Positions 1-64,000 of a stretch of DNA of 64,000 nt are shown here, piece by piece. The first letter of the stretch is position 1, and each line of letters opens with the position of its first letter. This DNA is from Roseibaca sp. Y0-43 (lineage in GTDB: Bacteria; Pseudomonadota; Alphaproteobacteria; Rhodobacterales; Rhodobacteraceae). The notes beneath the pieces were generated by a model that had not been told where the DNA came from, made no database searches, and was given only the letters and a program-made list of their open reading frames with translations. Made by a program: the position numbers and the translations under genes. The stretch is taken from the NCBI RefSeq assembly GCF_020667835.1, contig NZ_JAFMPR010000005.1:186001-250000 (forward strand), given 5' to 3'.

Positions 1-1291
<1,291 letters not shown>

Positions 1292-1364
1292 GCTGACCGC
1301 CCCTGCCCTAGCCAAATGACGTGGTCACTAAACACCGCTTAGGCTGTCTGTGCAATGTGGGGCG

Positions 1365-1440
1365 TGGTGCCGGCAGAGGGACTTGAACCCCCGACCTTCG
1401 GTTTACAAAACCGCTGCTCTACCAACTGAGCTATGCCGGC
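1365..1440 (-). tRNA. tRNA-Thr (anticodon UGU)
   Basis: Read on the minus strand this is a 76-nt cloverleaf. The acceptor arms GCCGGCA and TGCCGGC pair perfectly, followed by discriminator A and a genomically encoded CCA. The anticodon stem CGGTT/AACCG holds the loop TTTGTAA, giving anticodon TGT, and the T arm contains GGTTCAAGTCC. It stands alone between the nucleosidase and the amidotransferase. Confidence 0.96.
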
Positions 1441-1501
1441 ATGGCGCGCGGTTTAGCCCAAGTGCCGGGCCTGCGCAATCGGGGATCGCGGCTTTCAGGG
1501 A

Positions 1502-2242
1502 TCAATCGCGCGCGAAATGGCGCACGAAATTCGCCAGCACCCGGCCAGAGGCCTCTGTCGCCACGCCCGCGCAGCGCGCGGTCAGATCGGCGGCGGCTTC
1601 GGGCGGGAAATAGCCCTTGTCCTTGTAGACCTGAATGCGCAGCGCGAAATTCGTGCCGTCCGCTTCGGGATGGAATTGCGTGGCATAGATACGGTCGCCA
1701 TGGCGCAGCATCTGGATGGGGCAAGCATCGCCCTCCAGCAGATGCACGGCACCATCGGGCAGCGCATCGAGCGCTTCCTTATGGCCGACAAGGGCTGTGA
1801 ACGTATCGGGCAACCCGTCCAGCAACGGGTCATCCCTGCCCTCGGCGCGGCGGCGGCAAGTAATGGGGCCGACATCTTCGCCGTGATGGTCCTGCGAGAC
1901 GGGCGCACCAAGGAATTTTCCAAGGATGCCGATGCCATAGCAACAGCCCAGAAATGGCGTGCGCGTCTCGGCAATGCGCGGCATCAGGCCAAGGATCTGC
2001 GCCTCTATCCGCGCCTCCATCGGGGTTTTCGCCTCTGGCGGATCGCTGACACATCCCGGTCCGCCGCCGACGATCACGCCGCTACAGGCGGTCAGGTCCA
2101 GATCATCGGGCAGGGTTTCCCGCTCCAACCGGATACGGCGCGTGTCGCCCTCTGACAGCCCCGCGCGGCGCAGGATGGCGCTGTATTCGTCATCGGCCAC
2201 ATCGGCCTCTGGCCGCAATTGGATCACAAGAAACGGCTTCAT
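1502..2242 (-). CDS. class I glutamine amidotransferase (GMP synthase-like domain)
   Basis: Free-standing class I glutamine amidotransferase of 246 residues, a fold that releases ammonia from glutamine for a partner synthase or hydrolyses a gamma-glutamyl bond. The nucleophile is C101 in GCCYGIG, and the His-Glu pair of the triad is in QFHPE near residue 193. The partner and substrate are unknown. The start is the ATG at 2242, reading MKPFLVIQLRPEAD. The frame stays open upstream to 2725, but that stretch runs over trkH and is a shadow. The gene starts five bases after the trkH stop, so the two may be co-transcribed. Confidence 0.85.
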   Translation of the reverse strand: MKPFLVIQLRPEADVADDEYSAILRRAGLSEGDTRRIRLERETLPDDLDLTACSGVIVGGGPGCVSDPPEAKTPMEARIEAQILGLMPRIAETRTPFLGCCYGIGILGKFLGAPVSQDHHGEDVGPITCRRRAEGRDDPLLDGLPDTFTALVGHKEALDALPDGAVHLLEGDACPIQMLRHGDRIYATQFHPEADGTNFALRIQVYKDKGYFPPEAAADLTARCAGVATEASGRVLANFVRHFARD

Positions 2243-2247
2243 CCGCC

Positions 2248-3696
2248 CTACCCCCGCCAGAAGCGCGGCAGAAGCAGCACCAGCACCGCCAGAACCTCTA
2301 GCCGCCCCAGATACATGCCAAGGATCATCAGCCATTTCGCCGTTGCCGAGAACTGGTCCACCGCACCCGTTGGCCCCACTTCCGGGCCATAGGCGGGGCC
2401 GATATTGCAGATCGCGGTCCATGCGGCGGTGAGCGCCGTGCGCGTGTCGAGCCCGGTCAGGGCAAGCGCCGCCGCCAGAAGCGCGAAAATGCCCGCGAAG
2501 GCCGTGAACATGACGATGACAGAGGACACCACGTCCTCTTCCAACCGCTTGCCGCCCAAGCGCAGCGCGATCACCTGATGCGGGCTGCCAAGCTGGCGCA
2601 TCCGCATCTTGATCGCCTCGAACAAGACCAGAAAGCGGAACACTTTCAGCGAACACCCGGTCGAGGCGGTACACGCCCCGATGAACCCCACCAGCATGAC
2701 CACCATCAGCGGGAAATCGCCCCATGCCGACACATCCTCGCTGCCATAGCCGGTGCCGGTAAACAGCGTGACCACGTTGAACAACGTGCCGCGCAACAGG
2801 TCCAGCAGATGGCCCCCTTCGGTCAGGAAGCGGTAAATCACGATCGCCACCACCGCATAGGCAATCCAGCGCAGAAAGGCGCGCACCTGCACGTCTTGCA
2901 ACAGCGCCTTGGGCTGGCCACCCATAAGCTGAATGAGCCGAATAAAGGGAAGGCCCGCCAGTATCATGAACACCACCGAGACATATTCGAGCGGCCCGGT
3001 AAACGCCGCGAAAGACGCGTCATGCGTGGAAAAGCCGCCTGTCGCGACCGTCGTCAAACCGTGGTTCAACGCATCGAACCCAGCCATGCCAAAGGCCATA
3101 TAGGCGATGATCGTGGTCACGGTCAGCGCCAGATAGACCTGCAACAGCGCGAGAGAGATGTCATAGACGCGCGGCATGATCTTGCCCAAGGTGTCGAACC
3201 CCTCGGACTGGAAATGCTGCATCCCCCCCACGCGCAGCACGGGCAGGAACACAAGCGCCACGACCACAATCCCAAGCCCGCCCAGCCATTGCAGGATGGA
3301 CCGCCACAACAGCACCCCGCGCGGCATGTCATCCAGCCCAACGAAAACAGTCGCGCCCGTGGTGGTCATGCCCGACAATGCTTCGAAATAGGCATCAGTC
3401 CAACTTGCATTGGGCGCGCCCAGCATGAAGGGGATGGCGGCAAAGGCGGGCAGCACCAGCCACAGGCTGCTGGCCAAAAGGAAGGATTGCCGCCGCCCCA
3501 GCCCGTCTTGCAGCGAATTGCGGGTCGACCCCGCCAGAACCCCGCCGATCATGGCCGTGATGAAGCTGGACAGCGCGAAGCCGCGCCAGTTCGCGTGGCC
3601 CAGGCTCAGGTCCAGCGCCATCGGCATCAGCATCAGCAGGCCAAGCGTCAGCGCCAGCAGGCCGACAAGGTAGATGACGGGACGAAGGTCGATCAT
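2248..3696 (-). CDS. trkH: TrkH family potassium uptake protein
   Basis: Integral membrane subunit of a Trk-type K+ uptake system, 482 residues. The sequence is rich in hydrophobic segments from residue 5 onward and shows the repeated selectivity-filter pattern, for example SGMTTTGATVF, TVATGGFSTHDAS, LFTGTGYGSED and CTASTGCSLK. These four filter regions with conserved glycines are the hallmark of TrkH/KtrB channels. No TrkA-like NAD-binding gating subunit is adjacent. The ATG at 3696 (MIDLRPVIYLVG) is chosen because a longer reading to 3762 would run into the sugar kinase gene 25 bases upstream. Confidence 0.92.
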   Translation of the reverse strand: MIDLRPVIYLVGLLALTLGLLMLMPMALDLSLGHANWRGFALSSFITAMIGGVLAGSTRNSLQDGLGRRQSFLLASSLWLVLPAFAAIPFMLGAPNASWTDAYFEALSGMTTTGATVFVGLDDMPRGVLLWRSILQWLGGLGIVVVALVFLPVLRVGGMQHFQSEGFDTLGKIMPRVYDISLALLQVYLALTVTTIIAYMAFGMAGFDALNHGLTTVATGGFSTHDASFAAFTGPLEYVSVVFMILAGLPFIRLIQLMGGQPKALLQDVQVRAFLRWIAYAVVAIVIYRFLTEGGHLLDLLRGTLFNVVTLFTGTGYGSEDVSAWGDFPLMVVMLVGFIGACTASTGCSLKVFRFLVLFEAIKMRMRQLGSPHQVIALRLGGKRLEEDVVSSVIVMFTAFAGIFALLAAALALTGLDTRTALTAAWTAICNIGPAYGPEVGPTGAVDQFSATAKWLMILGMYLGRLEVLAVLVLLLPRFWRG

Positions 3697-3721
3697 GCGC
3701 GCAGCCTTTTCGTGCTTGGCC

Positions 3722-4660
3722 CTAGCTGTCAAGCACGCATTGGGGCGCAAGGCGGGCGACATCCTCGGGGCGGCACAGCGCGCTCGCGGGCGTCATGACA
3801 GCGGCGGCGGCGGCGGCGGTTCCTTGGCGCAACGCCTCGGGCATGGCGCGCCCCTCGGCCAGCGCAAGGACCAGCGCGCCCATGAAACTGTCGCCCGCGC
3901 CGACCGCGCTTGTGACCGGCACGATGGGCGGGCGGCAGGTATGGACCGCATCCTCTGGCCCCGCGATGACATTGCCCTGCGCGCCACAGGCCACGCTGAC
4001 CCATTGCGCCACGCCCCGGCCTTGCAGGCTTTTGGCAAAACCCGCGGCGCTTGCCAGATCGGGCAGCGCGTGGCCTGCCAGCCCCTCGGCCTCTGCACGG
4101 TCCATGCGCAACAGGAACAGGGTGGGGTCGGGATTCTGGACCACATGCTCCAAACCGGCCCCGGACGTATCCAGCGCCAAACGCCCCGGCGGCAGCGTGC
4201 GGGCCAGTTCGGCGGGAAAGCGGGCGGGCAGACCGGGCGGCAGCGACCCACTGAGCACGACAAGCCCTTGGGCACGCGCGGCAATATCGGCAAGCGCCGC
4301 CGCGCCCAGACCTTCGGGCCAGTCAGCGCCCGGCAGTTGCAGCCGGTATTGCGCGCCCGTGTCATCGGTGATGGCCCAGTTCGAGCGCGTGTCGCCCGGC
4401 GCATCGAACACATGCACCGCCACGCCCTGCGCGCGCAACAGCGTGGCAAGCCGCGCGCCGGCAGCGCCCCCCAGCGCCACCCATGCGCAGACCTTGCCCC
4501 CCAAGCCATGGATCACGCGCGCCACGTTCACGCCGCCGCCGCCCGGTTCCGTAACCGGATCGGACAGGCGCAGCTTTGGGCCCGCGATCATCTGCGACAC
4601 ATGGGCCGACAGGTCGAGGGCGGGGTTCAAGGTGACGGTCAGGACAGGGGCGGGCTGCAT
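3722..4660 (-). CDS. PfkB family hexose kinase (1-phosphofructokinase type)
   Basis: Cytoplasmic ribokinase-fold sugar kinase of 312 residues. The N-terminus reads MQPAPVLTVTLNPALD, typical of the 1-phosphofructokinase/tagatose-6-phosphate kinase branch, followed by the substrate-binding glycine run EPGGGGVNVARV near residue 38. The PfkB signature AVGAGDSFMGA near residue 249 carries the catalytic Asp. The likely reaction is phosphorylation of fructose 6-phosphate or fructose 1-phosphate. No PTS or fru genes flank it, so the substrate cannot be decided. It lies directly upstream of trkH on the same strand. Confidence 0.87.
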   Translation of the reverse strand: MQPAPVLTVTLNPALDLSAHVSQMIAGPKLRLSDPVTEPGGGGVNVARVIHGLGGKVCAWVALGGAAGARLATLLRAQGVAVHVFDAPGDTRSNWAITDDTGAQYRLQLPGADWPEGLGAAALADIAARAQGLVVLSGSLPPGLPARFPAELARTLPPGRLALDTSGAGLEHVVQNPDPTLFLLRMDRAEAEGLAGHALPDLASAAGFAKSLQGRGVAQWVSVACGAQGNVIAGPEDAVHTCRPPIVPVTSAVGAGDSFMGALVLALAEGRAMPEALRQGTAAAAAAVMTPASALCRPEDVARLAPQCVLDS

Positions 4661-4740
4661 TGCGTCATGCGCTCCGGCTACAGGGGCGGAATAGCCCGAC
4701 TAAACCGCGCCACGGGGCCGGGTTCAACCCCGCAGTCACC

Positions 4741-4770
4741 CAAAAGAAAAGCCCGCCATGGGGCGGGCTT
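4741..4770 (-). terminator. intrinsic terminator after folE2
   Basis: On the minus strand a 9-bp perfect stem, AAGCCCGCC pairing with GGCGGGCTT around a four-base loop, is followed by TTCTTTTG. It begins nine bases past the folE2 stop codon. Confidence 0.85.
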
Positions 4771-4778
4771 TGGGTCTG

Positions 4779-5870
4779 TCATCCGACGTGGAACAACGTC
4801 GCGAACAGCTTGGGGTCCAGACTGTCGCTATCGAAGGTCTCGCCCCGTGTCAGGACGCTGACCGCGTCATGGCTGTGCAGGCTTTCCTGATGGCTGGCCA
4901 GCACGCGGAAATCGCCAATGCGCGGGTCCGCGTCCAGTTGCGCGCAAAAGCTGCGCGCGGCGTCTTCGACGAAGATCGGGTTCGCGGCATTCAACTCGGC
5001 AAAAGCCTGTTCATCCTCGCGCTTGACCATGACTTGCGTTTCCGTGGGCACGGCGGCGCGGCACAGGTCGATCAGGTCTTCGAACCACAGCTTCTTGCCC
5101 GGCAAGACCTGCACCGAGATCCGCGCGACAGAGCGTTGCGAATGCGGCGTCGCCAACTGCCCGCGCGTGGCGCGCGCGTGTTCGCTCAGCTCTAGCGAGC
5201 AGGGGCAGGTCGAGGAATAGACATAGTCCAGATGCATGAAGGTCTGGCGCACGCCCGCGCGGTCCACCACTTCCATGGCGATGTCGTAATACTGGTAGCC
5301 ATGCAGGCCCGAGCGCAGGCTTTCCACCTTCACCGGGAAACTGAAGCGCATCATGATGCGCGCGTCAAAACTTTCCAGATCGGCCTTGTAATCCTCCAGC
5401 GCCGCGCGCACGACATCGGCGCTGAACGTGCGCTCGGCATGGGCGTAGAAGCTGCGCATGATGCGCGACATGTTGATGCCCTTCTTCTCTGCTTCCAGGC
5501 TGACAGAGCCGGTGACAGAGGTTTCCAGCGTCAGATCGCCATTGTCGCGGGTATGGTAGCGGATGGGCAGCCGGAAGTTGGAAATGCCGACATGCTGGAT
5601 GGGGGCCTTTGCCCCCACGATCAGGCTGGACGGGCCATTTTGCAGATCGGGAAGGCCCGCCTTGTAATCGGCATCGGCGCGAAACCCTTCGGGGTAGTCG
5701 CGGCTCAGCTCGGGATAGGACGCGGCAGGCAACAGGCCCGTTGCCGCCGCCTCGACCCGCGCGCGGGCCTCGCCCGACGCGCCATCGGCAAAGCGGCGCA
5801 GGGTTTCCAACGCCGCGCGCGCCTCTGCTTCAGAGGGGGTCTGCTCTAGGCCGGGAACATGCACATTCAT
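4779..5870 (-). CDS. folE2: GTP cyclohydrolase FolE2 (type IB)
   Basis: GTP cyclohydrolase IB, which converts GTP to 7,8-dihydroneopterin triphosphate, the first step of folate and queuosine precursor synthesis. The 363-residue product has the family's central blocks QHVGISNFRLPI and TLETSVTGSVSL, and the metal/substrate Cys motif STCPCSLELSEHAR. Length matches the family. FolE2 replaces zinc-dependent FolE in many bacteria and can use other metals. The start is the ATG at 5870 (MNVHVPGLEQ); the open frame continues 24 codons upstream without family similarity. Confidence 0.94.
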   Translation of the reverse strand: MNVHVPGLEQTPSEAEARAALETLRRFADGASGEARARVEAAATGLLPAASYPELSRDYPEGFRADADYKAGLPDLQNGPSSLIVGAKAPIQHVGISNFRLPIRYHTRDNGDLTLETSVTGSVSLEAEKKGINMSRIMRSFYAHAERTFSADVVRAALEDYKADLESFDARIMMRFSFPVKVESLRSGLHGYQYYDIAMEVVDRAGVRQTFMHLDYVYSSTCPCSLELSEHARATRGQLATPHSQRSVARISVQVLPGKKLWFEDLIDLCRAAVPTETQVMVKREDEQAFAELNAANPIFVEDAARSFCAQLDADPRIGDFRVLASHQESLHSHDAVSVLTRGETFDSDSLDPKLFATLFHVG

Positions 5871-5972
5871 CAGGTGTAGTCCTTCCTGTCTGTCGGACCC
5901 ATAGGTAAGCGCCCGACTGTGCTTTTCCACTTTTTTCGTCATGCGCGGGGCACGCCAAACGACGCCATCACA

Positions 5973-7154
5973 TCAAATCGCGTCAAGCGCGGCGCGCAGG
6001 TCGGCGATCAGGTCGGCGGTATCTTCCAGCCCGACCGACAGGCGGATCAGCCCCGGCGTGATGCCCAAAAGCGTTTTCTGGTCCTGCGGCAGGCGCTGAT
6101 GCGTGGTCGTGGCCGGATGGGTGGCAATCGTGCGCGCATCGCCAAGGTTGTTGGAAATGACGGCCACCTGCAACGCGTTCAGGAACCGGAACGCCGCCGC
6201 CTGCCCGCCCGCGATCTCAAAGGCCAGAACCGTGCCGAACCCGTCCATCTGGGCGTTTGCAATCGCGTGCTGCGGATGGGTGGGCAGGCCCGGATAGATC
6301 ACGCGCGACAGGCGATTTTCGCCCTGCAACGCCTCTGCAATCGCTTGGGCGCTGGCCGCTTGGGCACGCACGCGCAAATCCATCGTGACCATGCCGTTCA
6401 GCATGATCCACGCGTTGAAGGGCGACAGCGCCCCGCCCGTGTGTTTCAGATACGGCTCCACCGTGCCGCGAATGAAGTCGCGCGTGCCGCAGATCACGCC
6501 GCCCAGCGCGCGGCCCTGCCCGTCTATGTGCTTGGTGGCCGAATAGATCACCACATCCGCGCCCAGTTCGGTCGCGCGGCTGAACACGGGCGTTGCGAAA
6601 ACGTTATCGACCACGACCGTCGCGCCCACCGCGTGCGCCAGCTTGGCCACCGCGGCCAAGTCGATCACCTCCAGCGTGGGGTTCGACACGGTTTCCAGAA
6701 AGACCGCCTTGGTGTCTGCGCGGATCGCGCCGCGCCATGCATCCAGATCGGTGCCGTCGATCAGCGTGATCTCGACGCCGTAGCGCGCCAGCACTTTTTC
6801 CAGCACATAAAGACATGACCCGAACAGCGCCCGCGCCGCGACCACATGGTCGCCCGCGCGCAGCATGGCCATCAGCGCACCGGAAACGGCGGCCATGCCA
6901 GAGGCGGTGGCGAAAGCATCCTCTGTCCCCTCTATGGCGGCGATGCGTTCCTCGAAGGCTGCAACCGTCGGGTTGCCATAGCGCGCATAGATGAATTCAT
7001 CCGGGCCGGTGCCCAGAAACCGCGCTTCCGCAGATTCGGCGGTCGGATAGACGAACCCTTGCGTCATGTAGATGGCTTCGGCCACCTCGCCGTATTGACT
7101 GCGGCGCGCGCCGTGATGCACGAGTTTCGTGCGCGTGTTCCAGTTCTGGCTCAT
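5973..7154 (-). CDS. metZ: O-succinylhomoserine sulfhydrylase
   Basis: PLP-dependent Cys/Met metabolism enzyme that makes homocysteine from O-succinylhomoserine and sulfide. The 393-residue product has the family's ARYGNPT and EDAFATASGMAA segments, and the PLP lysine in YSATKHIDGQGR. The SAM-II riboswitch directly upstream supports a methionine-synthesis role over cystathionine gamma-lyase. The ATG at 7154 (MSQNWNTRTKLVHHG) follows a GGGGG run at suitable spacing. An in-frame ATG at 7181 sits inside the terminator U tract and is rejected. Confidence 0.93.
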   Translation of the reverse strand: MSQNWNTRTKLVHHGARRSQYGEVAEAIYMTQGFVYPTAESAEARFLGTGPDEFIYARYGNPTVAAFEERIAAIEGTEDAFATASGMAAVSGALMAMLRAGDHVVAARALFGSCLYVLEKVLARYGVEITLIDGTDLDAWRGAIRADTKAVFLETVSNPTLEVIDLAAVAKLAHAVGATVVVDNVFATPVFSRATELGADVVIYSATKHIDGQGRALGGVICGTRDFIRGTVEPYLKHTGGALSPFNAWIMLNGMVTMDLRVRAQAASAQAIAEALQGENRLSRVIYPGLPTHPQHAIANAQMDGFGTVLAFEIAGGQAAAFRFLNALQVAVISNNLGDARTIATHPATTTHQRLPQDQKTLLGITPGLIRLSVGLEDTADLIADLRAALDAI

Positions 7155-7182
7155 ACCAGCCCCCATTGGCCCTTGGGCCATG

Positions 7183-7213
7183 AAAAACCCCCGAACCTGA
7201 AGCAGGTCGGGGG
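7183..7213 (-). terminator. intrinsic terminator of the SAM-II leader
   Basis: On the minus strand, CCCCCGACCTG and CAGGTTCGGGGG form an 11-bp stem with one bulged base and a three-base loop, followed by TTTTT. It lies between the SAM-II aptamer and the metZ start. The 5' arm can compete with the GAGGTC at the aptamer's 3' end, which suggests transcription attenuation. Confidence 0.85.
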
Positions 7214-7222
7214 ATGGCCCAG

Positions 7223-7277
7223 ACCTCTTTAGCGGAAATGTTTAACGTGGCCCGCAATCGGGTGACAAATCGCCACG
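7223..7277 (-). ncRNA. SAM-II riboswitch upstream of metZ
   Basis: The minus strand shows the SAM-II (metA-motif) layout. P1 is CGTGGC pairing perfectly with GCCACG. GATTT follows the first strand, ATTGC lies before the closing strand, and the conserved 3' pseudoknot strand is GCTAAAGAGGT. These are the invariant blocks of the class as I know it. The class is known from alphaproteobacteria before methionine genes, and here it precedes metZ. The pseudoknot probably uses ACC in the loop and GGT at the 3' end. The aptamer is followed at once by an intrinsic terminator, so SAM binding probably stops transcription. Confidence 0.9.
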
Positions 7278-7304
7278 ACGCGGCCCCGTGCCGCGCGGCT
7301 TCGG

Positions 7305-7332
7305 TGGTAGCGCCGCGCAAGGGCGGCGTCAA
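7305..7332 (-). promoter_or_regulatory. candidate sigma-70 promoter for the metZ leader
   Basis: On the minus strand, TTGACG (7332-7327) and CTACCA (7310-7305) are separated by 16 bases. A start about seven bases further on would put the SAM-II P1 stem roughly 20 nt into the transcript. The -10 match is weak. Confidence 0.4.
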
Positions 7333-7353
7333 CCGAAAGCGTTCGGCGCAGGC

Positions 7354-8220
7354 TCAGGCCACGTTTTCCAGCGCGACCTGCGGCTGCACGCCCAGCGCGT
7401 GGCACACGTCGCGCGTCAGGGTCGGGCGGTTGAGCGTGTAGAAATGCAGGTCTTCCACGCCCTCGCGCATCAGCTTGTCGCAGAGTTCGGTGCAAAGTGC
7501 CGTGGCCAACAGGTCTTCACGCCCGTCGCGGGTCGCTTTCTCGAACGCCTCGTCCAGCCATGCGGGCACGCTCGCGCCCGTGGCCAGCGCGAATTTGCGA
7601 ATGCCCGACCAGTTTTCAATCGGGATGATACCGGGGATGATCTGCCCCTCAATCCCTTCGGCGGCGCAAGCATCGCGGAACCGCAGGAAGGTCTCGGCCT
7701 CGAAGAAGAACTGCGTGATCGCGGAATGCGCGCCCGCTTCGAACTTGCGCTTCAGCCAGCGCACATCGGCCAGGCTGTCGGCGGCTTCCGGGTGCGGTTC
7801 CGGATAGGCGCCCACACGCAGGTTGAAATTGCCGGTGGCGGCCAGTGCCTCGATCAGCTCTATCGAGTTGGCGAAGCCGTCGGGATGCGCGGTAAAGCCG
7901 CCCTGCCCTTTGGGCGGATCGCCCCGCAGGGCGACAATCTCTGTCACGCCCGCTTGCGCGTAGCTGTCGGCAATGGCGAGCGTTTCCTCGCGGGTTGCGT
8001 CCACGCAGGTCAGATGCGCGGCGACATTCAGGTCGAACTGCTTGCCGATGGTCGTCACGGCCTCATGCGTCAGTTTGCGGGTGGTGCCGCCCGCGCCATA
8101 GGTGACCGACACGAATTCGGGCCGCAGGGGCGCCAACATGCGCACCGTGTCCCACAGCTTGAAGCTGGCTTCCAGCGTTTTGGGCGGGAAGAATTCGAAG
8201 GAAATGCGCGGTACGGGCAT
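7354..8220 (-). CDS. metF: 5,10-methylenetetrahydrofolate reductase
   Basis: FAD-dependent reductase that makes 5-methyl-THF, the methyl donor for methionine synthase. The 288-residue product begins MPVPRISFEFFPPK, with the family's FEFFPPK motif. SVTYGAGGTTR, ALRGDPPKG and QFFFEAETFLRF follow in the expected order and supply flavin and folate contacts. The ATG at 8220 is used; the longer frame to 8256 would overlap the MetR box region. It lies upstream of metZ on the same strand, with about 200 bases and a separate riboswitch leader between them, and is divergent from the LysR gene. Confidence 0.95.
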   Translation of the reverse strand: MPVPRISFEFFPPKTLEASFKLWDTVRMLAPLRPEFVSVTYGAGGTTRKLTHEAVTTIGKQFDLNVAAHLTCVDATREETLAIADSYAQAGVTEIVALRGDPPKGQGGFTAHPDGFANSIELIEALAATGNFNLRVGAYPEPHPEAADSLADVRWLKRKFEAGAHSAITQFFFEAETFLRFRDACAAEGIEGQIIPGIIPIENWSGIRKFALATGASVPAWLDEAFEKATRDGREDLLATALCTELCDKLMREGVEDLHFYTLNRPTLTRDVCHALGVQPQVALENVA

Positions 8221-8267
8221 GAGTCGTCTCCGGTTGGATTTCACATCTTGTGCCACAGATGCTTATG

Positions 8268-8280
8268 TGAAACCAATTCA
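8268..8280. promoter_or_regulatory. MetR-type binding site
   Basis: TGAAACCAATTCA is a perfect match to the MetR consensus TGAA-N5-TTCA. It lies 48 bases upstream of metF and 29 bases upstream of the divergent LysR-family start, the usual position for a LysR site controlling both genes. Confidence 0.75.
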
Positions 8281-8308
8281 TTATCTTCAACATGATTATG
8301 AGCGCGAC

Positions 8309-9214
8309 ATGCATATCGAATTCCGCCACCTGCGCACGATCAAGGCCATTCACGATGCGGGCGGGCTGGCGCGCGCGGCGGAACTGCTGAACATGACGCA
8401 ATCGGCGCTGTCGCATCAGGTCAAGGGGCTGGAAGATCAGGCCGGGGTCGAATTATTCGTGCGCCGCTCGAAACCGCTGAAACTGTCGGCGGCGGGGCTG
8501 AAAATGCTGCGCGCCGCCGAAGACATCCTGCCGCGTGTCACCGCGCTGGAGGATGAATTCTCGGGGCTGGTCAAAGGCAGTTCCGGGCGGCTGCACATCG
8601 CCATCGAATGCCATGCCTGTTTCGACTGGCTGTTCCCGGTGCTGGAGCAATTCCGCAAGGCCTGGCCCGATGTCGATGTCGATATTCGCCCCGGTCTGGC
8701 CTTCGACGCCCTGCCCGCTTTGCGCCGCGAAGAGGTGGATTTGGTCGTGTCATCAGACCCCGAAGACCTTGACGGCGTGCAATTCCTGCCGCTCTTCGAT
8801 TATGAACCCGTCTTCGTCGCCGCCGCCAACAGCCCCCTAGCCGCGAAAGACCACATAGAGGCCGAGGATTTCCGCGACCAGACGCTCATCACCTACCCGG
8901 TCGAGCGCGCGCGGCTGGACGTGTTCACCCAGCTTCTGACCCCCGCCAAGGTCGAACCCCGCGCCGTGCGGCAGGTAGAGCTGACGGCGGTCATCCTGCT
9001 GCTGGTGGCATCGGGGCGCGGCGTGTCGGTCCTTCCCGACTGGGTGCTGCGCGAGGTGCGGTATCATTCGGATTACGTTACCAAACGGCTGACTGAGGGC
9101 GGGCTGACCCGGCGGCTATTTGCTGCGGTGCGCACAGAGGACGCGGCAAAACCCTTCATGGCGCATGTGCTGCGATTGGCGCGGACAGAGCCGGTGAAGT
9201 TGCAACGCGGCTAG
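8309..9214 (+). CDS. metR: LysR family regulator, MetR-like
   Basis: LysR-type transcriptional regulator of 301 residues. The N-terminal winged HTH covers about residues 1-60, with MTQSALSHQVKGLEDQ as the recognition region. The rest is the periplasmic-binding-like effector domain. IAIECHACFDWLFPVLEQFR near residue 95 resembles MetR, whose co-inducer is homocysteine. Divergence from metF across a perfect TGAA-N5-TTCA site supports the assignment. The start is the ATG at 8309 (MHIEFRHLRTI); the open frame upstream overlaps metF and is not coding. The 3' end overlaps the next convergent gene by four bases. Confidence 0.87.
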   Translation: MHIEFRHLRTIKAIHDAGGLARAAELLNMTQSALSHQVKGLEDQAGVELFVRRSKPLKLSAAGLKMLRAAEDILPRVTALEDEFSGLVKGSSGRLHIAIECHACFDWLFPVLEQFRKAWPDVDVDIRPGLAFDALPALRREEVDLVVSSDPEDLDGVQFLPLFDYEPVFVAAANSPLAAKDHIEAEDFRDQTLITYPVERARLDVFTQLLTPAKVEPRAVRQVELTAVILLLVASGRGVSVLPDWVLREVRYHSDYVTKRLTEGGLTRRLFAAVRTEDAAKPFMAHVLRLARTEPVKLQRG

Positions 9215-9792
9215 GGGGCCAGCCACTGCCCCGCCCAGCCATCTGCATGTTCGAACCGCGCGCGGCGGTGATTGCGGCCCAGATGCACAAGGTCGAACGC
9301 CAGCACCTGAAGCTGCACCACCGCGAAATCCTGCGCGTTGGGTTCCTTGGTGTACTCCAGCGCCTGCGCGATCGGCTGGCCGGGCGCGGGCGCGCTGCCA
9401 TAGGCCATGCGAGAGCCGTCCGGCACCCTGTCCCAACGGGCGGCAACCTGCGCGCCGGTCAGGATCTCGGCCCGCAGCTCTGCCCGGATTTGCAGATGCA
9501 CGCGCGCGTCCCACACATGCAGCGTGGCGCGCGGATCGGCTCTCAATTCCGCAACCTTGGCAGAGCGCAGATCGGTATGCACCTCTAGCTGGCCCGCGTC
9601 CTTATCAGCCCCACGCAGCACCACCGTGCGCGCCTGCGGCCAGCCATTCGCGCCCAGCGTGGAGAGCGTAACCTGCCGCGCCGCCGCGCGCTTGTCGCGC
9701 ACGCCACGGACCAGGCGCGCCCAAGCGGCATCGAGCAGCGTCTCAAGGGATTGCGCCCAGATTTCGGACGGGTCGGTGGGGTTTCGTGGCAT
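9211..9792 (-). CDS. pyridoxamine 5'-phosphate oxidase family protein
   Basis: Split-barrel flavin-binding protein of 193 residues. The N-terminal part, with STLGANGWPQARTVVLRGAD, and the mid part, with HTDLRSAKVAELRADPRATL, follow the FMN-binding pattern of PdxH-like oxidases. It lacks a convincing C-terminal PdxH dimerisation region. The role could therefore be a general stress or heme-linked flavoprotein rather than vitamin B6 salvage. It overlaps the LysR gene tail to tail by four bases. Confidence 0.75.
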   Translation of the reverse strand: MPRNPTDPSEIWAQSLETLLDAAWARLVRGVRDKRAAARQVTLSTLGANGWPQARTVVLRGADKDAGQLEVHTDLRSAKVAELRADPRATLHVWDARVHLQIRAELRAEILTGAQVAARWDRVPDGSRMAYGSAPAPGQPIAQALEYTKEPNAQDFAVVQLQVLAFDLVHLGRNHRRARFEHADGWAGQWLAP

Positions 9793-9932
9793 GGGGCATC
9801 CCTAACTGTGACGTTTCGCCAAGCTGTCACGCAGCGCGGCTATGTCAAGCTGATGAAACCGTGTAGCCCCCGCCGATTGCACCCAACCCCACATCTGTTA
9901 GGCTTTCCAAGTAGCACGCAAGGACAGACATC

Positions 9933-10115
9933 ATGACAGACCTTACCGGCCTTGGCGGTTTCATCGTCCTCGCCCTGGCGCTTTGGGCCATCATCTCGAC
10001 CGTGAATTCCTCGGCCACGACCGGGCGCAAGGTGATCTGGTGCCTGATCGTGTTCTTCCTGCCGCTGCTTGGGTTCATCCTGTGGCTGTTCTTCGGCCCG
10101 CGCGCGCGGCGCTAG
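9933..10115 (+). CDS. small membrane protein, PLDc_N-like
   Basis: A 60-residue protein with two hydrophobic segments (about residues 8-25 and 34-54), a short basic linker TTGRK, and a C-terminal FFGPRARR. The pattern VIWCLIVFFLPLLGFILWLF followed by FGPR is typical of the phospholipase D N-terminal transmembrane domain family found as stand-alone proteins. No enzyme domain is present. An AAGGA precedes the ATG at good spacing. Function is unknown. Confidence 0.75.
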   Translation: MTDLTGLGGFIVLALALWAIISTVNSSATTGRKVIWCLIVFFLPLLGFILWLFFGPRARR

Positions 10116-10349
10116 ACAAGGAACGGCTTGCCGGTGTCTAAACGGCGACCCGATTGCCCGCGGGTGCCGCGGCCCGGTCACGACAGGCTAAGCGTGTCGT
10201 GCAGAAGGGGCCGACCTGTGGCCCGTTTGCACGCTGATCGCGGTGACGATGCACACACGGGTTTGTTTCTTAAAACAGATTTTGAGAATATGAACGCCAG
10301 CAACTGCTGCGCCCCATTGCAGCGGCATGACCGAGTGACAGATTGAGCC

Positions 10350-11258
10350 ATGTTGAACCATGTAACACCGCCGCCCGGCACCTACCCCGCGCTGATGACC
10401 ACCGCCGAGGTGGCGGAATTCCTGCGCACCAAGGAACGCACCATTTACGACATGGTGGCCAAGCAGGCGATCCCGTTCACCCGCGCCACGGGCAAGCTTT
10501 TGTTCCCGCGCCGCCTGATAGAGGCGTGGCTGGAAGCGCAGACCGAAACGCCCGATGCGGGCGCGCTGAGCATTCCGCAAATCTATTCCGGCTCGAACGA
10601 CCCGCTTCTGGACTGGGCGTTGCGTTATTCCAAGGCCGGGCTTGCGGTGCGCGCGGGCGATTCCACGCGCGGGCTGGATGATCTGGCGGCGGGCGAGGCG
10701 ATGCTTGCGGGGCTGCACCTGTTCGACCCGGTGTCGGATAGCTGGAACGTGCAGGCGGTGCGCAACGTGCTGTCGTCGCAATCCTTCGTGCTGGTGCATT
10801 GGGCTCGGCGCACGCAAGGGCTGCTGGTCGCGCCCGGCAACCCGCATGACGTGGCCAGCCTACGCGATTGTGCCGAACTGGGCCTGCGCTTCGCGCTGCG
10901 CAGCGAAGGGTCTGGCACGCAGCGCCTGCTGGATATTCAACTGTCGCGCAGCGGGCTGAGCATGGCCGATCTGAACATCGTCCCCGGCACCGCCCATACC
11001 CATGCCGATCTGGCAACCATGATAGAGACCGGCGCGGCCGATTGCGGTTTGGGCATTCAGGCCGCCGCTGGCGCGCTGGGGTTCGTGCCCTTGTTGGAAG
11101 ATGACCAGTTCGATCTGGCCATGACCCGCCGCGCCTATTTCGAGGAACCCGTCCAGCGCCTGATGGACTTCGCCCGCAGTCCCGAATTCGCGGCGCAGGC
11201 CGAACGGCTTGGCGGCTATGATCTAAGCCATCTGGGCCGGGTTGTCTGGAACGGTTAA
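10350..11258 (+). CDS. HTH (excisionase-type) regulator with periplasmic-binding-like domain
   Basis: A 302-residue one-component regulator candidate. Residues about 16-66 (TTAEVAEFLRTKERTIYDMV, then FPRRLIEAWL) form a MerR/excisionase-type HTH. Residues about 90-300 resemble a substrate-binding (PBP-like) domain, with LRSEGSGTQRLLD and ETGAADCGLGIQAAA. A related domain recurs at the C-terminus of the MoeA fusion at 33025. Position at the edge of the formate dehydrogenase and Mo/W island suggests it senses molybdate, tungstate or molybdopterin, which is inference. An alternative ATG lies at 10395. The 3' end overlaps the convergent WD40-cytochrome gene by four bases. About 235 bases of upstream DNA hold no gene. 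Confidence 0.8.
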   Translation: MLNHVTPPPGTYPALMTTAEVAEFLRTKERTIYDMVAKQAIPFTRATGKLLFPRRLIEAWLEAQTETPDAGALSIPQIYSGSNDPLLDWALRYSKAGLAVRAGDSTRGLDDLAAGEAMLAGLHLFDPVSDSWNVQAVRNVLSSQSFVLVHWARRTQGLLVAPGNPHDVASLRDCAELGLRFALRSEGSGTQRLLDIQLSRSGLSMADLNIVPGTAHTHADLATMIETGAADCGLGIQAAAGALGFVPLLEDDQFDLAMTRRAYFEEPVQRLMDFARSPEFAAQAERLGGYDLSHLGRVVWNG

Positions 11259-12532
11259 TTCCCGGTTGCGGCTTGCGCGTCCATATGGGCGGTGGCGCGG
11301 GCGATGAACTCGACCAGCGCCTGACGATCCGCCGGGTCGGCCACGCGCTGCTCTGGCATCCGTGACCCCGGTGTATAGGCCTCCGGGCCGACCTCGAACA
11401 GCTCGGCCACGGTTTCGGGCGTCCAGACAATGTTCAGCGCTTGCAAGGCGGGGGAATAGTCAAACCCCTCTGCCGTGCCGATCCGCCGGCCAAAGACGCC
11501 ATGCAGGCTTGGCCCCGCGCGCGAGTGATCGCCGGGTTGCAGCGAATGGCAGACCGCGCAGGCGCGCCAGATTTCCGCGCCCCGGCTGGCATCGGTATAC
11601 TCCTCTGGCGCGTCGGGGCGCTCGCCACCCAACGGATCACCCGTCAGCGCATCCCAGCGGCGCACGATACCGTCGGCGCTGCCGGTAAAGACCTGCGCGC
11701 CATCCGCCGCGACTGCCCAGATCGGGCCGTCGGCGGCGCGGAACATGGCGGTTATGCCCAGATCCTTGGGCGCCAGCGTCCAGACCGTGCCATCAATCGC
11801 CCCGGTCACGATATGCGCGCCGCTTGCACCGACCGACACGAGCGGGCGGTCGGTCAGAAACCGTTCGGGCAGTTGAGCGCCATCGGCGGAAAACACCCGC
11901 AACGCCCCATCGGCAAAGATGATCGCGGCGCGGTTTTGCGATATGGCCAGACCATTGGGCAACCCCGGCAGGCCCGCATTGGCGCGAAGCTCTCCATCGG
12001 GCGACCAGCGCAGAAACCGCAGATCGCCGCCCACCGAGACGATCTGCCCATCGGGCAGGAACCCCACGCCCGTAACGCGGTCGCTATGGGCGGGCACGGT
12101 CACTATGCTTTGATCGGCAAGCGCCAACACCTGCACCGTCCCGTCAAAGAACCCGGCGGCGATGCGGCTGCCATCGCCCGCCACCGCCAGCGACGCCACG
12201 GGCGAAGTGCCGCGCGGGGTTGCAAAGCGCGGCGCGGCCTGCCCCCGGTCCCAGACAGCGATGCGCCCGTCCTGCCCTGCGGTCACGAAGCCATCGTCCA
12301 GGTGGGCAACGGCCGTGACCGTGCCATCATGGAAGCGGCTGACATATAAAGCGCGCGCTTCATCCAGCGACCACAGGATCGCGCGGGTGTCGAACCCGCC
12401 AGACAGCAGCATGTCCTGCCCGACCGCAAGCGCGCCCACCGGGCCGCTATGGCCCAGAAAGTCTTGCGCGCCCACGGGGCTCGACAGACATGCCGCGACG
12501 ATCAGCGCCGAAAGCGCGGCCCTGCGCCCCAT
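11255..12532 (-). CDS. WD40-repeat/cytochrome c fusion protein, periplasmic
   Basis: A 425-residue exported protein. Residues 1-22 are a Sec signal peptide ending PVGAQ. Residues about 25-300 form roughly seven WD40-like blades, for example GGFDTRAILWS, AGQDGRIAVWD and GSADGIVRRWD. The C-terminal 110 residues are a class I cytochrome c with CAVCH at 325-329, GPSLHGVFGRR, and a likely axial Met in GSRMPEQRV. It probably carries electrons in the periplasm, with the propeller as docking or scaffold surface. It is last in a run with mrp and the FDH structural genes, which suggests a link to formate oxidation. Confidence 0.88.
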   Translation of the reverse strand: MGRRAALSALIVAACLSSPVGAQDFLGHSGPVGALAVGQDMLLSGGFDTRAILWSLDEARALYVSRFHDGTVTAVAHLDDGFVTAGQDGRIAVWDRGQAAPRFATPRGTSPVASLAVAGDGSRIAAGFFDGTVQVLALADQSIVTVPAHSDRVTGVGFLPDGQIVSVGGDLRFLRWSPDGELRANAGLPGLPNGLAISQNRAAIIFADGALRVFSADGAQLPERFLTDRPLVSVGASGAHIVTGAIDGTVWTLAPKDLGITAMFRAADGPIWAVAADGAQVFTGSADGIVRRWDALTGDPLGGERPDAPEEYTDASRGAEIWRACAVCHSLQPGDHSRAGPSLHGVFGRRIGTAEGFDYSPALQALNIVWTPETVAELFEVGPEAYTPGSRMPEQRVADPADRQALVEFIARATAHMDAQAATGN

Positions 12533-12538
12533 ATCGGC

Positions 12539-12694
12539 TTATTCGCTGACGAGGTTGCTTCCCGGATCGCCCACGCGGGCACCTTCGGTGCTGTAGGCGG
12601 AATAGCTGGGTTCCTGGAATGACCCGTTCAGAACCTGCGATGCGACAACGGCACCAACCACGGCGAAGACGGCAGCGGCGAGAAAGGCTTTCAT
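12539..12694 (-). CDS. small membrane or exported protein, unknown
   Basis: A 51-residue product. Residues 1-22 (MKAFLAAAVFAVVGAVVASQ) are one hydrophobic segment, either an anchor or an uncleaved signal. The tail is polar (SYSAYSTEGARVGDPGSN). A GGAGAG ribosome site precedes the ATG at 12694. It lies seven bases upstream of the WD40-cytochrome c start and 14 bases past the mrp stop, so the three are probably one transcript. No family is recognised. Confidence 0.65.
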   Translation of the reverse strand: MKAFLAAAVFAVVGAVVASQVLNGSFQEPSYSAYSTEGARVGDPGSNLVSE

Positions 12695-12708
12695 ATTGGT
12701 CTCTCCTG

Positions 12709-13812
12709 TCAGTTTTGCACGGTCGCTTTTGGACCGGCCTTGCTTTCCAGCGCGCCCATGACGGTGCGCGCCATATCCTGATACAGACGGCCCAAGGGGC
12801 CATCGGGGTCGCGCGCAAGGATGGGGCGGCCCGCATCCGACGCGCTGCGCAACTCCATCGACAAGGGTAGCGCACCAAGGAAAGGCACGCCGATGCGCGC
12901 GGCCTCTGCCTGCGCGCCACCTTGGCCAAAGATCGCATGGCTGCTGCCGCAATCGGGGCAGATGAATTGCGACATGTTTTCGATAATGCCCAAGGTCGGC
13001 ACATCGACCTTGTTGAACATGGTGATCCCGCGCCGTGCATCGACCAGCGCCAGATCCTGCGGGGTCGAGACGATGATCGCGCCCGCCAGATCGGTGCCCT
13101 GCGCCAGTGCCAGTTGCGCGTCGCCCGTGCCCGGCGGCATATCGACCAGCAAAAGGTCCAACGCGCCCCAGTCGACATCGGAAATCATCTGGGTGATCGC
13201 GGACATGATCATCGGACCACGCCAGACCATTGCGGTTTCGGGATCGACCAGCACGCCCATGGACATGGCTTTCAGCCCATAGGCCTGCATGGGCAACAGG
13301 CTGCGCCCCTGCCCCTTGGCGGGTTTGCCCGTCAGACCCAGAAGCGTCGGCAGCGACGGGCCGTAGATATCGGCGTCCAGCACCCCCACTTTCCAGCCCT
13401 GCGCCCGGAACGCCAGCGCCAGGTTCACCGTGGTGGTGGATTTGCCCACCCCACCCTTGCCAGAGGCCACGGCCACGACATGGCGCACCCCGGCCAAAGG
13501 CTTGGGCTTTGCGGGCGCGACGCTCAGCTTCGGCGGGGTCTTGGGCGAAGGCGTCGGGCTATCCGCCGTCAGCACCACGAAGACAGAGGTGACACCCTCC
13601 AGCGCGCGCAGCTTCGCTTCGACCGCGTCGCGCACGGGCATGAACGCCTCATGCTCACCCGGCGCGATTTGCAGCGAAACGCTGATCCGCCCGCCATTCA
13701 GCGACAGGCCAGACACGCGGGTGGATTGACCCAAGCTGGACCCGTCCGGCAAGCCAACCGAGGCGATGGCAGCGCGGGCTTGGTCAAGGAAATCGGGATC
13801 GGAGCTGCTCAT
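12709..13812 (-). CDS. mrp: Mrp/NBP35 family Fe-S carrier ATPase
   Basis: P-loop ATPase of 367 residues that carries and delivers Fe-S clusters. Residues 1-80 form a MIP18-like (DUF59) domain and 85-110 a Pro/Lys-rich linker. The deviant Walker A SGKGGVGKST spans 117-126. DADIYGPSLPTLLG, LLVDMPPGTGDAQL and the Cys pair in FICPDCG, which binds the bridging cluster, follow in order. The gene sits between the formate dehydrogenase gamma subunit and a cytochrome c gene, in line with a role in maturing the many Fe-S clusters of this island. The ATG at 13812 is preferred; the frame stays open upstream without similarity. Confidence 0.92.
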   Translation of the reverse strand: MSSSDPDFLDQARAAIASVGLPDGSSLGQSTRVSGLSLNGGRISVSLQIAPGEHEAFMPVRDAVEAKLRALEGVTSVFVVLTADSPTPSPKTPPKLSVAPAKPKPLAGVRHVVAVASGKGGVGKSTTTVNLALAFRAQGWKVGVLDADIYGPSLPTLLGLTGKPAKGQGRSLLPMQAYGLKAMSMGVLVDPETAMVWRGPMIMSAITQMISDVDWGALDLLLVDMPPGTGDAQLALAQGTDLAGAIIVSTPQDLALVDARRGITMFNKVDVPTLGIIENMSQFICPDCGSSHAIFGQGGAQAEAARIGVPFLGALPLSMELRSASDAGRPILARDPDGPLGRLYQDMARTVMGALESKAGPKATVQN

Positions 13813-13883
13813 GGCATTCCAGCTTTCACAACGCGGCCCCGCGCCTGCACAGCGCGAGGCCGGATTTTCACCAAGCGGACAAG

Positions 13884-14879
13884 TTACTCTGCCGGCGTCG
13901 CGGCCCCTTTGGCAGAGCCGGACTTGCCGCCCTTGACCTCTTCCACCCACAGGGCGTGGTGCTCTTTGGCCCAGTTTTCATCGACTTCGCCGGAACCCAT
14001 CGCATCGAACGCGCCTTCCATGCCGACAGAGCCGATATAGATATGCGCGATGATGATGGCAGACAGGCCAGCGGCAACCAGCGCGTGGATCAACTGGTAG
14101 AACTGCCAATCGGTGAAGCTGCCGGCAATACCCGGAAAGAGCAGCATAAAGCCCGTGTAGGACAGGGCAGCACCGCCAAGGATAACCGACCAGAAGATGA
14201 CCTTCTGACCCGCGTTGAACTTCTTGGCGGGCGGGTGGACGCCCTTCTTGAACAGGCCGCCACCGACCTTGATCCACTCGACATCCAGCTTGTTGGGGAT
14301 GTTTTCGATCACCCACAGCAGGAAGATCAGCGCCAGCGAGACCATGAAGGGCCATGCCAGGTAGTTATGCGCGATCTTGCCCCATGCCGAAAGCGTGCCG
14401 AATGCGCCCTCGCCCAGCAGCGGCAGGATGACGGATTTGCCGATAATCAGGTTCAAACCCGACAGCGCCAGGATGATGAAGGTCGACGCCAGCGTCCAAT
14501 GCGCGAAACGCTCGATCGAGTTGAAGCGCAGGATGGTGCGGCCCGACAGGCCGGAATCAACGCGGATGCGCCCACGCACAACGTAGAACAGCGTCAGAAG
14601 CGCCAGCATACCGACAACGGCGATGACCGACAGCGTGACGACCGTGTTGCCATGCAGCGCCGCCCAATCCTTGTTGACCGGCTTTATCAGGTTGCCTGCC
14701 GACTGGTCGGGAATGGACACACGCCCGCTGACCACGCCCTCGGTGCCAAGCGCTTGAAACAGCGCCTCTTCGCTGACCGATTCCGCTGTAGGGTTGACCT
14801 GTGCCTGCGCTTGCGGGGCCATGACGGCCACCGCGAATGCCAAGGACAGAGCTGCGCCGAATTTTGCAAGAATGTTCAT
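13884..14879 (-). CDS. formate dehydrogenase gamma subunit (cytochrome b)
   Basis: Membrane cytochrome b subunit of formate dehydrogenase, 331 residues. It should take electrons from the beta subunit and pass them to the quinone pool. After a signal-like segment (residues 1-26, ending PQAQAQ) comes a periplasmic stretch of about 80 residues and then several membrane spans. Candidate heme His residues lie in RFAHWTLAST, KIAHNYLAWP, QLIHALVAAG and IAHIYIG. The last 30 residues are charged. The long N-terminal extension is typical of the FDH3 gamma type rather than the shorter FdnI. It starts 10 bases after the beta subunit stop. Confidence 0.93.
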   Translation of the reverse strand: MNILAKFGAALSLAFAVAVMAPQAQAQVNPTAESVSEEALFQALGTEGVVSGRVSIPDQSAGNLIKPVNKDWAALHGNTVVTLSVIAVVGMLALLTLFYVVRGRIRVDSGLSGRTILRFNSIERFAHWTLASTFIILALSGLNLIIGKSVILPLLGEGAFGTLSAWGKIAHNYLAWPFMVSLALIFLLWVIENIPNKLDVEWIKVGGGLFKKGVHPPAKKFNAGQKVIFWSVILGGAALSYTGFMLLFPGIAGSFTDWQFYQLIHALVAAGLSAIIIAHIYIGSVGMEGAFDAMGSGEVDENWAKEHHALWVEEVKGGKSGSAKGAATPAE

Positions 14880-14889
14880 GGCTGCCCCC

Positions 14890-15486
14890 TTAGACCGTAA
14901 CCGTTTCGCCGTAAGCGTCGCGCCAGCCCCAAGCGCCAGAGCCGTAGCCACGGGTCACAACACGCTCGCGGTAAATCTCCGCAATGATGTCGCCATCACC
15001 CGCCAGCAGCGCCTTGGTCGAGCACATCTCGGCACAGAGCGGCAGCTTGCCCTCTGCCAAACGGTTCGCGCCGTATTTGACGTATTCCGCCTGAGACATG
15101 TCCGGCTCGGGACCGCCAGAGCAATAGGTGCATTTGTCCATCTTGCCGCGCGTGCCGAAATTGGCGGTCTGCGGATATTGGGGCGCACCGAAGGGGCAGG
15201 CATAGCTGCAATAACCGCAGCCGATGCAGGTGTCCTTGTTGTGCAGAACCACGGCGTCATCGGTGGTGTAGAAGCAATCCACCGGGCAAACGCTGGCGCA
15301 GGGTGCGTCGGTGCAATGCATACAGGCCATCGACACCGAGCGCTCACCGGGCAGACCATCATTGATGGTCACAACCCGACGCCGGTTGATGCCCCACGGC
15401 ACCTCGTGCTCGTTCTTGCAGGCGGTGACGCAGGCGTTGCACTCGATGCAACGGTCCGCATCGCACAGGAATTTCATTCGTGCCAT
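14890..15486 (-). CDS. formate dehydrogenase beta subunit, four [4Fe-4S] ferredoxin
   Basis: Electron-transfer subunit of 198 residues linking the catalytic subunit to the membrane cytochrome b. Four Cys-rich motifs are seen: CIECNACVTAC (C13, C16, C19, C23), CMHCTDAPCASVCP, CIGCGYCSYACP, and a last cluster split between CTYC and CAEMC. This is the pattern of FdnH/FDH3 beta subunits. Unlike FdnH there is no C-terminal membrane anchor, which fits the short FDH3 form. It lies 15 bases after the alpha subunit. Confidence 0.95.
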   Translation of the reverse strand: MARMKFLCDADRCIECNACVTACKNEHEVPWGINRRRVVTINDGLPGERSVSMACMHCTDAPCASVCPVDCFYTTDDAVVLHNKDTCIGCGYCSYACPFGAPQYPQTANFGTRGKMDKCTYCSGGPEPDMSQAEYVKYGANRLAEGKLPLCAEMCSTKALLAGDGDIIAEIYRERVVTRGYGSGAWGWRDAYGETVTV

Positions 15487-15501
15487 TGTTGTTTTCCTCC
15501 C

Positions 15502-18471
15502 TTATGCGGCCGCGATCTGGCAAAGCGTGACCTTGCCTTCATGCATCCCCGTCACCGGGTCATAGCCATAGGTGGTGATGACGTTCACAGATTCGCCCAA
15601 GACGATCGGGTCGGTGCCCTCGGGGTAGTTGCCCCGCTGGTCTTCGCCCTGGAACCAACCTGCGAAATGGAAGGGCATGAAGGCCACGCCTGGCGCGACA
15701 CGCTCGGTCACAAGGGCTTTCACCCGCGCTTTCGAGCCGCCCTCGGGGCCAGTGACCCAGACCCAGCCGCCATCTACCACACCGCGCGATTGTGCATCGG
15801 CCGGGTTGATCTCGACGAACATGTCCTGCTTCAACTCGGCAAGCCATGGGTTCGAACGGGTCTCTTCACCGCCGCCCTCATATTCCACAAGGCGACCAGA
15901 GGTCAGGATCAGCGGGAAATCCCCGAAGACATTGCGCTCTGTCACGTCTTGCTGAACCACCTTGCCGATATTGGGCATCCGGTGCTGACGACGGTCGTCG
16001 TTGGTCGGGTATTGCGCCACAAGGTCCGGGCGGCCCGAATAGATCGGCTCGCGGTGGACCGGGATCGGGTCGGGCAGGTTCCACGCCACGGCGCGGGCCT
16101 TGCCATTGCCGAAGGGCACACAGCCATGCATCAGCGCAACGCGCTGAATACCGCCAGAGGTATCAAGCGACCACGACACGTTGCCCATGGCTTCGGGATC
16201 ATTGCCCCCGATGCGTGCGATATTGGCCAGTTCTTCTGGCGTCAGGTCGCTATCCCAGCCCAGCTGTTGCAGCAGCGCATAGGTGAATTGCGGATACCCG
16301 TCCTCGATCTCGGAGCCGACAGGCCAGCTGCCTTCGGCCAAGAGCGTTTCGCCATCGCGCTCCAGCCCGAAGCGCGGACGGAAGGCACCGCCCCCCTCCA
16401 TCGGGTGTAGGCTGGGGTTATACAGGATATGCGTGCCAGGATGGCGCAGTTCCGGCGTGCCCCAGCAGGGCCACGGCAGACCGTAGTAATCGCCCTTGAT
16501 CTCTTCGGGGGCGTCGGGCTTGGCGCGCAGCGTGACCAGATCGAAATGCTCTTGGTTCGCCATATGCGCTTTCAGACGCTCGGGGCTTTGCCCGGTATAG
16601 CCGGTGGACCAGCCGCCCCGGTTGATTTCGCGCAGCACCGATTCCGGCGTCGGCTCCATGCCGAACTTGCCCTGAACCATCTCGTAGTTCTTGAACATCT
16701 CGTCGGCGAAGCCCAGACGCTGGGCCAGACCATACATCACCGCGTAGTCGGTATCCGATTCAAAGATCGGCTCGACCACCTTTTCGCCCCACTGAACCGA
16801 GCGGTTCGACGCGGTGCGCGAACCAGAGGTTTCGAACTGCGTGCAGATCGGCAGCAGATAGGTATTGTCGGTGCGCGAATGCAGCGCCGCGAAGGTCGTC
16901 GGGTGCGGGTCGGCCACGACCAGCAGCTCCAGATCGTTCATGCCGCGCTGCGCGTCCTGCATCCGGGGCACGGTGTTACCGCCATGCCCGAACACCATCA
17001 TCGCCTTGATGTTGTCCTGCTGGTCGATCTCTTCGTTGTCGATCGTGACAGCGTCGAACCAGCGGGTCGAGGTGATGCCCGGCACGTTCATGTTTTCCTC
17101 GGGCGTGCGCGCATCGCGGCCACCCTTCGCCGGAACCGCATCGAAGCGGTTGACGAAATATTCATATGGCACGTCCCAGACGCGCGCCCAGTGGTTCCAT
17201 GCGCCCGCGCTCAGGCCATAGTAGCAAGGCAGGTTGGCCACATCCAAACCGAAATCGGTCGCGCCCTGCACGTTGCAGTGGCCGCGGAAGATATTCGCGC
17301 CGTTACCTTCGCCACCCACGTTGCCGGTGGCCAGCAGCAGCAGGTTGTAGGCGCGCACATTCGCGGTGCCCACGGTGTGCTGCGTGCCGCCCATGCACCA
17401 GATAAACGTCGAGGGGCGTTCCTTCGCGAATTTCTCGGCCACGCGGCGCAGCGTGTCGCCATCGACGCCGGAAATCTCTTCGACCACCTCGGGCGTGTAG
17501 TTCTTCACCACCTCGCGGACCTGGTCCATCCCCCAGACACGCTGGGCGATGTATTCCTTGTCTTCCCAGCCATTCTCGAAAATGTGCCACAACATGCCAT
17601 GGACCACCGCGATATCGGTGCCGGGGCGGATGCGGACATATTCGGTGGCATGGGCCGCCGTGCGGGTGAAACGCGGGTCCAGAACGACCACGTTCGCGCG
17701 CTGGGTTTCCTTGCCTTCAAGGATATGCTGCAACGAGACCGGGTGTGCCTCTGCCGCGTTTGACCCCATGAAGATGATGGTCTTGGCGTTGCGAATGTCG
17801 TTGTAGCTATTGGTCATCGCACCATAGCCCCAGGTATTCGCAACCCCGGCCACGGTGGTCGAGTGGCAAATCCGCGCCTGGTGGTCGACGTTGTTGGTGC
17901 CCCAGAACGCCGCCAGTTTGCGGAACAGATACGACCCTTCGTTCGAGAATTTGGCGGACCCCAGCCAATACACCGAATCCGCGCCGGAATTCGCACGGAT
18001 CTCGGTCATCTTCTCGGCAATCTCGTTCAGCGCCTGATCCCAAGAGATGCGCTGCCATTCGCCGCCGACTTTCTTCATCGGGTATTTCAGGCGACGGTCG
18101 CCATGGACCAGCTCGCGGACCGAAGCGCCCTTGGCGCAGTGGGTGCCGCGGTTGATCGGGCTGTTGAAAGCCGGTTCCTGACCGACCCAGACACCGTTCT
18201 GCACCTCTGCCACGACCGAGCAGCCGACCGAGCAGTGGGTGCAGATATTCTTTTTCAGCTCAATCGGCTGCGACATGTCGGTGAAGCCTGCGGCCTCGAC
18301 CCGGCGGGTCATGCCTGCGCCCAAGGTGGCGACGGCGGCAAGCCCCCCGACGGTCAGCCCCGACGCGCGCAGAAAGCTGCGGCGATCCAATGGCTTGGCG
18401 GCAACACTTGCAGCGAACTGGCTCAGGCGACCGCCCGACGCGGCCTCGCGGGTTCTGCGCTTTACAAGCAT
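15502..18471 (-). CDS. formate dehydrogenase catalytic alpha subunit (Cys-type, Tat-exported)
   Basis: Catalytic Mo/W-bis-MGD subunit of 989 residues, oxidising formate to CO2 on the periplasmic side. A Tat signal spans residues 30-61 (DRRSFLRASGL). The [4Fe-4S] site is C77, C80, C84 and C112. The catalytic position is C202 in ARICHSTTV, where E. coli FdnG has selenocysteine in ARVUHGPTV, and His203 follows. The MGD-binding regions and the C-terminal molydopterin dinucleotide-binding domain are intact. Two spaced extra segments (about 440-480 and 640-680) are characteristic of FDH3 alpha. A strong GGGAGGA lies before the ATG at 18471. The metal, Mo or W, cannot be read from the sequence. Confidence 0.95.
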   Translation of the reverse strand: MLVKRRTREAASGGRLSQFAASVAAKPLDRRSFLRASGLTVGGLAAVATLGAGMTRRVEAAGFTDMSQPIELKKNICTHCSVGCSVVAEVQNGVWVGQEPAFNSPINRGTHCAKGASVRELVHGDRRLKYPMKKVGGEWQRISWDQALNEIAEKMTEIRANSGADSVYWLGSAKFSNEGSYLFRKLAAFWGTNNVDHQARICHSTTVAGVANTWGYGAMTNSYNDIRNAKTIIFMGSNAAEAHPVSLQHILEGKETQRANVVVLDPRFTRTAAHATEYVRIRPGTDIAVVHGMLWHIFENGWEDKEYIAQRVWGMDQVREVVKNYTPEVVEEISGVDGDTLRRVAEKFAKERPSTFIWCMGGTQHTVGTANVRAYNLLLLATGNVGGEGNGANIFRGHCNVQGATDFGLDVANLPCYYGLSAGAWNHWARVWDVPYEYFVNRFDAVPAKGGRDARTPEENMNVPGITSTRWFDAVTIDNEEIDQQDNIKAMMVFGHGGNTVPRMQDAQRGMNDLELLVVADPHPTTFAALHSRTDNTYLLPICTQFETSGSRTASNRSVQWGEKVVEPIFESDTDYAVMYGLAQRLGFADEMFKNYEMVQGKFGMEPTPESVLREINRGGWSTGYTGQSPERLKAHMANQEHFDLVTLRAKPDAPEEIKGDYYGLPWPCWGTPELRHPGTHILYNPSLHPMEGGGAFRPRFGLERDGETLLAEGSWPVGSEIEDGYPQFTYALLQQLGWDSDLTPEELANIARIGGNDPEAMGNVSWSLDTSGGIQRVALMHGCVPFGNGKARAVAWNLPDPIPVHREPIYSGRPDLVAQYPTNDDRRQHRMPNIGKVVQQDVTERNVFGDFPLILTSGRLVEYEGGGEETRSNPWLAELKQDMFVEINPADAQSRGVVDGGWVWVTGPEGGSKARVKALVTERVAPGVAFMPFHFAGWFQGEDQRGNYPEGTDPIVLGESVNVITTYGYDPVTGMHEGKVTLCQIAAA

Positions 18472-18473
18472 TC

Positions 18474-18686
18474 TTATTCCTCCCGGACGTAGTAACGGTT
18501 GGTGCGGTAGAAGGCCTCGACATGCGGGGTCTCCTGGTAGCGGGCGCGAGTGCGCTCATCGCCGGTCTGTTGCGCGAAGCTGGGGCGCGCGCTGCCAGCG
18601 GTCAGCGCCGCCGCAGAGGCCGCGCCGGTCGCAGCCACGCCGAAAAAGGCGCGCCGGCTGATTGGGTTATGCTTGTCTTTAGACAT
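18474..18686 (-). CDS. small Tat-signal protein of formate dehydrogenase loci
   Basis: A 70-residue protein that is mostly a twin-arginine signal: NPISRRAFFGVAATGAASAA with a cut near SFAQQ. A mature part of about 33 residues remains, ending HVEAFYRTNRYYVREE. It matches the 'formate dehydrogenase region TAT target' family as I recall it. It may assist export or assembly of the alpha subunit, or be a small bound subunit. The ATG at 18686 is favoured over 18689 because GGGAGG is then five bases away. It ends two bases before the alpha subunit start. Confidence 0.88.
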   Translation of the reverse strand: MSKDKHNPISRRAFFGVAATGAASAAALTAGSARPSFAQQTGDERTRARYQETPHVEAFYRTNRYYVREE

Positions 18687-18749
18687 CATGTCCTCCCACT
18701 AAGCGGGCGCTTCTTCGCTTGCATGCGACGCCCTTCGATCAAGTTCAGA

Positions 18750-19355
18750 TCAAGCCGCGAGCGCGAAGGCCCGCGTTTCGATTTCGGTCAGGATACGGCC
18801 AATTTCAGCAACGGGCCGGTAAAAGGCGACGCTTGGCGCAACCGCCAGATCGTCGAAAAACTGCACCGCCCAAGGTTGCACATGGCGGGCATGGAACTGC
18901 GCCTGCGTCTTTTCATCCGCCACGATCTCGCCCGCGGCGAAATCGGCCATCACCTCGAACAGCAGCGCGATATGGTCTTCTGGTTCATGCCGTCCTTCGG
19001 CGCGGGCCACGCCCAGCGTGGCCAGATCGCCACGCAGATCGGCCAAGGGTCGCTCGTTCAGAAAGCCGGTCTGGTAGAAGCTGGCATAGGGCAGCAATTC
19101 GCCACGCCCGACCCCGATGAACAATTCGAAAAACTCGCGCTCGACCGCTTTCGCATCCGCCCCGGCCGCCGCGCGGGCGAGGTTGGCAAAGGCATGACCC
19201 AAGGGCGAATCGTCGCCCTGTAGCTGCGCGATCTGTTGCAACATCTCGGCGCTGGGCGGCGCAGCAAGAAGACGGGCGAGGAACCTGTATTGCTCGCTGC
19301 GCGCTTGATCGAATTCTTCGATGGCTGGCCCGGAACCTGGCTGGCTGTCTGTCAT
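18750..19355 (-). CDS. TorD/DmsD family molybdoenzyme chaperone
   Basis: Helical chaperone of 201 residues, first gene of the formate dehydrogenase structural operon. Family features are EQYRFLARLL at the start, the central YASFYQTGFLNERPL (the Y-x-S-x-Y-x-x-G loop typical of TorD relatives), EDHIALLFEVMA, and FHARHVQPWAVQFFDDL. Such chaperones bind the Tat signal of the apo-enzyme and hold it until cofactor insertion. The client here is probably the alpha subunit or the small Tat protein. The ATG is at 19355. Confidence 0.88.
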   Translation of the reverse strand: MTDSQPGSGPAIEEFDQARSEQYRFLARLLAAPPSAEMLQQIAQLQGDDSPLGHAFANLARAAAGADAKAVEREFFELFIGVGRGELLPYASFYQTGFLNERPLADLRGDLATLGVARAEGRHEPEDHIALLFEVMADFAAGEIVADEKTQAQFHARHVQPWAVQFFDDLAVAPSVAFYRPVAEIGRILTEIETRAFALAA

Positions 19356-19376
19356 CGCTCTCTCTGTCGGTGATCC

Positions 19377-19410
19377 TGCATTTTTGTGCAGTTGTATGCA
19401 AAAGGCTACA
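19377..19410. promoter_or_regulatory. 10-bp-phased GCA repeat upstream of torD
   Basis: TGCA occurs at 19377, 19387 and 19397, exactly one helical turn apart, with TACA at 19407. The stretch lies 22-55 bases upstream of the torD-like start. Overlapping TGCA-N6-TGCA palindromes result. A similar series is found upstream of tupB (29623-29655). It may be a shared operator for the formate dehydrogenase and tungstate genes; the binding protein is unknown. Confidence 0.4.
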
Positions 19411-19494
19411 AATGGCCGCGCGCGCTGTCTAGCGAAATAAACCTGACAAAAACACTTTTTTAAGTCTGTCAGCCCGGCCTAAGCAGACAAAACG

Positions 19495-20196
19495 TCACTG
19501 GGGCAATGCGCCGCCGTGACGGCGCGGCGCGGGTTGTAACTGCGCGACGCGATCGGGCTGGTTTTCTTCTTTATTCGCAACGGGTTGACGGCCCTGCCCC
19601 GAGCGGCGCACAGGGTCGGGCGGCGGTGGCGCGGGGTCCGCCACAGGTGCGTCCTGCGCGCCATCCGAAGCCGCCGCCTGCGCGGTGTCCTCCGCCGTCC
19701 CGGCATCATCCGTCGCTATCTCGGCCGACTCGGCTGTATCTGCCGCCTCTGCCGCTGCTTTCTGCCGGGGTTTGAACAGGTCACGCAACATCTGCGCGGC
19801 CTTTTCGGGGCTGGGGGCAATCCCGTCGCCCGGCACCCCACCGGGCGTGTTCCAGTCCCAGGCATAATCGACCGCAGGGTCCACATGATTGCGGATCGCG
19901 GGCGTCAGCAGCCACATCTTGCGCAGCGCCGCATTGCGCAAGGATTTGGGCACGCCCGCTCGCATGAACATGCGAATGTCGCTGTCGGCGGTCAGTTCTT
20001 CGATCTTGGGCAGCGCGGCCAGCTCTTCCTCTGTCAGCTGCGGCTCTGACGGGGTTTCTGGCGCGGTGTCTGGCGTTTCGGCGTCCTCTGGCGCGCCCGC
20101 GTCCAAAGCCGGCGTGTCCTCGCGCAGGGCCTGCTGTTTGCGCTGCGACCAACGGTTGAAGAACCCGCCCTCGCGGTCATCCGGTCCCCGTGGCAT
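19495..20196 (-). CDS. DUF3306 domain protein
   Basis: Predicted cytoplasmic protein of 233 residues of unknown function. The N-terminal GGFFNRWSQRK and central LPKIEELTADSDIRMFMRAG and PKSLRNAALRKMWLL segments match the DUF3306 family as I know it, which accompanies formate dehydrogenase genes. The last 80 residues are an Ala/Asp/Pro-rich low-complexity tail. The ATG at 20196 leaves a five-base gap after DUF3305; another ATG at 20229 would overlap it by 28 bases. About 140 bases with no gene separate it from torD. Confidence 0.82.
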   Translation of the reverse strand: MPRGPDDREGGFFNRWSQRKQQALREDTPALDAGAPEDAETPDTAPETPSEPQLTEEELAALPKIEELTADSDIRMFMRAGVPKSLRNAALRKMWLLTPAIRNHVDPAVDYAWDWNTPGGVPGDGIAPSPEKAAQMLRDLFKPRQKAAAEAADTAESAEIATDDAGTAEDTAQAAASDGAQDAPVADPAPPPPDPVRRSGQGRQPVANKEENQPDRVAQLQPAPRRHGGALPQ

Positions 20197-20201
20197 GGCG
20201 G

Positions 20202-20732
20202 TTACGCCCTGCGGGGGCGACTGCCCCATTTGTCATCTTCGCTCAGCACACGCGGGGCGCGCGCGCTCATGGCGTTCGGGTCCACGGGCTGGCGCTTGCG
20301 CTTCTTGAACGGGATCTCGACATGGTGCGCCTCGACAAATGCCTTGACCGCGTTGCGCAGGGAAATCGGCATCGGCACCGCCTCTACCGTCAGGTCAAGG
20401 TCAGAAGCATAGCCCTCGCCCTCATAAGGGTCGGCGGTGACATCCACCACCTGCGCGCTGCGCGGGTCTTGCCCCCGGATCACCACCCAGACAGAGGGGC
20501 GGCCCGACAACAGGTTGTCCTTGTGATGGCTGGTATCGCCCGAGTAAAGCACCATGTCGCGCCCGCCCAAATACCATGTTTCCAAGCCCCCGTCCGAGGT
20601 CAGCAGCGTATTGGGCGCGACCGCCGGTTCCTGTGGCAAGACCGCGCTTGGGCGCAGTTCTGCATTACCCCAGCGCGTGACCGGGGGGCGCCGCGCGGCC
20701 AGAACGGAGACGCGCAAAATCTGTTTCGGCAT
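20202..20732 (-). CDS. DUF3305 domain protein
   Basis: A 176-residue protein of unknown function. It has an N-terminal PVTRWGNAELRPSAVLP, a central GRPSVWVVIRG, and SLRNAVKAFVEAHHVEIPFKKRKR. These match the DUF3305 family, seen next to DUF3306 at formate dehydrogenase loci in alpha- and betaproteobacteria. The C-terminus is basic. It has no signal, membrane segment or Cys cluster, so it is probably a cytoplasmic assembly factor. It sits between DUF6352 and DUF3306 with short gaps. Confidence 0.84.
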   Translation of the reverse strand: MPKQILRVSVLAARRPPVTRWGNAELRPSAVLPQEPAVAPNTLLTSDGGLETWYLGGRDMVLYSGDTSHHKDNLLSGRPSVWVVIRGQDPRSAQVVDVTADPYEGEGYASDLDLTVEAVPMPISLRNAVKAFVEAHHVEIPFKKRKRQPVDPNAMSARAPRVLSEDDKWGSRPRRA

Positions 20733-20745
20733 CCTCGGTATCCCT

Positions 20746-21735
20746 TCAGTTCAAGGCCGGTTCGACCAATGGCAGACCCATCAGCAGGTTCTGCGGCTTC
20801 ATGCGGATGGTGCGGTCCGCCCCAAGGCCCAGCAGCAACCAGACCGGCTGGCCTTGCATGTCCGGGCGCAATGACGGGTCAGCGGGCAGGTCCATGCGGA
20901 ATAGCCCGACAAGCGTGTCTTTCGGGCTGGCCCCATTCCAAAGCGCGTTGCCGATGGCGGTGCCGACAGGGTCCAGCCCGATAAACCAGCGCAGATCGAC
21001 CTGTTCGGCCACGGAGTGCGGCGTGACCGTGACATCAAGGCCCAGCATGTGGCGCAAAAACGTCTCTATGGCGGTTGCCATGCCCGCGCGTGCCTTGGGA
21101 TCGCCGCCGAAATTCAGCACGGTCGTATGCGCGTCCGAGCGCGACCAATAGGTCCATTCATTGCCGCCACCCAACACATCCAGACTGTCCACCCCGCCAG
21201 AGAACATGGCCGTCAGCGGCGAGGAATGCATTTCCTGTTCGAACAACTCGACCAGTTCCTCGTCGGCCAGCAGCAGCTTGTCGTCCTTCACATGCGCGCG
21301 TTGCGGGCGGAAAAAGCATTCGGCGGCGCGCAGAACCTGCGGATCGTCGCACCCGTCCAGCGCATTGCGCAGGATCAGTTGCAGCAGTTGCGCGGTAAAG
21401 ACGAAGGGCAGCACCATCTGCTTTTGCAAGATGGCGTGATACCCTTCCTCTATCGTGCCCGCCTCCAGCAGCGTGTCGCGCAGGCGCAACAGGAACTGCC
21501 AGTTCTCGCGCGCGTCGGGATCCTTGATCGCGGCCACTTCCATGGCAGAAACCTTGGCGCGGGGCGTCTGCATCAGCCGCGAATGCAGCCCGCGCTCCGC
21601 AGCGCAAGCGTCGGCGGGCGGCAACACTTCGGGGCGCGCCAGCCACGCAAGGATCAACTCATCCGTGACCAGCAGCCGCCCCGCCGCGTTGCGGCGCGAA
21701 AAATGATGGCCAGAGGCAACCCAGAATTCGGGCAT
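20746..21735 (-). CDS. DUF6352 family protein
   Basis: A 329-residue protein, MPEFWVASGHHFSRRNA at the start, of unknown function. PTLPR-like early residues are followed by KDPDARENWQFLLRLRDTLL, a SEAEQ-free middle, and AECFFRPQRAHVKDDKLLLADEE. The C-terminal half has FGGDPKARAGMATAIETFLRHMLG and DLRWFIGLDP. I assign it to the DUF6352 family from memory. It has no transmembrane segment or cofactor motif. It is the third gene of the conserved five-gene run, starting two bases after DUF6505. Confidence 0.75.
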   Translation of the reverse strand: MPEFWVASGHHFSRRNAAGRLLVTDELILAWLARPEVLPPADACAAERGLHSRLMQTPRAKVSAMEVAAIKDPDARENWQFLLRLRDTLLEAGTIEEGYHAILQKQMVLPFVFTAQLLQLILRNALDGCDDPQVLRAAECFFRPQRAHVKDDKLLLADEELVELFEQEMHSSPLTAMFSGGVDSLDVLGGGNEWTYWSRSDAHTTVLNFGGDPKARAGMATAIETFLRHMLGLDVTVTPHSVAEQVDLRWFIGLDPVGTAIGNALWNGASPKDTLVGLFRMDLPADPSLRPDMQGQPVWLLLGLGADRTIRMKPQNLLMGLPLVEPALN

Positions 21736-21737
21736 CG

Positions 21738-22292
21738 TTATTCCCCCCGCAGCGCGAACAGGTCCACATGGTCGTGGCTGTCGTCGCTCTCTTCTTCGAA
21801 AAACTGGAAGGCCCGGTCATGCCCTTGCAAATGCGCCCCGGCAAAAGCGGTTTCCTCGCGGGGCTTTAGCGTGCGGAACTGTTCATGGATCGCACCGCCG
21901 TCCAGCTTGCGGTGCATGGCGATCAGGGTATTCGCCGGGTGTTCGGCGCACAGGCTTTCCGCCAGCGCGACCTCTTCCTCTGCGGCAGGGCGCGCGACTT
22001 CGACACTTGGCGCGCCCAGATGGGCGAACAGTTGCGCGGCCAGTCGGTCCACCAGCGCCGCGCGCTCGTCGGGGCGGGCGTCTTGCACCACCACCAGCGT
22101 GGAATGCCCGAAGCTTTCAACCCCCAGAAAGCCCGAGCGCAGCGCGATCGTTTCCTTGCGCGTCATGGCCTGCGGATCGCGCCCCCAGAACAGGAAACTG
22201 CCGACCACGGCCCATTCGCCGGGTTGCGCGGCATGGGCGAAGATCACCTTGTCGGACGGGTCAAGCTGGATGGTGCGGGGCAGACGCGTCAT
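21738..22292 (-). CDS. DUF6505 family protein
   Basis: A 184-residue acidic protein of unknown function, with MTRLPRTIQLDPSDKVIFAH at the start and PGEWAVVGSFLFWG, ALRSGFLGVESFGHSTLVVV and LRGE near the end. The family name is from memory and less certain than the neighbours. The start codon overlaps the stop of the biotin/lipoate ligase-like gene by four bases, a sign of translational coupling. A His/Asp/Glu-rich tail (EEESDDSHDHVD) could bind metal, but this is speculative. Confidence 0.7.
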   Translation of the reverse strand: MTRLPRTIQLDPSDKVIFAHAAQPGEWAVVGSFLFWGRDPQAMTRKETIALRSGFLGVESFGHSTLVVVQDARPDERAALVDRLAAQLFAHLGAPSVEVARPAAEEEVALAESLCAEHPANTLIAMHRKLDGGAIHEQFRTLKPREETAFAGAHLQGHDRAFQFFEEESDDSHDHVDLFALRGE

Positions 22293-23014
22293 AGGATGAT
22301 GCCATCCGCATTGCGCCAGCCGGTCTTGCCCGCGGCCTCTAGCAGGGGGGCAGACCGTTTGCCGCCGCCCGAAGGGGTGATTTCGATCAGCCGGTCGCCC
22401 TCGATGCGGCGCACCCCGCGCAGAAGCGGCGGGTCGATGCGCATCAGGAAGCGATTGCTGACAGCGTCGAACCCCTCGTGCTTCCAGCGGTCGAGATAGA
22501 GCATGACATAGCTGGCGAAGGTCGCGACAATGTCATCGCTCGGGTCGAATTCCTCTTCCTTGAGCGAGGTCGAATTCGGCGCATCCCCCGGTGCCGCCAG
22601 ATGATCGCGATCCCCGATCAGCTCGGCGCAAAAGACCAGCCAGTCCGGCACATCCTCGGGCTGTGCGCCCTCTGGAACAGCAAAGCGCGCGCCGCCCAAG
22701 CGGGCCTTGTCATAGATCACCTCATCCGGCCAGTTGATCCGCACCGCGCGTTCGGGCGCGCAATGCGCGGCCAAGGCATCGGCGAGCGAGGTCATACACA
22801 AAAGAAAGGCATTCTGGGACGTTACAAGCGGTTCTTCAGGTTCCAGAACCAACGCGAAGCTGAACAACCGCGGCCCTTCAAACACGTATAACGTGCCCGC
22901 CCCATCCTCTGCGGCCCGCGCCTTGGCATGTGAAAACAGGTCACGCGCATCGCTGCGCTTCAGCGTGAAGGGCGGTGGCAGATGTATTTTCTTCGCTTCC
23001 GTGACTGCGTGCAT
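22289..23014 (-). CDS. biotin/lipoate-protein ligase-like protein
   Basis: A 241-residue protein with the biotin/lipoate ligase fold, beginning MHAVTEAKKIHLPPPFTLKR. The core has GTLYVFEGPRLFSFALVLEP, ALAAHCAPERAVRINWPDEV and ARLGGARFAVPEG, followed by a C-terminal ESPRL-like domain of the DUF4444 type. The usual GRGR biotinoyl-AMP loop of BirA is not seen, so a true ligase activity is doubtful. It heads the five-gene run read on the minus strand and is divergent from the four-cluster ferredoxin gene. An ATG at 23014 is used; the frame continues upstream through the divergent promoter region. Confidence 0.75.
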   Translation of the reverse strand: MHAVTEAKKIHLPPPFTLKRSDARDLFSHAKARAAEDGAGTLYVFEGPRLFSFALVLEPEEPLVTSQNAFLLCMTSLADALAAHCAPERAVRINWPDEVIYDKARLGGARFAVPEGAQPEDVPDWLVFCAELIGDRDHLAAPGDAPNSTSLKEEEFDPSDDIVATFASYVMLYLDRWKHEGFDAVSNRFLMRIDPPLLRGVRRIEGDRLIEITPSGGGKRSAPLLEAAGKTGWRNADGIIL

Positions 23015-23072
23015 TGTCCCGTCTCTGTCTGGCGCGGGCATTTGGCCCGGCGCGCCTTTCCTTCGCTTTAGG

Positions 23073-23089
23073 TGCGACTTATATTCGCA
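23073..23089. promoter_or_regulatory. inverted repeat between divergent operons
   Basis: TGCGA-N7-TCGCA is a perfect 5-bp inverted repeat with an AT-rich spacer. It lies in the 108-base gap between the divergent ligase-like and ferredoxin-like genes, where a shared operator would be placed. Low information content keeps confidence modest. Confidence 0.3.
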
Positions 23090-23122
23090 GAGATAGTCAG
23101 CCAGAGGCCCGAGAAAAGCCCT

Positions 23123-25069
23123 ATGCAAGCGAAGTCTGCAACACGCCTGCTGTGCACCTGCGAAGGAAGCATGGCATTTGCCCCCGAAACCCTTGGAAAC
23201 CCGGCCCGCCCCGCCAGCCAGCTTTGCCGTGCGCAGTTGGATAATTTTCGCGCGGCCCTGGGCGAATACGCGCAAGTGACCGTGGCCTGCACGCAGGAAG
23301 CGGCGGTGTTTTCCGAGGTGGCAGAAGCCGAAGGCTACGCGGGCAACCTGCGCTTCGCCAATATCCGCGAAACCGCCGGCTGGTCCGAAGATGGCGCGCA
23401 GGCCAGCCCCAAGATGGCCGCGATCCTTGCCATGGCAGAGCAGGACGTGACGCCCTTCGAAGTGGTCAGCATGGAAAGCAACGGCGTCGCGCTGATCCTC
23501 GGCCGCGATCAGGTCGCGCTTGATGCCGCCGCGTCACTGGGCGACAGCTTGGACATTACCGTGCTTTTGCTACCCGGCGCGGATGTGCCCCCGCCGCGTC
23601 GCACCACATGGCCTGTTCTGCAAGGCCGCGTCGGCCGCGCCAAAGGGCATCTGGGCACCTACGAGCTGACGATTGACGATTACGCCATCCCCGACCCGTC
23701 CTCGCGCCGCAAGCTGGAATTCGGGCCTGCGCGGTCGGGCGCGATCTCTCGCGCCGATCTGGTCATCGACCTGACGGGGCAAAAGCCGCTCTTTCACGAA
23801 ACCCGCCCCGGCTACCTGCGCGCCGACCCTGCCGACCCGGTGGCCGTCGCCAAGCTGGTGGCCCAAGCCGCCGAGATGGTCGGCACCTTCGACAAGCCGA
23901 AATTCATCAATTTCACCCCCGACCTCTGCGCCCATTCGCGCAACACCAAGACCGGCTGCACCCGCTGTCTGGACCTGTGCCCCACGGGTGCGATCCTGTC
24001 CGCGGGCGATACCGTGGCGATCGACCCGAATATCTGCGCGGGCTGCGGGCAATGCGCCGCCGCCTGCCCCACAGGCGCGGCATCCTATGCGCTGCCGGTG
24101 GTGGACAACGTAGTGCAGCGCCTGCGCGCGGGGCTTGCGGCCTATCACGCGGCAGGGGCCAAAGCCGCGCCGGTGGTGCTGCTGCATGACGAAGGCCACG
24201 GGGCAGAGCTGATCGACGCCAGTGCCCGCTTCGGGCGCGGCCTGCCTGCGCATGTCATCCCGCTGGGGGTGAATGAACCCACGCAGATCGGCCCCGAAGT
24301 GGTTGCCGCCGCGCTTGCCTATGGCGCGTCCGAGGTGTGCGTTCTGACCCGCGCGCGCCCCGCCCACCCCATCGACGGGCTGGAAGCGACGCGCGGGCTG
24401 ATGCAGGGCATCGCGGCCGAGACCGGGCGCGCCAGCGCCATGCGCCTGTTGCAGATCGACGACCCCGACCTGCTGGACCAAGCGCTCTGGCAAAAACCGG
24501 ACCCTGTGCAAGAGCGCCGCGCCAGCTTCCTGCCGCCAGAGGACAAGCGCGGCCTGCTGGTCATGGCGGTGGAAGAAATGATCCGCACCGCCCCCGCAAC
24601 GCAAGACGAGATCGCCCTGCCCAAAGGGGCCCCTTTCGGCGCGGTGGTGCTGAATACCGACGCCTGCACGCTGTGTCTGGCCTGCGTGGGGGCCTGCCCG
24701 GCAGGCGCGCTATCAGATAACCCCGACCAGCCCATGCTGCGCTTTACCGAAAGCGCCTGTGTGCAATGCGGCATCTGTGCCTCTACCTGCCCCGAAAGCG
24801 CGATCACGCTTGCGCCGCGCATCGACCTTGCGGCCTGGAATGCGCCCCGCAAGGTGCTGAAGGAAGAAGACCCTTTCGCCTGCACATCCTGCGGCAAGCC
24901 CTTTGGCACCAAATCCAGCATTGACCGTGTCATGGCCAAGCTGGAATCGCACTGGATGTTCTCGGGCGAGGCGGGACGCGACCGGATGCGCCTGCTCAGC
25001 ATGTGCGACGATTGCCGCACGCGCGAGGTGGTGATCGCGGGCTTTGACCCGCATGAGACGACACGATAA
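23123..25069 (+). CDS. 4Fe-4S binding protein with four ferredoxin-type clusters
   Basis: A 648-residue cytoplasmic iron-sulfur protein. The N-terminus has TRLLCTCEGSM. Two paired cluster sites follow: GCTRCLDLCPTG with CAGCGQCAAACPTG around residues 275-315, and CTLCLACVGACPAG with CVQCGICASTCPES around 515-560. Near the C-terminus CTSCGKPFG and CDDC form a possible zinc or extra metal site. The middle resembles an HdrA/MvhD-like binding domain but no flavin motif is seen. It is always close to FDH genes in related genomes, as I know them, and may supply electrons for maturation. The ATG at 23123 follows GAGAAAAG; an in-frame upstream start at 23072 is less likely. Confidence 0.85.
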   Translation: MQAKSATRLLCTCEGSMAFAPETLGNPARPASQLCRAQLDNFRAALGEYAQVTVACTQEAAVFSEVAEAEGYAGNLRFANIRETAGWSEDGAQASPKMAAILAMAEQDVTPFEVVSMESNGVALILGRDQVALDAAASLGDSLDITVLLLPGADVPPPRRTTWPVLQGRVGRAKGHLGTYELTIDDYAIPDPSSRRKLEFGPARSGAISRADLVIDLTGQKPLFHETRPGYLRADPADPVAVAKLVAQAAEMVGTFDKPKFINFTPDLCAHSRNTKTGCTRCLDLCPTGAILSAGDTVAIDPNICAGCGQCAAACPTGAASYALPVVDNVVQRLRAGLAAYHAAGAKAAPVVLLHDEGHGAELIDASARFGRGLPAHVIPLGVNEPTQIGPEVVAAALAYGASEVCVLTRARPAHPIDGLEATRGLMQGIAAETGRASAMRLLQIDDPDLLDQALWQKPDPVQERRASFLPPEDKRGLLVMAVEEMIRTAPATQDEIALPKGAPFGAVVLNTDACTLCLACVGACPAGALSDNPDQPMLRFTESACVQCGICASTCPESAITLAPRIDLAAWNAPRKVLKEEDPFACTSCGKPFGTKSSIDRVMAKLESHWMFSGEAGRDRMRLLSMCDDCRTREVVIAGFDPHETTR

Positions 25070-25101
25070 GCGCCCCTAGGGCGCGGATAGGACGAGGACC
25101 G

Positions 25102-25629
25102 ATGTTTGCATTCTTCTCGGCGCCCGGTCGCGGCGCGGGCGATGTTCTGCTGACCGATGTGGCCATGGCGCTCGAAGCGCGCGGGCTGCGCGTGCGCGGG
25201 GTGGTTCAGTGCAATTTCGAATACGACCCCGCGCGCCGCTGCCATATGGACCTGCGCATTCTGGGCAGCGACCACCTGGTGCGCATCTCTCAGGAACGCG
25301 GCATCCATGCCAAGGGGTGCCGGCTGGATACGCAAGGGCTGGCAGAGGCCGTGTTCCATGTCGAATCCGCGCTGAGCGATGGCCGCCCGGACCTGTTGAT
25401 CGTCAATAAATTCGGCAAGCAGGAATGCGACGGCGAGGGGTTCCGCGACGTGATCGGCCGCGCGCTTGTGGAAGATGTGCCTGTCTTGACAAGCTGCGGG
25501 CCGGGCCACCGCGCGGGGCTTTTGGAATTCGCGGGCGACATGGCCACCGAACTGCCCGCCGATGTGGCGCAGATCGTCGATTGGTGCGTGGCCCAAGCCG
25601 CGCTGGCCCGCCAGCCCCAGGGGATATAA
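25102..25629 (+). CDS. DUF2478 domain protein (NTPase-like)
   Basis: A 175-residue protein beginning MFAFFSAPGRGAGDVLL, a glycine-rich loop like a degenerate P-loop. CHMDLRILGSDHLVRISQERG, DLLIVNKFGKQE and VLTSCGPGHRAGLLEFAG follow, in the DUF2478 pattern. Members are found with molybdenum cofactor and molybdate transport genes, so a role in Mo/W handling is likely. RBS GACGAGGACC precedes the ATG. A small inverted repeat (GCGCCC-CTA-GGGCGC) lies in the 32-base gap before it. It ends two bases before fdhD. Confidence 0.82.
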   Translation: MFAFFSAPGRGAGDVLLTDVAMALEARGLRVRGVVQCNFEYDPARRCHMDLRILGSDHLVRISQERGIHAKGCRLDTQGLAEAVFHVESALSDGRPDLLIVNKFGKQECDGEGFRDVIGRALVEDVPVLTSCGPGHRAGLLEFAGDMATELPADVAQIVDWCVAQAALARQPQGI

Positions 25630-25631
25630 CG

Positions 25632-26507
25632 ATGGAATTGGCCCTGCCCCTGTTGCCCAACCCCGACGCGCCCGGCCTGACCCGCAAGGTCACGGGGCGC
25701 GACCATACCGGCGCGGATGTGGACATCGCGGTTGTCGAAGAACGCCCCCTGACCATCTTCCTGAATTCGCAAGAAATCGTCACCGCCATGACGATTGGCG
25801 ATTACCCAGAATATCTTGCACTCGGTTTCCTGCGCAACCAGCGCATGTTGCGCGACAGCGACGAAATTACCGGGGTCGATTATGACGAAGACATCGACAC
25901 CGTTGTCGTACGCACCGCCGAAAAGACCAATTTCGAGGAGAAACTGCGCAAGAAAACCCGCACCTCTGGCTGCGCGGTGGGCACGGTGTTCGGCGACATG
26001 ATGGACGGGCTGGAAGATGTCGTTCTGCCCGACACAAAGGTCCGCACCAGCGCGCTTTACGCGCTTGCCAAGCAGATCAACACCCTGCCCTCGCTTTATC
26101 TGGCCGCCGGGGCGATCCATGGCACGGTGCTGTGCGAAGACGACCGCGTGCTGGTCTATATGGAAGACGTGGGGCGCCATAACGCGGTCGATAAAATTAG
26201 CGGCGTGATGCTGCGCCACGGCATCAGCCCGCAAGGCAAGATCCTGTATACGACCGGGCGGCTGACCTCGGAAATGGTCATCAAGACCGCGATGATGGGC
26301 ATTTCAGTGCTCGCATCTCGATCCGGCTTCACCGCTTGGGGCGTTGAAATCGCGCGTGATCTGGGGCTGACGCTGATCGGGCGGATGCGCGGCCAGCGCT
26401 TCGTCTGCCTGTCGGGCGAAGAGCGGCTGATCCGCGATGCCGATGTGTCCGCCATCCCCGATGAAGACCGCCGCCACCGCCGCAAAAGCGCCGAGAGCGA
26501 CGCATGA
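25632..26507 (+). CDS. fdhD: formate dehydrogenase sulfurtransferase FdhD
   Basis: Sulfur-transfer protein that moves sulfur from a cysteine desulfurase to the bis-MGD cofactor of formate dehydrogenase, needed for its activity. The 291-residue product has PLTIFLNSQEIVTAMTIGDY at the N-terminus, VYMEDVGRHNAVDKISG, TTGRLTSEMVIKTAMMG and GLTLIGRMRGQRFVCL, all diagnostic. The CxxC loop of E. coli FdhD is here TSGCAVGT: C114 is kept and the second position is G117. The start is the ATG at 25632. It overlaps mobA by four bases (ATGA). Confidence 0.95.
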   Translation: MELALPLLPNPDAPGLTRKVTGRDHTGADVDIAVVEERPLTIFLNSQEIVTAMTIGDYPEYLALGFLRNQRMLRDSDEITGVDYDEDIDTVVVRTAEKTNFEEKLRKKTRTSGCAVGTVFGDMMDGLEDVVLPDTKVRTSALYALAKQINTLPSLYLAAGAIHGTVLCEDDRVLVYMEDVGRHNAVDKISGVMLRHGISPQGKILYTTGRLTSEMVIKTAMMGISVLASRSGFTAWGVEIARDLGLTLIGRMRGQRFVCLSGEERLIRDADVSAIPDEDRRHRRKSAESDA

Positions 26508-27115
26508 TCGGGGTTCTTGGGGTCATTCTTGCGGGTGGGCGCGCGACCCGCATGGGCGGCGGCGACAAGGGGATGCGGCCCTTGGGCGACAGGCGCATCA
26601 TCGACCATGTGATCGAGCGGCTTGGGCCTCAATGCGCGCGCCTTGCGATCAACGCCAATGGCGACCCGGCGCGCTTTGCCGAATTCGGCTTGCCGGTCCT
26701 GCCCGACAGTCTGGCCGATCATCCCGGCCCCTTGGCGGGGGTGCTGGCGGGGCTGGATTGGGCGGCCTTGCACGGTGCCGATGCGATCGTGACCGCCGCC
26801 GCCGATACGCCGTTTTTCCCGACCGACCTTGTGGCGCGGCTACAAGACGCGGCTGGCCCCAAGGGTCTGTGTCTGGCCGCCAGCCATGACGAGGACGGTA
26901 TCCTGCGTCGCCATCCGACCTTTGGGCTGTGGCCTGTCACGTTGCGCGACGACCTGCGCGCGGCACTGGAAAGTGGCCTGCGCAAGATCGTGCTCTGGAC
27001 CGATCAGCATGACGCGGGCACGGCGATTTTCGCGTCGGACGCGGGCGACCCGTTCTTCAACATCAACACGCCCGACGATATTGAAACGGCGCTTGCGCTG
27101 ATGGGGCCACGATGA
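26504..27115 (+). CDS. mobA: molybdenum cofactor guanylyltransferase MobA
   Basis: Attaches GMP to molybdopterin to form the MGD cofactor used by formate dehydrogenase. The 203-residue product opens with GVILAGGRATRMGGGDKGM, the nucleotide-binding motif. PLAGVLAGLDWA, AAADTPFFPTDLV and FFNINTPDDIE follow in the family order. Length is normal. It lies inside the fdhD-mobA-mobB-moeA run, with four-base overlaps on both sides. Confidence 0.95.
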   Translation: MIGVLGVILAGGRATRMGGGDKGMRPLGDRRIIDHVIERLGPQCARLAINANGDPARFAEFGLPVLPDSLADHPGPLAGVLAGLDWAALHGADAIVTAAADTPFFPTDLVARLQDAAGPKGLCLAASHDEDGILRRHPTFGLWPVTLRDDLRAALESGLRKIVLWTDQHDAGTAIFASDAGDPFFNINTPDDIETALALMGPR

Positions 27116-27603
27116 AGGTTTACGGCGTAACCGGCTGGAAAAACACCGGAAAGACGACCCTGACCGAGCGGCTTGTCGCGCATCTGACGGGCGAAGGCCT
27201 GCACGTGTCGACCGTGAAACACGCCCATCACGACACCGAAATCGACCATCCCGGCCGCGACAGTTTTCGTCACAGGCAGGCGGGTGCGGGGCAGGTTCTG
27301 GTCGTCTCTCCCGCGCGGTGGGCGCTGATGACGGAATTGCGCGACGCGCCAGAGCCGCCGCTGGACGCGATGTTGGGGCAGCTTGCGCCCTGCGATCTGG
27401 TGCTGATCGAGGGCTACAAATCCGCGCCGCACCCCAAGGTGGAAACTTACCGCGCGACCGCCGGGCGCGACCTGCTGGCCACGCGCAACCCGACCATTCG
27501 CGCCATTGCTGCCGATTGCGCGCTGGACAGCACCCTGCCCCGGTTCGATCTGGACGACGTGCCCGCCATCGCCGCCTTCATCCGGGCCGAGGTCGGGCTA
27601 TGA
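27112..27603 (+). CDS. mobB: molybdopterin-guanine dinucleotide biosynthesis protein B
   Basis: P-loop GTP-binding helper of MGD synthesis, 163 residues. The Walker A TGWKNTGKTT is at residues 6-15. VSTVKHAHHDTEIDHPGRDSFR and DLVLIEGYKSAPHPKVETYR follow, the latter with the conserved E-G-Y/F-K. It partners MobA and is not essential in E. coli. It overlaps mobA and moeA by four bases each. The in-frame reading that seems to join it to MoeA in another frame is only an open stretch. Confidence 0.93.
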   Translation: MKVYGVTGWKNTGKTTLTERLVAHLTGEGLHVSTVKHAHHDTEIDHPGRDSFRHRQAGAGQVLVVSPARWALMTELRDAPEPPLDAMLGQLAPCDLVLIEGYKSAPHPKVETYRATAGRDLLATRNPTIRAIAADCALDSTLPRFDLDDVPAIAAFIRAEVGL

Positions 27604-28871
27604 CCCTGCAACCGCCCAAGCTGCGCAACGACTGTTTCGCCATGCCGCAAGGCGTGGATTGGGTGCCGGTGGATGACGCGCTCGCCCGTCTGCGCGCCTC
27701 GCTGCACCCGGTTGTGGCGGTGGAAACCGTGCCCGTGGCGCAAGCCGCAGGCCGCATTCTGGCTGCCGATGCCGTGGCCCGGCGGTCGAACCCGCCCGCC
27801 GCGAATGCCGCCGTCGATGGCTACGGCTTTGCCCATGCCGCGCTGACAGAGGGCGTGAATACCCTGCCGCTGGTCACGGGCCGCGCGGCGGCTGGGCAGC
27901 CGTTTGACGGGGCCGTGCCCCATGGCCATGCCGTGCGCATCCTGACCGGGGCGGTCCTGCCCGAAGGCGTGGACACGGTCGTGCTGGAGGAAGATTGCGC
28001 GAGCGACGGGCAGCAGGTGGCCTTTCGTGGGCCGCTGAAGCCCCGAAGCAACACCCGCCGCGCGGGCGAGGATGTTGAAAAAGGGCAAGTCGCTTTGCGT
28101 AAATCCGCCCGTTTGCGCCCAACGGATGTTGCATTATTGACAGCCTTGGGGCTGCCCGAGGTGCAGGTGTTCAAACGTTTGCGGGTTGGCGTTCTGTCTA
28201 CCGGCGATGAACTGGCCCAAGGCGCGGCCACCGGCGCGCACCAGATTTACGACGCGAACCGACCCATGCTTTTGTCGCTGATCCAAGGTTGGGGATATGA
28301 CGCCATCGACCTTGGCCAAGCCCCGGATTGCGCGACCGAGATCGCCGCGCGACTGGATGCGGGCGCGCAAAGGGCCGACCTGATCCTGACCTCTGGCGGG
28401 GCATCGGCGGGGGATGAGGACCATGTCTCTCGCCTGCTGCGCGACCGGGGGCAACTGACAAGCTGGCGCATCGCCGTCAAACCGGGCCGCCCGCTGGCCA
28501 TGGCGATGTGGCAGGGCGTGCCGGTGCTGGGCCTGCCCGGAAACCCCGTCGCGGCCTTTACCTGCACGCTCGTGTTCGCGCGGCCAGCCCTGTCGCTTCT
28601 GGCGGGCGCAGGCTGGCAACAGCCGCGGGGGTTCACGGTGCCCGCCGCATTCACCAAGCGGAAGAAACCGGGGCGCCGCGAATTCTTGCGCGCGCGGCTG
28701 AACGCGGATGGTGCGGCAGAGGTATTCGCGTCGGAAGGATCGGGGCGTATTTCGGGCCTCGCTTGGGCCGATGGCTTTGTCGAACTGCCTGATGGCGGCG
28801 CAGAGATCACCCCCGGCACGCCCGTGCGCTACATTCCCTACAGCGCCTTCGGGCTTATGCCCGCCGGATGA
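27600..28871 (+). CDS. moeA: molybdopterin molybdenumtransferase MoeA
   Basis: Inserts molybdate into adenylylated molybdopterin. The 423-residue product has the MoeA domains in order: AANAAVDGYGFAH (substrate Asp in VDGY), ILTGAVLPEGVDTVV, VGVLSTGDELAQ, YDANRPML, LTSGGASAGDEDHV, KPGRPLAM and GLPGNPVAAF. The C-terminal domain IV follows from about residue 350. It is the last gene of the fdhD run. The 3' end overlaps the convergent tusA-like gene by 17 bases. Confidence 0.94.
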   Translation: MTLQPPKLRNDCFAMPQGVDWVPVDDALARLRASLHPVVAVETVPVAQAAGRILAADAVARRSNPPAANAAVDGYGFAHAALTEGVNTLPLVTGRAAAGQPFDGAVPHGHAVRILTGAVLPEGVDTVVLEEDCASDGQQVAFRGPLKPRSNTRRAGEDVEKGQVALRKSARLRPTDVALLTALGLPEVQVFKRLRVGVLSTGDELAQGAATGAHQIYDANRPMLLSLIQGWGYDAIDLGQAPDCATEIAARLDAGAQRADLILTSGGASAGDEDHVSRLLRDRGQLTSWRIAVKPGRPLAMAMWQGVPVLGLPGNPVAAFTCTLVFARPALSLLAGAGWQQPRGFTVPAAFTKRKKPGRREFLRARLNADGAAEVFASEGSGRISGLAWADGFVELPDGGAEITPGTPVRYIPYSAFGLMPAG

Positions 28872-29085
28872 AAAACGCGTGGCTGCCGTCGGGCATGTCT
28901 TGCGTTGCGACCAATTCGTGCCCGCTCTCATGGCAGAAATGCGGGATGTCCACCAAGGCCGCCGGGTCGCTGGTCAGCACTCGCAGCACTGCGCCAGAGC
29001 TCAACCCTTTCAAGCGTTTGCGCGCCTTCAGCACCGGCAGCGGGCAAAGCAATCCTAGCGTGTCGAGCGTGTCATCGGCGGTCAT
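28855..29085 (-). CDS. TusA family sulfurtransferase
   Basis: A 76-residue sulfur-carrier protein with the family motif LGLLCPLPVLKARKRL; the persulfide Cys is C14. TusA proteins pass sulfur for tRNA thiolation and, in several bacteria, for molybdenum cofactor enzymes. Being next to fdhD, mobAB and moeA, it could give sulfur to FdhD, but the gene reads the opposite way, so co-transcription is not possible. Tail overlap with moeA is 17 bases. Confidence 0.88.
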   Translation of the reverse strand: MTADDTLDTLGLLCPLPVLKARKRLKGLSSGAVLRVLTSDPAALVDIPHFCHESGHELVATQDMPDGSHAFFIRRA

Positions 29086-29142
29086 GGCGGCCCTGTTCTT
29101 GGTCTGCGCTGTAATCTGCGCAAACCCGCGCCGATTTCAAGC

Positions 29143-29607
29143 CTAACCGACGGGCGTGAACTGGCAACGGTCGGGCTTTATGTCGATCAGCGGCGTTCCA
29201 TTCACGCATTCCAGACCGCGCACGATCAGGCGATTGCCCTCTCGGGCCACAAGCCGGACATTCGACAAACCGATGGGATTGGGCCGAATGGGCGAACGCA
29301 GGCTGAACGTGCCGCGCGGAGCATCGGCATGTTTGGGGTTTTGCAGCACCAGATCGCGGCGCGACTGGTGCAGCCAATACAGAATATCCAACCGCTCGAA
29401 CTGGTCGATCCCGTCCAGCGCGCGATCCCATGGCGCGGCCACGACGATGGTGCAATCCGGCCCCGCGAGCGGGTCGCCTTGGCGCGGGCAGTCTGCGCGG
29501 GTGGGCCATGGCGTCTGTATATGGCCGATAAAGGCCAGCGTCGCATCCACGGGCAAGGGCGTGTCGCAAGCGACCTCTCCGTCGCGCAGGGGTTGGGGTG
29601 TGGTCAT
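29143..29607 (-). CDS. TrmO/TsaA family tRNA methyltransferase
   Basis: A 154-residue SAM-dependent enzyme of the UPF0066/TsaA barrel family, which N6-methylates threonylcarbamoyladenosine-37 in tRNA-Thr in E. coli. It has AFIGHIQTPWPTRADCPRQ at the start and SLRSPIRPNPIGLSNVRLV, the signature. It keeps GLECVNGTPLIDIKP and lacks the extra C-terminal domain of E. coli TrmO, as do many bacterial homologues. The ATG at 29607 is divergent from tupB. Confidence 0.82.
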   Translation of the reverse strand: MTTPQPLRDGEVACDTPLPVDATLAFIGHIQTPWPTRADCPRQGDPLAGPDCTIVVAAPWDRALDGIDQFERLDILYWLHQSRRDLVLQNPKHADAPRGTFSLRSPIRPNPIGLSNVRLVAREGNRLIVRGLECVNGTPLIDIKPDRCQFTPVG

Positions 29608-29622
29608 GGATAGCCCCTTACT

Positions 29623-29674
29623 AGCATTTTACTGCATTTAAGCGCATAATTTACATGTTTGCAGATTTTATGCA
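29623..29674. promoter_or_regulatory. phased GCA elements upstream of tupB
   Basis: In an AT-rich stretch, AGCA at 29623, TGCA at 29633 and CGCA at 29643 are one helical turn apart, with TACA at 29652. TGCA follows at 29660 and 29671. The first part repeats the pattern before torD (19377-19410). This is the 105-base gap between divergent trmO and tupB. It is a candidate operator for tungstate or molybdate control. Confidence 0.4.
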
Positions 29675-29712
29675 TTTCTGTTCTTTATTTCCCGTTTAGA
29701 TCAGGATTCTGC

Positions 29713-30408
29713 ATGGACGGCCCTTTTGCAACAGCAATTACCCTGATCGCAACGGCGGATAGCGCGCTGGTGCAGATCATCGGGTTGTCGCTGCGCGTGA
29801 CGCTCAGCGCGGTGGTCATCGCTTGCGCGGTGGGCCTGCCCTTGGGGGCTGCACTGGCGCTGGCGCGGTTTCGCGGGCGGGGCGCGGTGATCGTGCTGTT
29901 CAACGCGCTGATGGGCTTGCCGCCGGTGGTGGCGGGGCTGCTGGTCTACCTGCTGTTGTCCCGCTCTGGCCCGCTGGGGTCTTTGGCGCTTCTGTTCACC
30001 CCGACGGCGATGATTATCGCGCAAACCGTGCTGATCTTGCCAATTGTCGTGTCGCTGACCCGCTCGGTGGTCGAAGACCTGTGGGGCGAATACCGCGAGC
30101 AACTGACCTCGCTCGGCGCAAGCCGCTGGCGCGCGGTGCCGACGCTGTTATGGGACGGGCGCGTGTCGTTGCTGACGGGCGTTCTGGCAGGCTTTGGCCG
30201 CGCCAGCGCCGAAGTTGGCGCGGTGTTGATCGTGGGCGGCAATATCGCGGGCCACACCCGCACCATGACGACCGCGATCACGCTCGAAACCAGCCGGGGC
30301 AATCTGGGGCTGGCGGTGGCGTTGGGCCTCATCCTGATGGCGCTGACGCTCAGCCTGAACGCGGTCGCGTGGGGTGCGGGCCAATGGGCCAAGGGGCGTT
30401 TGGGATGA
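29713..30408 (+). CDS. tupB: tungstate ABC transporter permease TupB
   Basis: Inner-membrane permease of a tungstate importer, 231 residues with about five to six membrane spans. The inner loop EYREQLTSLGASRWRAVPTL carries the EAA-type motif that docks with the ATPase. RASAEVGAVLIVGGNIAGHTRTMTTA is typical of the TupB/WtpB branch. The ATG at 29713 follows an AGGA; the open frame begins at 29659 upstream. It overlaps tupC by four bases. Confidence 0.88.
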   Translation: MDGPFATAITLIATADSALVQIIGLSLRVTLSAVVIACAVGLPLGAALALARFRGRGAVIVLFNALMGLPPVVAGLLVYLLLSRSGPLGSLALLFTPTAMIIAQTVLILPIVVSLTRSVVEDLWGEYREQLTSLGASRWRAVPTLLWDGRVSLLTGVLAGFGRASAEVGAVLIVGGNIAGHTRTMTTAITLETSRGNLGLAVALGLILMALTLSLNAVAWGAGQWAKGRLG

Positions 30409-31121
30409 GCGCGGGCGGCATTCTTCCCCTATCCCTGCGCGGCATGGGCTATGCGGTGGGCGGCACGGCCCTGTTGTCGGACGTAACGCTCGACATTCCC
30501 GCCGGTCGGCGGCTGATCGTGATGGGGCCGAACGGGGCGGGCAAAAGCCTGTTCCTGCGCCTGTGCCATGGGTTGATCGACCCTACATCGGGCACGCGCA
30601 AATGGGCGACTGGCGCCGCCCGCCCACGCGCGCAGGCGATGGTGTTCCAAAGGCCTGTCCTGCTGCGCCGGACGGTGGCGGCGAATATCGACTATCCGCT
30701 GGGTCTGGCGGGACTGGCGCGCGCAGAACGCGCCGCCAAAGTGGCACAGACGCTTGATCGGTTCGGCCTGCGCGACATGACGGATCAGCCCGCGCGGTTG
30801 CTTTCGGGCGGTCAGCAGCAACGGCTGGCGCTGGCGCGCGCGTGGGCGATGGACCCGGAAATCCTGTTTCTGGACGAGCCGACATCGGCGCTCGACCCCT
30901 CTGCCACCCGCATCATAGAGGAGATGGTCGCGCAATTCGCGGACGAAGGCATCACCATCGTGATGACCACCCATAACCTTGGCCAAGCGCGCCGCCTGGC
31001 GCAGGACGTGGCCTTTTTGCATCGCGGGCGGCTGATCGAGCATCGGCCTGCCGACCAGTTTTTCGCGGGGCCCCAGACCCCCGAGGCCCAAGCCTTTCTG
31101 GCCGGGGATCTGGTCTGGTAA
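30405..31121 (+). CDS. tupC: tungstate ABC transporter ATP-binding protein TupC
   Basis: ATPase of 238 residues that drives tungstate uptake. Walker A GPNGAGKS is at residues 41-48. The signature LSGGQQQR, Walker B ILFLDEPTSALDPS and switch His in MTTHNLGQ are intact. There is no C-terminal molybdate-binding (TOBE/MOP) domain as in ModC. It overlaps tupB by four bases; tupA follows after 21 bases. Confidence 0.9.
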   Translation: MSAGGILPLSLRGMGYAVGGTALLSDVTLDIPAGRRLIVMGPNGAGKSLFLRLCHGLIDPTSGTRKWATGAARPRAQAMVFQRPVLLRRTVAANIDYPLGLAGLARAERAAKVAQTLDRFGLRDMTDQPARLLSGGQQQRLALARAWAMDPEILFLDEPTSALDPSATRIIEEMVAQFADEGITIVMTTHNLGQARRLAQDVAFLHRGRLIEHRPADQFFAGPQTPEAQAFLAGDLVW

Positions 31122-31142
31122 TCAAGAATCGGGAGAGAAAAC

Positions 31143-31955
31143 ATGACCCATACAAGCCGTTTCCTTCTTTCCGCTGCCTCTGGCTTGGCGTTGATCGCGG
31201 CCCTGCCTGCAAGCGCGGAAGAGGTCATCACCGTGGCCTCGACCACCTCGACCGAGAATTCGGGGCTGTTCGGGCATATCCTGCCCCTGTTCCAGTCCGA
31301 AACCGGGATCGAGGTGCGCGTGATCGCGCAAGGCACGGGCCAAGCGCTGGAAACCGGGCGGCGCGGCGATGCCGATGTCGTTTTCGTCCATGCCCGCGCG
31401 CAGGAAGAGGCCTTTGTCGCCGAGGGCTACGGCGTCCAGCGCTTCGACGTGATGTATAATGATTTCGTCATCGTCGGCCCGTCGGATGACCCGGCGGGAC
31501 TGGCGAATGCCGCCGACGCCCCCGCCGCCATGGCCGCGATTGCAGGTGCGCAAGCGCCCTTCGCCTCGCGCGGAGACGATAGCGGCACGCATAGCGCCGA
31601 GAAGCGGCTTTGGGCGGCGGCGGGTGTGGAACCCGGCGGCGCATGGTATCTCTCGACCGGGTCGGGCATGGGGGCCACGCTCAACACCGCCGCGCAGGTG
31701 CCCGCCTATGCGCTGACCGACCGGGGCACATGGCTGTCCTTCCAAAACCGTGGGCCGCTGACGATTAGCTTTGAGGGCGACCCGGTCCTGTTCAACCCCT
31801 ACGGCATTATCCTTGTGAACCCCGAGCGCCATCCGCATGTGAAGGCAGAGGCGGGTCAGGCCTTTATCGACTGGATCGTGTCCGAGGCAGGCCAGAACGC
31901 CATTGCAAGCTACCAGGTCGGGGGCGAGCAATTGTTCTTCCCCAACGCGCAATAA
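31143..31955 (+). CDS. tupA: tungstate-binding periplasmic protein TupA
   Basis: Substrate-binding protein of 270 residues. A Sec signal ends at about residue 25 (ALPASA). The oxyanion site has STTSTENSG at residues 33-41 and SRGDDSGTHSAEKRLW, which match the TupA motifs TTTS and RGDxSGT. TupA proteins favour tungstate over molybdate; this is a family property and was not tested here. The gene is third in tupBCA, and a strong hairpin (31965-32005) follows. Confidence 0.92.
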   Translation: MTHTSRFLLSAASGLALIAALPASAEEVITVASTTSTENSGLFGHILPLFQSETGIEVRVIAQGTGQALETGRRGDADVVFVHARAQEEAFVAEGYGVQRFDVMYNDFVIVGPSDDPAGLANAADAPAAMAAIAGAQAPFASRGDDSGTHSAEKRLWAAAGVEPGGAWYLSTGSGMGATLNTAAQVPAYALTDRGTWLSFQNRGPLTISFEGDPVLFNPYGIILVNPERHPHVKAEAGQAFIDWIVSEAGQNAIASYQVGGEQLFFPNAQ

Positions 31956-31964
31956 TCCAATCCC

Positions 31965-32005
31965 GACCATGGCCGCACGCAGTTCAGCGCTGCGCGGCCA
32001 TGGTC
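31965..32005. terminator. strong hairpin after tupA, no U tract
   Basis: GACCATGGCCG and CGGCCATGGTC form an 11-bp perfect stem, extended by an inner CGCAG/CTGCG stem after a two-base bulge. No T run follows on either strand. It may lower expression of the downstream moe genes, protect the tupBCA mRNA 3' end, or be an operator. Confidence 0.45.
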
Positions 32006-32034
32006 AAACCGACAGGCGCGACTAGATCCCCTGC

Positions 32035-33021
32035 ATGAACAGTCTGACGCCCTTGGCCACCTGCCTGTCCGCCGCGCTGAACGGGGTGCTGCCGGTGCCG
32101 ACCCAATCGGTCGTGCCGGGCTTGGCCGTGGGCGGCGTTCTGGCCGGTGACGTGGTCCTGCCGCATGACATGCCGCCCGTGTCGGAAGCCTTGCGCGCGG
32201 GCGTGGCGGTTGCGGCGCTCGACCTTGTCGGTGCCAGCCCCGGCGCGCCGGTGCCGTTGTCCGACCCGGTTGCGGTCGTCCCCGGCGCGGCACTGCCGCC
32301 CGGCACGGACGCGGTTTTGCCAGAGGACGGGATCGAGCGTTGGGGCGCGATGGCAGAGGCCATGCGCCCACTCTCGTCGGGCGATGGCGCACGTCGCGCG
32401 GGCCATGACGGGCGCGCGGGCGCGGTCTTGGTGCAGGCGGAAACGCGGCTGACGGCGCGCCATGCCTTTGCCGCCAGACAGGCAGGCGTGCAAAACGTGA
32501 CAATCCGCCGCCCGCGCGTGGCGGTGCAACTGGATGACCCGACGCAAGCGGATTTCGTCGCAGCTTGGTTGGCCGATCTGGGCGCAGAGCTGGGCACAGA
32601 GCGGCCTGACCTAACCCTTCGCCGCACCCCTAACCATGCCCCCCGCCTCGCCCTTGGCCCGGCGGAAACCGCCTGGCTGGCGCGCGATGCGGCCGGTCTG
32701 GTGCTGGACCTGCCTGCCCGCTTCGACGGGATGGTAGCCGCGCTATATGCGCTCGCCCTGCCCGCCTTGGCGCGGCTGTCGGGCGCAAGCCCGCGCGCGG
32801 ATGGCAGGCCGCTCGCGCGCAAGGTGACATCCACCGTGGGCCTTTCAGAGCTTGTGCTGTTGCAGGCCGAGGGCGACGCATGGCTGCCCCAGCCTGCGGG
32901 GCTGGTGACGCTCAGCGCGCTGGCCACGGCTCATGCTTTCGCCATCCTGCCCCCGGAAAGCGAGGGCTGTGCGGCAGGCACCCCCCTTGCCGCGACCCCG
33001 CTTGACCAACCCTTGGGATAG
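32035..33021 (+). CDS. degenerate MoeA-like protein
   Basis: A 328-residue protein distantly related to MoeA N-terminal regions: ALRAGVAVAALDLVG, VVPGAALPPGTDAVLPEDG, and GDGARRAGHDGRAGAVLVQ. The catalytic motifs are missing, as no GDEL, YDSN or SGGxSxG is seen, and PPVSEALRAG replaces the VDGYA loop. It may be a subunit or regulator of the MoeA-PBP protein encoded three bases downstream. No clear ribosome site precedes the ATG, and an alternative start inside the first 30 codons is possible. Confidence 0.7.
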   Translation: MNSLTPLATCLSAALNGVLPVPTQSVVPGLAVGGVLAGDVVLPHDMPPVSEALRAGVAVAALDLVGASPGAPVPLSDPVAVVPGAALPPGTDAVLPEDGIERWGAMAEAMRPLSSGDGARRAGHDGRAGAVLVQAETRLTARHAFAARQAGVQNVTIRRPRVAVQLDDPTQADFVAAWLADLGAELGTERPDLTLRRTPNHAPRLALGPAETAWLARDAAGLVLDLPARFDGMVAALYALALPALARLSGASPRADGRPLARKVTSTVGLSELVLLQAEGDAWLPQPAGLVTLSALATAHAFAILPPESEGCAAGTPLAATPLDQPLG

Positions 33022-33024
33022 ACC

Positions 33025-34947
33025 ATGACAGAGATGATCCCGCCCGCCGGGCAAAGCCAGTTCCTGACGGTCCTGTCGCGCGACGCCGCCGAAGCCGCGT
33101 TCTGGGCCGCCCTTGCCCCCGCGCCCTTGGGCGAGGAAGAGGTCGCACTCGATACGCTCGCAGGCCGCGTGCTGGCGCGCGACATCGCCGCCCCGGTTGA
33201 TGCGCCGCCCTTCGACCGGGCCACGGTCGATGGCTTTGCCCTGCGCGCGGCGGATCTGTTCGACGCCTCGGCCGCGAACCCGGTGCATCTGCGACTGAAC
33301 CCAGAGGTCATTGCCTGCGGCCACGCCCCCACCTTGCCCGTCGCCCCCGGCACGGCCACGCCCATCGCAACCGGCGGGCCAATCCCGCGCGGGGCGGATG
33401 CGGTGGTGATGATCGAACATACCGACCCGGATGGCGACGGCATCGCGGTTGCGCGCGCCGTGGCACCGGGCGCGCATATCGGCTTTGCCGGGTCCGACAT
33501 TGCGCGCGGACAGACGCTTTTGCGCAAGGGCATGGTCATTTCGGCGCGCGAGGTTGCGATGCTGGCCGCCGTGGGTTTGGACCGCGCGCCCGTCTGGCGG
33601 CGTCCGCGCGTGGCGGTTCTGTCCACGGGCGACGAATTGGTGCAACCGGGCCAGCCCTTGCGACCCGCGGGCATCTACGATTCGAACGGCCCGGTGATTG
33701 CCGCCGCCGTGGCGGAAGCGGGCGGTGAGGCCGTGCGCCTGAGCGCAATCGCGGATGACGCAGGGGCGCTGCGCGACGCGATCCGCGCGGCGCATGGCGC
33801 GCATGACGCCGTGATCTTGTCGGGCGGCACCTCGAAAGGGGCGGGCGACCTGACGACCACGCTGATTGCAGAGCTTGGCACGCCGGGGATCGTGGCGCAT
33901 GGCGTGGCGCTGAAACCCGGCAAACCACTTTGCCTTGCCGTGTGCGATGGCAAACCCGTGGTGGTGCTGCCGGGCTTTCCGACATCGGCCATGTTCACCT
34001 TTCACGAGCTTGTCGCCCCTGCGCTGCGCGCCATGGCGGGCCTGCCGCCCAAGGGCGCGGCACGGGTCGCGGCGACGGTGCCGCAGCGGATGAGTTCGGA
34101 ACTGGGCCGCACCGAATTTGCCATGGTCGCGCTGACGGACGGGCCAGAGGGGCTGGTCGCGCACCCGGTTGCCAAAGGGTCGGGCGCGGTCACGGCCTTT
34201 GCCCAAGCCGACGGGTTCCTGACCGTGCCGGCGCTGGCCGAAAGCGTGGCCCCCGGCACACGGGCCGAGGTGACGCTTTTCGGGGCCAATGTCGCCCCGC
34301 CGCGCTTGGCCATCATCGGCAGCCATTGCGTGGGGCTGGATGCGGTGACGGGGCAACTGGCGGATCGCGGGATCAGCGCGCGCGTGCTGGCCACCGGGTC
34401 GCAAGGGGGGTTGGCGGCGCTGCGGCGTCGCGATTGCGACATCGCGCCAATCCATCTGCTGCACGCGCAAAGCGGCACCTATAACCGCCCCTTCCTGCTG
34501 GACGGGATGCGGCTGATCCAAGGCTGGCGGCGGATGCAAGGGATCGTCTATCGGCCCGGCGATGCGCGGGCCGAGGGACGCGGGCTGGACGAGGCCATGG
34601 CCGCGCTGCTGGCCGACCCAGAGGCGCTGATGGTCGGGCGCAACCAAGGATCGGGCACGCGGGTGCTGCTGGACCGGCTGCTGGGCGGCGCGCGGCCTGC
34701 GGGCTATTGGAACCAGCCCGCGTCACATAACGCGGTCGCGGCGGCGGTGGCGCAGGGGCGCGCCGATTGGGGCATGGCAATCCGCCCGGTGGCGGATGCG
34801 CTTGGGTTGGGATTCATCCCCGTCGCGGATGAGCATTACGATTTCGCCGTCTGGCAAGACCCGCGCGACCCCGAGGCCGTGGCCGCCTTTGAAGCGGCCT
34901 TGCAGGCGAGTGGCGGCGCGTTGGAGGCTTGTGGCTTCACGATCTAA
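33025..34947 (+). CDS. MoeA fused to a periplasmic-binding-like domain
   Basis: A 640-residue fusion. Residues about 1-420 are a complete MoeA: DRATVDGFALRA, ATGGPIPRGADAVVMIEHTD, VAVLSTGDELVQPG, YDSNGPV, ILSGGTSKGAGD, KPGKPLCLAV and LPGFPTSAMFTF. Residues about 430-640 are a PBP-like domain with LAIIGSHCVGLDAV, GRNQGSGTRVLLDRLLGG and SHNAVAAAVAQGRADWGMA, resembling a molybdate/tungstate-binding fold and the domain of the regulator at 10350. It lacks a signal peptide and so acts inside the cell. It likely inserts W or Mo into the pterin, with the PBP domain selecting or holding the metal (inference). Confidence 0.88.
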   Translation: MTEMIPPAGQSQFLTVLSRDAAEAAFWAALAPAPLGEEEVALDTLAGRVLARDIAAPVDAPPFDRATVDGFALRAADLFDASAANPVHLRLNPEVIACGHAPTLPVAPGTATPIATGGPIPRGADAVVMIEHTDPDGDGIAVARAVAPGAHIGFAGSDIARGQTLLRKGMVISAREVAMLAAVGLDRAPVWRRPRVAVLSTGDELVQPGQPLRPAGIYDSNGPVIAAAVAEAGGEAVRLSAIADDAGALRDAIRAAHGAHDAVILSGGTSKGAGDLTTTLIAELGTPGIVAHGVALKPGKPLCLAVCDGKPVVVLPGFPTSAMFTFHELVAPALRAMAGLPPKGAARVAATVPQRMSSELGRTEFAMVALTDGPEGLVAHPVAKGSGAVTAFAQADGFLTVPALAESVAPGTRAEVTLFGANVAPPRLAIIGSHCVGLDAVTGQLADRGISARVLATGSQGGLAALRRRDCDIAPIHLLHAQSGTYNRPFLLDGMRLIQGWRRMQGIVYRPGDARAEGRGLDEAMAALLADPEALMVGRNQGSGTRVLLDRLLGGARPAGYWNQPASHNAVAAAVAQGRADWGMAIRPVADALGLGFIPVADEHYDFAVWQDPRDPEAVAAFEAALQASGGALEACGFTI

Positions 34948-34968
34948 GGCTGCGCCTTGCGACCAGCC

Positions 34969-35015
34969 GCCGGGGGTTTCACCCCCGGACCCCCAGGATA
35001 TTTGGGCAAGGATGA
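34969..35015. repeat. GC-hairpin intergenic element of the Rhodobacteraceae type
   Basis: CCGGGGG-TTTCA-CCCCCGG forms a 7-bp stem and is followed by ACCCCCAGGATATTTGGGCA and AGGATGAAA. This combination (stem, run of C, GATATTT, GGATGAA) resembles a short intergenic element I recall as common in Rhodobacteraceae genomes. It occurs once in this window as far as I can see. Confidence 0.4.
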
Positions 35016-35025
35016 AAGGCGCAAA

Positions 35026-35059
35026 GGGCGCGTCAGGCGGTAATGGTCCTGACGCGCCC
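35026..35059. terminator. bidirectional hairpin terminator between convergent genes
   Basis: GGGCGCGTCAGG pairs perfectly with CCTGACGCGCCC (12 bp) around a 10-base loop. It lies between the ends of the moeA-PBP gene and the convergent reductase gene. A TGTCTTC tract follows on the plus strand. Confidence 0.6.
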
Positions 35060-35064
35060 TGTCT

Positions 35065-36045
35065 TCAGTGACCGTAGAGGCCCGCAACCCGGCCCCTGAG
35101 CGCGACCAGCGCCAGAACCGTGTCGATCGTGGGTGTGGGCGTCCCTGTCACGCGGCCCAGTTCCTGGACCGAGCCCACCAGCGCGTCGATTTCCATCGGG
35201 CGGCCCATGTCGAGGTCTTGCAGCATCGAGGTGCGATGCGCGCCGACCTCTGCCCCGCCCTGGATGCGGCGGTCCACGTCGATGGGGAATTTGACGCCCA
35301 GTTTCTCGGCGATGGCTTGGGCTTCCAGCATCATGTTGCGCGCAACCTCGCGGGTGCCCGGATCGGTGCAGAGCGTTTCCAACGTGGCATGGGTCAGCGC
35401 CGAGATGGGGTTGAAGGACAGGTTGCCCCAGAGCTTGACCCAGATCTCGTCGCGGATCTTGGGGCGCACGGGTGCTTTCAGACCGGCGGCAGCCAGCGCC
35501 TGCGACAATGCTGTCGCCCGTTCGGATTTCGATCCGTCGGGTTCGCCCAGCGAAAAGCGCGTGCCCTCTATATGCTTGACGACGCCCGGTTCGATCACCT
35601 CGGCGGCGGGGTAGACCACGCAGCCCAGCACGCGGTCGGGGCCGAAACCGTCCCATTGCGCATTGCCGGGATCGACCGATTCAAGGCGCGTGCCTTCCAG
35701 CGGCCCGCCAATCTTGTGGAAATACCACCATGGCACGCCATTCACGCCCGACACGATGGTCGTGTGATCGCCAATCAGCGGCTGCATCTTAGGCACGACG
35801 GGGGGCACCGAATGCGCCTTAAGCGTGACGATGACGTAATCCTGCGGGCCCAGATCGGCGGCGTTGTCAGAGGCCGTGACCTTCACGGTCGTCTCGCCCT
35901 CTTCCTCGATCAGGCGCAGGCCATTCTCGCGCATGGCTTTCAGATGCGGGCCGCGTGCGACAAGGCTGACATCCGCGCCCACCTGCGCCAGTTTCGCGCC
36001 CATGTAGCCGCCAATGGCGCCCGCGCCGAAAATGCAGATTTTCAT
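35065..36045 (-). CDS. 2-dehydropantoate 2-reductase family protein
   Basis: NADPH-dependent reductase of the PanE/ApbA family, 326 residues. The Rossmann glycine loop GAGAIGGYMGA starts at residue 7. VTLKAHSV, DEIWVKLWGNLSFNPISALTHA (the conserved Lys and Asn of the family) and a C-terminal helical domain follow. Family members reduce ketopantoate, but many paralogues act on other 2-oxoacids. Next to an acyl-CoA ligase and a TctCBA carboxylate transporter, a catabolic role is as likely as pantothenate synthesis. It starts 11 bases after the ligase stop. Confidence 0.85.
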   Translation of the reverse strand: MKICIFGAGAIGGYMGAKLAQVGADVSLVARGPHLKAMRENGLRLIEEEGETTVKVTASDNAADLGPQDYVIVTLKAHSVPPVVPKMQPLIGDHTTIVSGVNGVPWWYFHKIGGPLEGTRLESVDPGNAQWDGFGPDRVLGCVVYPAAEVIEPGVVKHIEGTRFSLGEPDGSKSERATALSQALAAAGLKAPVRPKIRDEIWVKLWGNLSFNPISALTHATLETLCTDPGTREVARNMMLEAQAIAEKLGVKFPIDVDRRIQGGAEVGAHRTSMLQDLDMGRPMEIDALVGSVQELGRVTGTPTPTIDTVLALVALRGRVAGLYGH

Positions 36046-36056
36046 GGCGTATCCCC

Positions 36057-37568
36057 TTAGCCCAGACCAAGTTTCTCGGCCAAGCCGATGCGTTGCAGCT
36101 TGCCGGTCGCGCCTTTCGGGATCTCGTCAAGGATCAGGATCTTGCGCGGCACCTTGAAGGCCGCCAGACGCTCGGCGGCGAAATCGCGGATCTCGCGGTC
36201 GGTCGCGGTCTGGCCTTCTTTCAGCACAACGGCAGCGGCGACTTCTTCGCCCAGCTTGTCATGCGGCATGGCGAAGGTCACGCATTGGCCGACGGCGGGG
36301 TGGTCGGAGAGCACACCGTCCACTTCCAGCGGGCTGATCTTTTCGCCGCCCCGGTTGATGATTTCCTTCAGGCGGCCGGTGAGCGCGAGGAAGCCGTCCT
36401 CGTCGAAGGCACCCTGGTCGCCGGTGCGGAACCAGCGCTTGCCCTCGGCCTCGAAGAAGTTCTTCTCGTTGGCCTCTGGGTTGCCCTCATAGCCCGGCGT
36501 CACGTTCGGGCCGGAAATGGCAATCTCGCCCACGCCGTCGACAAGGCGGTTCTCGATCTCATGGGCGATGCGCACCTCGGGACCGGCGGGCAGGCCCACG
36601 GCACCCGGTTTCTGGCGACCCGGCTCGATCGGGTTGCAGCACATCTGGTGGGCGGCTTCGGTCATGCCATAGGCCTCGACCACGGGCGCGCCAAAGGTTT
36701 CGGCCAGTTGCGTCATGACCGGGCCGGGCAAGGAAGACGAAGACGAGCGCAGCAGGCGCAGGCGTGCCTTCTTGATGATGTCCTCGTTGCGCTTCGCGCG
36801 GGCGAGGATCGCCTGGTGCATGGTCGGCACGGCAGTGTACCAGGTCGGGTTGACCTCTTCCAGCCAGCCGTAGAACTTGAGCGCGTCGAAGCCCGGCGTG
36901 CAGCTGATGGACGCACCCGCCGCAAGCGAGGCGCTGACCGCCGCGACCAGCCCGTGAATGTGGAAGAGCGGCATGACGTTCAGGCACACGTCATCGGGGG
37001 TCAGCGCGAGCGAGGCGCGGATATTCTCTGCCGAGGCCGCGACATTCGATTGCAGAAGCGGCACGATCTTGGGGCGCGAGGTGGTGCCGGAGGTGTGCAG
37101 GATCAGCGCCACGTCATCGGGGCCAGGCACGCCTTCGGGCGCGCTGCCGGTGACATCGGTGGACAGGGTGAACATACCGGCGGGCTCGGTCGCCGTCAGC
37201 TCCAGCACGGTCAGACCGAAGCGGTCGGCGGCAGCACGGGCGGGGCCGGTATAGCCCGCCTCGACGATGATCGCTTTCGCCTTCAGGTCTTCGAGGTAGA
37301 AAGCGAATTCGTCTTCCTTGTAGGCCGGGTTCAGCGGCGCGGTGGTCGCGGCCTGCGCGACGGTGATGAACGCCGCCGCCATTTCCGGGCCGTTCGGCAA
37401 CACGATGGCCACGCGGTCCTGCGCACCCACGCCCGCCGCACGCAGCGCGGCACGCACGCTTTCGGCAAGCGCCTTGAACTGGCCATAGGTCATCCAGTCG
37501 CGACCGGGGGCGCCGATGGCGTTGGCACTGTCGGGCTGGCGCTGGATCAGATCTGCGATAGTGTTCAT
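36057..37568 (-). CDS. acyl-CoA ligase, oxalate-CoA ligase-like
   Basis: ATP-dependent acyl-CoA synthetase of 503 residues. Adenylation motifs: LHTSGTTSRPKIVPL, MPLFHIHGLVAAV, EAYGMTEAAHQM, RTGDQGAFDEDGFL, GRLKEIINRGGEKISPLE, and the catalytic Lys in PKGATGKLQR. Sequence detail (TWYTAVPTMHQ, NPEANEK, NRGGEKISPLEVD, LAAFKVPR) is strikingly like yeast Pcs60 and plant AAE3, which are oxalyl-CoA synthetases. Oxalate is therefore the best guess for the substrate, with malonate or other small acids possible. It lies between the transporter genes and the reductase gene, on the same strand. Confidence 0.85.
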   Translation of the reverse strand: MNTIADLIQRQPDSANAIGAPGRDWMTYGQFKALAESVRAALRAAGVGAQDRVAIVLPNGPEMAAAFITVAQAATTAPLNPAYKEDEFAFYLEDLKAKAIIVEAGYTGPARAAADRFGLTVLELTATEPAGMFTLSTDVTGSAPEGVPGPDDVALILHTSGTTSRPKIVPLLQSNVAASAENIRASLALTPDDVCLNVMPLFHIHGLVAAVSASLAAGASISCTPGFDALKFYGWLEEVNPTWYTAVPTMHQAILARAKRNEDIIKKARLRLLRSSSSSLPGPVMTQLAETFGAPVVEAYGMTEAAHQMCCNPIEPGRQKPGAVGLPAGPEVRIAHEIENRLVDGVGEIAISGPNVTPGYEGNPEANEKNFFEAEGKRWFRTGDQGAFDEDGFLALTGRLKEIINRGGEKISPLEVDGVLSDHPAVGQCVTFAMPHDKLGEEVAAAVVLKEGQTATDREIRDFAAERLAAFKVPRKILILDEIPKGATGKLQRIGLAEKLGLG

Positions 37569-37631
37569 CGAGTATCTCTCATCTTGTTGGTCTGTGGCGA
37601 AGCAGGTGCTTCAGGTTTTGACAGGTGGCAA

Positions 37632-39143
37632 TCAGCTTTTCGCCACCGGTTTCTTGCGGCGCACATATTTCAACGCCGGCAGCAGGATCAGGATGATCGC
37701 GATGACCGTGATAGGCCCTGCAATCGGACGGGTGAAGAAGATCGACGGATCGCCCGAGGACAACAGCAGCGATTGCCGCAAGGTGGGTTCGGCAATCGGC
37801 CCCAGCACGATGGCCAGAACGGCCGGTGCCAGCGGGTAGTCGAACTTGCGCAGGAAGAACGCGGCCAGCCCGAAGATCACGATCAGCCACAGGTCGTGCA
37901 TACTGCGCGAGGCCGCGTAGCCGCCGATGATGGACAGAACGAAGATCAGCGGCGCGAGGATGGTGAAGGGCATCCGCAACATCCAGACGAAAAGCGGGAT
38001 GAAGGCAAGGTTGATGATAAGCGCGGCCACGTTCGAGATGTAGAACGATCCGATCAGGCCCCAGACGAATTCGCTTTCATCGACGAACAGGCGCGGACCG
38101 GGCACCAGCCCCCAGATGACCATGCCGCCCAGCAGGATGGCCGTGGTCGGAGAACCGGGTATCCCCAGCGTCAGCATGGGCAGCATGGAGCCGGTTGAGG
38201 CCGAGTTGTTCGCCGCCTCGGGCGCGGCCACGCCATCGGGGGAACCGCGGCCATATTCCTCGGGGTTGCGCGACACCATCTTGGCCACGCCGTAGGACAT
38301 GAGCGAGCCGGGCGTCGCCCCCGCCGCGGGCAGGATACCCACGAAGAAGCCGATGAACGACCCGATCCAGGTGCCCTTCCAGCCACGCTTCGTGGCTTCC
38401 TTCGCGTCGGCAGCCATGCCCTTCAGGGTCATTTTCGGGTTGCTGGTCGTGATCTCGCCACGGGTTTGTTCAATGGTCCAAAGCATTTCACCAATGCCGT
38501 AAACCCCGATGGCCAGCACGATGAACCCGATCCCGCGCAGGAAACCGTCGATTTCGAACAGCACTAGGCGCGGCGCGCCAGAGATGGTGTCGAAGCCGAC
38601 CGTTGCCAGCACCAGCCCAAGGCAGATCGAGAAGATGGTTTTCGGCACATCGTCACCGCTCAGCCCCACGAAGGTAGCGAAAGCCAAGAGCATCAGCGCG
38701 AAAATCTCGGGCGGGCCGAAGGACAGCGCGGCAGAGGCGAGGACGGGCGCGAAAGCCGTGAAGAAGATATTGGCCACCGTGCCGCCCACGAAGGACGCCA
38801 GCGCCGCCGTGACAAGCGCAAGGCTGGCGCGGCCTTGCAGCGCCAAGGGCCGCCCGTCGAACGTGGTCGCCACGGCGGTAGAGGCACCGGGGATCCCCAT
38901 CGTCACCGAGGAAATCGCGCCGCCATACATCGCGCCGTAATAGATCGCGGCAAGAAAGATGATGGCAGAGCCGGGCGGCACGAGAAAGGTGATCGGCAGC
39001 AGGATCGCCACGCCGTTCACAGACCCCAGACCCGGCATCGCGCCGATGAACAGACCCACCGTCACGCCGATGACGATCAGCATCAGGTTGATCGGTTCGA
39101 GCGCAAGAAAAATGCCGTCGATCAGAAAACCTAGAACTTCCAT
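37632..39143 (-). CDS. tctA: tripartite tricarboxylate transporter permease, TctA family
   Basis: Large membrane subunit of a TTT carboxylate importer, 503 residues and about 10-12 spans. It has the family motifs GAMPGLGSVNGVAILLPITF near the N-terminus, YGAMYGGAISSVTMGIPG, and GSFIGFFVGILPAAGATPGSLMSYG in the centre, with NNSASTGSMLPMLTLGIPG. TTT systems take up citrate, tartrate, or other di- and tricarboxylates using a binding protein. It is encoded after tctB and tctC and 63 bases before the acyl-CoA ligase start. Confidence 0.93.
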   Translation of the reverse strand: MEVLGFLIDGIFLALEPINLMLIVIGVTVGLFIGAMPGLGSVNGVAILLPITFLVPPGSAIIFLAAIYYGAMYGGAISSVTMGIPGASTAVATTFDGRPLALQGRASLALVTAALASFVGGTVANIFFTAFAPVLASAALSFGPPEIFALMLLAFATFVGLSGDDVPKTIFSICLGLVLATVGFDTISGAPRLVLFEIDGFLRGIGFIVLAIGVYGIGEMLWTIEQTRGEITTSNPKMTLKGMAADAKEATKRGWKGTWIGSFIGFFVGILPAAGATPGSLMSYGVAKMVSRNPEEYGRGSPDGVAAPEAANNSASTGSMLPMLTLGIPGSPTTAILLGGMVIWGLVPGPRLFVDESEFVWGLIGSFYISNVAALIINLAFIPLFVWMLRMPFTILAPLIFVLSIIGGYAASRSMHDLWLIVIFGLAAFFLRKFDYPLAPAVLAIVLGPIAEPTLRQSLLLSSGDPSIFFTRPIAGPITVIAIILILLPALKYVRRKKPVAKS

Positions 39144-39165
39144 GGCAACCTTCGGGTTTGAGGGG

Positions 39166-39669
39166 TCAGTAGATGATGTCGTACATCACGTCGAAGAAAG
39201 GCTGGGTGAAGGCCATGCCCTGCGGCATGGAAATCAGCATCACGGCCTCGAAGAAGAAGAACAGCCCGATCGGCAACAGGATCGAGATGGTCAGGGTCAG
39301 CACCCAGGAATGGCGGCCCAGAAACCGCAGGTAATACAGCAGGAACAGCGCGATCGCGCCATACATCGACACGACAGAGATCAGCGCGACAAAGGCCACG
39401 ACGCCACCGCCGACATTCAACAGCGTCAGCCAGCCGAAACTGTCCATCAGCGGCTCGTCGGATTGCGACGCCGGAGTTTTCCGGCGCCACCAGTTCCACG
39501 CGATGGCCATGCAGCTGAGCAGCATGCCCAGCGCCAGCCAGAAGGGCCAGAACCCTCCCCCCGGACCGCGCCCGCTGATATACCCGATGGGAAGCTCTGT
39601 CGCTTTCCACATCAGGTAGATCGAAAAGAGGGCAAGAAGCCCTGCAAGAGAAATCTCACCTTGGCGCAT
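39166..39669 (-). CDS. tctB: tripartite tricarboxylate transporter small subunit, TctB family
   Basis: A 167-residue membrane protein with four predicted spans; GRGPGGGFWPFWLALGMLL matches the TctB family motif (P-x-F-F/W-P). It supports TctA. The start is the ATG at 39669 and it follows tctC by 27 bases. Confidence 0.88.
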   Translation of the reverse strand: MRQGEISLAGLLALFSIYLMWKATELPIGYISGRGPGGGFWPFWLALGMLLSCMAIAWNWWRRKTPASQSDEPLMDSFGWLTLLNVGGGVVAFVALISVVSMYGAIALFLLYYLRFLGRHSWVLTLTISILLPIGLFFFFEAVMLISMPQGMAFTQPFFDVMYDIIY

Positions 39670-39696
39670 GACTGCCCTCTTTCCTTTGGTCTTCGC

Positions 39697-40668
39697 TTAG
39701 TTGTCGATTTCAGACAGCAGTTGACGGTGGTTCGCCACCTGGGTTGCCCAGTAGGCGCGGGTTTCTTCCTCGTTCATCGGCAGCGGCGACAAGCTTTCCG
39801 ACACGAGGTAGTTCTGCCACTGCTCGCTGTCGTAGACCTGCCCGAAGACACCGCGATAGTATTCGGCGGCTTCCGGCGACATGCCCGGCGCGCCCACGAT
39901 GGCCCGCTGGTTGTAATACGAGAAGTCGTGACCTTTTTCCTTCATGGTCGGCACGTCGGGATAGGCGTCCATACGCTCGTCCGAGAAGGCCAGAAGCGGC
40001 ACGAAGTCGCCCGACTCGTAGAAGCCCTTGGCTTCGGCAGGGTTGTTCACGGTCGCCATGATCTGCTGACCGGCCAGCGCCGCGGCCACTGCACCGCCCC
40101 CGTCGAAGGGGATGTAGTTGATGTCCAGATCGAACGCGCCCGACATGTAGGCGATCACGATCGAGTCTTCCTGCCCGGTGCCGGTGCCGCCCATGACATA
40201 TTCGCCGTTCATTTCCTGAACCTTGGCGACATATTCCTCAAAGGTGGTGATGCCGGAATCCTTGTGCACCCACAGCACGAACGGGTCCACGCCCATCATG
40301 GTGATCGGGGTGAAGGTTTCGATGTCGACGCCCAGCGCTTCCTGACGGATCGGCGTGGTGTAGAACGAGTTCAGCGTCACCATCAGCGTATGATCGGGGT
40401 CGCGGGCGTCCTTCAGGTGCAGAAGCGATTCCGCGCCGGACCCACCGCCACGGTTGGTTGGGATCAGCGGACGGTTGGTCAGATCACCGGCTTCGACAAC
40501 CGACTGGATGAAGCGCGCGATCTGGTCCGCGCCGCCGCCGGGGCCGGCCATGATGGTAAAGTCGATGGGGCGGCGCGGCTCCCAGTCTTGGGCTGAAGCG
40601 GTCATCGGCAGCGTTGCGATGGTGCTGCTGGCCGCCATGGCAAGGAATAGGCGCTTGGTCAGTTTCAT
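39697..40668 (-). CDS. tctC: TctC family substrate-binding protein
   Basis: Periplasmic solute-binding protein of 323 residues. A signal peptide ends near residue 26 (LPMTASAQ). DWEPRRPIDFTIMAGPGGGADQIARFI is the typical N-terminal pocket sequence of Bug/TctC proteins, and the ligand-loop residues NRGGGSGAESLLHL follow. The ligand is probably a carboxylate; the neighbouring oxalyl-CoA ligase points to a small dicarboxylate. GGGTCTCC upstream holds a GGAG ribosome site. Confidence 0.92.
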   Translation of the reverse strand: MKLTKRLFLAMAASSTIATLPMTASAQDWEPRRPIDFTIMAGPGGGADQIARFIQSVVEAGDLTNRPLIPTNRGGGSGAESLLHLKDARDPDHTLMVTLNSFYTTPIRQEALGVDIETFTPITMMGVDPFVLWVHKDSGITTFEEYVAKVQEMNGEYVMGGTGTGQEDSIVIAYMSGAFDLDINYIPFDGGGAVAAALAGQQIMATVNNPAEAKGFYESGDFVPLLAFSDERMDAYPDVPTMKEKGHDFSYYNQRAIVGAPGMSPEAAEYYRGVFGQVYDSEQWQNYLVSESLSPLPMNEEETRAYWATQVANHRQLLSEIDN

Positions 40669-40749
40669 TGGGGTCTCCTCCCGAAAGTGTCCCGGACGAG
40701 CCGAGATGGTTGTGCCGCGGGCTGCGCGACGTGCAAAAACGCTGACAAG

Positions 40750-40769
40750 GGGCCGCTCCTCTGCGGCCC
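40750..40769 (-). terminator. hairpin after the universal stress protein gene
   Basis: GGGCCGC and GCGGCCC form a perfect 7-bp stem with a six-base loop, beginning 20 bases past the stop codon. A T-rich GTTTTTG run comes 10 bases later. Weak as an intrinsic terminator but well placed before tctC. Confidence 0.45.
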
Positions 40770-40788
40770 TGTGGTGACAAGATGGCGT

Positions 40789-41640
40789 CTAATGCGCCAT
40801 CAGAACCGGCATTTCCGTTGCATCGACAATGCGTTGGGTGTTGCCGCCGAACAGCATCTCGGTTTCGTGGCTATGGCTGTAGGCACCGGTTACAAGCAGG
40901 CTTGCCCCGACCTTTTCGCAGGTCTTCAGCAATTCCTTGGCCGGGTCTTTGCCCGCGAAGGTCACGATCTCGGCGTTGATCCCGCGCAAGGCGTAATAGG
41001 CGGCCAATTCCTCGACCGTGGGGCCATGGGCCTGCACCTTGCCGCCGGTCAGGATGCTGACCCGCTTGGCGGCATGAACGATGTTCAGAGACGAGGCAAC
41101 GGCGCGCGCGGCGGGCAGCGACCCGTTCCAGCCGATGGCCACATGCTGCGCGAAACTCGCATCGGGTTGCAGCTGTGGCGGGCAGATCAGCACCGGGCGC
41201 CCTGCCCCGTAAAGCGCCGATTTCAAAGAGCTTTGGCCCAAGTTCCGCTCGCGCTGCGGTTTTGGCAGAACGATCAGGTCCGAGAGGCGGCCTGCATGTT
41301 TGACCACATCGGCCATGCGGCCCGCTTCCTCGGTGAAGGTGCAGGTCGGCTTGCTGTCGTCGCTCGCATCTTCGGTCAGACCGAAATCATTGGCCAGACG
41401 GCGCAGGATGCCGCGCAGGTGGTCTTCCTGGCGGTTGGCCAGTTCGACCGCTTGCTCCATCATCACCTTCTTGGCGAAGTCGTTCAGCGGAATGCCTTGC
41501 GGAATCAGATCCTTGGCCTGCGCACGGCAATGCACGACGTTGACCTGAGCGCCATGTTGCTTGGCAAGCTCGGCCGCGTGCGCCAGCACGGTCGCGACCA
41601 TGCCATCCCCGCGCACCGGCACCAAAATCGACTTCAGCAT
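40789..41640 (-). CDS. universal stress protein, two tandem UspA domains
   Basis: Cytoplasmic stress protein of 283 residues with two Usp domains. The first covers about 1-150 and starts MLKSILVPVRGDGM; the second is about 160-283, ending VLMAH. The C-terminal ATP-binding segment GAYSHSHETEMLFGGNTQRI has the G-x2-G-x9-G pattern (here reduced), while the first domain has lost it. The ATG at 41640 is used; another at 41649 is possible. The gene is upstream of tctC on the same strand. An A/T-rich region of 314 bases precedes it. Confidence 0.86.
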   Translation of the reverse strand: MLKSILVPVRGDGMVATVLAHAAELAKQHGAQVNVVHCRAQAKDLIPQGIPLNDFAKKVMMEQAVELANRQEDHLRGILRRLANDFGLTEDASDDSKPTCTFTEEAGRMADVVKHAGRLSDLIVLPKPQRERNLGQSSLKSALYGAGRPVLICPPQLQPDASFAQHVAIGWNGSLPAARAVASSLNIVHAAKRVSILTGGKVQAHGPTVEELAAYYALRGINAEIVTFAGKDPAKELLKTCEKVGASLLVTGAYSHSHETEMLFGGNTQRIVDATEMPVLMAH

Positions 41641-41954
41641 CGCACCCATCCCTCCGTGCGTTTCTTCCATGGCCAGTGTCTGGCTTTTTGGCCGGGCGAG
41701 GCGAACGGAAACGTCGCGAAGCGCCCTCGGCTCGCAACAAAATTACGCATATTAATATTTCGTCAAGGGCAAATTTTAGGTAATTTTCGCAAAATGCAGT
41801 TTTCCTTGGTTTTTTAACCCTTTGTAAAACCAATTTATTTTTGCATCCCACCGTATACCGTCCATTTCGGGTGAAAATGACGGCTTGGCCGACAGCAACG
41901 GGCCAGACTCGGGCAAAAGAGCCCCGTGCCGGGGACGGCGGTTCGGGGCGGCGG
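41641..41954. other. AT-rich intergenic region upstream of the stress protein gene
   Basis: About 314 bases between malQ and the universal stress protein gene, without a credible gene on either strand. It is much richer in A and T than its surroundings, with TTTTTTAACC and several A tracts between about 41735 and 41850. It probably holds the stress protein promoter (see 41740-41766) and the malQ 3' end. Confidence 0.6.
41740..41766 (-). promoter_or_regulatory. candidate promoter of the stress protein gene
   Basis: On the minus strand TTGACG (41766-41761) is followed by TAATTT (41745-41740) at a 15-base spacing. It lies in the AT-rich intergenic region about 100 bases upstream of the ATG. The short spacing lowers confidence. 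Confidence 0.3.
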
Positions 41955-43790
41955 CTAGGCGCGGCGACCGGCCTTAGACATAAGCTGTCCGGCCTCTGCC
42001 AGTGTGGGAAGCGCGGTCAGATCGGACAACGACACCGGCAGGCGACGACGCCAGTTGGGGTGCTCGAAAATCGTGCCGGGCAGGTTCGCCTGTTCCAGCG
42101 CGCCCGCCAGATCCTCGCCTTGCACGGCCACAAGGGTGCTGGCGCTGCGAGCCAGATGGCGGTGCAAGGCGGTCAGATCAGACCCACCCGCAAGACGGTC
42201 GAAGGCGGCCACATCGGCAGCGCGCTCGGCGCGGGCGCTTGCCTCATTCGCCACCTCGCCCAGTTGCGCGCGCCAGTCAATGTCGCGCCCCGCCCGCCAG
42301 CCTTGCCATGTGGGCAAATCATGTGTGCCCCAACTGGCCAATGCCGCTTGGGTGTAGTCTTCGGGCGGGGTGAAGCTTTTGTCACCGGCCCAGTCACGCT
42401 CGAACATGGCGACACGGCAGCCCATGACACCCGCATCCGCCAGCGCATCGCGCAATCCGTCGGGGATGGTGCCAAGGTCTTCGCCGATCACGAACGCGCC
42501 CGCGCGCGCCACTTCGATGCGCAGCACGGCCAGCAATTCGTCGCGCGGCATCGACACGTAAAGCCCCGGCAACCCATCGGGCAGCCAGAAGCTGCGCTCC
42601 AGCCCCAAGATATGATCCATACGCAAAAGCCCGCAGAAGCGAAGCTGCGCGCGCAGGGTCTGGGCAAAGGCGGTGTAGCCCGTGGCGCGCAGCCGGTCGG
42701 GGCGCAAGGGGGCAAGCCCCCAGCGTTGCCCCGATGGCCCCAGCAGATCGGGCGGCGCGCCAAGGCTGACGCCTTGCGCGAAAGAGCTGCGCTCGGCCCA
42801 TGTTTCCGCCCCATACGGATGGGTGCCGACGGCAATGTCCAGATACAGGCCAAACTCCATGCCCGCCGCCTTGGCCTGTGCATGGCTTTGCGCCAGTTGC
42901 GCCTCTGCCCGCCATTGCGCCCATGCGTGAAAGCGCAAGGCATCTGCATGGTCACTTGCGAAGCGCTGCACCTCCGGGCTGTCGGGCGTCTGGTAAGCGG
43001 CGGGCCAGTCGCACCAATAGGGGCCATAGACCTCGCTTAGCGCTTGGTGGATGGCGAACTGCTCCAGCGCCGCGCCACCCGCCGCAAGCGCCGCGTCAAA
43101 GGCCGGGTGCCCTGCGAATTGTGCAAACTCGGCCTTGAGCGCGGCGCGTTGGGCGGGAATGGTGCGCGCGTAGTCGATCAGACCGTTGTTTTCGGGCATG
43201 GGCTGGCCCGTCTGGACATGCAGCACATTCAACCGCCGCCGATGCGAGGGCGCGTAGGGCGAGTAATTCGTCGGGTCATCGGGAAAGCCCGCGTGAATAG
43301 GGTTGATGCCCAGAAACCCCGCACCGTGATGGGCCAGCCCCTTGGCCAAGGCACCAAGCTGCGGATAGCTGCCCATGCCCGCCTGCACCCCGTCCCAGAG
43401 CGCGAACAGGGGCAGTGTCACGCCCCAACGGCGGGGCGGCAGCGGCAAGCGGTCGGGGGCGGCAAGCAGATGCACCACGCGTGGTCCCTGCGCCAGATGG
43501 TGATAGCCCATCGGCAGCGGTGGCAGTGCGCCCTTGCCGCGCAGAACCTCGCCCGACTCCAGCGTCAGCACCCAAGGACCGCCGTCACAGGGGACAGGCT
43601 GCCCCATCGTCACCGCGCGGGAACTGGCGTTGCGCAACTCTTCCGGCAGGGCGGCGTCGGGATTGCCGTGGCCCAGCGCCGCCAGCACCGCCTCGCGGCT
43701 GGCGGGCGGGGCAACCTGCATCCGCCCTGCCCCGTCGCGGTAGCTCCAGATCAGCCCGGCTGTGCGGCACAGGTCATCCAGCGCGGACAT
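41955..43790 (-). CDS. malQ: 4-alpha-glucanotransferase (amylomaltase)
   Basis: GH77 disproportionating enzyme of 611 residues that rearranges alpha-1,4-glucans and frees glucose from short maltodextrins. Catalytic region: LLRMDHILGLERSFWLPDG (nucleophile Asp in the family's R-x-D-H), GAFVIGEDLGTIPDGLR (acid/base Glu) and SWGTHDLPTWQGWRAG (transition-state Asp). It is the last gene of the glycogen operon and overlaps the end of glgX by one base. Confidence 0.94.
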   Translation of the reverse strand: MSALDDLCRTAGLIWSYRDGAGRMQVAPPASREAVLAALGHGNPDAALPEELRNASSRAVTMGQPVPCDGGPWVLTLESGEVLRGKGALPPLPMGYHHLAQGPRVVHLLAAPDRLPLPPRRWGVTLPLFALWDGVQAGMGSYPQLGALAKGLAHHGAGFLGINPIHAGFPDDPTNYSPYAPSHRRRLNVLHVQTGQPMPENNGLIDYARTIPAQRAALKAEFAQFAGHPAFDAALAAGGAALEQFAIHQALSEVYGPYWCDWPAAYQTPDSPEVQRFASDHADALRFHAWAQWRAEAQLAQSHAQAKAAGMEFGLYLDIAVGTHPYGAETWAERSSFAQGVSLGAPPDLLGPSGQRWGLAPLRPDRLRATGYTAFAQTLRAQLRFCGLLRMDHILGLERSFWLPDGLPGLYVSMPRDELLAVLRIEVARAGAFVIGEDLGTIPDGLRDALADAGVMGCRVAMFERDWAGDKSFTPPEDYTQAALASWGTHDLPTWQGWRAGRDIDWRAQLGEVANEASARAERAADVAAFDRLAGGSDLTALHRHLARSASTLVAVQGEDLAGALEQANLPGTIFEHPNWRRRLPVSLSDLTALPTLAEAGQLMSKAGRRA

Positions 43791-45868
43791 CAGGCGTCTT
43801 CCAACACCAGCGCCGAGACGGAATGCCCCGGCACCCGCAGCTTGCCAAAGGCAATGCGTTCATGCGGGGCTTTGGGCGCATGGGAATTGATCCGCCGTGA
43901 CCAGACCTTGCCGTCGGGCGCGGGCGAGAGCGTGACCTCCAGATCATCGCCGGCGTTGAAGACCAGAAACAGCGCGTATTCCAGATCGGCATAGGCGGGC
44001 GTGCCCGAGGCTTTGCGCAATTCCACGCAGACATGGGATAGCGCGGGGTCTTCCCAATCCTCGGGCGTCATCAGCCGCCCGGACGGGTGCCACCACAGCA
44101 TATCGGCCTTGCCGTCGGCGCTGCGCTCTTTCGAATGCAGGAACAGCTTCTGGCGCAGGATCGGGTGGCGCTTGCGAAACGCGATCAGGCGGCGGGTGAA
44201 GGCCAGCATATCCGCATCGACATCGTCCCAGTCCAGCCAAGAGATCGGGCTGTCCTGACAATAGGCGTTGTTGTTACCTTGCTGGGTATGGCCGATCTCG
44301 TCCCCGGCCAGGATCATGGGGGTGCCCTGGCTAAGCAGGAGCGTCGCCATCAGGTTGCGCCGGCGCAACGCGCGGGCCTGCACGACATGCGGCTCTGCGG
44401 TTGGCCCCTCCACGCCCATGTTGTCCGAGAAATTCTCGGAATGGCCGTCGCGATTGTCCTCGCCATTGGCAAGGTTGTGCTTGCTGGCATAGCTGACGAG
44501 GTCCATCAGGTTGAACCCGTCATGCGCGGTTATGAAATTGACCGAACTTGTGGCGCTGCGCCCGGAATGGTCGAACTGCATGGCAGAGCCGGTGATCCGC
44601 GCCGCGAGCTCTGGCGCTTGGCGGCTGTCGCGGCGCCAGAACCGGCGCACCCCGTCGCGGAACTTGTCGTTCCATTCCAGGAACGGATGCGGATAGGCCC
44701 CAAGCTGGTAGCCGCCGGGGCCGATGTCCCAAGGCTCTGCAATCAGCTTTACGCGGCTGAGCACCGGGTCTTGGCGGATCGCGGCAAAAAACGCGGAATT
44801 GGGCTGGAACCCATGCTCGTCGCGCGCCAGCGTCGAAGCCAGATCGAAGCGAAAGCCATCGACGCGCATCACCTCGACCCAGTAGCGCAGGCTGTCCATG
44901 ACCATGCGCAGCACCATCGGGTGATCCAGGTTCAGCGTGTTCCCGCAACCCGTGTCATTGATGTAATAGCGCGGATCGGGGGCCAGCCGGTAATAGCTGC
45001 GATTGTCGATGCCCCGGAAGGACAGGGTCGGACCAAGTTCGGACCCCTCGCAGCTGTGGTTATAAACCACGTCCAGATATACCTCGATCCCGGCGCTGTG
45101 CAGCCGCGCGACCATGTGCTGGAACTCGCTGATCTGGCCATGCGCCAGATAGCGCGGATCGGGGGCGAAAAAGCCCAGCGTCTGGTAGCCCCAGTAATTC
45201 GTCAGCTTCTTCTCGACCAGCCAGCGGTCGTTGAGAAAGGCCTGCACCGGCAACAGTTCGATCGCGGTAATGCCCAGATTGACCAGATGGTCCAGCACCC
45301 GGTCAGAGGCCACGGCCTGAAACGTGCCCGGATCGGGGCAGCCGATGCGCTGGGTCAGGCCTTTGACATGGGCCTCGTAGATGATTGTTTCGCTCAGCGG
45401 CGTCGCGGGCGGGCGGTCGTTGCCCCAGAAGAAGCTTGTATCCTCGACCACCGATTTCGGCATGAACCGGGCCGAGTCGCGGGTGGAATAGGTCAGGTCC
45501 AGCGTCTTGGCCCCGGTCTTGTAGCCGAAGACCGCGTCCGACCAGCGCAGATGGCCTGTCAGCCGCTTGGCATAGGGATCGACCAGCAGCTTGTGCGGGT
45601 TGAAGCGGTGGCCTTGTTCGGGCGCATAGGGACCATGCACGCGGTATCCGTAAAGCTGGCCGGGAAACAGGCCCGGCACGCGCCCGTGCCAGACATAGCC
45701 CGTGCGCTCCGGCAAGCGCAGCCGGTGGGTTTCGCGCGCCCCGTCGGTGGAAAACAGGCACAGCTCTACCGCCGTGGCATGTTCGGAAAACAGCGCGAAA
45801 TTCACGCCATCCCCGTCAAAGGTCGCGCCGATGCGGTCGTGGCGACCGCGCTCGATGGTCAGGGGCAT
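43790..45868 (-). CDS. glgX: glycogen debranching enzyme GlgX
   Basis: Isoamylase-type GH13 enzyme of 692 residues that cuts alpha-1,6 branches left by phosphorylase. A CBM48-like N-terminal domain (ATFDGDGVNFALFSEHA) is followed by the barrel with VYNHSCEGSELGPTLSFRG, VDGFRFDLASTL (nucleophile), KLIAEPWDIGPGGYQLG (acid/base) and FITAHDGFNLMD. Length fits GlgX. The ATG at 45868 is chosen; 46 extra upstream codons would run through the end of glgA. The stop overlaps malQ by one base and the start overlaps glgA by 10 bases. Confidence 0.95.
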   Translation of the reverse strand: MPLTIERGRHDRIGATFDGDGVNFALFSEHATAVELCLFSTDGARETHRLRLPERTGYVWHGRVPGLFPGQLYGYRVHGPYAPEQGHRFNPHKLLVDPYAKRLTGHLRWSDAVFGYKTGAKTLDLTYSTRDSARFMPKSVVEDTSFFWGNDRPPATPLSETIIYEAHVKGLTQRIGCPDPGTFQAVASDRVLDHLVNLGITAIELLPVQAFLNDRWLVEKKLTNYWGYQTLGFFAPDPRYLAHGQISEFQHMVARLHSAGIEVYLDVVYNHSCEGSELGPTLSFRGIDNRSYYRLAPDPRYYINDTGCGNTLNLDHPMVLRMVMDSLRYWVEVMRVDGFRFDLASTLARDEHGFQPNSAFFAAIRQDPVLSRVKLIAEPWDIGPGGYQLGAYPHPFLEWNDKFRDGVRRFWRRDSRQAPELAARITGSAMQFDHSGRSATSSVNFITAHDGFNLMDLVSYASKHNLANGEDNRDGHSENFSDNMGVEGPTAEPHVVQARALRRRNLMATLLLSQGTPMILAGDEIGHTQQGNNNAYCQDSPISWLDWDDVDADMLAFTRRLIAFRKRHPILRQKLFLHSKERSADGKADMLWWHPSGRLMTPEDWEDPALSHVCVELRKASGTPAYADLEYALFLVFNAGDDLEVTLSPAPDGKVWSRRINSHAPKAPHERIAFGKLRVPGHSVSALVLEDA

Positions 45869-47322
45869 GGGGACATGGTCCTTGAATCGGCCAGCTTCGC
45901 GTAAAGCTCTGCGTAAAGCGGGGCGCTGGCGTCCCAGCCCACGGGGTGTTTCATGGCATTTTTCTGAATGCGCCGGAAGGTGGCGGTCTGGCCATGCAGC
46001 GCGCATAGCCGCAGCAACGCATGGACCAGCGCCGGCACCGAATGCGAGGCGTGCACGATACCCGTCGCCACCCCCGCCGCCAGCGCCGCCGCATTCGCGT
46101 CGATCACCGTGTCGGCCAGCCCGCCCGTGCGCGCCACCACCGGCAGCGCGCCATAGCGCAGCGCGTATAGCTGGGTCAGCCCGCAGGGTTCAAACCGTGA
46201 CGGCACCAGAACCGCGTCAGCACCCGCATACATGCGGTGCGACAGCGCTTCGTCATAGCCGATACGCACGCCGACCTGACCGGGCCTTGCATCCGCCGCC
46301 GCGCGCCAAGCCTGTTCCAGATGCGGGTCGCCAGAACCCAGAAGCGCAAGCTGCCCGCCCGCTTTCAGGAAATCGGGCAAGGCCGCCAGCAACAGATCCA
46401 ACCCCTTCTGGTCGGACAGCCGCGAGACAACGACCGCCAGCGGCCCCGACCCATCGTCCAGCCCGAATTCCTGCCGCAGCAGCCGCGCATTGACCCCCTT
46501 GCCAGAGGGCAGGCGATACCATTGCACCGCCGGGTCGCGCACCGGATCCCAAACATCGGTGTCGATGCCGTTCAGGATACCTGACATGTCGGCAGCCCGC
46601 GCCCGGATCACGCCATCCAGCCCCATGCCGTAGTCCGGCGTCATCAATTCCTGCGCATAGGTCGGGCTGACGGTGTTGAGCGCGCTTGCCCCCACAAGCC
46701 CTGCCTTGAGCGCAGAGACCTGCCCGAAAAACTCGAACCCGTCCATGTTGAACCGCGCGGGCGACAGGGCCAGCCGTTCCATCCGGTCGGGCTTGGTCAG
46801 GCCGTGAAAGGCGATGTTGTGAATGGTCAGCAGCGTGGGCGTGCTGGCCCCCATTTGCGCCAGGTAGACCGGGACCAGCCCCGCCTGCCAGTCGTGCAGA
46901 TGCACCAGTTCGGGGCACCAGCCGCCCAGCCCGTCCTGCGCAATCCGCGCGGCCGCCATGCAGAGCGCGGCAAAGCGCAGGTCATTATCGGCCCAGTCAC
47001 GCCCCGCAGCGTCCAGATACGGCGAGCCGTCGCGGTCATAAAGCGCGGGCGCATCAAGGATCAGCAGGTCCAGGGCACCCCGGCTGGCCGCCAGGATCCG
47101 CGCAGGCAGGCCCAGCAGATCGGGCCATTCCGCCAGCACACGGGCACGCGGAAACGCGGCCATGACAGCAGGGTAGCCCGGCACCAGCGTGCGAATGGCC
47201 CAGCCTTGCGGCGCAAGGGCTGCGGGCAAAGCACCCACCACATCGGCCAGCCCGCCCGTCTTGACCAGCGGCGCACATTCCGAGGCGACCGCCAGAACCG
47301 ACCGTGTCTTGGGTGTTGTCAT
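45859..47322 (-). CDS. glgA: glycogen synthase GlgA
   Basis: GT5 glycosyltransferase of 487 residues that uses ADP-glucose to extend glycogen. [15 protein letters not shown] near residue 18 is the ADP-glucose loop. [50 protein letters not shown] and [17 protein letters not shown] follow, the last containing the catalytic Glu. The ATG at 47322 overlaps the glgC stop by four bases. Confidence 0.96.
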
Positions 47323-48584
47323 ATTTGCCCTGCGCGCCTGTTGAGCATGGATTGCGTAATCAGCGTGACACCGCCGGGGGTGACGCGGAACCATTTCGCG
47401 TCTTCCTCGGGGTCTTCGCCGACCACCAGTCCTTCGGGGATTGTGACGCCACGGTCAATGACCACCTTGGTCAATTGCGCATGGCGTCCGATGGTGACGT
47501 AAGGCAGCACCACCGCTTCGGTCAGCGACGCCCATGAATTGGAATGCACGCCCGTGAACAACAGCGAATCCCGCACCTCTGTGCCAGAGATGATGCAGCC
47601 CCCAGACACAAGCGACGACAGCGCCAGCCCGCGGCGGCTTTCCTCGTTATGGACGAATTTCGCGGGCGGGGCGGATTCCGAATAGGTCCAGATCGGCCAA
47701 TTGCGGTCCCACAGGTCCAGTTCCGGGTCAAAGCCCGTCAGGTCGATATTCGCGCGCCAGAAGGCATCGACGGTGCCGACATCGCGCCAATAGGCGCTGG
47801 CATCGGCGCGGTGACGCACGCAACTAGTCTCGAACCTGTGCGCCATGGCCTTGCCATGCTTCACGACCTTGGGGATCAGGTCGCCCCCGAAATCGCGGTT
47901 CGAATTGGGCAGTGCCGCGTCCTCGATCAGCAATTGGCGCAGGAATTGCCAGTCGAAGACATAGATCCCCATCGACACAAGCGATTGTCCGGGGCTGCCG
48001 GGGATCGAGGGCGGGTCTTTGGGCTTTTCCACGAAATCGGTGATCCGGCCCCCGGCATCGACCGCCATGACGCCAAAGGCCGTGGCTTCCTCGCGCGCGA
48101 CGGTCAGGCAGCCCACGGTCACATCCGCGCCGGTTTCGACATGCTCGCGGATCATCACCTCGTAATCCATTTTATAGATATGGTCGCCCGCCAGAATGAC
48201 CACGTATTCAACGCCATAGCTGTCGACGATGTCGATATTCTGGTAAACGGCATCGGCGGTGCCCTCATACCAGTGCAGTTCATCGACACGCTGCGAGGCG
48301 GGCAGGATGTCCAGATACTCATTCCGCTCGGCGCGGAAGAAGTTCCAGCCGCGCTGGCAATGGCGGATCAGCGAATGCGCCTTGTATTGCGTGGCGATCG
48401 CCATCTTGCGAATGCCCGAATTCAGCGCGTTCGACAGTGCGAAGTCGATGATCCGGGTCTTGCCGCCGAAATAGACTGCCGGTTTCGCGCGGTTGTCGGT
48501 CAATTCGTGCAGCCGCGAACCGCGCCCCCCTGCCAGGATGAACGCCATGGAACGGCTGGACAGTCGTTGCGTTGCAGGGGTCAT
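47319..48584 (-). CDS. glgC: glucose-1-phosphate adenylyltransferase GlgC
   Basis: ADP-glucose pyrophosphorylase of 421 residues, committed step of glycogen synthesis. The nucleotide loop [15 protein letters not shown] starts at residue 15, then [33 protein letters not shown] and [13 protein letters not shown]. The C-terminal part is a left-handed beta-helix of hexapeptide repeats. As a family rule, GlgC is allosteric and activated by glycolytic intermediates. It overlaps glgB by four bases (48581-48584). Confidence 0.96.
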
Positions 48585-50770
48585 TGATCTTCCTCCGGGA
48601 TCAGGAACAGGGTGGAGAGGGGTGGCACCAGAACCGTGGCAGACTGGTCCTGACCGCTTTGGGGCGGGCCATCGGCAATGACCCAGCCCAGATTGCCCCG
48701 GTTCGACCCGCCATAGCGCTCGGCATCGGTGTTGAGTGCCTCGCGCCATCTTCCTCCAAGTGGCAGGCCCAGCGGCCAATGCCGCTCGACCGGGGTGAAA
48801 TTGCAAATGACGACCACGGGCTTGGTGCCCGCCTCGCCCCAGCGGACCCATGACAGCACCGATTCTTCGTAAGCGTCGCGGTCGATCCATGTGAAGGCCG
48901 TGCTGTCGGCGTCGCGCTGATAGAGCGCGGGCTGGCCGCGATAGAATGTGTTCAGGTCGCGCACCAGCGTTTGCAGCCCCGCATGGCCGGGATGGCCAAG
49001 TGCTGCCCAATCCAGTTCGGTGTCATGGTTCCATTCATGGCCCTGCCCGAACTCGCAGCCCATGAACAACAGCTTCTTGCCGGGATGGCCCCACATGAAG
49101 CCGTAATAGGCCCGCAGATTGGCCAGCTTGGACCCGTGGTCGCCCGGCATTTTCTGCAACATGCTGCCTTTGCCGTGCACCACCTCGTCATGGCTGATGG
49201 GCAGGACGTAGTTTTCGCTGAACGCATAGACCAAGCCAAAGGTCATCTGGTTGTGGTGGTGGCGGCGGTGGATCGGGTCTTTCTCCATGAAAGACAGCGT
49301 GTCGTTCATCCAGCCCATGTTCCACTTGAACCCAAAGCCAAGCCCACCATGATGCGCGGGCGCGGTTACACCGGGCCAAGCCGTGCTTTCCTCGGCCACC
49401 ACGGTCACGCCCGCCGGCCCCTCGCCATAGGCGAGCGTGTTCATCTCGCGCAGGAAGTCGATCGCCTCGTAATTCTCGCGCCCGCCGTCACGATTTGGGA
49501 TCCATGCGCCATCTTCGCGCGAATAGTCGCGGTAGAGCATGGAGGCGACGGCATCCACGCGCAGCCCGTCCAGATGGAACTCGCGCAGCCAGTAGATGGC
49601 ATTCGCGGTCAGGAAATTGCGCACCTCGGTGCGGCCGAAATTGTAGATATGGGTGTTCCAATCGGGGTGAAACCCCTCGCGCGGGTCGGCATGTTCGTAA
49701 AGGGGCGTGCCGTCGAAATGGGCAATGCCATGCGCGTCGTTGGGGAAATGGGCGGGCACCCAATCCATCAGCACGCCAAGGTCCTTGGCATGGGCGGCAT
49801 CCACCAGCGCGCGGAAATCGTCGGGACTGCCATGGCGCGCGGTCGGCGCATAAAGCCCGGTCGGCTGATACCCCCACGACCCCCCGAACGGGTATTCGGC
49901 CAAGGGCATGAATTCGATGTGCGTAAAGCCCATGTGATGGGCGTAATCGACTAGCTCCTCCGCGGCCTCACGGTAGCTGAGCGCGCGCCCGTCGCGGTGG
50001 CGCCAGGACGCGAGGTTCACCTCGTAGATGCTGACAGGTTCTGCATGAAGGTTCCCTTCGGCGCGCCGGCCCATCCAATCGGCATCGGCCCAGTCGCGGG
50101 TCGTGGCCGCGGGCACAAGCGAGGCGGTGGCGGGCGGGCATTCGGTGGCGCGCGCGACCGGGTCGGCTTTCAGGAAAGGCGCACCGTCACGGGGGCGGAT
50201 CTGGTATTTATAAGCCTCGCCCGGTTGCAGACCGGGCAGGAAAATCTCCCACACGCCGTTGCTGCGGTGGCGCATGGGCGCGCGCCGCCCGTCCCATCCG
50301 TTGAAGCCGCCGACAACCGACACGCCGCGCGCATTGGGGGCCCAGACCGCGAAATGCACGCCCGCCACGCCCTCATGCGTAACGGGATGCGCGCCAAGCG
50401 CATCCCACAGGCGGCGATGCGTGCCCTCACCGATCAGATACAGGTCCATATCACCCAAGACAGGGCCAAAGCGGTAAGGGTCGTCATACTCCCACGTGTT
50501 GACCCCGTCGCTGGCGCGCAGGTGGTATTTCTTGCGCCGGCCAAGATCGCCGCAGAACACGCCCTGCCCCTTGGGCTGCAAGACCACCTCGCCCGATGGC
50601 GTGATGGCGCTGATGCTTTGGGCATAGGCATCGAAGGTCACCAACACCCCGGCACGCCCTCGGTGACGCGGGCCGAACATATCGAACGGATCATCGACGC
50701 GCCCCTCCGCGATGGCGCGAATGTCGTCGTCGGAAATATCTTTGGGTGGAGTGGTATTTGCCCGTGCCAT
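48581..50770 (-). CDS. glgB: 1,4-alpha-glucan branching enzyme GlgB
   Basis: GH13 branching enzyme of 729 residues. An extra N-terminal domain and a CBM48 module ([21 protein letters not shown]) precede the barrel with [37 protein letters not shown] (nucleophile), [14 protein letters not shown] (acid/base) and [15 protein letters not shown]. Length is typical of the longer GlgB form. The start at 50770 lies 89 bases after the glgP stop. A GC-rich hairpin in that gap has no U run. Confidence 0.96.
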
Positions 50771-50859
50771 GCGAATTTGTCGCGCAGGTCCGGGCGAATG
50801 GCAATGATATTGTTAACGGTAGCGCCCCGCCCCGGCTGACGGGACGGGGCAAGGCCCGG

Positions 50860-53325
50860 TCAGATCATCGGGTCGATTTTCCAGATATCGGCCATGTAGC
50901 CCTTGATCGTGCGGTCGCTGCTGAACCAGCCGGTGCGCGCGGTGTTGATCGCGGCCATGCGCGTCCAGTTATCCGGGTCGGCCCAAGCCTGATCGACACG
51001 GCGCTGCGCGTCCCAATAGCTGTCGAAATCGGCGCAGACCGTGAAATAATCATGGCTGCGCAAATTCTGGGCAAGATCGGAATAGGTCGTCTTGTCGCCG
51101 TTCGAAAAGGCACCGGATTCGATCATCTCGAGCGCCGCACTCAGGCGCGGGCTGGCCTTGATCGCGCGCGCGGCGTGGTCCGGCGTTTCGCGGCGCTTGA
51201 CCACTTCGTCAGCCGTCATGCCGAACAGGAAGAAATTCTCTGCCCCGACCAGTTCGCGGATTTCGACATTCGCGCCGTCGAGCGTGCCGATGGTCAGCGC
51301 GCCGTTCAGGCTGAATTTCATGTTGCCGGTGCCCGACGCTTCCTTGCCCGCGGTCGAGATCTGCTCGGACAGGTCCGATGCCGGGATCAGGCGTTCGGCC
51401 ATGGTGACGTTGTAATTGGCCGGATAGACCACCGTCAGCAGGTCGCGGGTGGACTTGTCGGAGTTAATAACGCGCGCCACGTTGTTGATAAGATGGATGA
51501 TTTCCTTCGCCATCACGTAGCCCGGTGCAGCCTTGCCGCCGAAGATCTTGACGCGGGGCGCCCAGTTGCCCTTGGGATTGGCGCGGATTTCCTGCCACAG
51601 CGCGATGGTTTCCAGAATGTTCAGGTGCTGGCGCTTGTATTCGTGGAAGCGCTTGATCTGCACGTCGAACATGGCATCGGGATTTACGGAAATGCCCATC
51701 TCGCGCTCGATCCATGCGGTCAGGTCGCGCTTGTTCTCGGCCTTGATCGCGGCGAAGCGGTCGCGGAACCCCTGCTCGGCAATCGCCGGTTCCAGCTCGA
51801 CCAAGCGTTCAAGGTTGTCTTCCCACCCCTCGCCAATCGTGTCGGTAATCAGCGCCGACAGGCGCGGGTTCGCGCCCTTGACCCAGCGGCGCGGGGTGAC
51901 GCCATTGGTCTCGTTCACGATGCGGCCGGGATGCAGTTTGTTCAACTCGGCAAAGACCGTGTCCTTGACCAGTTCGGAATGTAGCGCCGAGACGCCATTG
52001 ACCTTGTTGGCCATGATGAAGCTCAACTCACCCATCTTGACCTCGCCGCCCTCGACGATAGAGACCTTGCGCTTGGGGTGCGCCTTTGCGTGCAGCTCGT
52101 CGATGCGCTCGATGATCTGCATGTGGCGCGGAAGAACCTGTGTCATCAGCTTTTCCGGCCAGCGTTCCAGCGCTTCGGGCATCAGCGTGTGGTTGGTGTA
52201 GCCAAGGCAGGCGCGGGCGGTGTCGACCGCCTGTTCAAAGGCCATGCCCCGCTCATCGGCCAACAGGCGCACCAGTTCCGGGCCTGCGATGGCCGGGTGG
52301 GTGTCGTTCATCTGGATGGCGACCTTGCTGGGCAGGGCTGCCAGATCGTTATGCTCGGCGCTGAAACGGCGCAGGATGTCGCGGATGGACGCAGCAGTGA
52401 AGAAGAATTCCTGCTTCAGCCGAAGCTCCTTGCCCTGATCGGTCGTATCATCGGGGTAAAGCACACGGCTGATGGTGCGCGCCAAGGCTTCGGGTGCTGC
52501 GGCCCCGGCGAAATCGCCCTTGTTGAACGCGGCCAAGTCGAACGCGGTCAGCGGCTCTGCCCCCCACAGGCGCAGGGTATTGGCCCATTTGCCCTGCCAG
52601 CCGATGATTGGCGTATCATAGGCCTTGGCGATGACGGCATCATCCGGCGTCCAGACCGCAGAGCGGCCCGTTTCCGCCACGCTGCCGCCGAAACCGATGT
52701 TGAAGCTGGCTTCCGGGCGCTCGAATTCCCAGCCGTGTTTCTGGCGCAGCCAATCCTCGGCAGTTTCGACCTGACGCCCGTCGGGGCCGAAGCTTTGGCG
52801 AAACAGGCCGTGTTCGTAGCGAATGCCGTAGCCATAGGCCGGGCAACCCAGTGTCGACATGGAATCGAGGAAACAGGCCGCCAGACGGCCCAAACCGCCA
52901 TTGCCCAGCGCCGCATCGGGTTCATCGGCCAGCACGGTGTCGAAATCGAAGCCCAGCCCCGCCACGGCCTCGCGCGCGGCCTCTGTCAGGCCGGTATTCA
53001 GGATGGCATCTTCCAGCAAGCGCCCGATCAGGAATTCCATGGACAGGTAATAGACCCGCTTCGACTGCGCGGCATAGGTCGCGCGCGTGGCCCGGAACCA
53101 CGGCTCTATCACGCGGTCGCGGATCGCGAGCGTCAATGCCATGCGCATGTCGTAAAGGCTGGCATGGACCAAGTCCTTGCCTTGCGAATACTCGATATGC
53201 TTCAGGATCGCATCGCGCAGTTCTGTGGCAGTCATCGGCAGTGTTTCCTTGCTGATCTTCGTCGGCATCCAACCGGCAGAGCCATCGGTTTGCGCGTCGA
53301 AGGTGATAGACCTGTTCATGTGCAT
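50860..53325 (-). CDS. glgP: glycogen phosphorylase GlgP
   Basis: PLP-dependent GT35 enzyme of 821 residues that releases glucose 1-phosphate from glycogen. VYYLSMEFLIGRLLEDAI near residue 92, DEPDAALGNGGLGRLAACFLDS, FHEYKRQHLNILE and the PLP region KEASGTGNMKFSLNGALTIG are diagnostic. The ATG at 53325 follows an AGGAAAACCGA ribosome site. It is first in the glycogen operon in reading order, so degradation and synthesis genes are co-transcribed. Confidence 0.95.
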   Translation of the reverse strand: MHMNRSITFDAQTDGSAGWMPTKISKETLPMTATELRDAILKHIEYSQGKDLVHASLYDMRMALTLAIRDRVIEPWFRATRATYAAQSKRVYYLSMEFLIGRLLEDAILNTGLTEAAREAVAGLGFDFDTVLADEPDAALGNGGLGRLAACFLDSMSTLGCPAYGYGIRYEHGLFRQSFGPDGRQVETAEDWLRQKHGWEFERPEASFNIGFGGSVAETGRSAVWTPDDAVIAKAYDTPIIGWQGKWANTLRLWGAEPLTAFDLAAFNKGDFAGAAAPEALARTISRVLYPDDTTDQGKELRLKQEFFFTAASIRDILRRFSAEHNDLAALPSKVAIQMNDTHPAIAGPELVRLLADERGMAFEQAVDTARACLGYTNHTLMPEALERWPEKLMTQVLPRHMQIIERIDELHAKAHPKRKVSIVEGGEVKMGELSFIMANKVNGVSALHSELVKDTVFAELNKLHPGRIVNETNGVTPRRWVKGANPRLSALITDTIGEGWEDNLERLVELEPAIAEQGFRDRFAAIKAENKRDLTAWIEREMGISVNPDAMFDVQIKRFHEYKRQHLNILETIALWQEIRANPKGNWAPRVKIFGGKAAPGYVMAKEIIHLINNVARVINSDKSTRDLLTVVYPANYNVTMAERLIPASDLSEQISTAGKEASGTGNMKFSLNGALTIGTLDGANVEIRELVGAENFFLFGMTADEVVKRRETPDHAARAIKASPRLSAALEMIESGAFSNGDKTTYSDLAQNLRSHDYFTVCADFDSYWDAQRRVDQAWADPDNWTRMAAINTARTGWFSSDRTIKGYMADIWKIDPMI

Positions 53326-53529
53326 TCGGTTTTCCTGTCCGGCAGTCGGGATCAATGGTGCCCATCGAAAAAATGTGGCAAGGCGCGTTATCGCGGGCGA
53401 TCCGGGCTAAAAACAGGCAACCATGGTATGTTTTGACGGCATAAGTGGCGGTATCGGAAACGGTCGGATACGCCGCGCCAGAGGCTTTGTCCAGCGCGCG
53501 GATGGCGCGCGGGGCGGGCGTCGGGGCTG

Positions 53530-53619
53530 TGGCGGATGGGGTGGGATTCGAACCCACGGTAGGCTTTCACCTACGCTGGTTTTCAAGACCAGAGCCTTAA
53601 ACCACTCGGCCACCCATCC
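53530..53619 (-). tRNA. tRNA-Ser (anticodon UGA)
   Basis: A 90-nt minus-strand tRNA with a long class II variable arm. Acceptor strands GGATGGG and CCCATCC pair, followed by discriminator G and encoded CCA. The anticodon stem CTGGT/ACCAG holds the loop CTTGAAA, anticodon TGA. The variable arm stem GTAGG/CCTAC is present, and the T arm has GTTCGAATCC. Confidence 0.96.
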
Positions 53620-53743
53620 GGCCAGCAGGTGCTAACGCGGCGCTGCGGGCAACGCAAGATGCCTTCGCGTTTTGGGCTGGACAAGGCGCGGCAAGCCGGT
53701 CATCTGTGCACATGTTCACTATCCAGCACAAGAGCCGCGTGCC

Positions 53744-54646
53744 ATGCCGACGCCCCCCACCTTTGCCAATTGGGTCGTACTTTATGCGCTGGGGCTGATC
53801 TGGGGCGCGTCCTTTCTGGGTGTGGCCTTTGCGCTGGAGGGGTTCGGCCCCATCAGCATTGCCGCCGGGCGCATCGCGCTGGGGGCGCTGACGCTGGCGC
53901 TGGTGGCGCTTGTTGCGCGTATTCCCCTGCCCCGCGATCCGGTTGTCTGGGCCTTTACCGCCGGGATGGCGGTGTTGTCCAACGCGCTGCCCTTCTTCCT
54001 GCTCAGCTGGTCGCAGCAGCATGTCACCTCTGGCTTCGCGGGTATCACCATGGCCGCGATCCCGCTATTCGTGATCGGGCTGGCGCATGGTTTCGTGCCC
54101 GGTGAGAGGTTGACGCGGCCCAAGGCCATCGGCTTTGCCGCCGGTCTTGTGGGCGTGGCCGTGCTGATCGGGCCGGGCGTGCTGGACAGTTCCGGCTCTG
54201 CGCAGGAAAGCCTTGCGCGGATCGGCTGCCTTTGTGCCTCTCTCAGCTATGCGGTGGGCGCGATCGTCACGCGCCGCTGCCCAAGCGTGCATCCGGTGGC
54301 CTTTGGGGTTCTGGCGCTTGGCCTTGCCAGCGCCGTGATGGTGCCGCTTGCGCTGCTGGTTGAAGGCATCCCCACCGCCCCCTCTGCCCGCGCCATCGGG
54401 GCCGTTGTCTATCTGGGGCTGTTTCCGACCGGGCTTGCCACGCTCTTGCTGGTCGCGATCATCCGCAGCGCGGGGCCAAGCTTCCTGTCGCAGGTCAACT
54501 ATCACGTGCCGGTCTGGTCGGTCATCCTTGGCGTGGTGGTCCTGTCCGAAGATCTGCCCGGCCGCTTCATCCTTGCGCTGGCGATCATCATCGGCGGGCT
54601 GGTCTACAGCCGCCGCAAACCGGTTCAGCCCGTGGTCGCGCCGTGA
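53744..54646 (+). CDS. EamA (DMT superfamily) transporter
   Basis: Inner-membrane drug/metabolite-type exporter of 300 residues with two EamA repeats and about 10 predicted spans. The first repeat begins WVVLYALGLIWGASFLGVAFAL and ends near residue 140; the second starts IGCLCASLSYAVGAI. GLVYSRRK is the cytoplasmic C-terminus. Substrate is unknown. The ATG at 53744 is used; 24 upstream codons in the open frame cover the tRNA-side gap and are not credible. Confidence 0.85.
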   Translation: MPTPPTFANWVVLYALGLIWGASFLGVAFALEGFGPISIAAGRIALGALTLALVALVARIPLPRDPVVWAFTAGMAVLSNALPFFLLSWSQQHVTSGFAGITMAAIPLFVIGLAHGFVPGERLTRPKAIGFAAGLVGVAVLIGPGVLDSSGSAQESLARIGCLCASLSYAVGAIVTRRCPSVHPVAFGVLALGLASAVMVPLALLVEGIPTAPSARAIGAVVYLGLFPTGLATLLLVAIIRSAGPSFLSQVNYHVPVWSVILGVVVLSEDLPGRFILALAIIIGGLVYSRRKPVQPVVAP

Positions 54647-54658
54647 TAGCATCGCACC

Positions 54659-55333
54659 ATGTGCGGACGTTTTGCCCTGACCCTGCCCGATGACGCCGTC
54701 GCGCGCCTGTTCGACGCGCGCCTGTCCAATGACAGCGCCACGGCGCATGGGCAGAATATCTGCCCGACGCAGCCGGTTCTGACCATCCTCAGCAAGGCGG
54801 GCGAGCGCCATGCAGGGCCGATGCGCTGGGGGTTTCTGCCGCATTGGTACACAACTGAAACCGATGGGCCGCTGCTGATAAACGCGCGCGCCGAGACCAT
54901 CGCCACCAAACCCGCTTTCGCGCAGGCCGTGCGCAGGCGGCGGTGCCTGATCCCGGCGACCGGCTTTTACGAATGGACCAAGGATGCCGAGGGCGCGCGC
55001 CTGCCGTGGTATATTTATCCGCCCGAGGGCGGCGTTCTGGCCTTTGCGGGCGTCTGGCAGGTCTGGGGCGCGGAGGATACGCGGCAGGCGACCTGCGCCA
55101 TTGTGACATGCGCCGCCAATGACAGGCTGAAAGCGCTGCACCACCGGATGCCGGTTATCCTTAGCCCACAGGACTGGCCCAAATGGCTGGGCGAAGAGGG
55201 CCACGGCGCGGCCCCGCTCATGCGTCCAGCGCCTGACGACGCGCTTCGGTTTCACCGCGTGGGCACGGCAATCAATTCCAACCGCGCCAGCGGCGACGGG
55301 CTGATCGACCCGCTGCCACTTGGCACAGGCTGA
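54659..55333 (+). CDS. SOS response-associated protein, HMCES/YedK type
   Basis: Abasic-site-sensing protein of 224 residues that forms a covalent link from its N-terminal Cys2 to abasic single-stranded DNA. It begins MCGRFALTLPDD, so Cys2 becomes exposed after Met removal. PMRWGFLPHWY, NARAETIATKPAF, LIPATGFYEWTK and LHHRMPVIL contain the Asn, Glu and His of the active site. It starts 12 bases after the EamA transporter and the two may share a transcript. Confidence 0.93.
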   Translation: MCGRFALTLPDDAVARLFDARLSNDSATAHGQNICPTQPVLTILSKAGERHAGPMRWGFLPHWYTTETDGPLLINARAETIATKPAFAQAVRRRRCLIPATGFYEWTKDAEGARLPWYIYPPEGGVLAFAGVWQVWGAEDTRQATCAIVTCAANDRLKALHHRMPVILSPQDWPKWLGEEGHGAAPLMRPAPDDALRFHRVGTAINSNRASGDGLIDPLPLGTG

Positions 55334-55404
55334 TTTCCAACCTGTGCACAGGGGCGAATCTGGCCTATGCTGCCCGCATCAGTCACCAGACACGAAGGCC
55401 CGCC

Positions 55405-55977
55405 ATGCGTCCGATCTTTCTTGCCCTGCCCGCCCTGCTTGCCCTGACCGCCTGCATAGAGGTGGACATGAATGTCGAAGTCTTGGGCGAGGACGAGGCC
55501 CGCGTCACGGGCTACATGCAGATCAACCGCCAGATGTTCGAGATGTCTGGGCAGGATGCCTCTTTCTGCGATGAAGAGGATGGCGGCACGCTGGTGATGA
55601 CCGACACCCATGCCCGCTGCGAGATCGACCAGACCGGCTCCTTTGCCGAGATCATGGATGATGGCGGCGACGGCGGCCCCGAAGACATTCAGGCCCAGCT
55701 CGTGCATCTGGGCGGCAACCGCGTGCGTGCGCTCATGCCCCTGTCGGCCATGTCGGGCCAGATGGATGAAATGGCCGAAGACCCGCAAGCGCTGGCCATG
55801 GCGCAGCAAATGCTGGCGGGGCTGTCGATCACCTTTTCGGTCACGGGTGCGAGCGTCGAAAGCACCACGGGCACGCTGTCAGATGACGGCACCACAGCCA
55901 GCGTGACCTTGGGCGTCGAAGACCTGCTTGCGCCGGGCACGCCGCTGACGGATTTCGAAACCATCGTTACCTATTGA
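55405..55977 (+). CDS. hypothetical lipoprotein
   Basis: A 190-residue exported protein with a lipoprotein signal, MRPIFLALPALLALTAC, where LTAC is the lipobox and C17 would carry the lipid. The mature part starts IEVDMNVEVLGEDEARV, is acidic, and contains a Met-rich segment (MSGQMDEMAEDPQALAMAQQM). A distant link to the LppM-type lipoproteins is possible, but no function is recognised. A convergent GC hairpin lies downstream before pgi. Confidence 0.8.
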   Translation: MRPIFLALPALLALTACIEVDMNVEVLGEDEARVTGYMQINRQMFEMSGQDASFCDEEDGGTLVMTDTHARCEIDQTGSFAEIMDDGGDGGPEDIQAQLVHLGGNRVRALMPLSAMSGQMDEMAEDPQALAMAQQMLAGLSITFSVTGASVESTTGTLSDDGTTASVTLGVEDLLAPGTPLTDFETIVTY

Positions 55978-55986
55978 GCGCCACGC

Positions 55987-56007
55987 GCCCCGGCCCAGAG
56001 CCGGGGC
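55987..56007. terminator. hairpin between convergent lipoprotein and pgi genes
   Basis: GCCCCGGC and GCCGGGGC form a perfect 8-bp stem with a CCAGA loop, nine bases after the lipoprotein gene. No U run follows, so termination strength is uncertain. Confidence 0.45.
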
Positions 56008-56031
56008 CTTGCGGCCAACCGCGCTGCCAGA

Positions 56032-57642
56032 TCAGACGCCATTCCCGCGCAGGTAGCTGACCAGCGCTTGCGTGGACCCGTCCTTGCCCGACGCATCCGC
56101 ACCTTCCAACACCGGCCCAAGCGCCGTGGCAAGTTCTTTGCCCAGCTCGACCCCCCATTGGTCGAAAGAGTTGATGCCAAGGATCACCCCTTCCACGAAC
56201 ACCCGGTGCTCATAAAGCGCCACGATCTGGCCCAAGGTGAAGGGCGTCAGCTTGGGATAAAGCAGCATGGTCGAGGGGCGGTTACCCGGAAATACGCGGT
56301 GGCGCGCTTGGCGTTCCAGCTCTGCGCCCTCCAGCCCCTTGGCGGCCATGATCGCACGCGCCTCGTCCAGGCTGCGGCCCTTCATCAAGGCCTCTGCCTG
56401 TGCCAGGCAATTCGCCGCCAGCAAGCGGTGCTGATGCGCCAGGTCCGGCTCATGCCCTTGGGCGGCCAGCAGGAATTCGCAAGGCACCACCCGCGTGCCT
56501 TGGTGGATCAACTGGTAAAAGGCGTGCTGGCCATTGGTGCCCGGCTCGCCCCAGACAACGGGGCCGGAATGACGGCCAAGGTCCTCGCCATCCATGCCGA
56601 TGCGCTTGCCGTTGCTCTCCATCTCCAGCTGTTGCAGATAGGCGGGCAATCGCGACAGGCGTTGCTCATAGGGCAGCACTGCGCGGGTGGCGTGGCCGCA
56701 AATCTGGTTGTGCCAGATGCCCACCAGCGCCAGCATGACGGGCATATTCTCGGCAAAAGGCGCTTCCACGAAATGCGCATCCATCGCGCGCGCCCCCGCA
56801 AGGAAGCGGTCAAACCGGACCGCGCCGATGGCAATCATCAGCCCTAGGCCAATCGGACCCCACATGGAATAGCGCCCGCCGACCCAATCGGCAAAACCGA
56901 AGACCCGTTCGGGCGCGATGCCGAAGGCGGCAGTCTTGTCGGCGGCGGTGGATACGGCTGCGAATTGCGCCGCCGGGTCCATGACCTTTTCAGCCATCCA
57001 CGCGCGCGCGGTTTCGGCATTGGTCATCGTCTCGATCGTGGTGAAGGTCTTGGACGCCACGATCACCAGCGTCGTCGCCGGGTCCAGCCGTTCCAGCGTG
57101 TCGCCGATATGCGCGCCATCGACGTTCGAGACGTAATGCAGCCGTGGCCCGTCATGGAACGGCTCCAGCGCGAGGGTTGCCATCGCCGGGCCAAGGTCGG
57201 ACCCGCCGATGCCGATATTCACGACATCGGTGATCCGCCCGCCCTGCCCTTGGAACGCGCCCGAACGCACGGCTTCGGCAAAAGCGTAAGCGCGCGCGCG
57301 GGTTTCGCGCAAGTCCGGCATGACATCAACGCCGTCCACCTCGATCACGGCGGCATCATCGGCGCGCTGCGCGATATGCAGCACCGCGCGGCCCTCGGTT
57401 TCGTTGATCTTGGCACCTGCGAACATCGCGTCGCGCTTTTCCGCCACGCCCTGCTCTTCAGCCAACCGCACCAAGATGTCGCGGCATTCGGCGTCGATAT
57501 TCGTCTTGGAATAATCCAGCAGCATCTCGCCCGCGCGGATGCTGAACTCGGTGGCGCGGTTTGGGTCCGCGTCGAACAGCTCCAGCATGTGGCGCGCCTC
57601 TGCGCTGCGCTGGTTCTTGGCCAGATCAATCCATGTGGTCAT
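56032..57642 (-). CDS. pgi: glucose-6-phosphate isomerase
   Basis: Interconverts glucose 6-phosphate and fructose 6-phosphate in the cytoplasm. The 536-residue product has the family's [45 protein letters not shown] and [16 protein letters not shown], with the catalytic Glu in ESNGKR. Length is that of the long bacterial and eukaryotic form. It is the last gene of a zwf-pgl-pgi run; a 9-bp hairpin (GAAACGGGC/GCCCGTTTC) lies in the 74-base gap before it. Confidence 0.96.
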
Positions 57643-57716
57643 TCTTGTCGTCCCTTGGTCATTCTATCTTGCCCCGAATAGTCGAAACGGGCGCAAAGCG
57701 CCCGCCCGTTTCGGGC

Positions 57717-58388
57717 TTATTCCGCCCAATGCACCTGTGCCTGATCCAGCAGCGCCGCGATGGGCGCCTGCTCGGGCGGCAGCTTGCGGGCGCGTTCGAG
57801 TGCGGCGCGTTTCTCTTTGCCGGTAATCAGCACATGAATGCGCAACGCCTTGCGCAAGACCGGCAGCGTCAGCGTGATGCGCGGCTCGCCCGCCGCTTCG
57901 GCGCGCAGCGCCATAAGCGGCGGCGCGTCCTGTGCCATGGCGTCGGCCAGCTTGTCCGCGCCCGGAAACAGGCTTGCGGTGTGCATATCCGCCCCCATGC
58001 CCAGCAGCAGCACCGAAATCGGCAAATGCGGGCGAATGCCGTCCGACAGCGCATCCAGCGCGTCTTCGGGCGTGGGCGTGCGGGCATAAAGCGGCACCAG
58101 CGTGGCCTCTGCCGCGCGGTTCGTCAGCAAGCGGCGGCGGATCAGCGCGGTGTTCGAGCGCGGGTTGTCCTCTGGCACCCAGCGCTCGTCATTGAGCATG
58201 ACCGACACGCGCGCCCAGTCCAGATCGGCCCCCGACAGCGTGTCGAAAACCGGCCCCGGCGTGGTGCCGCCGGGCACCGACAACGTGGCGCGGTCATTGC
58301 TGCGCAAGCTTTCGCCCAGTTCGGACGCGATGCGCTGCGCCAAGCGCAGCATCATCATGTCGCGGTCGGGGTATTCGTGGAATTCCAT
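57717..58388 (-). CDS. pgl: 6-phosphogluconolactonase
   Basis: Hydrolyses 6-phosphoglucono-1,5-lactone, the step after Zwf in the oxidative pentose phosphate and Entner-Doudoroff routes. The 223-residue product shows SVPGGTTPGPVFDTLS, MLNDERWVPEDNPRSN and ISVLLLGMGADMHTASLFPG, the DevB/SOL signatures. The start ATG overlaps the zwf stop by one base. Confidence 0.94.
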   Translation of the reverse strand: MEFHEYPDRDMMMLRLAQRIASELGESLRSNDRATLSVPGGTTPGPVFDTLSGADLDWARVSVMLNDERWVPEDNPRSNTALIRRRLLTNRAAEATLVPLYARTPTPEDALDALSDGIRPHLPISVLLLGMGADMHTASLFPGADKLADAMAQDAPPLMALRAEAAGEPRITLTLPVLRKALRIHVLITGKEKRAALERARKLPPEQAPIAALLDQAQVHWAE

Positions 58389-59833
58389 CAGCGCATCTCC
58401 CGCCAGCGGCGCCCGTCGCGGTGCATCAGCATCAGTGACCCTTCCGGCCCGGCGGAACCGGGTTCATAGGGTTCGGGCACATCACCACGCTCTTCCATCA
58501 TCTGCAAGACCGGATCGACCCAGCCCCATGCGGCTTCCACTTCGTCGCCGCGCATGAACAGCGTCTGATTGCCCCGTATCACGTCCATGATAAGCCGCTC
58601 ATAGGCGTCGGGAATGTCCAGATCGTCGCCCAGCGCTTCGGCAAAGCTCATGTCCAGCGCCACGTCCTTCAGGCGCATACCGCCCGGTCCCGGTTCCTTG
58701 ATCATCACGCGCAAATCCATGCCCTCATCGGGTTGCAGGCGGATGACCAGCACATTCTCGCGCCACTGGTTGCTTTCGCCGAAAATGGAATGCGGCGGTT
58801 CCTTGAAGGTGATCGCGATTTCGGACGCACGCGAGCGCAGGCGCTTGCCTGTGCGCAGGTAGAACGGCGTGCCCTTCCAGCGCCAGTTCGAGATATGCAG
58901 CTTCATCGCGACGAAGCTTTCGGTCCGGCTGTCGGGATTTCCGGCCTCTGTCAGATAGTCATCGCCATCCTTACCCCGATACTGCCCGCGCACGATTTCG
59001 GACGGCGCGACCGGGTCGAGCGCACGGATGACCTTCAGCTTCTCGTCGCGCATCGCGTCAGGGTCGAACCGGCTGGGCGGTTCCATGGCGATCAGGCACA
59101 AAAGCTGCATCATGTGGTTCTGCACCATGTCCCGGATCGCGCCGGAATGGTCGTAATATTCACCGCGCCCGCCAACCCCCACGGTTTCGGCCACGGTGAT
59201 CTGCACATGGTCCACGTATTGCGCGTTCCACAAGGGTTCGAACAGGATATTGGCAAAACGCACCGCCATCAGGTTCTGCACGGTTTCCTTACCAAGGTAA
59301 TGGTCGATGCGGTAAATCTGGTCTTCGTGGAAATAGCTGGCGAGCGAGGCGTTGAGCGCGCGTGCCGTCTCCAGATCCTTGCCGAAGGGTTTTTCGACCA
59401 CGATTCGGCTGTCGCGATGGGCAATACCGCGTTCTTTCAACCGCTTGGCAATGTCACCGAACAGCGCGGGCGCGACCGACAGGTAAAAGGCGCGCACCTT
59501 GTCCTTGCGCATCAGCCCGGCCAGTTCGGCCCAGCCACCATCGCCACGTGCGTCGATAGTGACATAGTTCAGGATTTCCAGAAAGCTCGCGACGGTCTCG
59601 GCGACCAGCTCGGCTACTGGCAGAAATTCCTGAAGCGCCTCGCCCACCAGCGCGCGAAAGCCGTCTGCGTCCATGTCGCTGCGCGCGGCACCGATGATCG
59701 CGCTGCCTTCGGGGATTTGCCCTTCCTTCCAGCGCCGATAGAGGCCCGGAAGGATCTTGCGGCGGGCCAGATCGCCGGTGGCCCCGAAAATGACCAGATC
59801 GAACGGATCGACCGGGATGACGCGTGCGACCAT
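58388..59833 (-). CDS. zwf: glucose-6-phosphate 1-dehydrogenase
   Basis: Oxidises glucose 6-phosphate to the lactone with NADP. The 481-residue product has the coenzyme motif IFGATGDLARRKILPG at residue 14, the active-site signature YRIDHYLGKETVQNL, and KPFGKDLETARALN. The ribosome site GGAGG is at 59841-59845. A LacI-type operator (59850-59863) sits directly upstream of the ribosome site, so the regulator gene 1 kb away is a good candidate controller. No edd or eda gene is adjacent. Confidence 0.96.
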   Translation of the reverse strand: MVARVIPVDPFDLVIFGATGDLARRKILPGLYRRWKEGQIPEGSAIIGAARSDMDADGFRALVGEALQEFLPVAELVAETVASFLEILNYVTIDARGDGGWAELAGLMRKDKVRAFYLSVAPALFGDIAKRLKERGIAHRDSRIVVEKPFGKDLETARALNASLASYFHEDQIYRIDHYLGKETVQNLMAVRFANILFEPLWNAQYVDHVQITVAETVGVGGRGEYYDHSGAIRDMVQNHMMQLLCLIAMEPPSRFDPDAMRDEKLKVIRALDPVAPSEIVRGQYRGKDGDDYLTEAGNPDSRTESFVAMKLHISNWRWKGTPFYLRTGKRLRSRASEIAITFKEPPHSIFGESNQWRENVLVIRLQPDEGMDLRVMIKEPGPGGMRLKDVALDMSFAEALGDDLDIPDAYERLIMDVIRGNQTLFMRGDEVEAAWGWVDPVLQMMEERGDVPEPYEPGSAGPEGSLMLMHRDGRRWREMR

Positions 59834-59849
59834 ATCACAACCTCCGCGA

Positions 59850-59863
59850 TGTTAGCGCTAGCA
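59850..59863. promoter_or_regulatory. LacI-family operator upstream of zwf
   Basis: TGTTAGCGCTAGCA is a 14-bp inverted repeat with one mismatched pair and a central GCGC, the usual shape of LacI-family sites with a central CpG. It is 17 bases upstream of the zwf ATG. The first nine bases recur upstream of the LacI-family gene. Confidence 0.6.
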
Positions 59864-59919
59864 ACGCTTTACCCCGTCACCCGCGGGGCTGTCCAGTGCC
59901 AGCATGGTCGCGCGGGCGT

Positions 59920-60504
59920 TTATGCGTCAAGCTCGGTGTCCCAATACAGGTAATCCAGCCAGCTTTCATGCAGGTGGTTCGGCGGAAACCTGCGCCCCAG
60001 ATTGCGCAGCAGTTCCGCATCGGGGCGGCGCGGCGGCTGGCGCAGCTTCATCCCCGACTCGCGCAGGGTTTTGGACCCCTTGCGCAGGTTACAAGGCGCA
60101 CAGGCCGCAACCACGTTTTCCCAGCTTGTCACCCCGCCCAGCTTGCGCGGCAGAACATGGTCAAAGGTCAGGTCATGGCGCGAGCCGCAATACTGGCAGG
60201 CGAATTCATCGCGCAGGAACAGGTTGAAGCGCGTAAACGCCACGCGTTTGCGCGGTTTGACATATTCGCGCAGTACCACGACCGAGGGCACCTGGATTTC
60301 CATCCGCTGGCTACGCACGACTTCGTCGTAATGGGCCAGAATATCGACCCGGTCCAGAAACACCGCCTTGATCGCGTCCTGCCACGGCCAGAGCGACAAG
60401 GGATAATAGGACAAGGGCCGGTAATCGGCATTCAACACAAGCGCGGGAAACTGCTTCAGCGCGGTTGGTTCGCGGACGAATTCGGTCCTGAAATCACCAT
60501 CCAT
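59920..60504 (-). CDS. HNH endonuclease
   Basis: A 194-residue protein with a C-terminal HNH zinc-finger nuclease domain: CQYCGSRHDLTFDHVLPR, the DH pair of the HNH motif, WENVVAACAPCNLRKGSKT and the second CxxC. The N-terminus has ALVLNADYRPLSYYPLSLWP, typical of small bacterial HNH proteins widely found as single genes. No restriction or phage partner is near. The ATG at 60504 (MDGDFRTEF) is used; the frame to 60597 carries no similarity. It precedes zwf. Confidence 0.87.
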   Translation of the reverse strand: MDGDFRTEFVREPTALKQFPALVLNADYRPLSYYPLSLWPWQDAIKAVFLDRVDILAHYDEVVRSQRMEIQVPSVVVLREYVKPRKRVAFTRFNLFLRDEFACQYCGSRHDLTFDHVLPRKLGGVTSWENVVAACAPCNLRKGSKTLRESGMKLRQPPRRPDAELLRNLGRRFPPNHLHESWLDYLYWDTELDA

Positions 60505-60707
60505 GGTGCCACCCCTTATCTGGCGGCCCCCGGGGCGCAAACACCGCCCCACTGGGGCCAGCGTCAGGATGCGGTCACATCCCGACCGTAGGATCACTAT
60601 ATCTAGGGCAAATAATCTGACAAGCGATTACACTGCACCAGATGTCGCAGATTTCCGATTAGCCCAGAAAAGCGACAAAGCCGTGACAGGATGACGTGCC
60701 GACGGGC

Positions 60708-61739
60708 TTAGCGGCGGATGGTGTCGCCAAGGTTCAGGATCGGGTCCAGCTCGACCCGTTGCGCGCCGATCATGCCATCGGTCGGCTTGCCCGCGATGAT
60801 CTGCGCGGCGCGCAGCCCGATTTCGCGGCGGCAGGCGTCGGTGGTGGCCAGTTGCAGGCGCAGACCTTGCAGCAACTCCAACCCGTTGAAGCCCGCAAGC
60901 CCAATGCTGCCGGGCACATCCAGCCCCTGATCCAGACAGTACAGCAAGCCCCCTGCTCCGATCATATCGTTGGAATAATACAGAAAATCCAGATCCGGCG
61001 TGCGCTTTAGCATGGCTTCGGTCATCTCGCGGCCCTTGGCCAATGACGAGCCGCCCGCGTAATCCTCTGTATCGGCCAGCGACAGCCCGGCTTGGGCCAA
61101 GGCCTCTGTGAAGCCTTCCAGACGTTTGCGCGCGCGGAAATCATCGGGCACCTTGGTGCCTAGAAACCCGATGCGGCGATAGCCCGCGCGGATGATCGCC
61201 TCGGCCATTTCGCGGCCCGCGCGCCGATGCGAGATGCCGACCACGGAATCGATCGCCTCGCCGTCGATATCCATAACCTCGACAATCGGGATGCCGGCAT
61301 TTGCGAGCATCGCGCGCGCGGCATCGGTATGCTCCAGCCCCGCGACGATCACGCCAGAAGGGCGCCAGGACAGCATTTCGTAGATCACATTCTCTTCGCG
61401 CTCGGCTTGGTAATCGGTCGCGCCGAAGACAGGTTGCAGCCCGCTATCTTCCAACCCTGCGGAAATGCCGCGCAACACTTCCGGAAACACCATGTTGCCC
61501 AGTGACGGCACGATCACGCCCACAAGGTTCACCCGTTGCGACGCCAATGCCCCCGCGATCTTGTTCGGCACATAGCCCAGCGCCTTGGCTGCCGCCAGAA
61601 CCTTGTCGCGCGTCGCGGGCGACACGTCATCGCGGTTGCGCAACACCCGGCTGACGGTCATTTCGCTGACCCCGCTGGCTTCTGACACATCGCGCAAAGT
61701 GAGGGGACGAGCGGTCTGGGGGGGCAGATAGGGCGGCAA
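60708..61739 (-). CDS. LacI family regulator, GntR-like
   Basis: A 343-residue repressor candidate. The HTH is near residues 15-50: LTLRDVSEASGVSEMTVSRV, then hinge helix NKIAGALASQ. The effector domain has VVGISHRRAGREMAEAIIRAG, resembling the gluconate repressor GntR of E. coli. The ligand is probably a sugar acid or phosphogluconate. The likely start is the TTG at 61739, which follows AGAAGG; an in-frame ATG at 61814 would place the operator-like sequence inside the gene. It is 0.9 kb upstream of zwf, with the HNH gene between. Confidence 0.86.
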   Translation of the reverse strand: MPPYLPPQTARPLTLRDVSEASGVSEMTVSRVLRNRDDVSPATRDKVLAAAKALGYVPNKIAGALASQRVNLVGVIVPSLGNMVFPEVLRGISAGLEDSGLQPVFGATDYQAEREENVIYEMLSWRPSGVIVAGLEHTDAARAMLANAGIPIVEVMDIDGEAIDSVVGISHRRAGREMAEAIIRAGYRRIGFLGTKVPDDFRARKRLEGFTEALAQAGLSLADTEDYAGGSSLAKGREMTEAMLKRTPDLDFLYYSNDMIGAGGLLYCLDQGLDVPGSIGLAGFNGLELLQGLRLQLATTDACRREIGLRAAQIIAGKPTDGMIGAQRVELDPILNLGDTIRR

Positions 61740-61772
61740 ACGCGTGGTCCTTCTCAAGCGGCTGGGACGCCA

Positions 61773-61786
61773 TGTTAGCGCCACAG
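61773..61786. promoter_or_regulatory. possible autoregulatory LacI half-site
   Basis: TGTTAGCGC, identical to the first nine bases of the zwf operator, occurs 34 bases upstream of the proposed TTG start of the LacI-family gene. The second half is degenerate (CACAG), so only a half-site is clear. Confidence 0.35.
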
Positions 61787-61845
61787 GCACGGCGCGCCAA
61801 GACACCACTTGCACCCACAGCCCCGGATTGGCACAAGACCAGCGT

Positions 61846-61922
61846 GGCCCCGTGGCTCAACTGGATAGAGCAGCCCCCTCCTAAGGGGCAGGTTGCAGGT
61901 TCGAATCCTGCCGGGGTCACCA
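61846..61922 (+). tRNA. tRNA-Arg (anticodon CCU)
   Basis: A 77-nt plus-strand tRNA. Acceptor strands GGCCCCG and CGGGGTC pair with one G-T, discriminator A and encoded CCA follow. The anticodon stem GCCCC/GGGGC holds loop CTCCTAA, anticodon CCT. The T arm has GCAGGTTCGAATCCTGC. Confidence 0.95.
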
Positions 61923-61966
61923 TGACTGCCAAGACAGCAGCCGTTTCGTGCAGATTTGGAAAAGGA

Positions 61967-62043
61967 TGGCGCACCCAAGAGGATTCGAACCTCTGACCTC
62001 TGCCTTCGGAGGGCAGCGCTCTATCCAGCTGAGCTATGGGTGC
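61967..62043 (-). tRNA. tRNA-Arg (anticodon CCG)
   Basis: A 77-nt minus-strand tRNA. Acceptor GCACCCA and TGGGTGC pair perfectly, followed by discriminator G and encoded CCA. The anticodon stem CTGCC/GGCAG holds the loop CTCCGAA, anticodon CCG. It faces the other tRNA-Arg tail to tail, 44 bases away. Confidence 0.95.
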
Positions 62044-62095
62044 CTGTCGCCGTTCCTAGCGCCAGATGCCTGCGACTGCAAGCGGACTTCTTGCC

Positions 62096-62779
62096 CTAGC
62101 CCTGCACGCGGGCGGGTTCGGGGTCGTCTTGCAGCCGCCAGGGTTCAGAGGTCTTGAGGAAAGCTTCCTCTTCCGGCGTCAATTCTACGGTGTCGAAGCC
62201 CGTGACCATCGGGCGCACATGGCTGCGGAACCCGTGCCCCAGTGTCAGAAGGTAGACATGCACCACCACGAAAGCCGCGATCGCAAAGCCCGACAGGATG
62301 TGAATATTGGCCACGATCTGCAACAGGAAGCTGGCGCCGTCCACATGCGACCATAGCCCATAGGCCAGGTAGATCAGGCCAGACACCCAGATTGCCGGGA
62401 ACAGCATCAGCTTCAGCGCCAGATAGGCCAGCAATTGCAACGGGTTATGGCGACGATGGAACACTTTTCGATAGGGGTGCTCGGCCCCTTTGAAGACGCC
62501 ATAGGCATAGTATTTGATGACCTGCCACAAGCCGCGCCGGGTCGGGATGAAGTTCTTCCACGCGTCGGTGGTGAATAGCCAGAACACCACGAAAGCCCAC
62601 AGCAGCAGCAAGGCCAGCGCGACGACCGTATGAAGCCCAGCCGCGACCTGAAACCGGATCAGCTCGTGCAACCCGTTCAGACGAAAGCCTGTGAACAACA
62701 GCAGCATGATCGAGATTACCTGAGACCAGTGCCACAGCCGGTTGAACCGGGTGAAAATCTTGACCTTGCGCTCAACCAT
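62096..62779 (-). CDS. membrane cytochrome b, b-type di-heme partner of multiheme cytochrome
   Basis: A 227-residue inner-membrane cytochrome b of the Ni/Fe-hydrogenase/thiosulfate-reductase type, with four predicted spans. Candidate heme His residues lie in [32 protein letters not shown] and VVVHVYLL. It begins [20 protein letters not shown]. The start overlaps the end of the multiheme cytochrome c gene by eight bases, so the pair is translationally coupled. It would link the quinone pool with the periplasmic cytochrome. Confidence 0.88.
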
Positions 62780-64000
62780 GATGGTTCCCCTTCGGTTTGC
62801 TGACCAGCAGCACCAATCTATGCCCCGTCACACCCAGCAGCGCCGCGCCAAGGATCAGCAGGCCAAGGATCGTGGCCGGCTGCCAGTCGCGGCCCGGCAC
62901 ATAGACGCCGGAAATGCCGGCCATACGGGCATTGGGCGCATGGCAGCTTTCGCATTGCAGCGCCTGCTCTGCCGGGGCGACCATATGGGTGATGGGCCAG
63001 TGCATTTCCGTGTCGATGAAGTCGAACTTGCCTGAATATGGCTCGTCCAGATACTCCATCGCGGCGGTGATGGCCTTTTGCCAGTCGAAATGGGTCCAGA
63101 AGGCGGTGTCGGTTTCCGGCCCCCATGTATGGCTGGCCAGCATGGTCATCAGTTCCGTGTCATAGGCTTGCCGCCCGTGCATGACGCGGAAGGGCCAGAT
63201 ACGGGCGTTCGGGTCATCCGGGTCGCCGCCGAACTTGTTGACCTGCACGGGCTGGTCGGGATCGACCACCTCCGAGCGGGTCGTGTAATCCAGTTGCCCG
63301 TCGAACCATGCGTATTCCGGTTCCAAGTTCTCGCCATATTCGGCGATGCCCTTGGCAGAGGTATAGGTCGGCCGAGCGGTGCCGTCGCCCTGGATATATT
63401 CCTTGAGCGTGAAGGGTTTGCCATCGCGCATTTGCCCGGCGGCGGACCAGTCCCACATGGTTTTCGCGGCCACACCGCCCTTGGCATATTCCGGGATATG
63501 GCAGGTCTGGCAGGCCAGTGTTTCGGCATGGGTGTTCAGCCGCACACCGGTGATTGTGGCGTCATGCGGGCTGTCGGTATGGCAGCTTTGGCAGGTCGTC
63601 ACGTCGCGCCGCGCGCCCGGTGCCATCTCTGCGCTATGGGGGTCGCTGGCGTGCACATTGTAGCGCGAGCCATCGACCTTGTGCGCCTCGCTGACATGGC
63701 AGCTTGTGCAGGTGAAATTCGCGCCCTCGGCGGACATATGCACGTCCACCCCGTGATCGGGCGCAATTAGTGCCGAGGACAGGTCGCCATGTTTGACGTT
63801 GTCGCCCCCGCCGCCATAGGCATGGCAGGACAGGCAATTCTCGCGCCCCGGCGCGCCCACCGATTGCGCGGCCTTGCTGAGGTCCACGGCCCAGGCCAAC
63901 TCGCCGGTGATGGTATGTGCGCCCTCTGGCACCGGGTCCAGCGGCGGGTGGCCTGCGGCGTCGTTCAGCTTGGTATATTGGCCGGAACGGTCATGGCAGG
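62772..64000 (-). CDS. octaheme-type cytochrome c, C-terminal part (cut by window end)
   Basis: Periplasmic multiheme cytochrome c, open at its N-terminal end. Five complete CxxCH sites are seen: CLSCH, CTSCH, CQSCH, CQTCH and CESCH. The first visible residues CHDRSGQYTKL are the end of a sixth. Heme spacing and AEYGENLEPEYAWFDGQLDY fit the tetrathionate-reductase-family octaheme cytochrome (OTR type). A C-terminal membrane anchor, PATILGLLILGAALLGVTG, follows. OTR proteins reduce tetrathionate, nitrite and hydroxylamine in vitro; the physiological substrate here is unknown. Confidence 0.85.
   Translation of the reverse strand, partial: CHDRSGQYTKLNDAAGHPPLDPVPEGAHTITGELAWAVDLSKAAQSVGAPGRENCLSCHAYGGGGDNVKHGDLSSALIAPDHGVDVHMSAEGANFTCTSCHVSEAHKVDGSRYNVHASDPHSAEMAPGARRDVTTCQSCHTDSPHDATITGVRLNTHAETLACQTCHIPEYAKGGVAAKTMWDWSAAGQMRDGKPFTLKEYIQGDGTARPTYTSAKGIAEYGENLEPEYAWFDGQLDYTTRSEVVDPDQPVQVNKFGGDPDDPNARIWPFRVMHGRQAYDTELMTMLASHTWGPETDTAFWTHFDWQKAITAAMEYLDEPYSGKFDFIDTEMHWPITHMVAPAEQALQCESCHAPNARMAGISGVYVPGRDWQPATILGLLILGAALLGVTGHRLVLLVSKPKGNHHG

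Follow-up and report, generated by a model that had tools for sequence, protein, structure and literature searches.

The region at positions 10350-34947 of the DNA analyzed here, a 64,000-nucleotide stretch of Roseibaca sp. Y0-43 (the window), probably serves a single enzyme, an exported Cys-type formate dehydrogenase of the FDH3 type, as a self-contained line for its tungsten supply and maturation. The analysis predicts that FDH3, which 32 of the 231 class genomes sampled contain, is a tungsten enzyme. Most components of the island have published precedents. No publication found in a literature search treats the FDH3 of Alphaproteobacteria as a tungsten client in its own right, describes a MoeA-PBP paired with a dead MoeA, or gives a metal content for an alphaproteobacterial FDH3. 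One published passage lists FDH3 only as "cytochrome-linked", with the metal unstated (PMC6520949).

Results

All the genes named in a preliminary description of the region were confirmed in place (Table 1). Besides a Tat-exported Cys-type FDH3 and its chaperone, the set comprises FdhD, MobA, MobB, MoeA and TupBCA, a second MoeA that lacks domain III, a fusion of MoeA with a PBP domain (MoeA-PBP) and a regulator of the HTH+PBP kind. The dehydrogenase was assigned to FDH3 by a beta subunit scoring above the model cut-off, a Tat leader, a Cys-His active site, a TorD-type chaperone and a gamma subunit. The alpha subunit has a twin-arginine leader (DRRSFLRASG), and its active-site stretch, ...ARICHS..., contains Cys rather than Sec with His right after it. 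Its closest solved relative is FdhA of Shewanella oneidensis FdhAB (PDB 9VAP), an enzyme of a different bacterial class that is also Cys-type, aligns nearly end to end, and has been described as a Cys-W formate dehydrogenase (PMC13397495).

Table 1. Features of the island and the profile, domain or structural matches behind their names.
Feature	Position	Strand	Evidence
HTH_17 + PBP_like regulator, TaoR/TupR-like, predicted oxyanion (tungstate) sensor	10350..11258	+	Pfam PF12728 + PF12727 (PBP_like 172 bits)
WD40 repeats + cytochrome c domain protein, 425 aa	11255..12532	-	Pfam
Mrp/ApbC-type Fe-S carrier ATPase	12709..13950	-	PRK11670 320 bits, below cut-off 348; Pfam PF10609
FdhC, membrane cytochrome b (gamma) subunit	13884..14951	-	TIGR01583, 142.6 vs 115.85 bits
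FDH3 beta (iron-sulfur subunit)	14890..15486	-	NF038355, 337 bits vs cut-off 240
FDH3 alpha, catalytic, 989 aa, Cys-type	15502..18471	-	twin-arginine leader; best solved relative 9vap_A, 1244 bits, residues 23-988
Small Tat-signal protein, 71 aa	18474..18689	-	ISRRAFFGV leader
TorD/NarJ-type chaperone	18750..19355	-	
DUF3306 protein	19495..20229	-	
DUF3305 protein	20202..20732	-	
DUF6352 protein	20746..21735	-	
DUF6505 protein	21738..22292	-	
Biotin/lipoate ligase-like protein, start uncertain	22289..23275	-	PF16917
Multi-[4Fe-4S] ferredoxin-domain protein	23072..25069	+	
DUF2478 protein	25102..25629	+	
FdhD sulfurtransferase	25425..26507 (ORF start; true start probably ~25620)	+	PF02634, 250 bits
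MobA guanylyltransferase	26504..27115	+	TIGR02665, 200.6 vs 151.85 bits
MobB	27112..27603	+	TIGR00176, 159 vs 76 bits
MoeA1-type insertase, W-type Arg/Ala pair	27600..28871	+	KPGRP...GNPVA
Small conserved ORF	28868..29146	+	relatives' copies 57-67% identical
TupB permease	29659..30408	+	NF038017 256.8 vs 100 bits; NF041773 163 vs cut-off 320
TupC ATPase	30405..31121	+	
TupA, predicted tungstate-binding protein	31143..31955	+	NF041772 213 bits, cut-off 400; Geobacter TupA 3lr1 251 bits
Pseudo-MoeA ("MoeA5"), domains I/II only	32035..33021	+	only Pfam match PF03453
MoeA-PBP fusion, Lys/Ser-type site	33025..34947	+	KPGKP...GFPTS; PRK14498, 732 vs 534 bits; C-terminal PF12727

The Tup models are those that best name TupA and TupB, yet the scores fall below the NCBI equivalog cut-offs; that of NF041772 was reached by no TupA match in 78 genomes of the class or 108 of the family. 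Compared with 3lr1, its best solved relative, TupA keeps the TTTS loop with the first Thr changed to Ser, the Arg and Thr of SRGDxSGT, and the Asp of TDRGT. We take this aspartate to be Asp170. The pocket residues published for TupA are the TTTS loop, Arg118, Thr124 and Asp170 (PMC5517513). The regulator combines HTH_17 with PBP_like, as TaoR/TupR-type proteins do, and its AF2 model (pLDDT 92) has a PBP fold. A fold search with it returned LysR-type regulators and PBPs, including molybdenum ABC binding proteins; since TupA was absent among the best 50 matches, tungstate is only its presumed ligand. Matches of the regulator type were present in 24 genomes of the class, all of them with TupA, which lay within 10 kb in 15.

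Outside the island, one cluster of the genome combines fds genes with modABC, has its own FdhD and appears to be a parallel molybdenum line. The Fds-type enzyme encoded there matches the molybdenum-containing Rhodobacter capsulatus-type Fds (6tg9/6tga) with 1754 bits and would be the molybdenum counterpart, distinct from the island enzyme. Neither a tungsten NAD-linked formate dehydrogenase of the MeFDH1 type, searched at a sensitive threshold, nor an aldehyde oxidoreductase was found in the genome.

The association of TupA with FDH3 was surveyed in 150 genomes of the family and 231 of the class. TupA was present in 99 of the 99 family genomes with a MeFDH1-type enzyme, as judged by a search with a cut-off of E 1e-160, at which fragments are missed. 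Where no such enzyme was found, it occurred in 7/7 family genomes with FDH3 (three of them, G336, G357 and G375, fragmented) versus 2/43 without (Fisher 3.6e-7), and among those that have an Fds-type enzyme in 4/4 versus 1/38 (4.5e-5), values that overstate independence because the genomes are related. Two family genomes, G337 and G356, contain TupA with neither FDH3 nor a MeFDH1-type enzyme found. G255, in which the MeFDH1-type gene lies at a contig end (65% identity over 369 residues), and G149 (a fragment, 619.5 bits) were counted as having this enzyme, while genomes with truncated dehydrogenases were left out of the family (G325) and class (G048, G168) tables. Across the class, TupA accompanied FDH3 in 3/3 genomes with no MeFDH1-type enzyme found, compared with 0/41 with the Fds type alone and 4/105 with neither; an aldehyde oxidoreductase is present in 3 of the 4 genomes having TupA and neither dehydrogenase. 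TupA was absent from two of the 32 FDH3 genomes (G104, G192). Outside the family only two FDH3 genomes were informative, and TupA was present in both, versus 4/146 (p 0.0014). These results indicated that TupA is tied to FDH3 in its own right, even where no MeFDH1-type enzyme was found.

The two loci are also physically linked. TupA lies no more than 20 kb from the FDH3 beta gene in 40 of 79 family genomes, and from the NAD-linked alpha gene in 4 of 103. Lack of such linkage in relatives had been named beforehand as grounds for abandoning the tungsten proposal; these counts, together with the distribution of TupA and the Cys-W description of the closest solved relative, instead strengthen it at the level of sequence comparison. 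Similar islands containing FDH3, Tup and MoeA genes were found in G290, G303 and G307, while G374, of the same genus, lacks TupA, FDH3 and the MobB-linked MoeA all together. A locus of LSUCC0031 contains FDH3 alpha, tup and the pair of degenerate MoeA and MoeA-PBP; one of Rhodovulum strictum contains fdhD-mobA-mobB-moeA and accessory genes of the FDH3 block, FDH3 being beyond the limits of the stretch covered.

At the oxyanion site of the MobB-linked MoeA, Arg replaces Lys and Ala replaces Ser. With mobB immediately upstream, this is the combination known from MoeA1-MobB of Methylorubrum extorquens. In that organism, the Arg/Ala pair biases the protein toward tungsten, and tungsten loading still predominates at a >30-fold excess of molybdenum (PMC13197769). 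Homologues of the Arg/Ala type, 69-70% identical, were found in G290, G303, G307, G336 and G375. Among the class genomes whose MoeA was retrieved, the pair was present in 68/71 with TupA, 15/39 without TupA and 31/31 with FDH3, a count that omits 57 of the 167 genomes with a MoeA match (seven of them with TupA) and in which the 39 lacking TupA are the higher-scoring ones. In a rough FastTree phylogeny of 143 MoeAs, midpoint rooted and weakly supported, the Arg/Ala proteins were not recovered as a single clean clade. The FdhD of the island scored below the cut-offs of the NCBIfam FdhD models (155 vs 269; 135.4 vs 140.9).

Some formate dehydrogenases accept either metal. An FDH3 of this kind, for which Tup would be an advantage when tungsten is present while molybdenum works equally well, would fit the presence of modABC in the same genome and the two FDH3 genomes of the class without TupA. 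Such promiscuity is nonetheless rather unlikely in view of how strongly TupA and the Arg/Ala MoeA are retained alongside FDH3, the nature of the closest solved relative, and the preference of M. extorquens MoeA1 under molybdenum excess.

The preliminary description was right that more than one MoeA is present, but its figure of two systems was too low: there are three MoeA_N genes in the island and five in the genome, the others being located on the narG contig (C5) and on C51, where the neighbor was read by eye as moaC. A domain and motif check of the degenerate MoeA detected no recognizable MPT-binding domain III and none of the GGxS, KPG and GNP motifs, and the protein does not classify as a MoeA; its AF2 model, with a mean pLDDT of 64, is too poor for use. 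PF03453 was the sole match in three scanned relatives, while the G041 partner is full length and matches all three MoeA domains, with decayed motifs. In all four class genomes with a confirmed fusion, a dead MoeA is near the MoeA-PBP gene, adjoining it in G000, G041 and G158 and about 2 kb away in G028. When the degenerate MoeA was used as the query, a MoeA-PBP was nearby in 7/7 named loci retrieved; Methylorubrum was not returned in this named-genome scan.

Co-occurrence across relatives, proposed earlier as a check, held for tup and FDH3; MoeA-PBP, also part of that proposal, proved rare. It was identified in 4 of 231 class genomes, a count resting on 26 genomes with strong PBP_like matches, four of which were classed by frame length only. 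All four genomes with the fusion carry FDH3, and three of them are the ones with FDH3 and no MeFDH1-type enzyme found. Its use as a marker of genomes in which FDH3 is the sole tungsten enzyme was weakened by G255, which has both the fusion and a MeFDH1-type enzyme. Open-frame length alone, tried as a way to tell regulators from MoeA-PBP, was wrong for G046, G218 and G072, which are regulators.

It had been suggested that the second MoeA, MoeA-PBP, is dedicated to tungsten, leaving the MobB-linked MoeA as the standard molybdenum insertase. MoeA-PBP does co-occur with TupA in bacteria (PMC11733289), and its restriction to FDH3 genomes agrees with such a role. However, the tungsten-type residues are in the MobB-linked protein, while MoeA-PBP has a Lys/Ser site, is missing from the G290, G303 and G307 islands, and was found in only 4/78 TupA-containing class genomes (among strong PBP_like matches), and in G255 it coexists with the MeFDH1-type enzyme. 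Furthermore, tungsten loading of FDH1 in M. extorquens does not require moeA3 or moeA5 (a likeness by name), Desulfovibrio vulgaris requires both of its MoeAs for tungsten, and molybdenum could be served here by two further Lys/Ser-type MoeAs elsewhere in the genome. We therefore consider this division of labor improbable. It is also highly improbable that TupABC is unrelated to FDH3 and either supplies a MeFDH1-type enzyme or is left over from one: TupA tracks that enzyme even more tightly, G255, an apparent exception, carries it, and it could account for Tup in the 72 of 79 family FDH3 genomes where both coexist, but TupA follows FDH3 where that enzyme was not found, as in the present genome, and the tup genes lie within or next to the FDH3 cluster much more frequently than next to the NAD-linked one.

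Discussion

In the preferred reading, in which the island supplies tungsten to FDH3, the TaoR/TupR-type regulator would sense tungstate, and TupBCA, by family and pocket residues, would bring it in. The MobB-linked MoeA would then place the metal on molybdopterin, by analogy with published M. extorquens genetics. According to established family roles, GMP would be added by MobA and the terminal sulfur by FdhD, the TorD-like chaperone would guard the apo-enzyme, Tat would export it, and FdhB and FdhC would pass electrons to the membrane. The fds genes, modABC and their FdhD would form the parallel molybdenum line.

MoeA-PBP and its dead partner may be an optional aid to tungsten capture, not the main insertase. 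All four MoeA-PBP genomes of the class carry FDH3, in line with a possible helper role for tungsten in this enzyme. A more specific and doubtful proposal is that the two form one hetero-oligomeric insertase, in which the dead partner would complete the dimer interface and the cytoplasmic PBP domain would catch scarce tungstate and feed the single live site for FDH3.

A close published parallel, moeA1-mobB-tupBCA of M. extorquens (PMC13197769), shares with this genome the MobB-linked Arg/Ala MoeA, tupBCA, several more MoeA paralogues, FdhD and MobA. The client studied there is NAD-linked FDH1 (MeFDH1), whereas here the in-cluster client is the exported FDH3; fdhD and mobA are inside the same island, unlike in the M. 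extorquens tungsten branch. The D. vulgaris tupABC/TupR and TaoR/MoeA + MoeA-PBP systems (PMC10102598, PMC11980592) have in common with the island the type of regulator, a tungstate importer and a MoeA-PBP beside an ordinary MoeA. Their client is an aldehyde oxidoreductase, and both MoeA and MoeA-PBP are needed (PMC10102598); therefore, they are not alternative metal routes there. In the present island the fusion instead has a dead MoeA as its partner, and the Arg/Ala MoeA comes in addition.

It is not settled how a cell separates tungsten from molybdenum within its cytoplasm, and few tungsten enzymes of aerobes are known. One small genome appears to hold two lines, one for molybdenum (fds, modABC and an FdhD) and one for tungsten (FDH3, tup, the Arg/Ala MoeA and another FdhD), and metal choice is therefore testable by single deletions. 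For CO2 reduction, there is practical interest in Cys-W formate dehydrogenases that tolerate oxygen. The WD40 and cytochrome c protein encoded next to the regulator is a possible electron partner of the dehydrogenase.

Organization of the island

All of the genes that the preliminary description listed for the island are real and lie where it placed them. The island, found in a genome (G000) of 3.03 Mb in 54 contigs, is split near 23.2 kb into two divergent blocks. The minus-strand block contains, in its first part, the genes for a WD40-cytochrome c protein, an Mrp-type ATPase, fdhC and the beta and alpha subunits of FDH3, followed by those for a small Tat protein, a TorD-like chaperone, DUF3306, DUF3305, DUF6352, DUF6505 and a ligase-like protein. 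The plus-strand block carries genes for a ferredoxin-domain protein and DUF2478, then fdhD, mobA, mobB, moeA and a small ORF and, past a trmO gene located on the opposite strand, tupB, tupC, tupA, degenerate moeA and moeA-PBP. The WD40-cytochrome c protein is a possible periplasmic electron acceptor.

Features of the window and of one related locus
Feature	Location	Strand	Remark
ORF	5973-7181		downstream of riboswitch
SAM-alpha riboswitch	7208-7286	minus	ordinary
WD40-cytochrome c gene	11255-12532	minus	WD40 repeats, C-terminal cytochrome c domain; terminal gene of FDH3 block
DUF2478 gene	25102-25629	plus
MobB-linked moeA	27600-28871	plus
TrmO/TsaA-type tRNA methyltransferase gene	29143-29607		between moeA (small ORF) and tupB
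Degenerate moeA (MoeA5)	32035-33021	plus
moeA-PBP	33025-34947	plus
Dead MoeA of genome G041	L245:3594-4964		full length, decayed motifs

A TrmO/TsaA-type gene is also found in or beside the W genes of G028 (locus L040), where it adjoins tup, and of G158 (L247), where it adjoins the MoeA5/MoeA-PBP pair. One DUF2478 gene forms part of the W island, and another is found with the MoeA on the narG contig of the same genome (L012, G000:C5).

The regulator gene occupies the far left edge of the island, and its product has HTH_17 and PBP_like domains (predicted model, pLDDT 92). HTH and PBP-like domains are reported for TaoR, which regulates a W aldehyde oxidoreductase (PMC11980592), and a tupR is named in D. 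vulgaris (PMC10102598). Among the 24 class genomes with regulator-type matches, TupA was present in all and located within 10 kb in 15. A regulator-type fragment at a contig end (E 7.7e-18) of G024, a genome without TupA, is a counter-example.

Distribution of TupA and FDH3

The family survey included 150 genomes from 149 genera, of which 108 have TupA and 79 have FDH3. TupA was found in all 99 genomes with a MeFDH1-type FDH, G255 included. Where no MeFDH1-type FDH was found, in a search cut at E 1e-160 that may miss fragments in the fragmented genomes G336, G357 and G375, TupA was present in 7/7 genomes with FDH3 versus 2/43 without it (p 3.6e-7). The seven are G000, G290, G303 and G307, with an Fds-type enzyme, and G336, G357 and G375, in which no NAD-FDH was found; the two exceptions are G337 (Fds-type) and G356 (no NAD-FDH). 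Fds-type genomes alone gave 4/4 versus 1/38 (p 4.5e-5), and TupA and FDH3 beta were no more than 20 kb apart in 40/79 genomes, versus 4/103 for TupA and NAD-FDH alpha (p 6.9e-14), although these p-values overstate the evidence because the surveyed genera are related. Outside the family, the TupA contrast was 2/2 versus 4/146. TupA, FDH3 and the Arg/Ala MoeA described below are jointly absent from the same-genus genome G374, which has only an Fds-type enzyme.

The class survey covered 231 genomes from 134 families, of which 78 had TupA matches, 32 had FDH3 beta above the cut-off and 30 had both (Fisher 2.4e-14). Besides fragments, the FDH alphas detected by TIGR01591 formed groups at 850-967 bits and 688-813 bits, called Fds-type and MeFDH1-type after one individually compared representative each (R. 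capsulatus-like, and MeFDH1-like with 1465 bits to 7vw6/8j83 versus 600). TupA accompanied MeFDH1-type plus FDH3 in 26/28 genomes, MeFDH1-type alone in 43/52, Fds-type plus FDH3 in 2/2, Fds-type alone in 0/41, FDH3 alone in 1/1 (G028, 100 contigs) and truncated cases in 2/2. It was present in 4/105 genomes with neither enzyme, three of which have an aldehyde oxidoreductase.

The W-type signature among MoeA proteins

In M. extorquens, W in FDH1 is reported to require MoeA1 and MobB, Mo-FDH activity requires moeA2, and FDH1 does without each of moeA2 to moeA5 singly; Arg291 and Ala312 of MoeA1 replace the Lys and Ser of Mo-insertases and bias assembly toward W (PMC13197769). This Arg/Ala pair is shared by the window's MobB-linked MoeA (KPGRP...GNPVA), while MoeA-PBP has Lys/Ser (KPGKP...GFPTS). 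Two further MoeA proteins of the genome read KPGKP...GNPVS (contig C5, which also carries narG) and RPGKP...GNPVS (contig C51, beside a gene read by eye as moaC), and the tested domain III motifs are all missing from the degenerate MoeA. These motifs point to one W-type insertase in G000, other than MoeA-PBP; the earlier proposal that this second MoeA is dedicated to W was most likely wrong.

A match to the MobB-linked MoeA exists in 167 class genomes, and the best one was retrieved for 110 of them. Arg/Ala was found in 68/71 TupA-positive genomes, 15/39 TupA-negative genomes and 31/31 of those with FDH3 (of 32 in total), the TupA-positive exceptions being G102 (Lys/Ala), G042 (Lys/Ser) and G062 (Arg/Ser). 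In the family genomes without MeFDH1-type FDH, a full-length Arg/Ala MoeA is present in the window and five other FDH3 genomes (69-70% to the window's), and G357 has a contig-end piece (59%). Among the 43 without FDH3, 19 were judged by score only (34-39% identity), two were left without motif reading and 22 were read, with Arg/Ala in G356 (62%, TupA-positive) and G265 (TupA-negative) and Lys in 20.

In G290, G303 and G307, fdhD-mobA-mobB-moeA, the FDH3 block, the regulator and tupBCA are grouped together. The stretches read contained neither MoeA-PBP nor degenerate MoeA, and the MoeA match lists gave one additional ordinary-length MoeA each. MoeA-PBP is therefore optional. The linkage of tup to FDH in relatives, whose absence the preliminary description named as a refutation, is supported. 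In G255 (FDH3 alpha 82%, TupA 80%), the degenerate MoeA lies between tupA and MoeA-PBP. Another of its contigs (L222, G255:C102) carries the tail of a MobB-type MoeA together with the small ORF, ahead of an FDH alpha of MeFDH1 type; this kind of MoeA thus accompanies the NAD-linked tungsten enzyme as well. Because of this location, it may serve the two enzymes in genomes that have both.

MoeA-PBP and its degenerate neighbor

Strong PBP_like matches (E < 1e-38) were found in 26 class genomes, all with TupA. MoeA-PBP was confirmed in G000, G041, G158 and G028; reading identified 18 of the remaining 22 as regulators, and G168, G082, G199 and G116 were classed by their frame lengths of 308-324 aa. 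All four MoeA-PBP genomes have FDH3 (p 3e-4), and three of them are all three class genomes with FDH3 in which no MeFDH1-type was found (p 2e-6), a contrast of small numbers that was picked after seeing the data. G255 and G158 are MoeA-PBP genomes with both enzymes.

The dead MoeA adjoins MoeA-PBP directly in G000, G158 and G041 and lies about 2 kb off in G028. Domain III is unrecognizable in G000, G028 and G158, while the G041 protein is not shortened but its motifs have decayed (RPGDS, GEPMA), and it is perhaps an intermediate toward the form lacking domain III. MoeA-PBP directly follows the degenerate MoeA in 7/7 named loci, which were found with the latter as query and of which one (L233) seems to come from the contig that holds L220 of G255. 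They belong to Natronohydrobacter thiooxidans, Rhodovulum strictum, Rhodobacterales LSUCC0031, MAGs of Gemmobacter, Roseicyclus and Cypionkella, and a 'Proteobacteria bacterium' MAG. The fusion is split into two frames in L236, and no recognizable tup or FDH3 genes occur within 10 kb on either side of the pair in N. thiooxidans (L230).

A W enzyme of D. vulgaris was inferred to need both MoeA-PBP and a further MoeA, whose fitness co-varies (PMC10102598), and a comparative paper proposed that MoeA-PBP is W-specific and recorded that it occurs together with TupA (PMC11733289). A literature search by titles, abstract starts and term counts returned nothing on a pseudo-MoeA partner or heterodimer.

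The metal of FDH3 and the parallel molybdenum-type module

Over residues 23-988 of the window's FDH3 alpha, the closest solved match is S. oneidensis FdhAB (9VAP), a Cys-W, O2-tolerant enzyme according to a review (PMC13397495). For M. extorquens, one paper gives W for FDH1 and Mo for FDH2 and, in the same passage, presents FDH3 as cytochrome-linked, with no metal given (PMC6520949); the literature searched, mostly at title-list level, yielded no statement on the metal of alphaproteobacterial FDH3. M. extorquens TupBCA is reported to let E. coli without ModABC form active FDH1 (PMC13396061). In G000, a search for aldehyde oxidoreductase found none, and the five molybdopterin-family matches, which include NuoG, NarG and a SoeA/Phs-like protein (assigned by eye), contain no MeFDH1-type FDH, leaving FDH3 as the sole obvious tungsten client. 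Tungsten is the likely metal of the island's FDH3. The island is a variant of an already known type of system, and it quite probably constitutes a self-contained W supply and maturation line for FDH3, with a parallel Mo line elsewhere in the genome.

The FDH alpha on contig C1 scored 1754 bits against R. capsulatus-type FdsA (6tg9) versus about 588 against MeFDH1. This contig also encodes a NuoF-like FdsB and an FdhD, with modC, modB and modA on the opposite strand; FdsG, FdsD and a ModE-like gene were named by eye. The locus (L011, G000:C1:73000-92000) is a parallel Mo-type module that mirrors the W island, with fds and its own FdhD beside modABC and the ModE-like gene.
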